Shown: positions 1 through 64,000 of the stretch, piece by piece | Layout: the number at the start of each line of letters is the position of its first letter | Numbering within the stretch: position 1 is the first letter of the stretch | Source of the DNA: Urechis unicinctus | Lineage: Eukaryota > Annelida > Polychaeta > Xenopneusta > Urechidae | Length of the DNA stretch: 64,000 bases | Assembly: GCA_034190875.2 (NCBI GenBank) | Contig: CM067343.1 | Span: 14,811,073-14,875,072, forward strand | Direction of reading: 5' to 3' | Notes under the pieces: generated by a model | What the model was told of the DNA's origin: nothing | The model's database searches: none | Seen by the model: only the letters and a program-made list of their open reading frames with translations | Made by a program: the position numbers and the translations under genes

Positions 1-300
1 GTCATTTTCGCTGGACCATTATTAAAACATTCTCTGGGGACTACATTCCGAACAACGCCAGTCACTCATACACACGAGGATTGTTAATAGCTGTCATCCT
101 CAATTAACATCTCACCACAGCAATAACACCTAATATATTACATCACAATAGTATACAGATTAGGGCACAGTTCGACTGCACATTAAAGCACATTTCTAGT
201 GGCCCGATAGAACAGCGGTTCGATGCAACCATGTTAAAGCCAATTAAATGCAAATATAAGACTTCACTTACTGGTAGTTTACTCCATCGTGTGTCCATGT
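1..300 (+). repeat. Dispersed module A, copy 1 (left end cut by window)
   Basis: This stretch contains the ACATTCTCTGGGGACTACAT core followed by ACACACGA and a run of partly AT-rich sequence. It recurs in the same orientation at about 5150-5460, 6660-7000, 18460-18790, 46445-46760 and 51720-52010. Copies differ by scattered substitutions and small indels. No open frame is shared between copies. The module is normally followed by module B, but here it is followed by unrelated sequence. Confidence 0.8.
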
Positions 301-655
301 TGTGGCTGGGTTTTCGGGCGGCTAACGGGGGCCTCCGGTGAAAGGGGGAGGGGGTGGACTACTGTGTTTAGACCTGGATTATTCGTGAAGGATCCGACAT
401 CTCTTAGCAGCTGCTGTGCAGCCTCCAGGGCTTCTGTGTAGCCTTCAGGGGCCTATGGGCACTAAATCGGCGATATCGTACATGAAATTCTTGAAGCAGC
501 TACCATCTTCTGCTATCAGTTCTGCTATAAGTTTTTCATATTACCCATACTGTGGTCTTCTCATAGGCAATACTTGCGAGTCAGATTATAGGCCCCTATG
601 TATACAAGTAGAGTTATACTCTTGCTGGAAGTCAATTGTCTTTTTGTAGCTTTCT
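301..655. other. Single-copy stretch without recognisable gene
   Basis: I see no counterpart of this stretch elsewhere in the window. A 77-codon open frame at 416-649 (+) has no recognisable motif and is probably chance. A short internal duplication gives GCCTCCAGGGC and GCCTTCAGGGGC about 20 bases apart. A G-rich patch sits at about 320-355. Confidence 0.4.
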
Positions 656-1005
656 AGAAGCGAACAGTTGATGGACTGAGCTTACTCTACGGTGTGGGTG
701 GATGGGTGAAGCTGGTGTCGTCTTCGGCGCAGGCTTTTCGCCATGAATACTCACTCACCTGAATTGGTGAGCTATTTTCTGACCTACGTATACCACGAAC
801 TGATTCCTTTTTCTTCAACAGTTGTCAGATGAGCATGTCCTTTGCACTATGTGGTTGTCGGTGAAGGTTATAAAAGTTTCATTTTTGGGAAGAATTGTGG
901 GGTTTAAGAGTAGTACAGTACTGTTCCTTATAATACACATGCTTCAGACAGGCCAAGAACTTCTCGCTTAACCAGCAGCATGGATGATTTTTCATTGAAC
1001 AGCTA
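656..1005 (+). repeat. Dispersed modules D and E, copy 1
   Basis: The D part (GCTTACTCTACGGTGT through TTCGCCATGAATACTCAC) recurs at about 6160-6258, 20300-20395 and 52770-52866. The E part (CTATTTTCTGACC, then TTCTTCAACAG, then TTTTGGGAAG) recurs at about 18906-19060, 20395-20520 and 52866-53010. In two other places D is followed directly by E, so the order is inherited. No gene is recognised. Confidence 0.75.
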
Positions 1006-1029
1006 TTTTATCCAAATAGGTTCTCGATA

Positions 1030-1320
1030 AAACAAAACCTGATTAGATATCAGCATTGGGACCCAATTGTCTTTGACAGCAACATAGTCGAGTTCGAGAT
1101 GAATGTTTGGGCAGTATCTGCTCACGCTCTTGTTCCATCAGGCGATCAGTCCAAACCCAAATCTTAAGATCAATAGAACAGTGTCATTTGCTGCATCAGT
1201 TGCTTTGGTGCTTTCATCAAAGATCTTGCTATAATACAATACAGGACTCGGACATTTCCGTTGAGAAGCTCGCGACCAGCGTGCCACCTGGTTTCGTGGA
1301 ACCTAAAATGTAAACAATCG
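1030..1320 (+). repeat. Dispersed module K, copy 1, with a plus-strand frame shared between copies
   Basis: Matching sequence lies at 7210-7320, 11130-11260, 21880-22060, 34270-34400, 38820-39005, 53560-53760 and 59260-59340. On the plus strand, short peptides such as SNIVE-[LF]-EMNV and EINRTVSIAT (here NLKINRTVSFAA) recur across copies, although frames are broken by stops or shifts in most of them. I do not recognise the protein. It could be an old transposon or gene exon; conservation of DNA alone cannot be excluded. Confidence 0.65.
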
Positions 1321-1439
1321 CATTTTGTTCAATGGTAAAAGATCAATTGGCGATGGTATATACTCAAAAATACCGCTGTATTTCTAAAATTTAACGGCGT
1401 TTTTTTATAGAGCCAATACATAAAAACAAAGCCAATTAC

Positions 1440-2000
1440 TATTGACACCTTTTTATCAATTTGTGTGACGATTTATTAACTACAATATTTTGTACCATTG
1501 TAATAGTACATCCAGGGACACGACCTTCTACAGCGCGGATTTGAGAGAAAGTACGATTAAACGTGGTAGCATAAAGGTGCTTTATGCTGATAGATCGATG
1601 AGAATTGCCAAAAATTTTGTGATTATCGCTTCTCAATACACAAGAATCGGTCCTGTCACTGTCAGATTCGATAGATAGCGCTGTTTTTTGGACAGATATG
1701 GTTTGAATCTGTGCGGCACAATTACAGCTGCATTATATGGATTGGAATGCTTCAGCATTTAAAACTATTCCACTCAAAACTCTAACGCAAAATACATCGC
1801 TCTCCCGAACTTTAATATTCGCCATTATTTACGGTGAAAACTGCGGACCTGTCATTGACGAGAAACTCGAGTGATGCCCTGCCGAAAATTTTTAAGCTGC
1901 CGGGGGTGCCAAAAGATTCGAATTTATAATTCAATTTACATTATATTCTGGTGTCTGGTTCGAAATCCAACAACTCAAATCGATTAGATGCAAATTAATC
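1440..2000. repeat. Two-copy block, partner at 54360-54800
   Basis: The match includes GATTATCGCTTCT, AGAATCGGTCCT, TGTCAGATTCGATAG, TTTGAATCTGTGC and the end AATCGAGTGA-like sequence. Copy 54409-54696 (+) is an open frame of 95 codons, while this copy is broken by stops. The minus strand is also partly open in both (62-98 codons, sharing RSDNH). I cannot decide which strand, if either, was coding. No family recognised. Confidence 0.65.
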
Positions 2001-2089
2001 AAAAATGCCAAAATTTCATAGACACTATAAGACGATAGACAAATGTGTCATGGCTGAGTGTGATTAGGCAATGGCGGGGTAAACAAAGG

Positions 2090-2640
2090 CTAGAGATGAT
2101 GCTGGAGCAGGATCCAAACGGACCATTTGGTCGTATGCGCGTACAGGGTCGAGGATGTGAGGGATGGAAGCTATGATCGTTGTGAGGGTCACGTGCTTGA
2201 ACAGTCTTTGTGTTTTGTAAAAGAAGTTTTATTCCAGCATCAGTGAGACATATTTTCAAGTGACTAATGTTAGCGAGGGTCGAGGAAGGGACCACATTTC
2301 CTTTTTCTCAAGAAGCCGAAGAAAGCGAAGAGAATGGCTATTAATACAGTCGCGTCTTCTGGTGAGGCGCAGAAGGTGTTATTCACGTAGGCAAGCATCT
2401 GAGGTTTGATTGGAAGTTTTGCGAGACTTGTTAACCAATTGTAGCATTAGCCTTATGTCGAACTGTGATATACAGATAAAGGTGAGAGTTTTATGTGCAT
2501 GAAGCACGCTAAGACGAGAACATAGTTCGTGATTGATATGTATAAGTTGAGTGATTTGCACAAGTAAGCAATGTAACGACAGATGATTGTACAGGTAGTC
2601 GGAATAGGGGTCAGGCCGAAAAACTTGATGCAAATTCGCC
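2090..2640 (-). pseudogene. Unrecognised conserved minus-strand reading frame, partner at 54885-55215
   Basis: Translated on the minus strand, two diverged copies share the peptide FICxSQFDIRLxL followed by VNK, and, after a shift in frame, IPHILDxVRAY, then MVRL and SS-x-AF. The open pieces are 2379-2642 and 54902-55162. Similarity at peptide level across frame breaks suggests a decayed protein-coding exon rather than a neutral repeat, but I do not recognise the family. The fragment is hydrophobic in part and could be from a membrane protein; that is inference. Confidence 0.45.
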
Positions 2641-3165
2641 ACTGATATGCTGTTTGCTTAAGCCATGGCGCTGTTATAATCAAGGCCACGTCGCGGTCAT
2701 GCTGAGGTAAACCAGGGGGACGCCTGAAAACGAAATGCAGATAACGATGGTCAATAACTGATTAAATGCGATCGAATATAACCCTGAACATGCCCATGGT
2801 AGCATCAAACTCGTGTGCGTTGACCTTAAGTGGATAGTGCCACCTGCTAAATGGTCGACCAGTTTATTATGTATTCCTGAGATTCAAGGGTACGAATAGA
2901 GCAAATGCGTGCTGCTTTCTACAAACCGCAAGTCTCGAAGTAAACACTGTACAAAAGGTGACCTGGAACGACCTGAGTTTTAAGCGTGTGATACGGCCTC
3001 GTTATTCACTGTTATTACTATGCGTTGACGCTCCAATAAAGGACCCCATAGATTAGTGCACATGACCAGGCGAACACTTCTTTTCCACAGACATTAAATG
3101 AGAAACGGTTAGGGGCTAAGGTAATAGATTCTTGGGAAAATGACCTACAATGGACCCCTTTTTTG
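2540..3165. repeat. Block shared with 48780-49135
   Basis: Shared landmarks in order are CACAAGTAAGCAATGTAA, AGGGGTCAGGCCG, TGATGCAAATTC, GTGACCT, ATGCGTTGA-GCTCCAATAAA, CCACAGACATTAAA and GATTCTTGGGAAA. The partner lacks about 260 bases in the middle. Part of the missing sequence (2680-2835) instead matches 55210-55365, so three loci share overlapping parts of one ancestral block. No gene recognised. Confidence 0.7.
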
Positions 3166-3825
3166 ATCTCTGTCACAATATAAGGGGTCAAAGTGCGAAT
3201 TTGAGGGTGGATTGATGGTTTGTGTATGGCAAACATAGAGGCTTTGAGCGAACGCAATTGATGGGAGAGCCGCATTGGAGTAATTTGCCAAAAATTAAGT
3301 CACTGTTGTTTGAGTGATGTAGAAGGAGGAACCAATTGCCTATATAACGGCTGGGAGGCGACGGTATCTTGGTTTGTGCGTAATAAAGATTGCAGCAAGA
3401 AAATATTGCGTAGTGACAAGCAAGTATTGCCTCTGTGTAAATGAAGGATCGGGTCGGTGGTCGCGGCGTTTCAGATGAAGCACAGACAGGGAGAATAGAA
3501 TGTAAGGCTGGTGAATCTCTCAGAGCAAGAAGGACCTTGCCGTGAGATTTCCGGTAGCCGGTCTTCTCTCTCGTCAAGTCAGAATTTAGCACATTCTTAA
3601 CAGGTATGTTTGTATTTACACCTCTGACCTACGAAGCGTCCGTTACTGACTAAATTCCAGGGGATGCAAATCTGAGTACTGATTGTAGCTGTATGAATGT
3701 TCCGGAACGATAGCAGCTGTGAAGGCTTGAGTAATTTGTTCTTGAGCGAGTCGAGAAACTGGGACCATTGCCGTTGATTCCCCTCCCTCCTGATACTGTA
3801 ATTGATACTGTAATTGATTTGTAAA
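3166..3825. other. Stretch with two unrecognised minus-strand open frames
   Basis: The longest frame is 3188-3592 (-), 134 codons, and a second is 3643-3843 (-), 66 codons. No second copy was seen in this window, so there is no comparison to support coding. Another minus-strand frame across 3200-3420 is rich in hydrophobic residues but contains stops. I see no domain, signal peptide or splice evidence and would not treat either as a gene. Confidence 0.3.
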
Positions 3826-4167
3826 TCTCAAGAAAGAATGCACACCGATTGCATGCTCAAATAAGAGAATATTGGTTTATTAACCAAATGCTACATACTA
3901 GCCAGTTGTCTTGTTGAAGCTTGTTAGAAGACAGCCAACTGACCGACAGGTTGTGATGGAACAGATGCATTAGCAAAAGGTGTATTAAATCGAGAGTGAG
4001 TAGAAATAATGGGTGTTTAACTGATGCGATCTAACACCCGACATGGTAAATGATCTTGACCGGCTAACTGGTCGACGAAGACCAGTCTGAATTTGATGAT
4101 GCTGGGAACATCGAAATGGGATGGTAAGTAGTGCTACGTTTTCCGATCATTATATCTCAAAATGTAT

Positions 4168-4353
4168 TTAACTACGAACTGGTATGATAATAACGGTTGA
4201 ATGACGGAATATATCGTGTTTTTCGCGTGGTTTGAGAATAGCGACTACACAGGTATAGCAGCTCAACTCTCCGCATTCAATATAAATGGCTGCGGCGAGG
4301 CACCTGTTCCTAATGCTGGTCATTTCCAATAATTGTTCATGTAAAGTGGGCAC
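4168..4353 (-). pseudogene. Unrecognised frame shared by three loci (RCLAAA family)
   Basis: The minus-strand translation shares EQLLEMT and RCLAAAxxIEC with 50222-50467, and EQLLA plus RCLAAASYIEY with 60727-61113. The first two also share EKHDIFRHSTV. The third copy diverges downstream. The family is not recognised. Similar peptides in three diverged copies hint at former coding sequence; in the two closest copies simple recent duplication is enough to explain it. Confidence 0.4.
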
Positions 4354-4398
4354 TCTACGGGCATGGGGATATGACAGCGGAAATGCTTTGACACGTTG

Positions 4399-4695
4399 TT
4401 AACGTTGAAGAAACGTCTGAGGCATATTGAACGACCAATAAGGTGACCACTGATTGTAACAGGCTCTTGATGATGAATACACAATCGACCGAGGAGGATG
4501 GTTCAAATGAATATGTGACTGCGATCTGTAAAACTTTTTGGAAAACGAATGGAATATGTCCGTGAAATGACATGGAGAAATATTTTCCACAGTAAAACCT
4601 TTCATGTTATGCGATATGTTGAAGCTCTGTCCGTTAAGTGTTATGGCAGAAAGATGCATGTAATATGGTGTGGCTGAGCCTTGTCCTTGATGCAA
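4399..4695 (-). pseudogene. Unrecognised 98-codon minus-strand frame, partner 50863-51108
   Basis: The two frames are almost the same over about 80 residues (CHFTDIFHSFS, SQSHIHLNHPP, ACYNQWSPYWSFNMP). A third, poorly preserved relative at 27283-27516 (-) keeps ACYIHWSQYASF. Part of the same DNA is made of degenerate 27-30-base repeats like those at 27521-28130, so the open frame may partly reflect repeat structure. No known domain seen. Confidence 0.35.
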
Positions 4696-6259
4696 AATGA
4701 TGAAGCCATGACTAGGATGTATTGTGGTATGTCACAACAATTACTGCCTGAAAAGTGCTAACAAACGACAAGTCCTGTCGAATCATCGATATCATATGTA
4801 ACAGGGCACCAACCACCATCAATACTTTCCGTGCCATTACCTGTTGGATGCTCATCCTCTCAGAGGCAGATAGATCGTGTGAAAGCGTCCTGGCCCATCA
4901 GTAAGGGCATTGATGTATGCATTGTTGTTAAAATTTATTTTGGTCAATCACATATTTATTGCGTGCTAATCAGTAGAATCATCAGCCAGCGTTATTGCGT
5001 GCTGATAATCACAAGAAATGTTTACTTCGTTCCCCGCGCTCCCACTTCAGTCAGAAATTGATTTAATTGCATGCCAACATATGAAAAACAACCTATTGTG
5101 ATAGTCACGATCTCCCGCTCATTCGTCATTCCGATATCAATTATAATATAACATTACGAAAGCATAACAAGTCAATCTCGTTGGACCATCCCTCATTATC
5201 ACAACGTTCTCTCGGGACTACATCCCAAACAACGCCGCTCATTCATACACGCGATGATTGTTACAAGCTGCTCTGCTCAATAGACATCTCACCACAGCAA
5301 CAACATTATATACATCTTACATAATAGTATACAGCGTGACTGCACAGTCAACATTATCGTAAGTGGCCCGCTAAACAGCGGTTTGCAGTAACCATGTTAA
5401 AACTAAGTACATAAAAATATGATATACAAAGAAATCAATAACTGGGTTTGCACTCCTCATGATCGCCGAAACATACATTATTGTTCCTTTGTGATTAACA
5501 ACTATACCACTATCAACTCTCACAGTGGATAAATATTCTTAAAAAGAAGACACAGAATACTTAAACATTAATGCAATCCACCAGCCTCCGAAGGACACGG
5601 ATTGTTACATATTGCAAGGTAACTTCGCCAAACATTCCATTAAGGTAACAAAAATCAGTTTCTTACATGATACACACAACTGAGGGGCCAAAATGAAATG
5701 AAAAGGTTGGCAATTAAAATAAGTTAATGTGCTCTTAGAAGTCGATACAAAGCCTCACAATGGCATCGGCTTTATGAAATGCTCGTTGATGGAAATTGAG
5801 ATAAATTTCATCAATCAATCTTGAGTAAGCTATGTCAAAGTGCTTCCACGTGATGATTGAGGACGACTTTGAAATGGCCAATTCGCGTTCTTGTGACCTG
5901 ATACCTATCAAGGCTGCTGTAGCTGAATAAATCATCCAATCAAAAAGTTGGACCGTAGTCTATTGTAAATGCCCGCAGGTTGGTCACGCACACAGAGCGA
6001 TTAAGTCTCAGTTGGGTAACAACAGTGTCTAAATAAAGCAAAGACACGCTTCCACTGAAAACACAACGGCATAAATGTAAAGCCTCGTAGACTCGACAAG
6101 AAAGTAATGTATTAGTCACAGCACACGGTGAAAGGTGTCATGCAATTGACAATTGATAGACGGAACTTACTTAACGGTGTAATGGTGAGTGGCTGGGTTG
6201 GTGAAGCTAGTGTCGGCTTCAGCGAAGACTTTTCGCCATAAATACTCACCTGTATAGGT

Positions 6260-6640
6260 TTGCTTGAGGGAGTCATTCACTACGTGGTATCAGCATGTCG
6301 CCTCACGAATAACGCTTTACGTGGTTGGGCGAGAGAGTCTGTAAATTGTGGGCCTGGTGTACTGTGCAAGCTATTACGACACAAGAACAGATATGTTGTC
6401 ACGTTGTTTTTTCGCATTACCTCACTTGAACATAACACAACAATCACAGTGCCATCATTACAATTTGCAAGAGACAACAATCAATTTCTCAGCATGGAGC
6501 ATTATTTCCTGAACGGAAAACAATCATGTTGTTCGGGAGTCTGACGACAGATTCATTAACAGCAAACCTATCTTATAAGAGAAGATATGACACACACCAT
6601 GCTGTGTTGTGATGTTAATTGATTATCCATCAGAGATTTG
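6260..6640 (+). repeat. Dispersed modules W and Z (start), copy 1
   Basis: Copies lie at 10485-10810, 12780-12960, 17355-17720, 37195-37560 and 57465-57830. The landmarks are GTCATTCAC, GGTATCA-CATGT, AACAGATATG, then a plus-strand peptide like SMEHYxLN. Here that part sits in an open frame, 6260-6544 (+), 94 codons. The join with the preceding module D at about 6258 is a rearrangement breakpoint, because the partner copy of D continues differently. Confidence 0.7.
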
Positions 6641-7205
6641 CCACTCTGATCTTAATCATAATATAACATTACGAAAGCATAACAGGTCAATTACGTTTTA
6701 CCAGACTTCATTATCACAACGTTCTCTGGGGACTACATCCCGAGCAACGCCGCTCATTCAAACACGATGACTGTTAACAACTGCACACCTCACTTAACAT
6801 TTTCACTACGGCAATAACATCATATATATCACATCACAATAGTATGCAGCATAATTCCCATTATGACTGCACATTTAAGATTATCTTAAGTGGCCTGATA
6901 GAACTGCGATTTGCAGCTACCACGTTAGAGCCAATTAGATACTAACATAATATACAAAGAGTTTACTTACTGGTTGGTTACTACTCAGGATGTCCGAAAC
7001 ATACATTATTGTTCCTTAATGCTAAACATCGAAACCATAATCCACTTTCAAAGCCAGTAAATATTCATTAAACAACACAAAGCATACTAAAAATTATATT
7101 CTATCCACTAGCATCCGGATGACACGGCATGTTATATATGGCAAGAAAACGTAGCTTAACATTCCATAAAGGCTATTAAAAACACCAAACAGATTCTTAG
7201 ATGAT
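6641..7205 (+). repeat. Dispersed modules A and B, copy 3
   Basis: The match starts at AATATAACATTACGAAAGC and runs through the GTTCTCTGGGGACTACATCC core into module B (CGAAACATACATTATTGTTCC, AATGACACGG-type end). It is parallel to 5142-5660, 18458-18850, 46440-46940 and 51716-52210. No gene is seen. Confidence 0.8.
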
Positions 7206-7500
7206 ACAAACAACTGTTCCATCAGTCAATCAGTCCAGACTTAAATATTGAGATCAATAGAACAGTGTCAATTGCTACATTAATTGCTTTCGTGCTTCCA
7301 TATATAAAACATCTTTGTAAATGTATTTTAAAGTACTTCTGCAGGAGCAGATTAATGTTGCCAGTGCTCACTCGTGGGAGCAAACACGGGTTAAAATGCT
7401 CAAAAATGCGACTCTATGATAAAATAGCAACATGACCATCTGTTGTGGTCAAGCTTCCTGAGGCGATCGTGATGAGCTTATCGTTACTAACTTAATGAGT
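7206..7500 (+). repeat. Dispersed modules K, L and M, copy 2
   Basis: Module K here translates on the plus strand as ISPDLNIEINRTVSIAT without a stop. It is followed by L (CAGTACTTCTGCAGGAGCAG-like, GCTCACTC) and M (GTGGTCAAGCTTCCT). The K-L-M order recurs at 11130-11490, 21880-22340, 34270-34670, 53560-54000 and 59260-59600. Part of module A-G sequence is missing before it relative to the inferred order. Confidence 0.75.
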
Positions 7501-7509
7501 GTAACCAGA

Positions 7510-9340
7510 TAACGCCAAGCTGGATGGTTGTATTGAGGTGACCCGGTTTTGCGTTTGCTGGCAAAGTTTATTCGTGCTCTTTCTCCATTTCGGCAACCAT
7601 TCAACCCTTTGCGGGCATGACTAAAGAGCTCAGAGCTTTCATTTTGCTCTTGAGCCATTCCTGGCGTCCCAATTGCACCTTGGCTACTAGTAGCGAACGT
7701 CAAGGCAGAAGTGAGTGTGGTTAAAGTGGAAGTTGAGCTCATAATGGACACCATAGTGCATTTAGAACCCCACGGTTTAGTATGATTCTTCAGCGGTTAT
7801 AAAAACAGGTGCTACGAAGCCGTGAAGTCATTAATACAGCGAATAGACGAGGAAAAGATAGCCGAGTGAAGCGAGTCCAGACTCAGCAGAGAGTGACCAA
7901 AAGAGGCAGTGCGCGGGTATAAACGACGATAGTAAATCCTGCAGGTGGTGAGATATGGCAGGAGAGGGTTCGCACGGTAAGCTAACGGAGAGAACGCCAG
8001 AAGACGAGACAAATGAGAGATAAGGGGGCTAATTACTTACTGTTACAAACTCAATAGCATGATAATAGAGTCAACTGGACACATATACAGACTTACACAA
8101 TGCGATTCAGTCTGGAACATCAGAGTAGCCAATCAGAGCGTTATTATGTCAGTGTATATCACCGATGATGCAGAGCCGTATGCAAAAGCGCCGTTAGGAG
8201 AAGCTTACAGTGACTTAGCAGCACTTAACCTGGTAAAATTTATAGGTTACCCCAGATGACGGCTCTTCTATTATCTAGGCAAAGGTGAGTGTGCATCTGC
8301 ACAGACGCACGAGGAGCTAGTCAGGCTGGAAAGAGCCCAACGTTTACACAAGAGCATGTCGCCTGGTGATATAATTGTCTGCATTTGTATAATGGATCAC
8401 TGCTGTATTTCTTACAAGGCAACAACACCACGCAATAACCGGCCGACTCATCTATGGCCTGAAATTTGAGTGATTCTTTGTTGTTAGTCGCTTGTTTAAT
8501 TCATAAACGAGTTAAATAACAATTATAACTCACCATACCTATGGTAATATATATAATTAGCTAAGCCTAGTTGTTAGTATTCCGAACATCGACTGCTAAG
8601 TACGTAATTGGTGTTATATGAATTTATGCATCGTACATGGAGTATATGGAATCATCCGTGGCGCGCCGAACCCTCGATAGGTACCCTGCTTGCATTGTGG
8701 ATAAGTTCTGTGTCTGCCTACAAACCTACCGCTACTATTTTCTCATTAACGGATCAATGCACGTGACCCATTTCCCAAGCGGCTACACAAAGAGACACGT
8801 ACGGCGTGAAAAAATTGAACGTCGACACATTCCATTCGGACGCGTGATAACAAGAAACCGCGTTTGCCTTCGAATGAAGAGCTGCTGCTGCTGCAAAGAA
8901 TGGTTTGCCTATCAACTCGGTAACATGAAATATATAGCACTTATTCATACAAGTGGTAGTCAGAGGTTTGTTTGCGCATTGGTAACCAAGTGTACAACCA
9001 AAGACCGGGAAACATAAAGAGAGTATGCACGTTACGGCCGTAGACATGAAACGCGCTCAGCTAGCCTTCTGTAACGTTAACATGATCCATTGTACTCAAC
9101 GCCTATGAGCGGTCCTCCTATCGAGTAGCTCTGGCACATTAGAAAGCTGACGTAGTTTAATAGTTATTATTCGAGACAGGAGAGTCTATAGAAATCGGCT
9201 ATCCCCAATCTACTACAGTTGACCACTATACCTTTTTACATCAGTCATAAGGTGTATTTGGTCACTCCATGTTTAATATGCAAACAGTAATGGTTTACGA
9301 ATAATTAGTTATTAGAAAGAGCAAATTAACACGACCGGTG
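7510..9340 (+). repeat. Segmental duplication 2, left copy (partner 55505-57370)
   Basis: This collinear block begins at GCTGGATGG, passes a region open on the minus strand (7449-7754 and 7812-8012, both unrecognised), then modules O, P, R and S. The minus-strand frame at 7812-8012 shares TASFGHSLLSLD with AASFGYSLLCLD at 55830-56066. The plus-strand frame 8637-9017 (126 codons) is the longest intact copy of the module P/R frame, with SSVARRTLD and ACIVDKFCVCLQ. No family recognised for either. Confidence 0.8.
8637..9017 (+). pseudogene. Longest copy of the module P/R plus-strand frame, unrecognised
   Basis: This is a 126-codon open frame. Peptides shared with other copies include VARRTLDG-type, [ILV]V[DE][KH]FCV and NGSMxxTHF. 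Copies in the same frame include 23490-23587, 45570-45640, 56572-56772 and 60310-60400; frames at 39199, 40788 and 43964 read the same DNA in another register. A cluster of cysteines near residues 81-84 comes from a CTG-rich run. There is no known domain, and most copies contain stops, so it is at best a relic. Confidence 0.4.
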
Positions 9341-9634
9341 CATCGCTGGCTGTGTGATCGCATATTGTTCATATTGAGGACTAGCCTTATAGTCGATAGC
9401 CTAATTTATGTTGATCCCAATTAAAGTAAAATAATTATTTACGAATCGAGAGAGCGCCAAATTAAGTATCGTGCCGTTTATGCCCATGAGATGATCAAAA
9501 CAATCAGTCTCTGACTGTATTCTGCCCAAAAAGCAGATATATCGGCCTCATCTAGTCCAAAAGCTAGGTGCAGAAGCTGCCCAAGCCAGCCTGAGCATTA
9601 TTTCATATTGCTTATATTAGTCTATTTTACCTAA
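9341..9634. other. No recognisable gene or repeat
   Basis: The first bases are a short remnant of the sequence after module S (GCTGGCTGTGT). The rest is AT-rich and has no match I could find in the window and no sizeable open frame. Confidence 0.4.
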
Positions 9635-10020
9635 CCACTGAATTATCGAATACACAGCTAATGACAATTATATATTAGTTGAAGCACAATATTCATCATA
9701 TTTTGTCACGAAACTAATTTAAACGCAAGCTGCGTTTATGGTTGTATGACTCGGAAGTGCGCTGCTATCGAATTACATCATGAAAAGCTATACTAAGCAT
9801 GGTTCTCTTTGTAGGTTTCTATTTCCGTACAAATGCTCTTTACAGCTGAATAATGAGACGGTACAAGAAAACAGCACAGCATACAGCCTTTATCTTACTC
9901 ATTGCACTACCACTTGGTGTTTCCATTGATAGTTAATATATGAGCTCATGAATGGCGTCAATCACTAGCCGCTTAAAAGCTGGAACGCTTAATGGCGTAA
10001 ATGATTATGACATCTGTTAA
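9635..10020 (+). repeat. Dispersed module F, copy 1 (partner 19130-19560)
   Basis: Shared landmarks are GAATTATCGAATACACA, CACAATATTCATCAT, TTTGTCACGAAACTAATT, GTGCGCTGCTATCGAATTAC and a final GGCGTCAATCAC-type sequence. The partner holds a 62-codon open frame at 19202-19390 that is not open here. No function assigned. Confidence 0.75.
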
Positions 10021-10089
10021 ACAGATATTTCATGCACACAACTACCACTTCTACCATTGTGGCTCCCACATTTTTAGGATCAGCGTCAA

Positions 10090-10810
10090 TTTCAGACAAT
10101 CCTTGTGAGAACGCATATATTTGTTAAAAAAGTAGTTGTAACATGGAGACTTGCAATAAAAATGTTCAAGTATCCGGCACAAGCTCTGCCAAACAACATT
10201 CTGAGCGTTTAACAGTTTTTATATGTATATCATTACATATTGGTTTACTGTTGACCATTGTAGAAGGACCTAATACCAATCTTGCAATTGGCTCGATGTC
10301 TACAACATAAGCCTGTACTAATTCTGATACATTGGTCAGGCTTTTTTGGCTGCCCATGTAAAACTACAAATTCATTTTAGCCCAGTGTATTTATTTGTTA
10401 ACATCTGATGATTCTATTTTATACACTACACAATGATGAAAGTGTGCAACTTTGAGAAACACAATAACGGTGCATGATTTAAGGGTGTCATTCACTTAGT
10501 GGCATCAACATGTAATCCCAATAACACCGCATAATGTATTAGGAGCGAGCTGCTGCTGTAAATTGTATGTTTGATGTACTGTGCTTAATTTCAAGATGCA
10601 TTTTTGGGCACTGAGATTGGATGTATCAAAGCAGGCCGGCAGACAGACACAAAAACAGATATGGTGTTACGTTGCTTTTCGCGCTGCCTTACTCGAACGT
10701 AATCAGCCATCACTCTACCAACATTAATAATTTGAGGAAAACATCAAACAAGTTCTCAACATAGAGCATTATTGCCTGAACGGGAGACAAACCTGCAGTT
10801 GGGTATTCTG
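10090..10810 (+). repeat. Dispersed modules C and W, copy 1
   Basis: The collinear relatives are 17000-17670, 36790-37480 and 57360-57760 (the last lacks most of C). C contains a minus-strand open frame at 10166-10357 (63 codons); the partner frame at 17035-17250 shares only TVK-[RH]-S. W ends with NIEHYCLN on the plus strand. No family recognised. Confidence 0.7.
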
Positions 10811-11084
10811 ACCTGATATCCATAAACAGAAATCGTAACTTACTAGATTTGCCACCGCATGTCTTCAAACGGCAAGTTGGACGACCAGCAATACAGTATA
10901 AACAATATTACACGAACAAATGTTATCTCTAAACAAAATACTTGACCTATTAGTTCAGCAATCACGACCGCGATTTCGCCTTGTTTACATAACATAAGGT
11001 TGGTGTGAAGGCACCCAATGCACACGTTTATGATAGATGTCAATGAGGGGAGCTTGTAACGCACACTATTTTAGGACAGGCTAC
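10811..11084. other. No recognisable gene
   Basis: A 73-codon minus-strand open frame (10843-11064) has a hydrophobic stretch but no second copy or motif. I see no repeat partner. Confidence 0.3.
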
Positions 11085-12775
11085 TGATGTGATGTGTGGC
11101 GTATCACGTCAATAAAAGTTTTCTCTTCTGGCAGTATTTATTCACGCTCTTATCCAACATGCGATCAGTCCAGAACTACATATTGAACCCAATAGAACAA
11201 TGTCAATAGCTACATAAGTTGCTCTCGTAGTTCTATATCTAAACATCTTTGCCAGTGATCGCTCACCAAGCGCCGTATGAACAAACACAAGCAATTATAA
11301 TGCTAAAGTCTGAGATTGTATGATATTGTGGCGACTTGATTTCCTGCTGTGATCAATTTACCTATGACGATCGTGATGAACACCTCGTCAGTGCCGTCCG
11401 GATTGTTGGCTCTTATGGATTGATAATTCTCTACATGTTTACTTAAGAACAGATTTCAGTCTGGTTATGACATATCATTATATTTAAATTACGTGAATCT
11501 TGAGACGACATTTTTTATTATAATAATATCAATATTATGTAGTACCACATCGATCAATAAGACTGCACTTAATTAAATTTAAATACAAATCTATTAACAA
11601 TATAGACGACGCTCCCGACTGTGATCATTAGCCAAACTTGTACAGCGAGTCAGGTGTGGCAGCTACGCGTTAACCAGGCCTATGTGACGGCTAACCTGTG
11701 TATTAGACATTGTTATTAAGAATGATCCACAACGGCACCGAATCATGGGAGACAAATCCTAAATATAATTGAATCCCAAACGGTATGGCCCATTACTGAA
11801 TGGGTTGTGCAACTGATGAACAATCCCCTAAGCACAGGGTACGTGGCGCCATCGCAGGTGGGAGTTTTTATGTCTGCTATATTGACATGAAAGTAACTAT
11901 AAGGGCCATATATATTGGAGCCACCACACCCAATCTACGCCGCAGCAACTCGCTAGAGGAACGTTAGTTGGTACTGTTAATTATCCTGATAATTGCCGAG
12001 GTGAGTCTCCTCAGCAATATCATGTCAAATACCTTGCGATACACACGTCAATATACAAGGGAAATGAAGTCCAAATAACAGCGTACTCATAGGCGGTCTT
12101 ATGCAACGCGATGCAGTCTGGCGCATCAGAGCTCATGTTTGGCGTTATTATGTTCATGTATATTGCAGATGAAGTAGCAAAAGGGCAATTAGGAAAATCT
12201 CACAGTGATTAGGCAGCACCTAACGAAGTCAAGATCTATGAGTAATATCTAGATGACGACTCTTCTAATATCTGGACAAGGGTGAGTGCACATTTGCACT
12301 GGACAAACGAGGTGCAAGTCTGCCTAGAAAGCACCCTACCCGTTCACGGTAACACGTCGTCAGGCAATAACATTGTAAGCAATTGTATTATACTTTGCTG
12401 TTGTATCTCTGTCAAGGAGACAAAACCACTCGCGCCAATGTTGTCATATTTATTCATGCATCGTACATGGAGTAGATGCATCCATCCGTGGTGCGCATAA
12501 TACTCGGTGGGGAACCTGCTTGCATCGTTGATAAGTTATGTGTCTGCCTACTAAGCTCCCCACTGCTATGTTCTCCATATCGGATCATATTGACACTGGG
12601 TGTTACGCAGTACGAAGATTTCTGGTCATACGATTATCGACCTAACAGTTTATACAGCTGCGAACTGTTGACAGGACGTCTTTACTGACAAACGGGTAAC
12701 ACCGAATGGCGCATGGATAATGTCTTACTTAGAGACTGAGTTTGTGACAACTACAATCGACGACTTAAATTGATC
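11085..12775 (+). repeat. Segmental duplication 3, left copy (partner 34225-35942)
   Basis: The collinear block starts at GATGTGATGTGTGGCGTATC and runs K, L, M, N, X, O, P. It is the cleanest example of the conserved order of these modules. The two copies also share a plus-strand frame in module O (12282-12500 here, 35473-35676 there) with VCLESTLP-type peptide and a cysteine cluster. The block ends after a piece reading CTGACAAA-GGTTACACCGAATG-like sequence. Confidence 0.85.
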
Positions 12776-12779
12776 GGTG

Positions 12780-13800
12780 TAATAAAGCATCACTGTTCCA
12801 ACAAAGTCAATTTGGGAAGTAATCAAAAACAAGTTCTCGGCATGGAGCATCATTTGTTAGGCATGAAAGCAAAGCTGCGCTCATAAAGTCTAACGACATA
12901 TTTATCAACAGTATACGTAGCTAATTCGATAATCTATTGCACAAATCATGCTGTGTCGTGATTAAAATTACCTCCGACGATGAAGGCGACAGCTCTCATA
13001 CGATTTCCTGTCCACTTTGAAAAATTGATGGTGTACAAAAACCATGAAAACATGTCATCGACCCCCTATAGCACACTGCGGCAGAAAAAAGCAATTCACA
13101 GTAGCAAGTGTGGCAGTATTGATATTATCATTATTACATGAATCAGCTGTATCTAGAAATTGGCTTTGCTTCTGATGTATACATAGCCACGACACGTTTA
13201 TCCATTTCAATGTTTTATCATGCTCGTCGTTTGTAATCTACGTGGCTTTTACCTTTAATATACACAGACTCGGTTGCACATAAATATTGTATAAGTCAAC
13301 CAGGCTGCGATAGGAAGAAGGCAATCGTTAAAAGTAAAGCTAACATGTAGCTTTATACTTCAGATTAATATACTAAGGCACTGTATTGATATGCCAACAC
13401 AGCACACTAATAACATACGTACTCCCGGAGGGCACAATATGTCACATGACAAACACCGCCTCTACTGGCAGCTGCACATTCGTAATAATAATATCGTGTA
13501 ATCCTCAGAAGTAAGCGGTTGCGTACATATATCACATTCAAATATATCAATTCTTTCGTTGGCTATGAGCACAAAGACAAGTGTATTGCATTGAACGGAC
13601 GACGGCTTGTGCGACATGATTATCGGACTAATAGTTCCATGGGGCTGACTGTTGTCAGGTAATCGAGGTAATAATTCCTATTCTACGACATTATCCCCCA
13701 AAGATTCGAACATCGTCATAACACATTAACCACGATATCATTAACGTCCTAGATTCGTCACACCAATCTCATTTTTTGTATTACCTTAGTTGATGTCGTA
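12780..13800 (+). repeat. Segmental duplication 4, left copy (partner 57665-58745)
   Basis: The match runs from AAAGCATCACTGTTCCAAC through modules W (end) and Z, including ATGAATCAGCTGTATCTAG, GGCAATCGTTAAAAGTAAAG, TGATATGCCAACACA, CACATGACAAACACCGCC and TTCCATGGGG. Related but more distant copies are 17510-18460 and 37340-38200. No gene is recognised. Confidence 0.85.
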
Positions 13801-14460
13801 AGTTGTAGCCATGTCCAAGATGTGGTACGATGAAGCCATGCTCGAGTTGTAGTATCGTGCGACATTTTCAAAAATGCGGTTTAGTGAGGCCAAGTGTGGT
13901 GAGCCGATATCTGAGCTACTGAGAAGACCATGTGGATTGATAAGTCCATGTTAGTGTTGTGGTGGGGTTAGACCATGCCAAGGGGATGTTATGGATAGGT
14001 CATGTTAATTATGTTCAATTGAGATACCACGTCAACTATGTGGTCTAGTAAGATCATGTTAATGATGCTATATTTGAGGATATGTCTATGATATGGTATG
14101 AGGCGGATATGTCAATAATATAGTATGGTTAGTCGATGTCTATTGTATAGTATGATGATGCAATGTCAATGATATAGTATGGTTTGTCGATGTCTATTGT
14201 ATAGTACGGTGATGCAATGTCAATGATATAGTATGATTAGTCGATGTCTATTGTATAGTATGGTGATGCAATGTCAATAATATATTATGGTTAGTCGATG
14301 TCTATTGTATAGTATGGTGATGCAATGTCAATGATATAGTATGGTTAGTCGAAGTATATTATAAAGTATGGCGATGCAATGCCAACTATATAGTATGACT
14401 AGTCAATGTCAATGATAACATATGGAGAGGCGATGTCAATGGTACGGTACGTTGCTGTTA
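13801..14460 (+). repeat. Minisatellite, 54-base unit made of two about 27-base halves
   Basis: From about 14090 to 14440 the unit is roughly GATATAGTATGGTTAGTCG + ATGTCTATTGTATAGTATGG + TGATGCAATGTCAAT, repeated about five to six times with few changes. Both halves resemble each other (ATAGTATGG ... ATGTC), so the 54-base unit arose by doubling a ~27-base one. Upstream to 13801 lie much more degenerate copies (CCATGTC, GTGGTATG). The same kind of repeat is found at 27521-28130, and in weak form at 4560-4740, 26290-26420 and 51030-51180. Confidence 0.85.
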
Positions 14461-15230
14461 TGTCAGTATTGTTGGTTCTGAATGACATTAGAATGGCATG
14501 TGATGGAGTAATTTCATTGGTTGATATTAACTATAAGAGCATTTAATCTAGACGACTGAGGTCAGTATTCGGTGAACGATTCCTTGTCAGGTCTAGTGGT
14601 ACATTATATATAAGCCTCACACCATCACGTCGTTATACCGAGTTTACATATAATGGTCCTAAGTTCCCGTGATGATAAGGTTGGTTCAAAGTTGGGAGAA
14701 GGGTTGGGTTAAAGTAGGGATGTCACGGATTAGATTGCGATCGAGTCATGTTGGGGATTGTGCGATCTTACAATTATCTGCCGGGTCACGCTGGGAATCA
14801 GATCTGAATATGCCTTCATTAACGAGAATTCTGGTCTATTGTTAGAGATTTGTCAGTTAAAAGCAACGTCGTATATATTCAGTAAGCATGCTTAAGTAGC
14901 ATGCAACGTAGATATTTGCATCTTTATCCCCACTATGACCCTACATAAAATCCTTCTTCCCCTCCCGGCCAAATCCTTACTGTTACTCCACACTAATACC
15001 CCCCATTATTCCCACTTTACCCAATTCTAACGCCGCCCTTTACTCACAGTGCATATAGATTTGTCTTGCTATGAATAAAATTTATAGTGGACATGCTCGA
15101 AACTATGCATATCATTGTCAACTCCAGGAAGCTGCAGCCAATTTTGACCTCATTTTGCCCTTTTTAGAATATCGCCAAGTGAAATTCACAATTATCTCAA
15201 CTGAACCTCTTTGTATATTTATAGATAGCT
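14461..15230. other. Single-copy stretch with G-rich and C-rich halves and a small hairpin
   Basis: A G-rich patch on the plus strand lies at about 14665-14760 and a C-rich patch at about 14930-15035. Between them, GCATGCTTAAGTAGCATGC at about 14886-14904 is a perfect 7-base inverted repeat with a 5-base loop. No open frame of note and no repeat partner in the window were seen. Confidence 0.5.
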
Positions 15231-15479
15231 GCATATGGTAGGGTAAGTCTATGTCTATTATATAGTATGATGTCAATGATTAAGAGTGCTTAGCCTAAGC
15301 CTGTGATGTGTTATGGTGAGTTCCACTGTAAGTACTGTGTTTAAATTGTGTTAACTGTGTTACTGGCGGGGTATCTCAATGACTATCCTCTTCCATCATT
15401 CAATTTTCACGTATATCTTTGGCAGCATCATTCATGATTCGTAACAGCCCGTTGTTATATCGATACCATAAGACGTCAT
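15231..15479. repeat. Remnant minisatellite and short unrecognised sequence
   Basis: TCTATGTCTATTATATAGTA and ATGTCAATGAT at about 15248-15280 match the unit of the 14090-14440 minisatellite in the same orientation, so the array was once longer or was interrupted. After about 15330 nothing is recognisable. Confidence 0.5.
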
Positions 15480-15485
15480 AATATA

Positions 15486-15794
15486 TTAAACATTCCAACC
15501 CGACACTTGCTCACAGCAATTCCTAGTCTCGTCCCATAAAGACTTCCAAATTGTCTTGGTTTCTATGAATGCATTACATGACGCACACGTCTCAGCATGC
15601 GCATTTCCGTCTAGGAAGTACATCGGTTTCATACTGTGATATGAGTATCCATGATCACACTTTATACGCTCTGTCTGTGTGATATATCTCGCAACTAAAA
15701 CGTTCCTGCATTCATGCCGATGAACAGTGACACGGCGCCCTGTGGTCGACGTATTGCATAGTAGGCGCTCGGCTTGTAGGCATATATCAGGCAC
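15486..15794 (-). pseudogene. Unrecognised minus-strand frame, 102 codons, decayed partner at 47640-47850
   Basis: In the same frame the partner reads GRHVTA ... AIYIIETE ... YAYHDM-stop ... GNVHAETCAS, against GRRVTV ... ARYITQTE ... YSYHSM ... GNAHAETCAS here. Conservation at peptide level through an in-frame stop suggests former coding on this strand. An overlapping upstream frame at 15695-15925 shares LDSHGALA and RFLG. No family recognised. Confidence 0.45.
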
Positions 15795-16036
15795 GCAATA
15801 TCAAGCTGATACTGAATGTAGACGTATTCTAGTTTTCCTAGAAAACGTGGGGTGGTATTGAAACAGGCCAACGCTCCATGACTATCGAGCCTTCTGCCGC
15901 GCAATAAATAGAACCAGCAAGACATATTTCGGAGGAAGCATCAAGGCCTGAACAAGAGCAAGAAACGCAAGCGTGCGAATAGGATAGAGGGATATCACAT
16001 TACATATTTTGACTTTAAATACTCTTGAAGCAATTA

Positions 16037-16250
16037 TGTCAAAAGGGAATCTAGAGATGTTTCTTGTAATATTCAACAGCCCGTGCTAATAGGATGATAT
16101 ATCAAGAATAAGCCCGGGCGATAGAAGCTATTGACGCCATTCAATTAGATCTTCGATCTGCTTCTGTGTATATCTACAGAAGCAGGAATCAATCTTGTGA
16201 CGCGACGGCCTTGGAGCTGAAATGCGCCGAGCAAGCCCTCTCACAAGTGA
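16037..16250 (+). pseudogene. Unrecognised plus-strand frame, intact relative at 48080-48268
   Basis: The relative is a 62-codon open frame with EAIDLQSAPVYNF, then SRNQSCDLTAL. In this copy a broken start is followed, from about 16127, by an open run reading EAIDAIQLDLRSASVY, then SRNQSCDATALE. A change in length by whole codons inside a conserved peptide is unlike random drift. The family is not recognised. Confidence 0.45.
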
Positions 16251-16640
16251 CATGATCCATTGTCTGCAATTGCATTGAGCGGTCCTCTGTTTGAATAGCT
16301 ATAACACATAATAAAGCAGGGATAAGTACATTTCCATCCATATGTGTATTAGTGGTAATTTAATTTAGACAGGATTATCGACCGAAATTGGTCATCCCTA
16401 AACTACTACAGCGGCCCTTAATGCCGTTTTTTACGTCGGTGATAAAGTGTAGTTGGCTACTGAGTTTTTATCACACCAACAATTATGGATGTTTTACAAA
16501 TAATTAGTCCGATAGAGACATGTTAACAAGGCCACCAACGTAGCATTGGCTGTTGTGAGAGAGACAGCCATGTCAGTCAACATTCCCCATTCCTCGCCTG
16601 AAAGTAGTCGATCCCCTGTGATTCTTTCGGCGCGGTATTC

Positions 16641-16789
16641 TGGAAAAACCGCTAATAACATGCCTGCCCTATATTAACACCACCTATCCAATGTGTTGTA
16701 ATTAGTCAAGATTCAAATCATCATTCCTACAATATTTAAAGAGGCAGTGACCAATATGTCCGGGAAATGAGCTGCTAATCAACACGGCC
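16641..16789. other. Short stretch with no recognisable content
   Basis: AT-rich sequence after the end of the S block; neither a partner nor an open frame was found. Confidence 0.3.
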
Positions 16790-18460
16790 GTTGCTACGCT
16801 TGCTGTATTATCTCGGGAAGCTTATTTGGGTTAAGTGATTATGACGTCAGTGATAAGGTTACTCTTTATGCAAATCACTACACCTATGCGCGACTATCTT
16901 GCGGAAAGACGGCAATATAAACATGCAGTTGACGTACTTTAGCCAAGTCGGTATCCGATTCAAGAAACCTTGCTGACACTCTTAGTTACTATCATTGGCA
17001 ATATGAGAAACCCTTGTGAGAACGCTTACTTTTCTTAAAAGACAAAGCTGTAATATTTAGACAGGCATAGCTCATATATCCGACACAAGACCTGACAAGA
17101 TTTGGAGTGTTTAACAGTTGCTATATAGATCTCATTTACCCATTGGCTTATTGCCAGCCATGACAGAAGTACATATAGCCAATCTTCCAATTTGCATTGA
17201 AGTCTGCAACAGACGTCTGTAAGAATTACGATGCATTGGTTTGTCTGCAAGCTATGGAAAACTAAACATTTGTCTCAGCCCAGTGATTATCCGACGTTAT
17301 ACGATACACAGTGTTGAAGAGAGTCGTTTCGAGAAACACAAAACCTGTGCACAATTTTAAGGGTCAATCACTTTGCGGTATCAGTATCTAGTCCCATGAA
17401 TACCGCATAATGTGTTTAAGAGAGAGATTCTGTAAATTGTGTGCCTGATATATTCTGCTTATTTGCCTCTTGGGTTAGATATAGCCAAGAGGGCCGACAG
17501 ACCGACTCCAAACAGATATGGTTAAACGTTGCCGCTCGCATCACCTTACTTGATCGTAATCCACCCATCTGTGTTCAAATACTGTCAATTTGCGAAAGAG
17601 AACAAGTTCTCGGCATGGAGCAATATTGCCTGAACGTAAAACATTCCTGTTTTGGGGAACGCTGACGACATATTCATCAACAGGAAACATAGTTAATAAG
17701 AGAAGCTATGACACACACCATGCCGTGCAGCGATGTTAATTACCTCCCATGAAGCTCTTATGCGCATTCCTGTCGTCATTCAACTCTTGATGGCACACAT
17801 AGACTGCAAAAAGGTGACACCAACGCCCATTATCAACTGATTATTCACATTTCAGCAGTATACGCAGCATCCATTGGCAGATGTGGCATTGTTAAATGTA
17901 GCAATAGTTCGGGAATTAGCTGTGTCTAGACATTGGGGTTGTTTACGCGCGGTTTGTTCCCAGGATGCATAGCCACGATACGTCGCATTTTATCAACTAC
18001 CATCTAACATAACTCTCATCTTTCATCCTTCAGACAGCCAACACCAGAGACGAGGCATACCCTCAAAGTAAAGCCAGCGTGAAGCAGTATACTTAAGACA
18101 AATAGAAATAGAAAAAGTACTGATATGCCAACACTACAGACTAATAATAATCGCATACTAGGAGGACATAATTTATCAGGTTGCAAACTCAGACTCAACT
18201 GGCATCTGCTCATTCACAATGATAATTAGTTGTTATACTCCTACCCCGATGGTGTGCAGACAGTATTGATCGGGTGTTTACTTGATATCATGTGGCATGA
18301 CTTTGGTCAGATTATTGGGCTAATAGTTACATTTTTCGATCCATGTCTGTTTACATTTTACGACTTTCTCCCCCACAGATTCAAACACTATAGCCACATC
18401 ATCAGAACGCATATACCACAGTATCATGTACTTCTAGGGGACGTCTCTCAGATCCTGATT
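16790..18460 (+). repeat. Segmental duplication 6, left copy (partner 36640-38200)
   Basis: The block carries the end of F, then C, W and Z. Landmarks are TTAAGTGATTATGACGTCAG, GGAAAGACGGCAAT, ACATGCAGT-GAC, TCGGTATC-GATTCA, then the C and W sequences and the Z end (ATTATTGGGCTAATAGTTAC, TTCGATCCA). It passes directly into module A at about 18458, as also happens at 46440, which shows that Z-A is an inherited junction. Confidence 0.8.
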
Positions 18461-19130
18461 ATAATATAACACTACGAAAGTATAACAGGTCAATTTCGGT
18501 GGAACTGCCTTCATAACTACAACGTTCTCTGTGGACTACATCCCGACCAACGCCACTAACTCATACACACGATGATTGTTAATAGCTGTTATCCTCAATT
18601 AACATCTTATCATAGCCATAACGTCAAATATATAGCATCACAATATTATATAGAATAGGACACAGTTCGACTGCACATTAAAGAACATTTCATGTGGCCC
18701 GATAGTTGTTTAAAACAACTATGTTAATGCCAATAAGATACAAATACAATTTAAAAAGACTTTTCTAATCGGTAGTTTATTCCTCGCAGTAGCTACAACA
18801 TACATTGTTGATTCTTAGTGATATACAGCTACACCATTATCAATTCTCGCAGTCAAGTGAAGTTGGGGTAGGCTTTAGCACAGCATACCATCAATACATA
18901 CCTGCACAAATGCGTTATTTTCTGAATCTTCTTCTTCGGTAATTGTCTAATGGGTGTGTCGAATGTACAATGTTCCATTTTGGCAGGTTTTTTTGTAAGG
19001 ATTCAAAGAGGCACAGTACTTAAAACACACACGCTTCAGAGTGCTCAAGGACTAAACCAGCAGAAGACAATAAAATGGATCGATGACATTAACGAAATAA
19101 AAATGAACAGTTCTATGACGCTGGTGAGTT
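18461..19130 (+). repeat. Modules A, B (part) and E, copy 4
   Basis: Module A is complete to about 18790 and B stops near 18850. A short piece with GTAGGCTTTAGCACAGC (18868-18890) also occurs in every 1.587-kb tandem unit (for example about 39964). E begins at about 18906 and leads into F with a deletion. Open frame 18950-19168 (+) spans E and F and is not recognised. Confidence 0.7.
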
Positions 19131-19590
19131 TAACCAAACCAATTAATTATCGAATACACAACCAATGACAATGATATATAAGTAGAAGCACAATATTCAT
19201 CATGTTTTGTCACGAAACTAATTTAAACGCAAGCGACGTTCATGTTTGTATGATTCCAAAGTGCGCTGCTATCGAATTACACCAGGAAAGCTACATGCCG
19301 CATGGTTGGTTATCTTTGCCGTTTCCCATTTACGTGCAAATGGTTCATACACCTGTATACTTCTGCGACGGTTCCAGAATTAGAGGTTAATAGCACAATA
19401 AACAGCCCATATCATCCTCATCATGGTACAACTGAATGTTTACATTGAAAGATGATTAATTGTTTCATGAATGGTGTCAATCACCAGCCACTGTAACTGT
19501 ACATTACCGCACGGGACGCTTAATTGGATTAATTGATTATGTGGTCAGTGATACGGATACTCTTGATGCACTTCACTTATACGCGATATT
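19131..19590 (+). repeat. Dispersed module F, copy 2
   Basis: Partner of 9635-10020. It contains an open frame at 19202-19390 (+), 62 codons, with no recognised motif. After about 19540 it resembles the lead-in to module C at 16800-16900 but turns into module B at about 19590. Confidence 0.75.
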
Positions 19591-20479
19591 CTTGAGGTTA
19601 AGCTACACCATTAACTACTCTCGCAGCGAATAAATATTCATAAAAGAAACAGCCAGTTGACTAAAACATCAAAGCAATCCACCAAAATTCGGTGACACGG
19701 TATGTTACTTATACCACGATAACAAAACACCCAATAAATCTGTAATGATACAAACAATGACTGATAGATTTCCTTGCCACCAACTGTAGGTCCATAATAG
19801 GGTGAAAGGGGTGTTTAATGTACAGTAATGAGGTCGTAGTGGTTGATACATTGGCTCAAATCGCATTGGCTATAATGCTCGTAGATTAAACGTTTAATGA
19901 ATTGCGTCAATAAGGCTAATCTCGTGTAAGCTATGGCAGAGGATGCAAATAGGTGATGCTTAATGTTAGTTGATAAGCTGCAAAGAGCTTTCACGCGGTG
20001 AATGCGGATGACGTTGAAATTGTGTGGCCCGATAACTTATGCAGCATCCAGCATCCAATCAAACGATCGAATCGTAGTCTATTGTGTATGCCTGCAATAC
20101 CTGTTTGTCGCACACACTTAGCGATTGAGACTCTGTTTGGAAACAGCAGTGTCCACGTCAAGCAAGCACATGATGCCATCTGAAATACAATAGCAGGATG
20201 ATAAGCTTTATCTGCAGAAATAGTCACGAAAAGCAAATAAAGAATTGGACACAATACACAGTGAAAGGAGTCAGGCAATACACTTAACTTCAGCAGGTGA
20301 TTAGCGCCGCTTGCTCCATAGTGTGATGGTGGGTGCAAGAAGTTGGTCCAGACTTCAGCGCAGGCTTGTCGCCAAAATTATACACCTGTAAAGGGGCGTT
20401 CTCCACGAGCCGATCCTTTCTTCTTCAGTAATTGTTAGATGAGCGTGTCCCGTGTACAATGCGAATATCAATGAAGATT
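19591..20479 (+). repeat. Modules B, G, D and E, copy 5, leading into the GPCR pseudogene
   Basis: The order B-G-D-E matches 52010-53010 and, without E, 5460-6258. Here E is followed by the 3' end of a minus-strand GPCR relic. Open frames on both strands at 19991-20338 overlap each other and have no recognised motif. Confidence 0.75.
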
Positions 20480-21390
20480 GTAATAGCTGCCATTTTGGGA
20501 GGTTTTGTGAGGATTCAAATTGATCGATGATTTTCAGGCAATTTAGTAGGCTTGCTATCTCAATTACAAGTTCCAGTCCGCTGGTGATCACACGAATGCT
20601 CAAACTCAGTATGACCATGTTTACGACATAGGAAGCTCGGCAGATGAAGAACACAAGGATGATGCTCATCAACATGACCGTAATCTGGAATTCCTCCTTC
20701 TGGGCAGCTCCGGTCGTGTTACCAGATTGATTACTGATCATGTTACGCTGCAGATAGCGTGTAGTGTGTGTGATGAGACATCCATTGAGCACAATCAGCA
20801 GGCAGAAGGGTACAATGACGCCATTGACGAACCATGGATAGACGACTTTGAAACCGGTACCGTAAGTAAATTGGCCTTTGTTTGAAAAGTTGCAGTAGTG
20901 TTGGCGATACCGTCAATCGCGGTGACGATCTGCCTTGCACAGGAGCTGGGTATTGGCAAAATGAAGGAGCGGTGAAGATGATGTAGTTGATTACGGAGGC
21001 TTCCTTAACCGTGCATATTTTTCCGGCGAAGAATGGTGGACACATGGCAATGAAGCTTTCCGCAGCCAACATTACATTTAGCCATATCGAGGCCATCAAG
21101 AAAATATGCCTTAAAATACCGGCCAAAGGAGCATTGTACGTGGAATAGTTATAAACGGCTTGTCCTGTGAAGTGATGTTCAATGTATTTGATGAAGAGCG
21201 AAACCCGGAAAACGAGGTCTGCTGTTGCTAGTGAGGTCAGATGACAGTTGGTGGAGGTTCATACACTCTTGCGGCTGAGAACTATTACAGTTAAGATGAC
21301 TACCAGGACTCTTTAATCTTTTGATGATATAGGTGGTGGGGAAGGGTGTGCTGCCGGGGATAGTTCCTAAGGGTAGTTCAATACCATGTA
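20480..21390 (-). pseudogene. Class A (rhodopsin-type) GPCR pseudogene, nearly full length
   Basis: Read on the minus strand, the pieces line up as a seven-helix receptor. The end of helix 1 (VILTVIVLSRKS) and helix 2 (CHLTSLATADLVF) are followed by helix 3 (MASIWLNVMLAAESFIAM, about 21095-21045), an intracellular loop with GKICTV, extracellular loop 2 with CNFSNKGQFTYG, helix 5 (FVNGVIVPFCLL), a loop, helix 6 (MLMSIILVFFICRASYVV, about 20640) and a remnant of helix 7. The layout resembles FMRFamide-type receptors of invertebrates. It is broken: there is an in-frame TGA at 21259-21261, frame changes after helix 4, and ESF where an E/DRY motif is expected, so the arginine is missing. The helix 6 proline is alanine. 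Without introns visible, a single-exon gene is likely. A second, shorter copy lies at 33311-33990. Confidence 0.85.
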
Positions 21391-21785
21391 ATCTGTAAAG
21401 TTAAATAACGCTGGCGTCCGCCATTGTGATTCTGTGTACGTTTCCGCCAAACTAATAGTAAATCTTGATACTGAAGATTCGTTGTTGCGGAATTGGCGCG
21501 TTTTGGTCGTTTTAGTAGAAGACGCAATCGATATCTGTTTCTACAACAAAGGAAAATCACATTAACAGCAAAGACGAAGCGATGATTGCACACATGTCGG
21601 ACGTAAGGCGCAGGGTATGACAGCGCAGCAAGGAAGACATTTTTAATTTGTCTACATGAAGTCGTGTGTGTTAGAATAAGTGGCAACAATAATGGTGATA
21701 TGATACTAAAGGCGCATTTTGGCAAATTTTAAGATAATCAAAAGTTGTACATGGTGGTAGCTATGACCCATTAGAAATCGTAATC
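21391..21785 (-). pseudogene. Receptor N-terminal remnant and module T
   Basis: Minus-strand sequence before the receptor body matches the ectodomain-coding DNA at 33823-34020 and at three other loci, but here the sequons are eroded. The DNA further on (module T, CGATATCTGTTTCTACAACA) recurs at about 38470, 53230 and 59050. A minus-strand frame of 115 codons (21378-21725) has a hydrophobic start and is unrecognised; it could be a leftover upstream exon. Confidence 0.5.
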
Positions 21786-22345
21786 TTAAACATCTCGCTG
21801 ACCTAGCAGGCGTGTCTCAGGAAGTTTTATGCAATGTGTGTGTGCTTAAAGCTAAACTGAATTCGTGCAAATGCAGCCTGTTTAGATATCGGTTTAAGGA
21901 CCCAATCACTCCTGGCACCAATATAGTCGAGCTCGAGATCAATGTTCAGGCAGTATTTGATCACGCTCTGGTTCAGGTGATCAGTCCTGCCGAAGATCTT
22001 GAGCTCAACAGAACAGTGGCAATAACGACAGAAGTTGCTTCCTTATCTAAACATCTTTGAATATGTGTTATGCAGTACTTCTGCAGGAGCAGGTCACGGC
22101 TGCTAGTGCTCACTCAACAAGCTCAGCGGGAGCAAACACGGCTAATAATGCTAAAATCGGCGGCAGTATGAAATAATAGCGACATGAGTTCCTGTTTGTG
22201 GTCAAGCTCCCTCTGACTATCGTTATGACCAAATGTTCTATGCTCTAAAGGTTGATGGCTCCAATTGGTAAAAATATTGTACGTTAAAGTTAGCCTAAAC
22301 ACGTGTTCATTCAGGTATTGACACATCTTTGCCCTATACATGGGC
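21786..22345 (+). repeat. Modules K, L and M, copy with the longest K frame
   Basis: The plus-strand frame 21812-22060 (82 codons) is the longest copy of the module K frame. It reads SNIVE-type (TNIVELEINVQAVFDHALV), then LELNRTVAITTEVAS. Matching peptides are present in at least six other copies. L and M follow in the usual order until the TA run. Confidence 0.7.
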
Positions 22346-22354
22346 GTGAATATT

Positions 22355-22356
<2 letters not shown>

Positions 22357-22452
<96 letters not shown>

Positions 22453-22453
22453 C
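22357..22453. repeat. TA dinucleotide run
   Basis: This is an almost pure (TA)n tract of about 95 bases with one G interruption near 22440. It separates module M from module N, a place where other copies have ordinary sequence, so it expanded locally. Confidence 0.95.
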
Positions 22454-22454
22454 A

Positions 22455-23600
22455 CAGTCGCTATCAAAATCCTCAATTATGATCGCAATGCAATACTGTG
22501 CAACCGTACCAGGATTGACAGCATCGCATTAACCTATGCCATGTGAAGGCTGCCCTGTGTATTATACATTGCAGGGAAGGATGATCAGCAACCAGACAAA
22601 TTATACGAGACATGCCCCTGTAAACAATAGAGTCATTAAAAAATATTGAGCTGGATAGTTCGTCAATTTTACGACGACACATATCCAATTATATGCAATA
22701 TAAGAAACAACCCAATGTTGAATATCAATTAAAACTTCAAGACATCCCATTGCTTAACGAAAAATGCATCATATGAACAATGCACTATGCACAAAGTACG
22801 TGGCGCAGGGACAGGTAGCGGTTTCATGACTGCTCAATTGATATTCAATATGGAGCGTATATGCTGAAGCAATTACTGTTAATCGTCTCTGCAGCAACTC
22901 CTTGGAGGAACGTAAGTTGGTAACGTGATCCTTCCCAATAATTGCCGGGGAGAGTCGCCTAAGCAATACAATGTCTAACGCCTAATTACTCGCACGTAAG
23001 TATATGGGTCAAACAAAGTGCAAAAGACAGCGTACACTTATACGGCCTTATATTATACAGGCGGATTCATCAGACAATTATGGCTAGATTTATTGGAAAC
23101 ATCCAGATGACGGCTCTTCTATTATATGGGCAAATGTGAATGCACACGAGGTGCTAGTTACCCGATATAGCATCCTACCGTTACACGGTAAAACGTCACC
23201 AGGCGATAACTTTGTCTGCGATTGTATAAGATATAACTGTTGTATTTCTGAAAAGGCAGCAACACCAATAACATCACCGACTAATCGATGACTCGAAGTT
23301 TGAGTGGGAACACAGTTTGGTTATTTGTCCTAGGTCGCTTTTTTAATTCATAAGCGTAAAAAATTACAACTATGACTCACTGTACTTATGACAGCATATC
23401 TGTAGATCTAGGCATCAGTGTTTGTACTCGACATCGACAGCTGACAATGCAAACGAGTTTTTTTACGGTCGCCATATTAATGTATGCATCCGGCATAGAG
23501 TACATGCACTCATCCGTGGCCCGTCGAGGACTCGATGGGAGCCCTGGTTGTCTTGTGGAACATTTCTGTGTCTACATACGACATTAAATATTTTATTTTT
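22455..23600 (+). repeat. Modules N, X, O and P, copy
   Basis: The order agrees with 11600-12660 and 34770-35760 and with the body of each 1.587-kb tandem unit (40000-40800). The relation to the tandem unit is especially close in X and O, for example the sequence from ACTTCAAGACATCCCAT to GGAGAGTCGCC. Plus-strand module P peptide here reads SSVARRGLDG, then EHFCVY. Confidence 0.8.
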
Positions 23601-23719
23601 CAAATAGCCGGATATACGGTCAAAGTGTAGCTGTATAATTCAGATTAATAAACTAAGGAAAAGTAACATAATAGAACAATAAGATTGGCTTACCAGTTTT
23701 GAAACCTCTGGCTCCATAC

Positions 23720-24000
23720 GCTTAGTAAATATCCAAAGCCCCAAGCCTGGTCAATTTGGCAAACATGTGTATATGTAAGGCTGACCAATAATATGGAACT
23801 TTCGGATATTTCTGATATCTTTTTGCCGCTGGCAAGGACACATAGGCGTCCGTTGAATTAAAGGAAACCATATAACTGTTACGAGTCATTAGATTCAGGC
23901 AGTGTTGAAGAGTAACAAATGTATTCAATTCTTTTAGTTCAAAATCAGCATAAAATTGCGTTTGGACTCGAATAAATTGCTAAGGTTTATGCTTAAATAG
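23720..24000 (-). pseudogene. DIRS-like reverse transcriptase fragment, copy 1
   Basis: The minus-strand translation reads LKELNTFV, LNLMTRNSYM, STDAYVSLP and AKRYQKYPK. This matches the order of a DIRS-type reverse transcriptase from finger 2 to motif A: a LNLK-LN-FV core, then a FD-LTDAY-FSVP core, then YQKYLKF. In this relic the motif A aspartate-leucine is changed to NS, leaving STDAY. It is a short fragment with no motif B or C, no RNase H and no tyrosine recombinase in view. The assignment to DIRS rather than Gypsy rests on the wording of the YQKYLKF segment. Confidence 0.75.
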
Positions 24001-24860
24001 AAGATAGCAGTCATCACCCAATTGGCATTTTTAATTTCACATCAAAGTCCAGCTAAAAGTACATAAAACAAAACACAAAAAAACATCCAATCAAAAACTC
24101 AAAGATAACAGTCAGAGAACTGGGGAATCCAGGCATGTGTGAAGCATGTGTGAACTACCTGAGGCAAAACATGCCAACGGTATTCAGGCCCCACCGTGAG
24201 CTCTCTCAAGTGATCTAGATGTGCAGATGAAATTGGTCGAATATCTCATGAACCATTACCTAAGCAAAGAGTATGTGGTGCCGTTGAACAGATGAATCAT
24301 GTCTGCTCTGTAAACATGTAATTAACTATAAAGGGTGCATATGTTGATGCAACAACACATAACCTCCTCGACAGTTGGATGAACGTTAATTGATATTGTA
24401 ATCCTTCACAACAAGTGCCAGGGTGAGTCACCTCAGCGATACCATCTCGTACGCATTTGGGTGAAATGAGGTCTACAACAGCATACATATTGATGGTCTT
24501 ATGGCACGATACATACTGACACATCAGAGAAACCCATCAGAGCTTTATTATATCATTGTATATAACAGATGAAGCAGCGCTGTACGCTCTGTCGCTGTTA
24601 GAATAGGCTCACAATGAAACAGCAGCACTTATCACAGTAATGATTTATGGGTAACATCAAGATGACGGCTCTTCTATACTCTAGGCAAGGGTCAATGTCC
24701 ATCTGCACCAGACACACCAGGTGGTAGTCTGCCTAGATCGCACTCTACCTGTTCACGGTAACACGTTATATGCATTTGTATAATGCATCATTGTTGTATT
24801 TCGGACAAGGCGGCAACATCAGAGGGCTGGTCGATTGCCCGATGTATTGTGGTGGAGGTT

Positions 24861-24872
24861 GGGGGGGGGGGG
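24861..24872 (+). repeat. G run of 12 at the O/P junction
   Basis: The tract lies between GTATTGTGGTGG-AGGTT and GAGGAGGACCGTACCTATGAC. The homologous site holds G runs at 49253-49274, 60084-60096 and 62890-62906. Confidence 0.9.
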
Positions 24873-25870
24873 AGGAGGACCGTACCTATGACAGCATATG
24901 TATTGAGCTAGTTATTATCATACTTGGAGTAGATGCATCCTACCGTGGCGCCGAACCCTTGGTAGTAACCCTACTTGCATATTGGATAAGTTATGTGTCT
25001 ACCTAGAACTCTTCTCCCTTCTTTTTCCCCCAACGGATTAACTAAATAACTCACCCTCCTATTGGTAACGCAATGAAACGTGACCGTCCACAAAGATTCC
25101 CTCAATGAGCTATGTTAGCGATGTTTGACAAATAAGGTGACAAATTTGAATTATAAATGAGGTAAACAATATAGTGGCAGTCGACAAAACCGAAAAGTTT
25201 TCTGGAGCCAGAACTGGTGTGACAACAACAGTTCTGGGAATTAGACATTAGCATGTCGGTTACGACTTAATGATGAAGCATCAAACACATTCCATTCAGA
25301 CGCGGGATAACAAGAAACCACGTTAGCATCGAATAACGAACAGCTGCTGCGTGGATGAAATTTTTAATGTGATACAGTCACATGAAATTCATATAAATTG
25401 TAAAAACTCCAGTTCAATGTTGTTAGTGACTCAAATGCTATTATTGTGTTATTTAAATAACTAGCGTTGCGACTCTTCAGCCTTTATTTCGCTTCCAATA
25501 CCTTGTTAGCTATTGTACCAACTAATACTGGCAAGATAGGCTTAACAAACTGTAATAGCTGATCAAGCAGCCATGAAAGCTGGCATGAAATAACGCGTCA
25601 TAATGATATACCAAGTGTTAAGTTCTGGACAACTGGACATTAGCAACAAGAGATACACGATAACATTGATAACGCATGATGTAAGGAGGGAGCACCGAGA
25701 AACTACGATCAATTATTCTACTACCAAGGAGACAATGGAAAATTTCATTGAAACAAATACATCGGAAGTGCACAAGCTAGTATGATACCTCTGCCACGTA
25801 CAAAATAGCACATTAGTGCATTATTATGCTGATGTAGTTTACAGATGAAGTAGCGCCGTATGCAATAGCG

Positions 25871-26869
25871 GTAATAGGCAAGCTTCAGACGCACGAGATG
25901 CCAGTCTGCAAGATAACACGTAGCTAGGCGTTAATATTGTCTGCATTCATATGATACATCACTGTTGTTATTTTGACAAGGCGGCCACACTACGCGCCAA
26001 TGAGACGACTAACATATGGTGGGGAATGTGAAACTGAACATTTCGTTTCGTAAGTCTTATTAATAAGCGAATAATATAGCAAATATAACTCACCGTACCT
26101 ATTGCAGCATTTCTATAGGGCTAAGCCGCATTTTCAGTATGCCGGAAATTGACAGCCACTAATGTAAAGGAGGGGGGGGGGGGGGGGGGTGCTGCTAATA
26201 CATGGCTTCGCTAATCCCAATATAACTAAGCTTTGTTTGACAGGATATGTCCTTGAAGTGACAAGTTAGAGCCTATCAAGTTATGTGGTACGAGAAATAT
26301 TTTCCTCAATGAAACATTTCATGTTAAGCCATATGTTGAAGCCTTGTCCGTGAAGTGTTATGGTGTTATTAGGCCCGTGATATGAGCTCTTTCCTCGATC
26401 CGTAATGGTAAAGCCATGACTAGGTATTTTATATCACTATTGTACTTCCGACAAGGCCGCAACACCACGCAACCACCGAACAACTAATCGATGGCCCATA
26501 GTTTTGTGATGGGAGTGGAGGAACGGGGAATAAACTCTTTGGTTCGTTGTGGCAAGTCGAGAATTTAATTTATAAGCATATAAAATAACAATTATAACGC
26601 ACCTTACCCATTACACCATGTGTATTGCGCTAAGCACTATTGCTAGTTGGCCGAACATCCACAGCAAATAATGTAAATGAGTTATATTTATTATTTGATT
26701 AATGTATGCATCAAATTTGGAGAAATTGCATCCATATGTGGCGCCGAACCCTTGGTAGGAACCTTACAGGAACCTTTTAGGGATGTGTGATACAATTACG
26801 AAGCAGTTACACAAATGTAGACAAAGAGACAGCGAAATATGGAAACAAGTATGCCATCCACCCTAATGA
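25871..26869 (+). repeat. Broken copies of modules O and P with an 18-base G run
   Basis: O sequence continues to about 26000 and P to about 26170. A run of 18 G follows at 26172-26189. Sequence at 26290-26430 matches 51040-51180 and 4570-4720 (AAACATTTCATGTTAAGC-ATATGTTGAAGCC). A second copy of the O end and P starts near 26430 and ends near 26790. No gene is seen. Confidence 0.7.
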
Positions 26870-27520
26870 TCCTAGTCATTTTCAATAATTGTTCTTACAC
26901 AGTGGTCATTATTAATAGCAACGAGGAGAGGGGCGACTTACCATATTGCATAGCTCTGCTGGCATGACAAGCGTTATCAGCAACCAGCCAATAATGCTTA
27001 TTGTAGTGACACGGACCCTAATCAGCTTTGCAAGGTGAGAAAGCTAATTAAGGAACGACCCAGTGGATGAAATTTATTACCATATGCGATATATCATGGT
27101 GATATAAGCTGTGTGTGACGCGAGAAGATGATAACAAGTGAATACGGGACCTATCGAAGGCAGTTGACAGCAGCCGCCGACTGTTACCTATGAATATACT
27201 TTGCTGACGCTAACTTATGCAATAAGGATGGTGAGGACATTAATATGTAATAGCCAGCCGAAGTTAGCCAGAACTACGATGGCTATATTACCAGCCCGAA
27301 CCTGCAGTGGTCATCCCAAATTAACCATAAAACCCGCTCATGCTGACAGGCTGTTTGGGTGCGCTGCACTGCATGATTTGTAGCTCGGCGTCCTTCACAC
27401 TCGTGGCAAGGGGATTTGGCGGTGGAATTTCTTGAACGCGGATTAAACGTCGGAGAAAACGAGGCATATTGTGACCAGTGAATGTAACAGGCTCTGGCAG
27501 CTACATCCACGGTCAACCAC
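26870..27520 (+). repeat. Block shared with 50395-50960 and 61020-61480
   Basis: Landmarks are CAATAATTGTTCTTACA-CAGTGGTCA, GCAACGA-GAG-GGGC, CATATGCGATATATCA-GGTGAT, GACGCGAGAAGATGA, TACGGGACCTATC and CTGACAGGCTGTTTGGGTG. A fourth, partial match is 47390-47610. Two overlapping frames at 27201-27383 (+) and 27283-27516 (-) are unrecognised. Confidence 0.7.
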
Positions 27521-28130
27521 GAAGCACGTAATAATTGTACATATCACTCTGCACAGTGAGGCTGATCGAAAACACACACAGGTTATGTCCGTGATATGAC
27601 AAGTTGAAGCTATTGTCGTAATGTGCTATAAAAAGCCTTGTCCGCAGTACGGTGTGGTGAAACCGTGCACGTGAAGGGATATGGTGCATCCCTCTCCGTA
27701 TTGTTTTACGGTGAAACGATCTCTCTGACATATTATGATGATGCCCTGCCACGGATGTGTTACAGTGAAGCCATGTACTTGATATGCTATGCAGAAACCC
27801 TGTACATGAAGTGCATTGGTGAAGTACTGTACATTAAATGATATGGTGAGGCTATTCCATGATATGGTATGTAGCGGCTATGTCAATGAACAAGTATCAT
27901 GGGCTTATTTCAACGATGTGGTATGTTGGGGCTATGTCAATGATTTTTATGTTGAGTCATTTGCAATGATATGCTATGGTGAGGTCATGTCCGTTATATG
28001 GTATTGTGAGGTTATGTAAATTATATGGTACGGTGAGGGTAAGCCAATGATATTGTATATTGCGGCTATGTTAATGATATTTAAGTCTATGTCAATGATG
28101 TGGTTTGGTGAATGAATGCACTTACGTAGC
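27521..28130 (+). repeat. Degenerate minisatellite, 27-30-base unit
   Basis: The motif is approximately GATATGGTATGGTGAGGCTA followed by TGTCAAT. It can be followed for about 500 bases with many changes and length differences. It keeps two overlapping plus-strand frames (27638-27841 and 27816-28019) open because 27 is a multiple of three; their repetitive Y/C/M-rich peptides are a by-product, not evidence of a gene. Confidence 0.75.
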
Positions 28131-28330
28131 CTAACAGATGCATCACACACACTTCAACTCCGGATCACCGCAAAGGTTGCCAGATTAATTTTGTTCAGGA
28201 TGGAGGGGATCATTAAATTGACACGTGCTATTCTTGTGTTATATAATTAACTTGCTTTGCGACTCTGCTGTGCTCATTAAGCTTCATATAACAAATCAAG
28301 CTACTGCAACATTTAAAACTGTGACAGCTT
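28131..28330 (+). repeat. End of module R, left flank of the LINE insertion
   Basis: GTGTTATATAATTAACT, TTGCGACTCT, and AACTGTGACAGCTT match 25447-25570 and 63560-63680, where the sequence goes on without interruption into CAGCCATGAA-GCTGGCATGA. That continuation is found on the other side of the LINE at 32820. Confidence 0.75.
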
Positions 28331-28660
28331 ATTAATCTTCTTGTGGCCCTGATTGAGTGACAGCACACGCTCAGACAGCTCTGATATTTACGGATATTGT
28401 GACAGTTACTGTCCACTTAAATGGACGAAAGTTAGTACTTTGGATTGGTGATCATACGCGTGCGTGCGATGAAGAGGATATAACTGTGATTCGATGTAAG
28501 AATTTGTCTGTGTAGCGGTTTTTTATCGGGAAAAGTCGAACAAAAAGCTGAGCTAAGTGTCAATCGTGATCGACTCAATGGTAGGACTCAAAATTAAAGA
28601 CTGTTAACCTGCTCGTTTCTGCTACAGAAAAAGACTGTAATCAACCGCATAGAACCAGCC
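28331..28660 (+). promoter_or_regulatory. 5' untranslated leader of the LINE (inferred)
   Basis: The region between the inferred insertion point and the ORF1 start has no open frame on the plus strand. LINEs of this kind carry an internal promoter in this place, so the function is inferred from the family only. No specific motif is claimed. Confidence 0.4.
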
Positions 28661-29661
28661 ATGCCGGACGGGAGCGAGTTCTTCTCAAAGGTTGTTATAG
28701 ATCCAGTTTTGACCTACGTGGCCCATTCGGTGAACAACTCACCTGGGGAAAGCATTGTAAATGCATGCCGTGAGTTTTACTCGTTGGACGAGGTTGTAAA
28801 AGCAAAGGAACTGTTGTGGAGAGTGGGTGACGAACAGGTTCTGCCCGCTCTTATTAGACGCAGAGACACTGGTAACTCGCTTGAAATTGTCAAGGTTATT
28901 CAAGATATAGTGTCGGGAATCATGAAGCTCGATTCCGCGAAAAAACTTCCCTTGTTTGCGGTCGACTCAATAACACTGGGTCGCATTCCAAAGGCATCAC
29001 CCGCTGAGGTGCATCCAATAAGTGTATGCGAAAGGTTGAATAAATTGGAATTGAGACTGAACGCTATGAATGACTTAGAACAAAGGTTGGATCAGATAGA
29101 GAATAACCCTGTTAGTTCTCCACAAAGCTATGCGGCGGCAGCAGCGGTATCTCCAAATGCCACAGCTGTTCCGGCACAACAACCTGTGAAATCACAACGC
29201 GAAGTACATCAGCCCAAGACTGGACAGAAGAAAAGCAGTGACAACACATCAGCAACAAAGAAACAAAGTAGTCATGATGATGAAGGTTACCAGTATCCAT
29301 CCTCAGAGATGAAGAATAGAGGAGGCGTCTAGCAAGTCGACTGACAATCACAGGCACAACACGAGGCAAGTCAGAACTTTTTAAAGGTGCTCCAGAACCT
29401 AGTCGCGACATATTTATATACCGAGTCGCCAAGGGAACTGATATAAATCACATCAAGGATTTCATCGAGGAGAATCAAGTCACTGTCAGATCAATCGACA
29501 AGATCTCCAGTACTGAGTCTAAATTCGACAGTTTCAAGGCTGAAATTAAAGCATCTCAGCTAGATACTGTACTATCAGCAGATTACTGGCCCGAAGGTGT
29601 TTGTGTCCGGAGATTTTTCAAGTCTAAGCAAGTAAGCAACGAAGACAAAAGTTCGCGTTGA
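28661..29661 (+). pseudogene. LINE ORF1 protein, one frame change
   Basis: The first 223 codons (28661-29332) have a helical N-terminal part, a predicted coiled coil around residues 123-147 (ERLNKLELRLNAMNDLEQRL) and a basic, low-complexity end. At about 29318-29322 the frame changes by one base; reading resumes in the next frame as RRRLASRL and goes on to TGA at 29659-29661. The resumed part holds DIFIYRVAK, ENQVTVRSIDK, FKAEIKA and WPEGVCVRRFFK, the RRM-like C-terminal domain typical of invertebrate LINE ORF1 proteins. ORF1 proteins bind the element RNA as chaperones. I see no slippery heptamer, so a simple deletion or insertion is more likely than programmed frameshifting. Confidence 0.8.
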
Positions 29662-29703
29662 TGTTCTTGACCACATTTTGTTATTTTTTTTATTCATACA
29701 TAA

Positions 29704-32700
29704 ATGGCTACCACTAACAAATTAACGCTGGCGTCTTTCAAATGTAAAGGACATGCTAGCGATCGTATAGCTTATATCAATTCATTGCTGCGAAATTGTA
29801 ATATATTGTTACTCCAAGAACACTGGTGTTTACAAGAAAACCTTTGCTTATTAGAAAATCAATTGGATGAAGTAACTGTGATTGGCGTATCAGGGGTCAA
29901 TGAGGGACAATTACTAATCGGGCGACCATATGGTGGTTGTGCCATTGCTTTTAAAAAGTCGCTTGGTTGTGCAATAGAGCCACTGACGTCTGATTGTAAT
30001 AGACTTAATGCTTGCGTGATAACAGTACCTAACCACGCTAAAATGCTTCTTATCACTGTATACATGCCGTGCGACTCAAACTGTAAATTAATGTAGAATT
30101 GTATCGAGATGTGTTGAACAAGATAAGGTCGTTAATTGCGCTTAATAATGATGTTGAATATGTTGTCATTGGTAGTGATTTTAATACTGACCTAAGCAGA
30201 GATAACTCAAGACACACTACGCTGCTTAAGACATTTTGTGAGGTCGAAAGTATGAAATTTGGATTATTGAGCTCATGTTCAACTGTGAATTATACTTATG
30301 AAAATTCATTTTCGTTTGTTACGTCTTGTATTGACCACTTTATTGTTTCGGATAATATGTTCCACTGCATTACCGATTATCATTGCTTACATGAAGGTCA
30401 TAACCTGTCAGACCACAGTCCAGTAATTTTAGAGCTTGACATTCCTGTTGAATTTGTGCCCATGCAGGGCAAAGTATTGCATACTTTGCCTTCTTGGAAA
30501 TGTGCTAATGCATCTAACATTGAGGCGTTCAAAGGTCAACTCAATGATTTACTTGCTGATATAGAGTTGCCATACGAAGCACTGCAATGTAATGACGCGC
30601 ACTGTACGGACCATACCGACGCAATTATTTATTATCACGAAGCAATCCTTAATGCATGTATATTAGCTGCACAAAAGGCTATTCCTTCTGTAAGACGAAA
30701 GTCAAAGACAGGCTGGAAAACCCTCGTCAATCCTTATAAGGAGCAGTCAATATTTTGGCATCATTTATGGGTCGATAGCGGAAGGCCAATTGTGGGCTGG
30801 GTGAAGGAGATAATGATTAAGACCAAACGCGAATATAAAAGAATTTCGAGATGGGTTGTCAGGAATCAGGACAAGTTGTCGGTAGAACGCATGGCGGAAG
30901 CTTTAACAACCGATAGAAGCCGTGATTTCTGGTCTGAGGTTAAGAAAAGAAGTGGTAAGTCACGTGTTGTGCCAGCAGTTGTAGATAATGTGAGAGGTGA
31001 GACTGGTATTCGTGAATTATTCTCTACCAAATACAAAGAATTGTTTAATAGTGTGTCATATAATGTTGATGAATATGAGCGATTAAGAGTGGTTCTGAAT
31101 GACCAAGTTGAGCAAAGATGTAATTCGGGCAAATGCGAATCTGATCATTATATTTCAGTCAGTGATGTCACGGCAGCCGTGGAGAAAATTAAGGCCCATA
31201 AGGCTGACATTAATGAAAATGTAAATTCGGACCATATTATAAATGGCACTCGTGAATTGTTCACACATTTATCTTTGTTGTTCAATTCAATGATTGTTCA
31301 TTCATTCACTCCAGTTGAAATGACAAGGTCGGTGATTGTTCCGTTATTGAAAAACAAAAAGAAATCGGCAAGCGACAGCAATAACTATCGATCGATAGCG
31401 CTGAGTAGTGTTGTAGGCAAGGTTTTAGATAACGTTATTTTGTCAAAGTATTCAAATGTTTTAAGCACCAGTCACCTCCAGTTTGAATTTAAACCAGACC
31501 ATTCCACTTCTCAGTGTACCTATGTATTTCAAGAAGTTATAGATTTTTATGTTAATCCAAAATCGCCATGTTATGTTGTGATGCTAGACGCATCGAAGGC
31601 ATTTGATAGGGTTAATTATATTAAATTGTTTCAATTATTGATACGTAGAGGTTTGTGTCCTACTATTGTAAAGTTGCTCCTTTATATGTATTTCAACCAA
31701 TCGTTGTTAGTTAAATGGGGCTCTAATGTGTCTGAGGCATTCCAATGCAGTAATGGCATAAAGCAGGGCGGTGTGTTATCGCCGATTCTTTTCTGTATTT
31801 ATATCGATGAGCTGCTTAATCGTCTTGAACGTAGTAATGTTGGTTGTCATGTCGGTCATCAGTTTATGGGTGCATTTGGATATGCTGACGACTTAACACT
31901 CCTTGCTCCCTCAGTCACTGCTGCCGAGCTTATGATTTCAATATGCGAAGAAAACGCACAAGAATACGATGTAATGTTCAATAGTGAAAAAAGTATGCTG
32001 CTGTGCTACAATATTCCACAATGTTATACCAATCTCGAATTACGGCTGAATGGAGCTATTTTACAAAAGTACTCTAAGGTTGTTCATCTAGGCAGTTATA
32101 TTGGTTATGAAAACAACGATGCGAATATCGATAAAGCTGTAGGAGAATTGTTTTATCGTACTAACATTTTTATGTCCAGATTCGGCTTTTGCCGCACCGA
32201 CGTTCGCTCTAGGCTTTCTGATACCTTTTGTACAAGCTTCTATGGTAGTCCTTTATGGAAATTGGATTTAAAGTCACTTGAAAAAATAAGTGTTGCTTGG
32301 CGAAAGTGTGTAAGAGAGTTCTTAAGCTTAATAGAAGAACGAGGTCTCGTTTTTTACCGCTGCTTGTAGGCAGACCAGATATACGCACTCAGTTATTGTT
32401 ACGTTTTGTTAATTTTTGGGTTAAATGCACCGTTAGTAACAACCCAAAAGTTCGACTTGCAACTATGCTCACTAATGTAAGCTCATCTGTCGTATCGAAT
32501 AATGTAAGATCATGTCTGTCATTACTAAATTTAGACTACCACCAACTAAGATTAATTAATGAAGGTAACCTTAAAAATGTACGCGAATTGCTTTTAAATA
32601 TTAATGTAGTATCAGCAGAAGACAGGGCGACAATATGCGCTTTGCAAGAACTGGGTCAGCAGCGCGAAGGCAGTTTGTTAACTTCTTTAACACTGCAAGA

Positions 32701-32737
32701 GGCAGAGGAGCTTCATGTGTTTCTTTGTACAAACTAA
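29704..32737 (+). pseudogene. LINE ORF2: APE endonuclease and reverse transcriptase, two frame changes
   Basis: The protein (about 1010 residues when followed through frames) nicks target DNA and copies element RNA there. Endonuclease motifs are seen in order: SFKCKG near the start, LLQEHW, GRPYGGCAI, then GSDFNTDL, SCIDHFIVSD and SDHSPV. Reverse transcriptase motifs follow: NYRSIALSS, LDASKAFDR (aspartate at 31587-31589), NGIKQGGVLSPILF and GYADDLTLLAP (aspartates at 31887-31892). The catalytic residues are therefore all present. The frame changes at about 30092 (after MPCDSNCKLM, resuming as VELYRDVL) and again near 32310-32320 (after WRKCVR, resuming as RVLKLNRRTR). The end is TAA at 32735-32737. 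No RNase H domain is seen. Confidence 0.93.
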
Positions 32738-32819
32738 TTGGTACTCATGTATTTTTTATTGCTTAATTAATATATCTTTTTGTAAACTTTGATTTGCGAA
32801 TAAATGATATAATAATAAG
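32738..32819 (+). other. LINE 3' untranslated region
   Basis: This is a short AT-rich tail with AATAAATGATATAATAATAA at its end and no long poly(A). A short tandem-repeat type end is usual in CR1/L2-like elements. An AATAAA signal is present at about 32800. Confidence 0.6.
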
Positions 32820-33310
32820 CAGACACGAAACCTAGCATGAAATGATGTGTCATAATGATATTCCAAGTTGTAACACTGCTGGACAACTGTTACAGTCTGG
32901 TTAACGAGACCTTAGCAACAGGATATACACGCGCAACATTGATAACGCATGATGTAAGGGGGCGCTCAGAGATGCTGCGATCAATTACTTTACTACTAAG
33001 GTGGCAATGGGGAATTGCATTGAAACAAATACATCGGGAGATCACAAGCAAGTATCATACCTCTGGCTAATACAGAGTAACACATTATTGCGTTATAATG
33101 CCGCTGTATTTTACTGATGAAGCAGTGTCACATACAATAGCCCTAATGGGCGAAGTCTCAGACGCACGAGGTGCTAGTCTACCTAGATAGCATCTTCCCG
33201 TTACAAGGTAATACGTTGCTTGGCGTAAGCACTGTCTGCATTGATATGTTACATCACTGTTGTATTTCTTACGAGGCGGCAACAACGACAACCAGACGAC
33301 TAATATATTG
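32820..33310 (+). repeat. Resumption of the interrupted target: modules R end and O
   Basis: CAGACACGAAACCTAGCATG resembles CAGCCATGAAGGCTGGCATG at 63680, and the following sequence to CATACAATAGC follows 25590-25870 and 63700-64000. O continues to about 33300 and is cut off next to the second GPCR relic. Confidence 0.75.
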
Positions 33311-33990
33311 CATTAAGGTTTATTACACCATTGGCCAACATGGGATACACGGCCTTAAATCTGGTACGGTAAGTAAAGTTGGCCCTGATCTGTACAGTTG
33401 GGTTGGTGATACTGTCGATCGCCTTGACAAACTGCACTGGACAGAAGCAAGGTATTCGCACAAATGATGAAGATAATGACGATGATTACGCAGGCTTTTT
33501 GTAACCGTGCATATTTTCCCCTGGGGTATGGGTGAGAAATGGCGATGAGGAGGTCCACAGCCAACATTATAGTTAACCATATCGAGGCCAACAATAATCT
33601 CTGCATGAAGCTACTAGGAAAGCAGACATATCATGTGGCATAACCATGTGCGGCTTGTCTCGTTATGTGGTGTTCGATGCGATGCAAGGAGAGCAACACC
33701 ACGAATAGAGAAGCGTGCTGATGCTAGTGAGGTCAGATGACAGTTGATGGAGGTGCACATACTCCTGCGACTGAGAACTATTACAGTTAGAATGAATCCC
33801 AGTATTCAAAAATTGCAGACTATGGGTACGATATATCTATCGATGATATGGGCGGCAGTGTCACCACCGGGGAAAGTTGGTTGATATAAGAATAGTCCCT
33901 TGCCATGCTATAAGTAGAGTTAGTAAGTACTGGCCAGGAGGAACTGTTCGAGTCCCACCATTGGGATTATGCGTAAGGTTCCACCAAACT
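33311..33990 (-). pseudogene. Class A GPCR pseudogene, truncated after helix 5 start
   Basis: On the minus strand this reads an ectodomain with SNSSSW and TNSTYS (N-glycosylation sequons), YIVPIVCNF, a stop, ILGFILTVIVLSRRSM (helix 1), CHLTSLASA (helix 2, then a frame change), ASIWLTIMLAVDLLIAI (helix 3, aspartate codon at about 33553-33555), GKICTVT-type loop in the other frame, helix 4, and FTYRTRF before a helix 5 start. E/DRY is DLL here, so the arginine is lost in this copy too. Compared with 20480-21390 it lacks helices 5-7, replaced by module O. Two frame changes and one stop make it clearly non-functional. Confidence 0.82.
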
Positions 33991-34224
33991 CAGGGCAAAT
34001 GCCCAGATTGATGGTCCCTTATTGCGTTACTCGGTGCGTTGTGTTTCTTTTAGCTCTAGCCATATTAAGAAGATTTGACAACAAAGATATATTCAAAAAT
34101 GTTTATGTTGCCCTTAAGTCGGACATAACGCATTAGATATGGCAGCGCAAAATCGACAAAGGTGGTAGCAGTAATCTGAAATTGGTCTAAATGAGAGCAA
34201 AAGATTGTTTCTGTTCAACCAAGT
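33991..34224 (+). repeat. Module T and following sequence
   Basis: This is similar to 38410-38690, 53215-53430 and 59000-59200 (CAAACTCAGGGCAAATGCCCAGA, GTTGTG-TCTTTTAG, CGCAA-AT-GACA). The minus strand may hold the beginning of the receptor frame, but no start is clear. Confidence 0.6.
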
Positions 34225-35942
34225 GACTACTTATGTGATGTGTGGCGTATCACGTAAATAACAGTATTCCGTTCTGGCAGTATTTATTCATGCTCTTATC
34301 CATAATGTGATCAGTCAAGACCTACATGTTGAGATCAATAGAACAGTGTCAATAGCTACGTAAGTTTCTTTCTTAGTTCTATATCTAGACATCTTTGAAA
34401 ATGTATCTTGCAGTACTTTTGTAGGAACAGGCGACTGTTAACTGTGCTGCCTCACCAGGCACAATGAGAATAAACACAGGCAATGATAATACTACAATCT
34501 GAGATTGTATTATATTGTAGCTGCATGATTTTCTGCTGTGATTACGTTACCTATGGCGATTGTGATAAACACCTGTTCCGAGTCGTCCAGATTGTTGGCT
34601 CTTACGGATTGATAATTCTCTAAATGTTAAGCTTAGAACAGTGTTTAATCAGGTTATGACATATCATCATATTTGACAGCTGTGAATCATGAGATGGCAT
34701 TGTAATAATATATAGCATCCCGTCGATCCAAAAGACTGCACTTACTTAAATCTAAATAAAAATCCATTACCAATATAGACGGCGCCCCGATTGTGATCTT
34801 AAGCCAATCCTGTACAACGAGGTGTGACAGCTACGCGTTAACCAAGGCTATATAAAGGCTAACCTGTGTATTATACCTTTTTGGTAATAATGATCAACAA
34901 TAGAACCAATTATGGGAGGCACGTGCCTGCACTATCAGGAAAAACCGCAGTGAAAAATCCCAAATAAAACTGATTCCCAAATGGCATGGCCAATTACTTA
35001 ATGAGCCATGCACATGGTCCTTGGTGCCACCACGGGCTGGAGTTTTATGTCTGCTATATTAACATGAAAGAAACTACAAGGGCCATATATATTGAAGCAA
35101 CCACACCCAATCTCCTCTGCATCAACTCGTTTGAGGTACGTTAGTTGGTGCTGTTATCCCTACTGATAATTGCCGGGGTGGGTCACATCATCAATATCAT
35201 GTCTAATATCACATGACACGCACGTAATCATAAAGGGGGTAATGAAGTCCAAATAACAACGGGTACATAGTCGGGTCTTATGCAAATCGATGCAGTCTGG
35301 CACATCAGAGAAGCCCATCTTTGGCGTTATTATGTCCAGGTATTTTACAGATGAAGCAGCGCCGTGTGTAATAGTGCAGTTAGGAGAACCTCACAGTGAT
35401 TGGGCAGCACTTAACGAAGTCAAGATTTATGGGTAACATCCAAACGACGACTCTTCTAATATCTCGACAAAAGTGAGTGCACCTTTGCACTGGACAATTG
35501 AGATGCAAGTCTGCCTAGAAAGCACCCTACTAATTCACGGTAACGCGTCGCCAGGCGATAACATTGTCAGCAAGTGTATTAAACATTGCTGTTGTATTTC
35601 TGTCAACTCGCCAATGTTGTCATATTTATTCATGCATCGTACATGGAGTAGATGCATCCATCCGTGGAGTGCATGACACTTGGCCAGGGAACCTGCTTGC
35701 ATTGTTATGTGTCTGCCTACGAGGCTTCCCACTGTTATGTTCTCCGTAATGGATCATATTAACACTTGGTGTAAAGCAGTACAAAGGTTTCAGGTCATAA
35801 GTTATTGACCTACACATTCAGCTACGAACTGTTGACAGAAGGTCTTGACTGACAAAAAGGTTACACCGAATGCCGTATTGGGGAATCTCTCACTTGGAGA
35901 TTGAGGTTTTTAAAAACCACAATCTACAACAAAACTTGATCT
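34225..35942 (+). repeat. Segmental duplication 3, right copy (partner 11085-12775)
   Basis: It carries modules K, L, M, N, X, O and P in the same order as the partner, with a plus-strand frame at 35473-35676 parallel to 12282-12500. No autonomous gene is seen. Confidence 0.85.
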
Positions 35943-36183
35943 ATGGACTTAACGCAGCGATTATCCAACAATTGTATCTATGTTTTAGCTCAGTGGTGAC
36001 GACGCCAAGCTGTTGGTAACGAGTATTTGTATACGGGGCATTAACACATAGAGGCCTCGCATTCCAATCGTAGCAGTCAAGCTGATATCGTTTAAATGAG
36101 TGCATCGTGTTTCTCACACCAGTAGCGAATAGGGACTGACCAGGTTTAACGAGGAGCGCGAAGTGACAACGCAGCACCCGTGG
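35943..36183. other. No recognisable repeat; one minus-strand open frame
   Basis: The 78-codon frame at 35941-36177 (-) has no motif I recognise and no other copy in the window. It ends next to the simple-sequence tract. Confidence 0.3.
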
Positions 36184-36260
36184 ATATAAATATATATAGA
36201 GATAGAGATATATATATAGATAGATAGAGAGAGATAGAGATATAGAGAGAGAGAGAGATA

Positions 36261-36302
<42 letters not shown>

Positions 36303-36410
36303 TCTAGAGGGAGATATAGATAGGGGGAGAAAGATATAGATAGAGAGATAAATATCTCTATATATATCTCTCTATATATATATCTAGAGATATCTCTATA
36401 TATATATAGT
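36184..36410. repeat. GA/GATA tract turning into a TC/TATC tract
   Basis: The left part is GATA and GAGA repeats on the plus strand. From about 36350 the pattern changes to ATCTCTATATATATCTCTC, which is complementary to the left part. The tract could therefore fold back on itself. Confidence 0.85.
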
Positions 36411-36626
<216 letters not shown>

Positions 36627-36639
36627 ATTTCAGATATTT

Positions 36640-38200
36640 TACGTACACATTTTACAGCAATGCGCGATTACTTTCCGGATAAACGGCAATAGAAGCATGC
36701 AGTCGACATATATGATCTCGGTCGGTATCTGATTCAGCAGCCTCCCTCATTCATTTCCCTATTATCATTGACAACGCGCGCATAACTGTTGGAGAAAATC
36801 TACATTTTCTTTATGACATAAATTTTTCAAAAGACAAAGAAGTAACATTTAGACTGGCAATGAATATGCTCGTAGCTCACATACCCGGCTCGAAGTTTGC
36901 TTTGCAAGATTCGTAGTGTATATCAGTTGCTGTACGTATCGAATTAGACATTGGTTTACGATTGTCCAGAACAGAAGTACGTACAGTCAACCAGTTTGCA
37001 TTGACGCCTGCAGAAGACACCTGTAAGAATTCTTATACATTGGACTTGATTTGCGAGCTAGGGATAACTAAATATTGTTTTTAGCCCCCCATTTTCGTTG
37101 CTATCAGCTGATATTTTTACTTAATACACCACACAGTAAAAAACTGTATCAAATAGAGCAGGTTTAAGAAAGACAAACCCAAGGAGTACTTACAGAGAGT
37201 CATTCACTAAGTAGTATCAGCATGTCATCCCATGAATGCCTCATTATGTGTTTAAGAAATGGATGCTGTAAATTGTGTAACTGGCATGTTTGGGTCTTAC
37301 GTTCGGATGTAGCAAAGAAGGCCCAAGGTTAAAACAGATATGTTGCTTTTTGCATTACCTCACTTGAGCGTAATACACCATCACTGTGCCTACATTGTCA
37401 TTTTGCGAAGGAAACAAAAGTTCTCAGCATGGAGCATTTTTTGCTTGACATGAAAGCAAAGCTGCGTCCGGTTAGTCTAACAACATATTCATCACCAGTA
37501 TACGTTGCTAATTAGATAACCTATTACACAAATCATGCAGTGCTGTGGTTAAAATTACCTCCGATGATGAAGGCGACAGAACAGCAGCATTATACGCAAA
37601 TCATAGTAGCAGCTGTCATCATTAGTACATGAATCAGCTGTATCGCGAAATTGGCTTTGCGTCTGATGTTATTTGCCTAGTACAGTTGCAGCACACATAT
37701 AATATTCGCGCGGTATGTAACCAGAATGCTTAGCAACGACACGTCGTAGTTTATCCATTACAATGTTAGAGCATACTCGTCGTTTGTATCGTACGTGGCT
37801 TACACATTTAATAGAACAGACATGATCGCACATGCATATATTATTATTCCACCAGGCGGCGATAGGGAGGAAGCAATCTTTAAAACTAAAGATAACATGT
37901 AGCTGTATACTTAAGTTAATTGTACTAAGGCATTGCACTGATATGCCAACACAGCAGACCAATAAAATTCGCACTCCAGGAAGAAACAATATGTCACTTG
38001 ATTATCGGACTAATAGTTCCATGGGGCCTGACTGTTGTCAGATTATCGAGCTAATAGTTACATTTTTGATCTACATCTGTTCACATTTTTAAGTCATAAT
38101 CTACCAAAGATTTGAACAAGCCATAGCCACATCGTCTGAACACATCTGCCACGATGCAATTGACATCTTAAATTCGCCACACCGATCTCATTTATTATGT
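36640..38200 (+). repeat. Segmental duplication 6, right copy (partner 16790-18460)
   Basis: It carries modules C, W and Z. The end (TCATTTATTATGTAATG, 38185-38205) is joined to the N-terminal part of a GPCR relic, skipping modules A to E. The same skip is seen at 58745, so the two loci share this junction. Confidence 0.8.
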
Positions 38201-38204
38201 AATG

Positions 38205-38430
38205 TGATGAAAAATTCGCAACCGATGGGTACGATATATCTTTCGATGATAAATGCGGTAGGGTTTTATGCCAGGGACAGATCGTTGTGATAAGAGTAGT
38301 CCCATGTCATGTTATGTGTAGAGTTATGTAATGCTGGCCAGGAGGTAATGTTCGCGTCCGCATTTGTGCTTATGCATACGGTTTCACTAAACTCACAGCA
38401 AATGCCCAGACAAAAGGTCCTTTGTTGTAA
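38205..38430 (-). pseudogene. GPCR N-terminal ectodomain fragment, copy 3
   Basis: The minus-strand frame 38266-38511 reads ADANITSWPALHNSTHNMTW and DYSYHNDLSLA before a stop. In the next frame comes FIIERYIVPI at the start of helix 1. Three N-glycosylation sequons (NIT, NST, NMT) sit within about 15 residues. The receptor body is missing. The upstream part of the frame is hydrophobic at its first residues and could be a signal sequence, but the start is uncertain. Confidence 0.6.
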
Positions 38431-39227
38431 GAGCCGGCGTGTTGTGCTCCTCAGAGTACAAACCACAATCGTTATCTGGTTTAATAATATTAAATAGAAC
38501 ATTACCAGCAAGGCACATTAATTATTGGTACACATGTTGCCCATAACGCTCTGCGTATAGCTGCGCAACATTGACACAGCTGGAAGCAAAAAGTTGTGAC
38601 TGGTCAAAACGATGGCAAAAGGTTGCATCGTGGAACGTACAAAACTGTAATGGGGCAGTAATCGAGTGATGGGAAAAGGGGCTTTCGAAATATAAGATCG
38701 ACAAAGATGTTGGCCCAAAGTTATACTTGGTTATGATATTTTGTCTAAATATCTCCCCTGACCTGTCACGATAGACCCGGAACCCTTTGAGTGCAAAGAG
38801 CTAAGCCGAGTTCGTACAAATATAACATGTTAACATATTGATATTTTGAACTTATTGCTCCTGGCGCAAATTTATTCAAGCTATAGCAAAATGTTCAGGC
38901 GGTTTTGTTAACACACTTACCTCATCAGACGACCAGTCGTGACGGAAATCTTTAGATCCATAAAACAGTGCCAATAACTAAAGTTGTTCTCTATCTATAC
39001 ATAGTAGAGTACGTGTCGCCGTCGCAAGTAGTAATTCGCCGTCTGCTCTACTAACATTAAATGAACTAAAAGGGGTTCATATAATCAAATTGGTGGGTAG
39101 GGGAGAAGGGGCGACGCATATTTATTGAGCTAGGCATAGTTGTTAGTTTGCCCAACATCGGCGTCCAATAATGTAACTGAGGTATTTTGTCATGCTAATT
39201 GATGCATCGTGCCTGGAGTAGATGCAT
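38431..39227 (+). repeat. Modules T, K, X (part) and P, copy matching 58990-60310
   Basis: The pair 38205-39765 and 58746-60830 is collinear but the left copy lacks modules L, M and N. At 39090-39110 a GT-rich, G-rich stretch stands where the partner has a 13-G run. P begins at about 39110 and runs into the tandem array. Confidence 0.75.
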
Positions 39228-42200
39228 CCATCCGTGGCGCGTCGATAACTTGATGGGGACCCAGCTGTTATTGTGGATGAGTTATGTGTGCACCTACGAG
39301 ACTTCCGCCAATTATTTTCTGGATAAAGGATCAATACAATTGACTCACGGTCCAATCAACAACGCAATGACACAGGTACGGCGTCTACAAAGGCACCCTT
39401 GATGAGCATCCAAGCGATTGAACTTTTTTGTTTAATAGGGATAATATTGTAATTAATTAACCAAATAGTTCATACGAGCAAATAGTCTGTTTGTTGCTAT
39501 CAGATGGCAGTCGACTGGAAAACAAGTGGTGAATGTCAAGGTGCCTTAGTCTGGTGTATTTAGTCTATTAACTCGGGACCGATTAAAAATTGAAGTGTGT
39601 GAAACTGACACAAGTGAGCGATCTAACACACGATGAAGTACCTGATATTGATCAGCAAACTGATCGACATCGACCAGTCTTGATATGTTGATGCTGGGAA
39701 TATTGACTTGGGATGGTAAGCAGTACGGTTTCCCGTCATTAGATTGTAAATCTTACATTGTATTCAACTACACCGTGATTATCCATTACATAATCAGGTC
39801 CTTGTTCTCGCCTGGAATGTAACACGGATGGCGCCATCGGGATGCTCCAGTGACTTCCGAAATCATCCGGCAATTTGTCACAGCACTCGGTGAACGGATT
39901 CAGGCAATAGCAAGTGACGGGCTGTGCTTGATCCCATGTGTGACAGTGAGCGAGTGATGTTGGTGTAGGCTTTAGCACAGCGTCACCATCAATATATTTA
40001 TAAATGCAGTCGCTATAACGACCTTAATTGTGATCACAAAACATTACTGTACAACGGGTCCAGCACAATCCTTGGCGTGGCAGCACCGCATTAATTTAGG
40101 CCATGGGAAAGCTGCCCGGTGTATTATACCATGCAGGTTCACAGTAGAGTCATTCAAACTATAGGGCTGGATAGCGCCTTAATTTAATGAAGACGCGTGT
40201 CCACGTATTGCAATGTAAGAAATACCGCAACCTCAAATATGAAGTAGACCTTCAAGACATCCCATAACTTAACACAACATGCATCCTATGAACAATGCCT
40301 TGAGCAGGAAGTACGTGGCGCAGTCGCAGGGGACAATTTCATGTCTGCTAGCTTGACAATCAATGAAATATAAGGGGCGTCTATGCTGAAACAATTACTG
40401 TTAATCCTCTCCTCAGCAACTCTTTGGAAAAACGTAAATTGGTACTGTCTGGGCAAAGGTGAATGCACACGACGTGCTAGTCTGCCTAGTTAACATCCTA
40501 CCGTTACACGGTAAAACGCCAGGCGATTACTTTGTCTGCGTTTTTATACGATATAACTGTTGTATTATTGACAAGGCGGCAACACCAATAACAACGCCGA
40601 CTAATCGATGACCCGATGTTTGAGTGGGAGCACTATTCGGTTCTTTGTTCTAATTCGTTTTTGTTTAATTCATAAGCGTTTAAAATGACAAATATGACAC
40701 AATCGATAGATCTAGGCATCATTCTTTCTACTCGACATCGACAGTTAATAATGTTAACGAGTTGTTTTATTGCCGCCATATTAATTTGTGCATCCAACAT
40801 ACAGTACATACACCCATCCGTGGCGCGTCGATAACTCGATGGGGACCCAGCTGTTATTGTGGATGAGTTATGTGTGCACCTACGAGACTTCCGCCAATTA
40901 TTTTCTGGATAAAGGATCAATACAATTGACTCACGGTCCAATCAACAACGCAATGACACAGGTACGGCGTCTACAAAGGCACCCTTGATGAGCATCCAAG
41001 CGATTGAACTTTTTTGTTTAATAGGGATAATATTGTAATTAATTAACCAAATAGTTCATACGAGCAAATAGTCTGTTTGTTGCTATCAGATGGCAGTCGA
41101 CTGGAAAACAAGTGGTGAATGTCAAGGTGCCTTAGTCTGGTGTATTTAGTCTATTAACTCGGGACCGATTAAAAATTGAAGTGTGTGAAACTGACACAAG
41201 TGAGCGATCTAACACACGATGAAGTACCTGATATTGATCAGCAAACTGATCGACATCGACCAGTCTTGATATGTTGATGCTGGGAATATTGACTTGGGAT
41301 GGTAAGCAGTACGGTTTCCCGTCATTAGATTGTAAATCTTACATTGTATTCAACTACACCGTGATTATCCATTACATAATCAGGTCCTTGTTCTCGCCTG
41401 GAATGTAACACGGATGGCGCCTTCGGGATGCTCCAGTGACTTCCGAAATCATCCGGCAATTTGTCACAGCACTCGGTGAACGGATTCAGGCAATAGCAAG
41501 TGACGGGCTGTGCTTGATCCCATGTGTGACAGTGAGCGAGTGATGTTGGTGTAGGCTTTAGCACAGCGTCACCATCAATATATTTATAAATGCAGTCGCT
41601 ATAACGACCTTAATTGTGATCACAAAACATTACTGTACAACGGGTCCAGCACAATCCTTGGCGTGGCAGCACCGCATTAATTTAGGCCATGGGAAAGCTG
41701 CCCGGTGTATTATACCATGCAGGTTCACAGTAGAGTCATTCAAACTATAGGGCTGGATAGCGCCTTAATTTAATGAAGACGCGTGTCCACGTATTGCAAT
41801 GTAAGAAATACCGCAACCTCAAATATGAAGTAGACCTTCAAGACATCCCATAACTTAACACAAACATGCATCCTATGAACAATGCCTTGAGCAGGAAGTA
41901 CGTGGCGCAGTCGCAGGGGACAATTTCATGTCTGCTAGCTTGACAATCAATGAAATATAAGGGGCGTCTATGCTGAAAACAATTACTGTTAATCCTCTCC
42001 TCAGCAACTCTTTGGAAAAAAAACGTAAATTGGTACTGTCTGGGCAAAGGTGAATGCACACGACGTGCTAGTCTGCCTAGTTAACATCCTACCGTTACAC
42101 GGTAAAACGCCAGGCGATTACTTTGTCTGCGTTTTTATACGATATAACTGTTGTATTATTGACAAGGCGGCAACACCAATAACAACGCCGACTAATCGAT

Positions 42201-45200
42201 GACCCGATGTTTGAGTGGGAGCACTATTCGGTTCTTTGTTCTAATTCGTTTGTTTAATTCATAAGCGTTTAAAATGACAAATATGACACAATCGATAGAT
42301 CTAGGCATCATTCTTTCTACTCGACATCGACAGTTAATAATGTTAACGAGTTGTTTTATTGCCGCCATATTAATTTGTGCATCCAACATACAGTACATAC
42401 ACCCATCCGTGGCGCGTCGATAACTCGATGGGGACCCAGCTGTTATTGTGGATGAGTTATGTGTGCACCTACGAGACTTCCGCCAATTATTTTTGGATAA
42501 TAAAGGATCAATACAATTGACTCACGGTCCAATCAACAACGCAATGACACAGGTACGGCGTCTACAAAGGCACCCTTGATGAGCATCCAAGCGATTGAAC
42601 TTTTTTTGTTTAATAGGGATAATATTGTAATTAATTAACCAAATAGTTCATACGAGCAAATAGTCTGTTTGTTGCTATCAGATGGCAGTCGACTGGAAAA
42701 CAAGTGGTGAATGTCAAGGTGCCTTAGTCTGGTGTATTTAGTCTATTAACTCGGGACCGATTAAAAATTGAAGTGTGTGAAACTGACACAAGTGAGCGAT
42801 CTAACACACGATGAAGTACCTGATATTGATCAGCAAACTGATCGACATCGACCAGTCTTGATATGTTGATGCTGGGAATATTGACTTGGGATGGTAAGCA
42901 GTACGGTTTCCCGTCATTAGATTGTAAATCTTACATTGTATTCAACTACACCGTGATTATCCATTACATAATCAGGTCCTTGTTCTCGCCTGGAATGTAA
43001 CACGGATGGCGCCTTCGGGATGCTCCAGTGACTTCCGAAATCATCCGGCAATTTGTCACAGCACTCGGTGAACGGATTCAGGCAATAGCAAGTGACGGGC
43101 TGTGCTTGATCCCATGTGTGACAGTGAGCGAGTGATGTTGGTGTAGGCTTTAGCACAGCGTCACCATCAATATATTTATAAATGCAGTCGCTATAACGAC
43201 CTTAATTGTGATCACAAAACATTACTGTACAACGGGTCCAGCACAATCCTTGGCGTGGCAGCACCGCATTAATTTAGGCCATGGGAAAGCTGCCCGGTGT
43301 ATTATACCATGCAGGTTCACAGTAGAGTCATTCAAACTATAGGGCTGGATAGCGCCTTAATTTAATGAAGACGCGTGTCCACGTATTGCAATGTAAGAAA
43401 TACCGCAACCTCAAATATGAAGTAGACCTTCAAGACATCCCATAACTTAACACAACATGCATCCTATGAACAATGCCTTGAGCAGGAAGTACGTGGCGCA
43501 GTCGCAGGGGACAATTTCATGTCTGCTAGCTTGACAATCAATGAAATATAAGGGGCGTCTATGCTGAAACAATTACTGTTAATCCTCTCCTCAGCAACTC
43601 TTTGGAAAAACGTAAATTGGTACTGTCTGGGCAAAGGTGAATGCACACGACGTGCTAGTCTGCCTAGTTAACATCCTACCGTTACACGGTAAAACGCCAG
43701 GCGATTACTTTGTCTGCGTTTTTATACGATATAACTGTTGTATTATTGACAAGGCGGCAACACCAATAACAACGCCGACTAATCGATGACCCGATGTTTG
43801 AGTGGGAGCACTATTCGGTTCTTTGTTCTAATTCGTTTGTTTAATTCATAAGCGTTTAAAATGACAAATATGACACAATCGATAGATCTAGGCATCATTC
43901 TTTCTACTCGACATCGACAGTTAATAATGTTAACGAGTTGTTTTATTGCCGCCATATTAATTTGTGCATCCAACATACAGTACATACACCCATCCGTGGC
44001 GCGTCGATAACTCGATGGGGACCCAGCTGTTATTGTGGATGAGTTATGTGTGCACCTACGAGACTTCCGCCAATTATTTTCTGGATAAAGGATCAATACA
44101 ATTGACTCACGGTCCAATCAACAACGCAATGACACAGGTACGGCGTCTACAAAGGCACCCTTGATGAGCATCCAAGCGATTGAACTTTTTTGTTTAATAG
44201 GGATAATATTGTAATTAATTAACCAAATAGTTCATACGAGCAAATAGTCTGTTTGTTGCTATCAGATGGCAGTCGACTGGAAAACAAGTGGTGAATGTCA
44301 AGGTGCCTTAGTCTGGTGTATTTAGTCTATTAACTCGGGACCGATTAAAAATTGAAGTGTGTGAAACTGACACAAGTGAGCGATCTAACACACGATGAAG
44401 TACCTGATATTGATCAGCAAACTGATCGACATCGACCAGTCTTGATATGTTGATGCTGGGAATATTGACTTGGGATGGTAAGCAGTACGGTTTCCCGTCA
44501 TTAGATTGTAAATCTTACATTGTATTCAACTACACCGTGATTATCCATTACATAATCAGGTCCTTGTTCTCGCCTGGAATGTAACACGGATGGCGCCTTC
44601 GGGATGCTCCAGTGACTTCCGAAATCATCCGGCAATTTGTCACAGCACTCGGTGAACGGATTCAGGCAATAGCAAGTGACGGGCTGTGCTTGATCCCATG
44701 TGTGACAGTGAGCGAGTGATGTTGGTGTAGGCTTTAGCACAGCGTCACCATCAATATATTTATAAATGCAGTCGCTATAACGACCTTAATTGTGATCACA
44801 AAACATTACTGTACAACGGGTCCAGCACAATCCTTGGCGTGGCAGCACCGCATTAATTTAGGCCATGGGAAAGCTGCCCGGTGTATTATACCATGCAGGT
44901 TCACAGTAGAGTCATTCAAACTATAGGGCTGGATAGCGCCTTAATTTAATGAAGACGCGTGTCCACGTATTGCAATGTAAGAAATACCGCAACCTCAAAT
45001 ATGAAGTAGACCTTCAAGACATCCCATAACTTAACACAACATGCATCCTATGAACAATGCCTTGAGCAGGAAGTACGTGGCGCAGTCGCAGGGGACAATT
45101 TCATGTCTGCTAGCTTGACAATCAATGAAATATAAGGGGCGTCTATGCTGAAACAATTACTGTTAATCCTCTCCTCAGCAACTCTTTGGAAAAACGTAAA

Positions 45201-45574
45201 TTGGTACTGTCTGGGCAAAGGTGAATGCACACGACGTGCTAGTCTGCCTAGTTAACATCCTACCGTTACACGGTAAAACGCCAGGCGATTACTTTGTCTG
45301 CGTTTTTATACGATATAAACTGTTGTATTATTGACAAGGCGGCAACACCAATAACAACGCCGACTAATCGATGACCCGATGTTTGAGTGGGAGCACTATT
45401 CGGTTCTTTGTTCTAATTCGTTTGTTTAATTCATAAGCGTTTAAAATGACAAATATGACACAATCGATAGATCTAGGCATCATTCTTTCTACTCGACATC
45501 GACAGTTAATAATGTTAACGAGTTGTTTTATTGCCGCCATATTAATTTGTGCATCCAACATACAGTACCTACAC
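39228..45574 (+). repeat. Tandem array, four units of about 1.587 kb
   Basis: Units start at CCATCCGTG: 39228, 40814, 42403 and 43990, with lengths 1586, 1589, 1587 and 1585. They differ only by a few substitutions (for example GCGCCATCGGG in the first against GCGCCTTCGGG) and by small indels in A or T runs. Each unit contains the end of P, a piece shared with 60480-60840 and 3960-4160, a unique piece, then N, X, O and the start of P. It is far more uniform than any other repeat here, so it formed recently or was homogenised. Both edges fall inside module P. Confidence 0.97.
39739..39978 (-). other. 79-codon minus-strand frame in each tandem unit, unrecognised
   Basis: Copies are at 39739-39978, 41325-41564, 42917-43156 and 44501-44740, the first differing by one residue (M for K). 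The peptide has cysteines in CYC and CC and no known domain that I can name. Because the units are nearly identical as DNA, conservation of the frame carries no weight. I found no relative outside the array. Confidence 0.3.
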
Positions 45575-46100
45575 CCATCCGTGACGCGCCGAGCACTCAA
45601 TGGCGGCCCTGGTTGCATTGTGGAACATATCTGTGTCTAACTACAACGCCTCCTCTCCCTTTTTACATCTATAACGAATCATTACCCGAGACTCAATGTC
45701 CACGCGGTTACACAATGATTTATGCACGGCGTCTACAATGCTTCCCTGAATAAGCTTTAACGAACTTATAAATGACTTCTTTAATTCTTATTTGACTTAG
45801 CATTGATTGACAAATAACATGTCGCAGTAAAAATCATAAATGGGACGTATGGATTTCCACTACGTAATAAAAATTGTGCTTCAACACATTCCATTCAAAC
45901 GCGTGATAACAATAAACTATACATGGATTGGAATAAAGAGCTGTTGCTATGATAAAGGGTTTGTGAGCTATTTGGTAGCTACTCCAATGTAGTTAGAGCT
46001 TGTATTTCTGTTGGATGAGGGAACTTAATCACAGTCGTGCTAATATTGAGCAGGAAGTGGCGTGGCATACTACTTTATCAGTGTGTCAGCCTTCACGGTG
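45575..46100 (+). repeat. Modules P (end) and R after the tandem array
   Basis: This P copy (CGTGACGCGCCGAGCACTC) differs from the one in the array units and represents the right parent of the exchange. R follows with ACACATTCCATTCAAACGCG and GAGCTGTTGCT. Confidence 0.75.
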
Positions 46101-47280
46101 AGCTGCTCATTCGCAGCTAATATTACTTGTTATCCTCCTGCTACAATAGTGTACACACAGTATTGAGCGGGTGTTTACTATATGTCAAACTTCATATACA
46201 TTAATGTTATCGTTGGCTATGTGAACAATGATGGACGCTTCGTATTCAACTGACTACGGCATATGTCTCATTCCGCATGATTATCCGTCCGTAATCAGGG
46301 TAACGGCCTCATTTTTCGATCCACGACTCATTGCATTATACGACATTATAGACCTCAGATTTGTACACCATAGCTGCATCATCAGAACACACTTACACCG
46401 ATATAATTTACTTGTAAGTGTCGTCATTCAGATCTCATTAATTTTATAACACTATTAATTTATAACGGTGTCATTTTGTTGGACCAGCACTCACCATCAC
46501 AACGTTCTTAGTGCTTCTTGAACAACGCCCCTCATTAAAACACACGATGATTGTTAATTGCTTCCATTCTCAATTAACATCTCACCACAGTAATGACATC
46601 AAATATATCACAAAATAATATTATACAGCATAAGGCCCAGCTTGACTGCACATTCAAGATACATTATGAGCGTGCCAGATGGAACAACGGTTTTCATGTT
46701 AACGCCGATTAGATCAAAATAAAATATAGAAAGAGTTTACGAACCGGTAGTTTACTCCTCATGGCAGCCTCAACAGAGATATATGTTTCTTAGTGATAAA
46801 CCGATATACGATATTGAATATTTCGCAGACAATTAATATTCATATTAAGAACACAAAGAGGCTAAACCATCAACGCAATCCACTTGCCAAATAATCATTA
46901 AAGGGAATTCAAAACGCCGAATAATTTTTTAGATGATACCAATAATGACTTGGACGATAGAGTTCCATTCCAACAACTTCAGTGCCAAAATAAGATGAAA
47001 GGTAGGCAAAAACAATATCAGCATTGCCTCACAAATGCATTGGCTCGATCGAGTCGTAAATGAAACCATAAATAAATTGATTCATAAACGATCATACAAT
47101 GAAAGCTATGGCAGTGGTACCAAAAGTGTGATACGAAATGTAAGATATAAGGTTGCAACGAGTTTATACGTGATGATTGCTGACGACGTTGAGATTTGTG
47201 TGGCCTGGTAACTATTGAGGCTGCCGTAGCTGCATAAAACATTCAATCAAATGATTGGATCACAGTCTAGTGTGAATGCA
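46101..47280 (+). repeat. Modules Z (end), A, B and G, copy
   Basis: The Z end holds a plus-strand frame at 46228-46449 sharing FFDP, then [AF]xYD, then RF, then IIRTHxxxY with 18230-18469. A begins near 46440, as at 18458. B and G follow to about 47280. A minus-strand frame at 47018-47242 lies in G, parallel to one at 5735-5935; neither is recognised. Confidence 0.75.
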
Positions 47281-47639
47281 GAAATAGTCACGACAAGAAA
47301 GTAACGTATTGGTCACAGCAGGCGATGAAATGTATCAAGGAATTGACTGAGAAACAAGTCAATAGATGATAATCATTAGCATATTAGCTTTGTGAGACGC
47401 GAGTAGAATTAAAATGAGTGGGTACGGGACCTATCCATTGAATTTACGGAGCAAGGAAAATAACAGCAGCAACAGTGAACAGGACATGAATATGTCATGG
47501 CGCGACGAAATGGATCAGGACTAGCATGGACTAGTAGTGGTCACCTGTAATTGCAAATAAAGCCCGCTTATAATGACAGGCGGCTCGGATGTACTGTATT
47601 ATTTGCCCCCTGCCGCTGATGTGTTCCTACGACGATCGC
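47281..47639 (+). repeat. Remnant of module D and a block related to 27120-27400
   Basis: The first 70 bases match the start of D (GTCACAGCA-GCGATGAAA). From about 47390, GTGAGACGCGAGTAGAA, GGGTACGGGACCTATCCA and TAATGACAGGCGGCTCGG match 27120-27400, 50560-50810 and 61240-61460. Confidence 0.65.
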
Positions 47640-48680
47640 ATGACTGCATGTTACGACGCACACGTCTCAGCATGCACATTTCCTTCTGAGAAGAACATCA
47701 GTTACATATCGTGATAAGCGTATTCAAAATTCAACATTAAACACTCTGTCTCTATGATATATATCGCAATTAAAATTTTCCTCCATTCTCTCGGAAGAGC
47801 AGTGACATGGCGCCCTGTCTCTCCGTTTTAAATAGCAGGCGATTAGCATCAGGCTCGCAATATTCTGGAGATTCTGAATGTAGTCGTAGTTATCCTAGAA
47901 AACGTAGGGCGGCAATGAAAGAGGCCAACGCTCCATGACAATCGAGCACACTTCCAATTAGTGACATATTTTGAAGAGGGCGTAACGACACGAACAAGCA
48001 AGAGCCATGCGAAGACAAGAGTACGGAGATGATAGAGTGAGTATAAGGCTCTTACAGTTGGCTTTTAATTGAAGCAATTATGTCGAAAGTAAAGCTGGAG
48101 AAGTTATTTATAATATTGGAATATCCACAGCACGTGCTGATAGGATCAAATATAAAAATAGTTCCGGGGGATGAAGCTATTGATCTCCAATCTGCTCCCG
48201 TGTATAACTTCAAAAGCAGGAACCAGTCTTGTGACTTGACGGCCTTGAAATCACACGCGCTCAGCTAGCCCTCTTTAATGTAACATGATTCGTTGTCCAC
48301 AACGACGATGTGGGGTCCTCCGTTTGAGTAGCTCTGGCATATAAGAAAGTTGAGGTAGTTTGATCCCGACAGTAGTTGTACTGATGGTATATATTCGAGA
48401 CAGGAGTAACTAGCAAAATGGGCTATCCCCAATTTTCTATAGCTGCCCGTTTAACAGTTTTACGCCGGTCATAAGGCGAAGTTGATGGATGTTTGTCACA
48501 CAAAAAGTAATGGTTTACAAATAATCAGTCCGACATATGGGTAAACATGGCCACCAACGTAGTGTTTGCTGTTGCTAGAAAGACAGCCACGTATGTCATC
48601 AATTATGTACACTCCCCTTGCCTCATCTTAAGGTGGCCGACCCTTGTGATTCTTTCAATGAATTATCATACTTTGGTCTT
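47640..48680 (+). repeat. Segmental duplication 5, right copy (partner 15480-16640)
   Basis: Includes the intact 62-codon plus-strand frame at 48080-48268 and module S from about 48245. The minus-strand frame that is open at 15486-15794 has stops here. Confidence 0.85.
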
Positions 48681-49135
48681 GGTTTGTTTGCAAGCTGTGG
48701 AAACCCCAAACTTAATTGGTTAACAATCTAGATATGGTGTTTCATACACTGCTAACACCGTGTAGATTAGTTCTTGATTGGTTAGCATGAGTTGAATGAT
48801 CTGCACAAGTAAGCAATGTAAAGACAGGTGGATGTGAAGTTAGTAGGGATAGGAGTCAGGCCGCAAGACATGATGCAAATTCCTCAATGAGATGCAGCTT
48901 TCTACGAACCTCAGCTGTCACAACAGCCGCTGTGTAAATGGTGACCTACAACGACATGAGTTTTAGGCGTGTGATGCGCCCTCGTTATCCATGCTTTGAC
49001 TATGCGTTGATGCTCCAATAAAAGACTTATAGCTAAGCGCACACGACCGGTAGAACCTTTCTTAGCCACAGACATTAAAGGCGAAACTGTTCGAAGCTAA
49101 TGGATTCTTGGGAAAGTGACCTATAATTGCCCCCT
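48681..49135 (+). repeat. Block shared with 2540-3165
   Basis: The first 100 bases resemble the end of module C (TGCAAGCTGTGGAAAC). From about 48780 the match to 2540-3165 starts. Module O follows at about 49136. Confidence 0.65.
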
Positions 49136-49951
49136 TGTGAATAACATTGTCTGCATTTGTATAAGGCATCATTGTTGTATTTCTGACAAGGTGGCATCAC
49201 CATGCAACATTCGGACGACTGATCGATTCCCAGATTTATGGTAGTTTTGTTCGGGGGGGGGGGGGGGGGGGGGGTTAACCTTACCTATGACAGATTATGT
49301 ATTGAGCTCGGTATTATTGTTAGTTTGTCCAACATCGACAGCCAATAATGTTAATGAGTTGCTTTATTGTTATATTAATGTATGCATCTTACTTGTAGTA
49401 AATGAATCTATCTGTAGTGCCGAACCCTTCTTGGGAACCTTAATTGCATATTGGGTAGGTTATGTATCTGCCCACGTCGCCTAACCCTTCTTTTTCACCA
49501 CAACGGATCAAATAAGTGACTCACGGTCTAAGGGGCAAAACAATGACACATGAGCATCCACAAAGACTCCCGCAATGAGCTATGTTAACTATGTTTGACA
49601 AATAATGTGACCAATAATTTTAAATGAGGTAAAAATGTGTTGGCAGTCGACAAAATCGAAAAGTTTTCTAGGGACAGAACAGAACTAATACTGGCAAGAT
49701 AGGCTTAACAAACTGTGACAGCTGATCAAACAGACGTGAAATATGGCAAGACATAACGCGTTACAATGAGAGTCCAAGATGTTACACTGCTGGACAAGAG
49801 CTATATATGACACCCGTTCATACAGCTGTTAGTCAGAGATTCAGATATTCAGAATGGTTTGAATTGTTATTGCGCAGAATGACCTTGATCATATATAGTT
49901 AATATCCTGCAGTCGTGTGAACCGTTCTAAAAATATGCGCACAAAGATTGG
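49136..49951 (+). repeat. Modules O (end), P and R, with a 22-base G run
   Basis: O ends in front of a run of 22 G (49253-49274). P follows with ACCTTACCTATGACAG, GCCAATAATGTTAATGAG and R to about 49800. The last 150 bases before 49952 have no match that I found. Confidence 0.75.
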
Positions 49952-52866
49952 TAAATCTCAAGAAAGAATGCTCAAATAAGAGAATATTGGTTGATTAACC
50001 AAATGCTACATACAAGACAATTGTCTTGATGAACATATGCATTGGCAATAGGTGTATTAAATCGAGAGAGAGTAGAAATAGAAGGGTGTTTAACTGATGC
50101 GATCTAACACCCGACATGTTAAATGATCTTGACCGGCTAACTGATCGACGAAGACCAGTCTGAATTTGTTGATGCCGGGAACCTCAAAATGGGGTGTAAG
50201 TAGTGCTACGTTTTCCGATCATTATACCTCACAATGTATTCCACTACGAACTGGTATGATAATAACGGTTGAATGACGGAATATATCGTGTTTTTCGCAT
50301 TGTTGGAGAATAGCGACTACACAGGTATAAAAGTTCAACTCTCTGCATTCAATACACATGGCTGCAGCGAGGCACCTGTCCCTAATGATGGTCATTTCCA
50401 ATAATTGTTCTTGTATAGTGGTCAGTATAACTAGAAATAAACAGGGGTAGGCATGGCAATCTGACAAGACAAACGAGGCGAAAGCAAATTACGCTACGAC
50501 CCAATGGGTGAGTTTCATAAGCTTATAGGATATATCATGGTGGTATAAGCTGTGAGAGACGCGAGGAGGATGAAGAACATACGTGGATACGGGACCTATT
50601 CACTGTAGTCATAGAGCAAGGCAAGTGATATCGTCCACTCTCATTAATTAACGATGAGTTACCTCAAGCTAATACATCAAGGATTAAGAGGACATGAACA
50701 TGTCAAAGGGAGAAGAATTGGGTCGGGACTAGGAAGATCACTTTACCAGTCTGGCCATTTATGGTCAGGCGGCTTGGTTGTGCTTTGTGGTGTTATTTGT
50801 GGCTCGACGTGTTTCATTCTACGGGCATGGGGATATGACAGTGGAAATGCTTTGACACGTTGTTAACGCTGAACAAACGTCTGAGGCATATTGAACGACC
50901 AATAAGGTGACCACTGATTGTAACAGGCTCTTGATGATGAATACACAATCGACCGAGGAGGATGGTTCAAATGAATATGTGACTGCGATCTGTAAGTCTT
51001 ATTGGAAAACGAATGGAATATGTCCGTGAAATGACACGAAGAAATATTGTCCACAGTGAAACATTTCATGTTAAGCGATATGTTGAAGCCCTGTCCGTAA
51101 AGTGTCATGGCAGAAAGATGTAATATGGTGTGGCCTTAGCCCTGTCCTTGATGCATAATGGTGAAGCCATGACTAGTATGTATTGTTGAATGTCACAACA
51201 ATTGCTGCCAGAAAAGTGCGAACAAACGCCAAGTCCTGTCCAATCATCGATATCCTATGTAACAGGGCACCAACCACCATCAATATTTTCCGTGCCATTA
51301 CCTGTTGGATGCACATAAAACTCAGAGGCAGAGAGATCGTGTGAAAGCGTCCTGGCCCATCAGTAAGGGCATTGATGTATGCATTGTTGTTAAAAATTTT
51401 GTTCAATCACATATTTATTGCGTGCTAATCAGTAGAATCATCAGCCAGCGTTGTTGCGTGCTGGTAATCACAAGAAATGTTCACTTCGGTCCACGCGCTC
51501 CCACTTCAGCCAGACAATTAATTGTTGACATACCGTTATATTATTAAATATTTCAGCTGCCAATAGTTCAATCAATTGAGTGACATGTTTCAACGTTTGA
51601 CGAATATACATAAGCTCAACAACAGGCACATATATTGATTTAATTGCATGCCAACATATGGAAAACAACCTATTGTGATAGTCACGATCTCCCGCATATT
51701 CGTCACTCCGATATTAATTATAATATAACATTACGAAAGCATAACAGGTCAATCTCGTTGCACCAGCCCTCATTATCACACCGTTCTCTCGTTACTACAT
51801 CCCAAACAACGCCGCAATAGACATCTCACTACAGCAATAACATTCGATACATCTTACACAATAGTATACAGCGTGATGCCCAGTTTTACTGCATAGTCAA
51901 CATTATCGTAAGTGGCCCGCTAAACAGTGGTTTGCAGCAACCATGTTGCAACTAAGTAGATAAAAATATGATATACAAAGAGTTAAATAACTGGGTTTGC
52001 ACTCCTTATGATCGCCGAAACATACATTATTGTTCCTTTGCGATTAACAACTATACCACTACCAACTCTCAGAGCGAATAAATGTTCATAACAAGAAGAC
52101 ACAGAATACTTAAACATCAATGCAATCCACCAGCCTCCGAGCGACACGGCGTGTTACATATTGCAAGGTAACTTTGCCAACCATTCCATTAAGGTAACAA
52201 AAATCAGTTTCTTACATGATACACACAACTGAGGGGCCAAAATTAAATGAAAAGGTAGGCAATAAATACGTTAATGTGCTCTTAGAAGTCGATACAAAGC
52301 CTCACAATGGGATTGGCTATATAAAATCCTCGTTGATGGAAATTTAGATAAATTTCATCAATAAATCTCTAGTAAGCTATGTCGGAGATTACACATGAGT
52401 GATATTTCTTGTCAGTTGATAGAATGCAAACTGCTTCCACGTGATGATTGAGGACGACGTTGAAGTGGCCAATTCGCGTTCTTGTGACCTGATAACTATC
52501 AAGGCTGCCGTAGCTGAATAAATCATCTCATAAAAATATTGGACCGTAGACTAGTGTAAATGCCTGCAGGTTGGTCCCGCAAGCAGAGCGATTGTGTCTC
52601 AGTTGGGTAACAACGGTGTCTAAATCAAGCAAAGACACGCAGCCACGGAAAACACAACGGCAGAAATGTAATGCCTCGTCAGTAGAAATACACTCGACAA
52701 GAAAGTAATGCATTGGTCACAGCACACTGTGAAAGGTGTCATGCAATTCACTTGTAACGAACAATTGATGGAGCTTACTCTACGGTGTAATGTTGTGTGG
52801 CTGGGTGGGTGAAAAACTTTTGTCGGCTTCATCGAAGGCTGTTCGCCATGAATACTCACCTGTATA
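49952..52866 (+). repeat. Segmental duplication 1, right copy (partner 3826-6258)
   Basis: It keeps the roughly 430-base piece lost from the left copy, plus insertions of about 60 bases near 51545-51640 and 52385-52430. Frames 50222-50467 (-), 50863-51108 (-) and 51305-51547 (+) parallel those of the left copy; all are unrecognised. Confidence 0.85.
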
Positions 52867-53035
52867 TGTGCACTATTTTCCGACCCACGTGTTGCACGAG
52901 CACATTCCTTTTTCTTCAGTTTTTGTCATATGAGCGTGCCTCTTGTACAATGCGATTGTCGACAAAGGTTGTAACAGCTGCCTTATTGGGAAGTTTTGAG
53001 GTGCACAAGCATTTAAGTACCTTTAGAGTAAGATG
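52867..53035 (+). repeat. Module E, copy 4
   Basis: TTTTCCGACCCACG, TTCTTCAGTTTTTGTCATATG and CTGCCTTATTGGGAAGTTTT match 760-900, 18906-18990 and 20395-20510. It is followed by the receptor N-terminal fragment; the receptor body (helices 2-7) is deleted between them. Confidence 0.75.
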
Positions 53036-53215
53036 ACTCAAAGGAACCCAAAAACCAAAAAATTGGGTACGATATATCTGTTGATGCTATGGACAGCAAG
53101 GGTAGTCCTACGTTATGTAATGAGCATAATTTGTTAGAGCTTGTCAGGAGGAACCGTTCGCGTCCGCCATTGTGTTTCGGTGAATGGTTCCACAAAACTC
53201 AGAGGAAATGACTAG
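53036..53215 (-). pseudogene. GPCR N-terminal ectodomain fragment, copy 4
   Basis: The minus strand reads ADANGSS-stop-QALTNYAHYIT-stop-DYP in the ectodomain frame, then RYIVPNFLVFGF for the start of helix 1. One sequon (NGS) remains. Frame 53013-53195 is another register of the same DNA. Confidence 0.55.
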
Positions 53216-54240
53216 ACTGAAAACCATTCATTGCAAGTCCCGGCGCGTTGTACTCCTCTTACTTAATCGAGGTCCGATTCCGCTACGAAGAGATATCAAA
53301 CATAAGCAAGGACAAAATATATGTTGCACGCCTGTCGCACTTGACGCACTGAATATGGCAACGCAACATGGATACAGATGGTTGCAGAAGCCTGCTATTG
53401 GTCTTAATGAGGGCAAAAGGTCGTGTCTGTTCGACCAAGTGTGAGGAGCGCAACGTAAATAACAGTATTCCAGTCAAAACCAAGCCATGCGACAGGATAT
53501 TTCCTCCAAACATCTCTGCTTGACTAGCAGACGTGTTACAGTAGGTCCCGAGCTATGTAAAAATGCAGAGCTGATTGGATATCAGTATCGGGACCCAGTT
53601 GCCCTTGGCAGCAATATAGTCGAACTCGAGATGAACGTTCAGGTAGTATCTCATTACGCTCTTGTTCCATCATGCGATCCGTCCAGGCCCAAATCTTGAG
53701 ATAAATAGAACAGTGTCAATCTCTACATCAGTTAGGTTCATGCTTGCATATTAAAACATCTTTAAAAATATATTTTTAAGGACACCTGTTGCCAGTGCTC
53801 ACTCATGGGAATAACCACGGGAAATAATGCTAAAACATGCGTCTGTATGATAACAACATGACTTTCTGTTGTGCTCAAGCTCCCTGTGGCGGTCGTGATG
53901 AACACCGCGCTGTCCAGATTGATGGTTCTGATGGATAGATAACTCTCGAAATGTTAGCTTAAATACTGTGTTCATTCAGGTATTGAAATATCTTTACATT
54001 AAAATGTCGTTAACATTTACATGACACTGGAGCCTTAATAATATACAGCATCTAGATGATCAAAAATACTACTCTTAGTTAAATATAAATCCATTAACTA
54101 TATAGACGGTGCCCCGAGTCAATATTGCATAGCGAATCAGGCGGGACAGTTACGCGTTAACAGAGGCTGATATATGTATATGACCCTCTATGTAAGAATG
54201 ATCAACAATTAGACCAATCATGGGAGAACAACGGCAATGA
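53216..54240 (+). repeat. Modules T, K, L, M and N, copy
   Basis: The order is as expected. K contains the frame 53487-53699 (+) with GSNIVELEMNVQ and, in another register, LEINRTVSISTS. N is shortened and ends near 54240, where the block shared with 1440-2000 begins. Confidence 0.75.
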
Positions 54241-55504
54241 CAAATGGATTAAACTAGGCAAGGCGCTCGTACCGGGTTTTTTTGATGATCATCTTCAGCT
54301 TGGATATGAGAGATAGTTAGTAGGATTAAAAGTGCTAGATTAAAGGTGCTTGATTTTGTGAGATCAATGCGAATCGCCCAACATCTAAAGATAAAATAAT
54401 TACGTTCAGTGATTCCAATTGCAATTGGACTCATTATTCAATGTTTTGAAGACTATGTTATGATTATCGCTTCTTGGAAAACGAGAATTAGTCCTTACAC
54501 TGTCAGAATCGATAGCGCTGTTTTCGGACATATATGGTTCGAATCTGTGCAACAGAATACCAACTGCATTATTTGGATTGGAAGGCTCAAGCGTTTGAGA
54601 CCACTCAAAACTCCATTGCGAATCGTCCAACTGAAATACATCGCTCTTCGGGACTTTAACATTCGCGGACCTGTCAGTGACGAGGTAATCGAGTGACGTC
54701 ACGAGATGCTGGGCCGGAAATTTTGAAAATGGCGAAGGGTGCTGAAAAATCGACTTTATATTTCAAATTACGATATGTTCGGGTGACTTGTTCAGAAATT
54801 GAACCATAAAAAATGAGCAAATGCAGCTTATTCTTTCATTCGGCTTCATAAAAATAATTATACAGGTGCAATGAAGGCAGTGGAGGATGAGAGAGCGGGA
54901 ACTAGGCGAACCATATGGGCGTATGCGCGCACACGGTCGAGGATGTGAGGAATATAAGCCATGATATTTGGGAGAGATGAGTCACGAGCTTCAACAGCCT
55001 TTGTATGATGTAAGTGATGTGAGTCTTGTTAACCGCGTCTAGCAATAGCCTTATATCGAACTGTGATAGACAGATAAAAGGGAGAGCTATATGTGTACGA
55101 AGCACGCTAATACCATGAAGATAGTGCTTGCTTGATAAGTATGGGTTGAGTAATCTGAACAAGTAAGCAATGTAACGACATATGGTTGTAGAGGTAGTCG
55201 GAATAGGGGTCAGGGCAACGTCGCGGTCGAGCTGAGCTAAACCATTGGGGATGCTAAGAAAGGAAGCACAGATAAAGAGGGTGAATAACTGGTTAAATGT
55301 GATCGAATTATACCCCTAAACATTACATCTGTAACTTCATACTCTTGTGTGTTGATGGAAGTTGATAGCCTGTAACGGGTCTCGGAATGAGAATGGCACC
55401 CTAGTTGCTGAAAGAGCGGTGACAGGTGTGGCATAAGTAGGCGTCGCGGTAGGTTTGGCGATCAAATAAGGTGCCCTGTTGTCATGAGGTAAACCAGATT
55501 ATGA
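54241..55504. repeat. Block shared with 1440-2835
   Basis: 54360-54800 matches 1440-2000, 54885-55215 matches 2090-2640 and 55210-55365 matches 2680-2835, all in the same order. Frames at 54409-54696 (+), 54406-54702 (-) and 54902-55162 (-) are unrecognised. The last 130 bases have no partner. Confidence 0.75.
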
Positions 55505-57370
55505 AACGCTGGATAGATGGGGTGAGATGACCCAGCTTGGTGCGCCGGCAAAGTTGATTAAAGCTCTCTCTCCATTTCGGCAACCCTTTAACCCTTTAGG
55601 ACAAAAAATAATTCCAGTCTATACTCCTGGCGTCTCAGCTCCTCTTTTTCGCCCTGCAGCGGTAGCTCACTTGATATTGTCTTGGATGAGCGTAGAAGCC
55701 ACGAATCTCAAAGAAATCGTTGTAAATGCACCTATGCTGCTGGCATCAAACGTCATGATAGAATTGACTTCGGCTGAAGTCAAAGTTGAGCTCGTAACGG
55801 ACGCCATAGTGCTTTAAGAGCTCCATGGTTTAGGGTGACCCTTCGGCGGTGACAAAAAAGTGCTGCAAATCTATGATACCAATAATATAGCAAATAGTCG
55901 AAGAAGGGACAGCAGATTGATACAAGTCCAGACACAGCAAAGAGTAACCGAAAGAGGCAGCGCACGGGGATAAACGACTATAGTAAACACCGCTAGGGGT
56001 GAGATGAAGCAGGACAAGGGATCGCAAGGTAGCCGAACAGGGAGAACGCCAGATGGCGAGGCACATGAGAGAGGAGGAGGCTAATTACTTGCTATTAAAA
56101 ACTCAATAGCGTTATAATGAAGTCAAAAGGAGAGCGTACACATATACAGATTTTAGCGATGCGATACACTCTTGAACATCAGAGTATCCAATCAGAGCGT
56201 TATTATGTCACTGTATATTACAGATGATGCAGCGCCGTATGCATTAGCTCTGTTAGGAGAAGCTCAAATTGACTTAACAGCTAGTCAGGCTGGATAGATT
56301 GCTACGTTTACACAGGAACATGTCACCAAGTGATATCATTGTCTTCATTTGTATTATGCATCGCTATTGTATTTTTAAACTGTTCGGTTCTTTGTCGTTA
56401 TTCCCACGTTCAATTCCTAAGTGAGTTGAATAGCAATTATAACTCACCGTACCTATAACAACATATATATTGAACTAGACATAGATGTGAGTTTGCCGAA
56501 TATCGACAGCCAAAAGGTAAAATATGTGTGTTATTGCTGTTATATTAATTTATGCATCGTACATGGAGTAGATGCAATCATCCGTGGCGCGCCGAACCCT
56601 CGATGGATACCATGATCGCATTGTGGATATGTTCTGTGTCTGCCTACAAGGCTACCCCTGCTATTTTCTCAATAACGGATCAATGCAAATGACCCACTTC
56701 CAAAACGGCAACACAATGACACACGTAAAGCTTGACAAAGGCTCCCTCAACCATCTTTCATGGACTAATTAATGACGACCCTAATTTCTTCTAGGACTAA
56801 GCTATGTTTGGAAAATTACGTGACAAAATAACAATTGAGCGTCCACACATTCCATTCAGACGCGTGATAACAATTAACAACTTTTGCATTTCAATGAAAA
56901 GCTGCTGCTGCAGCAACTGCTGCAGCTAATTTTTCTGCTGCAAAGAAGGGTTTTGCTAGATTCGGTAACATGAAATATATAGCACTTCTTCATACAGGTA
57001 CTATTCCGAGGTTTATTTGCGTATTGCTTACTATGTGTACAACAAAAGACAGCAAAACATAGAAAGTATGCACGTTAAGGCCAGAGACAAGACACTCGCT
57101 AAGCTAGTCCTATGTAACGTAACATGATCCATTGTCCTTGTGACCAATGAGCGGTCCCTTGTTCGAGTAGCTTTGTCACATTAGTAAGCTGGCGTTGATT
57201 AATTACCGCCAACGGTTATTATTCGAAACAGGAATGTCTATGGAAATTGGCTATCCCCAATCTACTACAGCGGCCTTTTATACCGTTTTATATCGGCCAT
57301 AAGGTGCAGCTGGTGACTGGATGTTTATTATGCGAACAATAATTGTTTGCAAAATATTTATTTTAGCCCA
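55505..57370 (+). repeat. Segmental duplication 2, right copy (partner 7510-9340)
   Basis: The frame 55527-55817 (+), 96 codons, is open here but not in the partner, where the minus strand is open; this argues against either being a gene. P contains the frame 56572-56772 (+). In R a CTG/CAG-rich insertion at about 56899-56945 enlarges the shorter CTG run of the partner. Confidence 0.8.
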
Positions 57371-57664
57371 GCATTTTATTTGCTAACAGCTGATATTTTT
57401 ACATATTAACCGCACAGTAATAAAAGAGAACAGGTTTAAGAAACACAGACCTTAGGAGCAATTTCAGAGGGTCAAGCACTAAGTGGTATCAACATGTCAT
57501 CCCATGAATGCCTTATTATGCGTTTAGGAAAGCGATGCTGTAAATTGTATAACTGATATATTGTTTCGTAACGAAGATCCTTGTTTGGGCGTTACGATGG
57601 ATGCAGCCAAAAAGCCCAACAAACCAAACAGATATGTTGCATTTTGCATTATCTTACCTTAACG
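57371..57664 (+). repeat. Modules C (end) and W, copy
   Basis: GCTAACAGCTGATATTTTTAC, GAACAGGTTTAAGAAA and GGTATCAACATGTCATCC match 37095-37230. A frame at 57601-57792 (+) contains the W peptide LSVEDYLLDMKAKL. Confidence 0.7.
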
Positions 57665-58745
57665 TAATAAACCATCACTGTACCAACATTGTCAATGTGC
57701 GAAGGAAAATTCTCAGCGTGGAGGACTATTTGCTTGATATGAAAGCAAAGCTGCGGTCGACATATTCATCAACAGTATGCGTAGCTTATTAGATAAACTA
57801 TTACACAAATCTTGCTGTGCTGTGATTAAAATTACCTCCGACAATGACGGCGACAGTTCTTAGGCGTTTTCCTGATGGCGTACACAAACCACGAAAACGT
57901 ATCATTAACCCCCAATATCAACTGACCATTCCCACTGCAGCCGCATACGTAATTCACAGTAGCAGCTTTGGCAGTATTGATATTATCATCAGTACATGAA
58001 TCAGCTGTATCTAGAAATCGGCTTTGCTTCTGATGTTATTTGCCGAGGGCAGTTGCAGCACTCATTCAAGATCCTCGAGGTATGTTACAAGAATGCATAG
58101 TCAAGACACATTATCCATTACAATGTTTTATCATGTTCGTCGTTTGCATTCTTCGTGGCTTTCGCATTTAATAGACACGGACTCGGTCTCACATAAATAT
58201 TTTATTATTCGACCAGGCGGCGATAGGGAGAAGGCAATCGTTAAAAGTAAAGATAACATGTAACTTTATACTTCAGATTAATATATTAAGGCATTGAACT
58301 GATATGCCAACACAACGGACCAATAATATAAACACTCCCGGAGGGCACAATATGTCACATGACAAACACCGCCCTATTGGCAGCTGCGCATTCGCAATAA
58401 TAATTACGTGCAATTCTCAGTATTAAGCGGTTGTTTAACATATCTCACATTTCAAATATATCAATGATGTCGTTTGCTATGAGCACAAAGGTGGGCGCAT
58501 TGTATTGAACGGACGACAGCATGGCACGTGCGACATGATTATTGGGCCAATAGTTCCATGGGGCATGACTATTGCCAGGTAATCGATCTGATAGTTCCAT
58601 TTTCCGATCCACGTCTGTTTTCATTTTGACGACACTATCCACCAAAGATTCGAACAAGCCATTGCCTCATCGTCAAAACACATTAACCACGATATCATTT
58701 ACTCCTTAGATTCGTCACACAGATGTCATTTTATGTATAACATAA
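57665..58745 (+). repeat. Segmental duplication 4, right copy (partner 12780-13800)
   Basis: Modules W (end) and Z. A small scrap of A (CATAACAAAGGTATATCTGTTGG) is still recognisable at 58740-58770 before the jump to the receptor fragment, which dates the deletion of A-E as later than the Z-A junction. Confidence 0.85.
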
Positions 58746-58990
58746 CAAAGGTATATCTGTTGGACAAGCCCACATTTCTTAGATGATAAAAAAACGCTAA
58801 CGATGGGTACGATATATCTGTCGATGATATGGGCGGCAGGGTGCGCTGTCAGGAAGAGTTCGTTATGATAAGGGTAGTCCCATGTCGAGCTATAATTAGG
58901 GTTTGTAAATGTTGGCCAGGAGGTACCGTTACAAGTCCACGATTGTGCTTATGCCTACGGTTCCACCAAACTCACAGCAATGCCCAGACT
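58746..58990 (-). pseudogene. GPCR N-terminal ectodomain fragment, copy 5
   Basis: The minus strand reads CNGTSWPTFTNPNYSSTWDY, then, with a frame change, HIIDRYIVPIV. Two sequons (NGT, NYS) are kept. The body is missing, as at 38205-38430. Confidence 0.6.
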
Positions 58991-60310
58991 GAAGGTTCTT
59001 TGTTGCAAGTCTCGGCGTATTGTCACCCTGTTAGTACAAGCCACAATCGATGTCAGTTTCTACAACACAAATAATGAATCGAACATAACCAGAGAGGTGG
59101 CTTAAATTATTGGCATATAGCAACGCAACATGGACACAGCTTGAAGCAAAAACTTGTAATTAGTCTAAACGTGGACAACAGGTCGTATTGTGGGATCTAC
59201 AAAACAGTATTGTGGCCCGTATTGTGGTAATAAAGTGCTATGATATTGTGTCAAATACTGACGGACATCTTGAGATCAAAAGAACAGTGCCACTTATTAC
59301 AGATGTTCCTTATCTACACATTGTAGAAAGTATACCTTCTGTATAAGGAGGTGATTGCTGCTAGTGCTCTCTCACTAAGCTAAGTCGAACAAGGACTGTT
59401 AATAATGCTAAAATATGTGACTTTATGATATAAAAGCGTCTGATTTACTGTTGTGGTCAAGCTTCCTTGGGCAATCGGGGTGAGCACCTGTTCCGCACTA
59501 TGCAGAATAATGGCTCTAGTTGGTGAACAGATGGTACGCTTTGTGTTAGCATAACTACGTTAATTCAGGTATCGATTCATCAATGCATTATAATGGTTAA
59601 CATTTAGATAACAGATAAGTCGCTGTGTTATGCAGCGCAACGGTGGTATCAAAAAATCATACATATAAATATAAATGTAGCTTCTATTAGACGGATCCTT
59701 AATTGTGATCGTTAGCCAATACTGTACAATGTCAGGTGTGACAGCAACGCATTTACCAAGGCCATGTTAAGACTGCCCTGTGTATTAGACATTGCAAGAA
59801 GTAATTATCAACAATAAAACCAACTATGGGTGACACATTCCTGTAAATAATAGAGTGATACGAAACTATAGAGCTAGATAGCGCCTCGTGGTTACAATCT
59901 CATGAAGACACATAACCACGGATATACAATAAACGAAAACCGCGAGTCTCATTTCATAACGAGCCGTGCGGAGTATGAACCAAGTCCCAAATTCAGAGTA
60001 CGCTGCACCGTCGCAAGTAGGAATTTTACGTCTGCTCTACTAACATGAAATGAACTAAAAGGGGCTCATATATTTAAATTGTTGGGGGGGGGGGGGAAGA
60101 GGGTCAAGCTGCTAGGTTCTTTGTCGTAAATCAATTGTTTATTCATGAACGAATAAAATAACGATTATAACTCACCGTACATATGACAGCATATATATTG
60201 AGCTTGGACTCATTGTCAGTTTTCCGATCATCGACGATCAATAAAGTTAGTGAGGTGATTAATTGTTGTCATGTAAATTAATGCATCATACCTGAAGTAG
60301 ATTCATCCAT
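58991..60310 (+). repeat. Modules T, K, L, M, N, X and P, with a 13-base G run
   Basis: The order is the same as in other copies. X is joined to P across the G run at 60084-60096, skipping O. Frame 58829-59074 (+) crosses from the receptor fragment into T on the opposite strand and is not a gene. Confidence 0.75.
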
Positions 60311-60840
60311 TCGCGGCGCGTCGATCACTCGATGGGGACCCAGCTTGCATTGTGAATAAGTTATATGTGTGTCTACGAGACTTCCCCCACCTATTTTCTG
60401 CATAACAGATCAATACAATTGACTCACAGTCCAAGCAACAACGCAATGACGCAGGTACGGCGTCTACAAAGGCACCCTTGATGATCACCCCAACGATCGA
60501 ACATTTCTGTTCAATCAGGATGATACTGTAAATAATTAGCCAAATAGTTCATACTAGCGAATATTCTCTTTGTAGCATGCTGGATGACAGTCGACTGAAA
60601 GAAAAGTGGCTATTGCAAAGGCACCTTCGCTTGGTGTATTAAGTCTATGAACTCGGGACTGAGTAAAAATAGAAGTGTGTGAAATTGACTCAAGTGAACG
60701 ATCTAACACTCGAGAAAGAAGCTGATCTAGATTTGGCTAACTGGTCGACATCGGCTAGTCTTGATAAGTTGATGCTTGGAATATTGACTCTGGGATGATA
60801 AGCAGCACAAAGGTTTCCCGTCATTAGATTGTAAATCTAA
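60311..60840 (+). repeat. Relative of the front of the 1.587-kb tandem unit
   Basis: The sequence from GGCGCGTCGATCACTCGATGG to CCCGTCATTAGATTGTAAATC follows 39233-39765 with moderate divergence. It is a single-copy relative outside the array and shows what the locus looked like before tandem growth. Confidence 0.8.
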
Positions 60841-61545
60841 CTGTTTCACACATAGGTAACGAGTACAAAGGTGTAACAACATAGGTGGAGTGACACCACC
60901 ACTGGCCGCGCTCCAAAAATGCATCCCAAAATGAAATATGCATACCATCCCGTACTCAATATATGAGGCTGCAGCGAGGCACCTATTGACAATACCGTTA
61001 ATTGCCAATAATTGTTCTCGCTTTGTGGTCAGTATAGATAGCAACGATGAGCGGGGCTGCATGGTATTATTCATCGGCCAGCTGGCAAAACAAACGTTAT
61101 CAGAGACCGGCAAGTGATGATTCTTGTATTGACACCGACCTTACTTAGCTTGACAAAGAGAGAAAGCTATTTGTGAAACTACCGAATGGATAAGATTAAT
61201 TAGCATATGCGATATATCAAGGTGATTTCAGCTGTGTAACGGTACAAGGCAGCTAACAGCAGCCTATCTCATCAATTGACATGTTTTGTAGGAATATACC
61301 TTGCTGCCTCTAACTAACACAAAAAGGATGAACAGAACATAAGTATGTCATTGCGAGGCGAAGTGGGGCAGGGATAGGCGGGCAATATGATCAGTCTAGA
61401 AATTCAGTTGCCACCTCAAATTACAAATAACAACCGCTTATAATGACAGTCGGCTTGGGTGTTATATACTGCTCATCGTTTGTATTTAGTTTGTATAAGT
61501 GGCATTCGCGTTTCATAAGTTCAGGTTTGATCTCGCATAATTATT
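60841..61545. repeat. Block related to 26870-27400 and 50395-50830
   Basis: Holds the minus-strand frame 60727-61113 (128 codons) with RCLAAASYIEY. The remainder matches the other copies through CATATGCGATATATCAAGG and ATAATGACAGTCGGCTTGGG. No gene is recognised. Confidence 0.65.
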
Positions 61546-64000
61546 TTATGTTTCTAACAGCCGGAAATACGGACAACGTGAAGCAGTATAATTCAGATTA
61601 ATAAATTAAGGAAAAGTACTTATATGCCAACAATAGACAGGTATGATTGGCTTACCAGTTTTGAAAACTCTGGCTCCATATGCTAAGTCAATATCCACGG
61701 CCCCAACCCTAGAACATTTAGTGTATATGTAAGGCTGACCATAAATATGGCACAGACTCATAGGCGTCCGTTGAATTAAGGGAACCCATATAACAGTTAC
61801 GAGTCATTTGATTTAGCCGGTGTTGAGGAGAAACAAATGTATTCAATTCTTTTAAGTTCAAAATAAGCATAAAAGTACCCTGTTTCTTGGGTCTAGAAAC
61901 GTTTGAAGAAGTTAATTCCTCGAGAACGTGCATCGACTCTACAATGGCATCTTTACCCAATAATCGGCTAAAATTACGTTTGAACTCGAATAAATGTTTA
62001 AGGTTTATGCTTACATAGAAGATAGCAGTCATCGCACAGTTGGCACTCTTAATCTCACATTAATGTCCAGCTAAAAGTACACACAAAAAAAAAAAAACCA
62101 ACCAATCATAAACTCAAAGATAACATTCAGAGAACTGGGGAATCCAAGCCTGTGTGAAGCATGAGTGAACTCCCTGAGATAAAACACGCCAACGATATTC
62201 AGGCCCTGCCGCGCGCTCTCTCAAGTGATCTAGATGTGCAGATGAAATTGGTCGAATATCACATGAACCATGACCTAAGCCAAGAGTACGAGGTGCCGTT
62301 GAACATATGAATTTTTTGTCTGCTCTGTAAACATGAAATTAACTATAAAGGGTGCATATGTTGATGCAACAACACAAACTCCTGGACAGCAACTCGTCGG
62401 ATGAATTGATACTGTAATCCTTCACAATAAGCGCCCGGGTGAGTCTCCTCAGCGATACCATCTCTTACGCATTTGGGTGGAATGAGGCCCACGACAGCAT
62501 ACACTCTGATGGTCTTATGGCACGCGATACACACTGAAACATCAGAGAAGTCCATCAGAGCGTTATTATAGCACTGTATACAACATATGAAGCAGCGCTG
62601 TACGCAATGTCGCTGTTAGTATAGGCTCACAGTGATTCAGCAGCACTTAACGCAGTAACGATTTATGGGTAACATCAAGATGACGGCTCTTCTATACTCT
62701 AGGCAAGGGTCAATGTCTATCTACAACAGACACACGAGGTGTTAGTCTGCCTAGATAGCACTCTACCTGTTCATGGTAACACGTTACCTGCATTTGTATT
62801 ATGCATCATTGTTGTATTTCTGACAAGGCGGCAACCCCATGCAACATCCGGAGGGCTGATCGATTTCCCGATGTATTGTGGTGGTAGTTGGGGGAGGGGG
62901 GGGGGGATACGGTTGACCGTACCTATGATCGCATATGTACTGAGCTAGGTATTATTGTTAGTTTATCCAACATCGACAGCCAATAATGTAAATTAGTTGT
63001 TTTATTGTTATACTAATATATGAATCATACTTGGAGTAGATGCATTCTACAGTGGCGCCGAATCCTTGGTGGGAGCCCTACTTGCATATTGGATAAGTTA
63101 TGTATCTTCCTAGAACTCTTCTTCTCCCTTCTTTTTCCCCACAGCGGATCAACTAAGTGGCTCACTGTCCAATTGGTAACACAATGACACATGAGCGTCC
63201 AGAAAGACTCCCGCAATGAGCTATGTTCGGTATGTTTGACAAATAACATGACAAATATGAATTATAAATGAGGTAATAATGTTGTGGCAGTCGACAAAAT
63301 CGAAAAGACGTCTTGGGAGAGAACAGGTGTGACAGCGACAGTACTGGGAATTGGTCATTAGCATGTCGGTTACGACATAAGGATTAAGCATCGAACACAT
63401 TCCATTCAGACGCGGGATAACAAGAAACCACGTTAGCATCGGAATAACGAGTACCTGCTGGGATAAAATTGTTAAAGTGATTCAGTAACACGAAATGTAT
63501 ATAAATTGTAAAAACGGTTGCCAGTCTAATGTTATTAATGACTCAAATGCTATTGATGTTTTATTTAATTAACTCGAGGTGTGACTCTTCAGCCTTCATT
63601 TTGCTTCCAATACCTCGTTAGTAATTGTACCAACTAATACTGGCAAGGTAGGCTTAACAAACTGTGATAGCTGATCGAACAGCCATGAAGGCTGGCATGA
63701 AATAACGCGTCATAATGATATACCAAGTTGTAACAATGCTGAACAAGTGTTAAGTTCTGGACAACTGGACCTTAACAACAATAGATACACGAATAACATT
63801 GATAATGCATGATGTAAGGAGGGCGCATCGATATAATACGATCAATTACTCTACTACGAAGGAGACAATGAAAATTTCATTGAAACAAATTCATCGGAGG
63901 TGCAGAAGCTAGTATCATACCTCTGCCACGTAAAAAATAGCACATTAGTGCATTATTATGCTGATGTAGTTTACAGATGAAGCAGCGCCGTATGCAATCG
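61546..64000 (+). repeat. Segmental duplication 7, right copy, cut by window end (partner 23600-25870)
   Basis: Carries the second DIRS-like relic, then X, O, P (with a broken G run at 62890-62906), R and O. Identity with the left copy is high. The sequence runs past 64000. Confidence 0.88.
61718..62032 (-). pseudogene. DIRS-like reverse transcriptase fragment, copy 2
   Basis: The minus-strand frame (104 codons) reads LLGKDAIVESMHVLEELTSS, then SRPKKQGTFMLILNLKELNT, then LNQMTRNCYMGSLNSTDAY. This is the N-terminal third of a DIRS-type reverse transcriptase, from the fingers up to motif A, with PKK-x-G and LILNLKELN plain to see. It stops before motif B. It is longer than copy 1, which has lost about 90 bases of the fingers. 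The upstream DNA on the minus strand has stops in all frames. Confidence 0.82.

Follow-up and report, generated by a model that had tools for sequence, protein, structure and literature searches.

How could a stretch of 64,000 nucleotides, here called the window (C2:14.811-14.875 Mb in a genome of 1.19 Gb), come to consist almost wholly of copies of its own parts, facing one way and kept in one order? A first-pass annotation had read it as an ancient tandem array of a unit of ~10-15 kb, later broken by deletions and fitting no named class of repeat. We conclude, at a probability of roughly 0.92, that the window is part of a tandem array of GPCR genes with their intergenic DNA, one that decayed and was then re-duplicated.

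The window matches itself in one orientation

Strict blastn comparison of the window with itself returned 280 direct and no inverted matches. Laxer scoring (E<=1e-3) gave 386 direct and 5 inverted matches, four of the latter in runs of the AT dinucleotide (at 22.3 and 36.4-36.6 kb) and the fifth a 36-bp palindrome; three Markov-simulated control sequences gave no match under this scoring. Many inverted matches had been named beforehand as the outcome that would speak against the array. At E<=1e-6, self-matches covered 84.1% of the window. The claims that most of it matches itself and that these matches are direct are borne out. A profile search with 639 window tiles, run with three simple-repeat stretches masked and with a first pass on the plus strand and a second on both, yielded 3997 plus-strand and no minus-strand hits, self-hits counted. 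The LINE insertion at ~28.3-32.8 kb is an exception to this self-matching, having no match elsewhere in the window.

Most alignments among in-window copies showed 60-85% identity; one reached ~93%, and a 1.59-kb sub-array 97%. Distant cluster copies of window modules were up to 92-100% identical among the genome-search matches listed, and broken blocks have been re-duplicated recently. A codon-phase test on 244 self-alignments gave no convincing coding signal (best p 0.0014, uncorrected), and a tRNA scan of the window returned nothing.

A unit with an open receptor frame has the same module order

At C2:17.76 Mb, an open receptor frame of 415 codons lies inside a 7.5-kb unit whose flanks carry modules of the window, arranged as they are there. 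The frame matched Pfam 7tm_1 at 1.3e-31, which makes it a class A (rhodopsin-family) GPCR, and its best solved relative was the TRH receptor (2.4e-19). As a reference from outside the window we used unit R (7,490 bp; positions 979-8468 of stretch L033, which is C2:17.755-17.765 Mb), in which the receptor occupies R 4025-5269.

All 77 window tiles placed on R lay on its plus strand, and their order reversed 21 times in 76 steps, compared with 37.8 +- 2.5 in permuted orders (0 of 100,000 permutations as low). When the recent 1.59-kb tandem copies were removed, 66 tiles gave 18 reversals against 32.5 +- 2.4, and no permutation was as low. Merging neighbouring tiles into 47 blocks, the harshest order test, left weaker support, with 17 reversals against 23.0 +- 2.0 and 258 of 100,000 permutations as low. 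The fixed order proposed for the modules is thus far from random. The Z-A junction reported at 18458 and 46440 proved real, both sites being unbroken stretches of R (R 1827-3179 and R 2458-3663), and several sharp module ends are joins between parts of one unit.

R explains 53% of the window, the remainder being known only as modules common to other fetched cluster stretches; R and these stretches together cover 90% of the window with sequence from outside it. Window matches in turn cover 86% of L033, on both sides of the open receptor frame, and 118 of 118 are plus. Against the whole 30-kb open-frame stretch, the window gave 262 plus and 90 minus matches, and the 90 fall on an inverted ~2.6-kb segment present twice in that stretch. 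The features of the window are collected in Table 1; the array runs on past the window end.

Table 1. Unit fragments, receptor relics and other features of the window, with matching positions in reference unit R
Feature	Position	Strand	Match or remark
Unit fragment	1-1227	+	R 2825-5809 with gaps
Receptor 3'-end relic	828-978	-	
Unit fragment	3823-6259	+	R 184-3965 with gaps
Unit fragment without receptor	6508-8793	+	R 1827-7433 with gaps
Modules mostly missing from R, repeated in C2 cluster	8815-10840	+	At least 55 matches, all listed ones on C2; 100% identical over 2026 bp to C2:15348482-15350507 (genome search listing)
Unit fragment, receptor-upstream spacer	11117-12596	+	R 5686-7409
Unit fragment	12865-13781	+	R 1834-2803
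Unit fragment	15553-19103	+	R 884-4215, gapped
Receptor 3' relic	18961-19103	-	
Longest merged unit fragment, spanning receptor relic	19586-23599	+	R 3131-7386
Receptor (rhodopsin-family GPCR) pseudogene, two aligned pieces	20438-21540	-	20517-21540: 76% to open-frame gene positions 1-1085, length not divisible by 3 in 7 of 12 gaps; 20438-20518: gene positions 1165-1245
Unit fragment	23585-25111	+	R 2292-7465 with gaps
Short unit fragments	25117-26764	+	R 34-116, R 6977-7247, R 7008-7332
LINE (non-LTR retrotransposon) insertion, foreign to array	28320-32815	+	Reverse transcriptase encoded in frame 30087-32369; frame 28598-29332 resembles ORF1 in position alone and has no significant Pfam match
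Fused unit fragments	33158-35784	+	R 6922-7077 joined to R 4500-7430
Receptor pseudogene relic	33322-34062	-	Open-frame gene positions 17-770, 75% identity; length not divisible by 3 in 6 of 7 gaps
Unit fragment	36018-39412	+	R 1406-7469, gapped; at 38201/38218 a junction R 2804|5006, most of receptor gone
Receptor 5' relic	38218-38481	-	
Recent local tandem expansion of deleted unit	39113-45755	+	Period ~1.59 kb, ~4.2 copies, 97% identical
Unit fragments	46089-49581	+	R 2458-3854, R 886-1402, R 6990-7465
Pass through unit	49589-56774	+	R 36 to R 7483, gapped; lacks receptor core (deletion 52998|53016, R 4094|4965)
Receptor 5' end and 3' end	53016-53261 and 52930-52998	-	Remain beside core deletion
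Unit fragment	56766-60450	+	R 1-7434, gapped; at 58755/58791 a junction R 2820|5000, similar to the 38.2-kb one
Receptor 5' relic	58791-59059	-	
Unit fragments	60500-63303	+	R 214-2438, R 6489-7465, R 43-110 with gaps

Receptor relics and the readings that set the receptor aside

The receptor is present in the window as nine broken pieces, all on the minus strand; the relics lie in their place in the unit and on the right strand. Codon-position bias was significant in none of the nine (lowest p 0.051). Among window frames, one 7tm_1 match (3.6e-8) cleared the curated cut-off and another (3.3e-5) fell below it. For the surroundings, loci were grouped from 69 of 116 receptor matches (C2, 14-18 Mb), the other 47, remoter receptors elsewhere, being excluded. 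The cluster at 14.80-15.70 Mb holds at least 35 receptor loci, and in none of the 35 listed there did a stop-free match exceed 148 of 376 residues. Among eight loci listed at 17.72-17.78 Mb, two were stop-free over all 376 residues and a third over 346.

Might the array by now serve something other than the receptor? It is improbable that the receptor body was lost preferentially while the spacers went on being copied, the array having been taken over by, and maintained for, a non-genic role. The roles that could be nominated (for example, recombination hotspot, chromatin element, regulatory reservoir, or gene-conversion donor for the open-frame array) are long shots.

Another reading would make the array a macrosatellite: long, tandem and non-genic, with the receptor frame merely incidental to it. 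The long tandem unit, the placing of all listed matches on one chromosome and the excess of spacer modules over receptor relics would suit such a repeat, but the receptor frame at 17.7 Mb is open and recognised across the 7TM domain, at least 35 cluster loci hold receptor pieces, and neighbouring long units are not homogenised, given the 60-85% identity of most in-window alignments. In the single pair formed by a duplicated open-frame block, moreover, 4 of 1245 positions differ in the receptor (0.3%) and 156 of 4442 in its flanks (3.5%), an ~11-fold lower divergence of the receptor that could reflect gene conversion instead of selection. We consider a macrosatellite highly improbable.

We give very little credence to the idea that spacer modules were kept and re-copied for a role of their own without the receptor, as a regulatory or chromatin element or a non-coding RNA. 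Copy depth in the window and its flanks was 6.4 over the receptor region (~2-5 in its middle) versus 12.0 over the rest of the unit, about half; however, inherited deletions account for this difference. The spacers also diverge widely and gave no evidence of constraint, and a scan of the window found no Rfam family at gathering threshold.

All listed module matches lie on one chromosome

Three module queries against the genome returned at least 62, 51 and 55 matches. All listed ones lie on C2, and a single 0.92-Mb cluster takes in 159 of the 168; the cluster counts are lower bounds from search listings. Such searches score best candidates, and both the confinement of the modules and the lack of an intact cluster copy hold among the matches listed. 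Minus-strand matches made up 18 of 62 (with 44 plus), 15 of 51 and 12 of 55 of those listed, so the single orientation that had been claimed stands inside the window and fails across the cluster.

The LINE, the one recognised transposon in the window, matched 17 contigs on both strands. With every listed match of the three queries on C2, the modules do not behave like ordinary genome-wide transposons. A nest of one transposon family inserted with target-site or strand bias, for which numerous copies with sharp ends might speak, is rejected and given next to no weight, since several of these ends match joins inside one unit, the listed module matches lack the LINE's dispersal over chromosomes, and among the 15 frames scanned of the 106 in the window of >=75 aa, only LINE and receptor frames had a significant family (one set of ten among the 15 gave no Pfam family).

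Origin of the array

Order, strand and receptor relics together support the ancient tandem array, later broken by deletions, that the first-pass annotation proposed. Its estimate of the unit was partly upheld: one open-frame unit is ~7.5 kb, and modules mostly absent from it yet common to other copies (those of window 8.8-10.5 kb among them) would lengthen the ancestral unit toward 10-15 kb. Its view that no named class fits did not hold. The array falls in a named class, tandem clusters of class A GPCR genes, in a decayed state: its members code for a 7TM receptor of class A, intact and dead members occur in one family among the matches listed, and copies lie head to tail with common flanks on one chromosome, inverted blocks also being present. 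The event is clear but ordinary gene-family decay, and the array belongs to a known type.

The ancestral unit would have comprised one rhodopsin-family (class A, peptide-receptor-like) GPCR gene, coded on the minus strand in one long open frame, and at least ~6 kb of DNA between genes. Its head-to-tail multiplication presumably came about by unequal crossing-over or a similar tandem duplication, which would explain the one orientation and one module order of the window. Cluster copies would then have lost the receptor through frameshifts, stops and deletions, the latter often taking out its body, and further duplication of broken copies, in blocks of ~1.6 kb upward, may have spread the deletion junctions. 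The broken copies are probably without function. Beyond three small trees, we infer the order of duplications; the trees use only copies matching >=60% of a module, and the M1 tree therefore holds five of eight window copies.

With a related array of open frames as the ruler, a puzzling same-orientation mosaic can be recognised as a fossil gene array. Nearly 1 Mb of broken array and a small array with intact receptors together document, in graded steps, how GPCR genes of one animal were duplicated, deleted and duplicated again. The case suggests that repeat finders would class such spacers as unknown repeats.

Comparison with known systems

A literature search not aimed at the species itself turned up no earlier account of this array. 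Among macrosatellites, D4Z4 and DXZ4 likewise have a multi-kilobase tandem unit containing a reading frame; neighbouring copies here are far more diverged, with nested deletions. Newman and Trask in 2003 reportedly placed human OR7E pseudogenes in segmental duplications. OR7E, too, comprises GPCR pseudogenes spread through duplication of larger blocks, but its copies lie on many chromosomes, whereas the module matches listed here lie on one.

Vertebrate olfactory and vomeronasal receptors, as the available part of the source describes them, are single-coding-exon GPCR genes in tandem arrays, presumably formed by unequal crossover, with many pseudogenes (PMC1995454), all of which resembles the array described here. 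Unlike them, the receptor here is peptide-receptor-like, and the 0.92-Mb cluster has no intact copy among the matches listed. In the crown-of-thorns starfish, 12 receptors span 140 kb in a tandem GPCR array; the accessible portion of that text concerns receptor genes and contains no word beginning with "pseudogen" (PMC5442662). GPCR expansions are also reported from cephalopods (PMC6408891); what these and the starfish array share with the present one is that they are lineage-specific arrays of rhodopsin-like receptors.

Orientation and order of the repeats

Self-comparison of the window gave 280 direct matches and no inverted ones. Laxer scoring yielded 386 direct and 5 inverted matches, four of the latter lying within AT-dinucleotide runs and the fifth being a 36-bp palindrome; at E ≤ 1e-6 its matches covered 84.1% of the window, and three first-order Markov simulations, used as a control, gave none. 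In profile searches, 639 overlapping tiles returned 3997 plus-strand and no minus-strand matches, self-hits included; three stretches of simple repeat were masked, and both strands were covered by the second pass only. The same-orientation mosaic of repeated blocks, or modules, described in the first-pass annotation is therefore real and strong.

Module order was measured against a ruler taken from outside the window, the 7,490-bp reference unit R (L033:979-8468, where L033 is a 10-kb stretch at 17.755-17.765 Mb of C2, the contig that carries the window at 14,811,073-14,875,072). All 77 window tiles that match R do so in plus orientation, and they cover 53% of the window. Along the window, the position in R drops back 21 times in 76 steps, compared with 37.8 ± 2.5 in permutations, none of 100,000 being as low. 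With recent tandem copies removed, 66 tiles gave 18 fall-backs (permutations 32.5 ± 2.4, none as low). Merging collinear neighbours into 47 blocks, a step that throws away most of the collinearity under test, left 17 fall-backs against 23.0 ± 2.0, with 258 of 100,000 permutations as low. The 77 tiles make 22 rising runs along R, indicating about twenty partial unit copies, the 1.59-kb tandem copies among them. The earlier proposal of a tandem array broken by deletions holds. Deletions can be seen as joins in R (Table).

The unit and its living array

Two frames on the minus strand at 20.4-21.3 kb hit the rhodopsin-like receptor family, but only one of them passes the Pfam cut-off; a second receptor relic lies at 33.3-33.8 kb. 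A genome search with the latter found receptor frames, free of stops and up to 415 codons long, at C2:17.73-17.78 Mb, and we sampled this living array in 30 kb of sequence near C2:17.7 Mb. The frame at L033:5003-6247 encodes a class A receptor (7tm_1, 1.3e-31; also Srw, 2.5e-20), for which the TRH receptor is the nearest solved structure (2.4e-19). Window modules flank it on both sides; matches to the window, all 118 of them plus, account for 86% of the 10-kb stretch. The unit here is ~7.5 kb between successive copies of a frequent module; receptor-match spacing in the protein search varies within the array. The whole 30-kb stretch gave 262 plus and 90 minus matches to the window, the minus ones sitting on a ~2.6-kb inverted segment that occurs twice within a 5-kb tandem duplication. 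In a duplicated block of the living array, 4 of 1245 receptor positions and 156 of 4442 flank positions differ between the copies, which suggests that the gene is under selection or gene conversion.

Receptor relics and deletions

At the DNA level the window retains nine receptor pieces, every one on the minus strand. Gaps not divisible by three occur in six of them, and the other three are gap-free; mismatches to the living gene showed no significant codon-position bias in any of the nine (lowest p 0.051). An alignment of 37996-38656 with 58533-59216 runs continuously across the joins R 2804/5006 and R 2820/5000, so this deletion was probably made once and copied afterwards. Over the window and its flanks, mean depth is 6.4 for the receptor region versus 12.0 for the remainder of R, the copies not being independent. 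A non-genic account, by which spacer modules were kept and re-copied for a role without the receptor, strikes us as very improbable.

Features of the window, with the corresponding joins in reference unit R (receptor at R 4025-5269)
Feature	Window position	Strand	R position	Basis or remark
Receptor piece, at or near 5' end	20517-21540	-		DNA alignment to living gene
Receptor piece, at or near 5' end	33322-34062	-		DNA alignment to living gene
Receptor piece, at or near 5' end	38218-38481	-		DNA alignment to living gene
Receptor piece, at or near 5' end	53016-53261	-		DNA alignment to living gene
Receptor piece, at or near 5' end	58791-59059	-		DNA alignment to living gene
Receptor piece, 3' end	828-978	-		DNA alignment to living gene
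Receptor piece, 3' end	18961-19103	-		DNA alignment to living gene
Receptor piece, 3' end	20438-20518	-		DNA alignment to living gene
Receptor piece, 3' end	52930-52998	-		DNA alignment to living gene
Deletion join	52998/53016		4094/4965	
Deletion join	38201/38218		2804/5006	
Deletion join	58755/58791		2820/5000	
LINE with reverse transcriptase frame	28320-32815			Largest window stretch without self-match is 28,322-32,816
Minisatellites, 54-bp and 27-bp units	14109-14410 and 27838-28080			Motifs related

Distribution over the genome

Genome searches covered a 1.19-Gb assembly (926 contigs) and scored the best candidates, so module counts are lower bounds and weaker copies may lie elsewhere. 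A 2-kb module gave at least 62 matches (44 plus, 18 minus), the 1.58-kb tandem unit at least 51 (36 plus, 15 minus) and window 8815-10840 at least 55 (43 plus, 12 minus), all listed ones on C2. Between 14.8 and 15.73 Mb lay 55 of 62, 49 of 51 and 55 of 55 listed matches, respectively; of the nine outside, four were at 0.47 Mb and five at 17.70-17.71 Mb. Inverted blocks are present in both this cluster and the living array. Unlike the modules, the LINE protein query found at least 66 matches on 17 contigs (C1 to C17) and both strands, with related frames of up to 98% protein identity among those listed. C2:15348482-15350507, on the opposite strand to window 8815-10840, is listed as 100% identical to it over 2026 bp, and would be a very recent copy, a gene conversion or an assembly duplication.

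The leftmost R match lies 16.3 kb before the window. A 100-base assembly gap precedes it by ~1.2 kb, and the assembly may therefore be what sets the array's left edge. Farther left, C2:14.711-14.793 Mb holds a different, minisatellite-rich array of direct repeats (best alignments 82-96% identical) that reaches a 100-base assembly gap and in parts reads N. At C2:14.937-14.951 Mb, ~62-76 kb right of the window, the array is interrupted by an insert whose GC is near 0.48 and whose long frames we take to resemble those of a Polinton/Maverick-type virus-like element.

A protein search with the living receptor gave 116 matches, of which the 69 on C2 at 14-18 Mb were sorted into loci. At least 35 loci fell at 14.80-15.70 Mb, and no stop-free match in the 35 listed exceeded 148 of 376 residues; seven further loci, short matches with stops, were found only with the 33.3-33.8 kb relic. 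At 17.72-17.78 Mb, two of eight listed loci were stop-free over all 376 residues and a third over 346.

Duplication history

In trees built for three modules (17, 14 and 37 copies), short-distance pairs joined a window copy to a right-flank copy, such as window 53670 with flank 96670 (97% over 236 columns) and window 35615 with flank 71125 (98% over 169). Living-array copies formed a single group in all three trees. Their sister in the 14-row tree was the window/flank pair 46434 and 77051, which lay nearer to this group than to the remaining window copies. Copies at 17.70 Mb grouped with flank copies. Judged from these trees, the two regions are linked by exchange or shared descent, and blocks of the broken array have undergone further duplication. 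The most recent event seen within the window is the 39.1-45.8 kb stretch, 97% identical.

We conclude, with a probability of about 0.92, that the window is a slice of a decayed tandem GPCR gene cluster. Unequal crossing-over is the presumed mechanism, and the broken copies are presumably non-functional. Such clusters are of a known kind; with no intact member among the listed cluster matches, this array is an unusually legible example in its size and preserved order.
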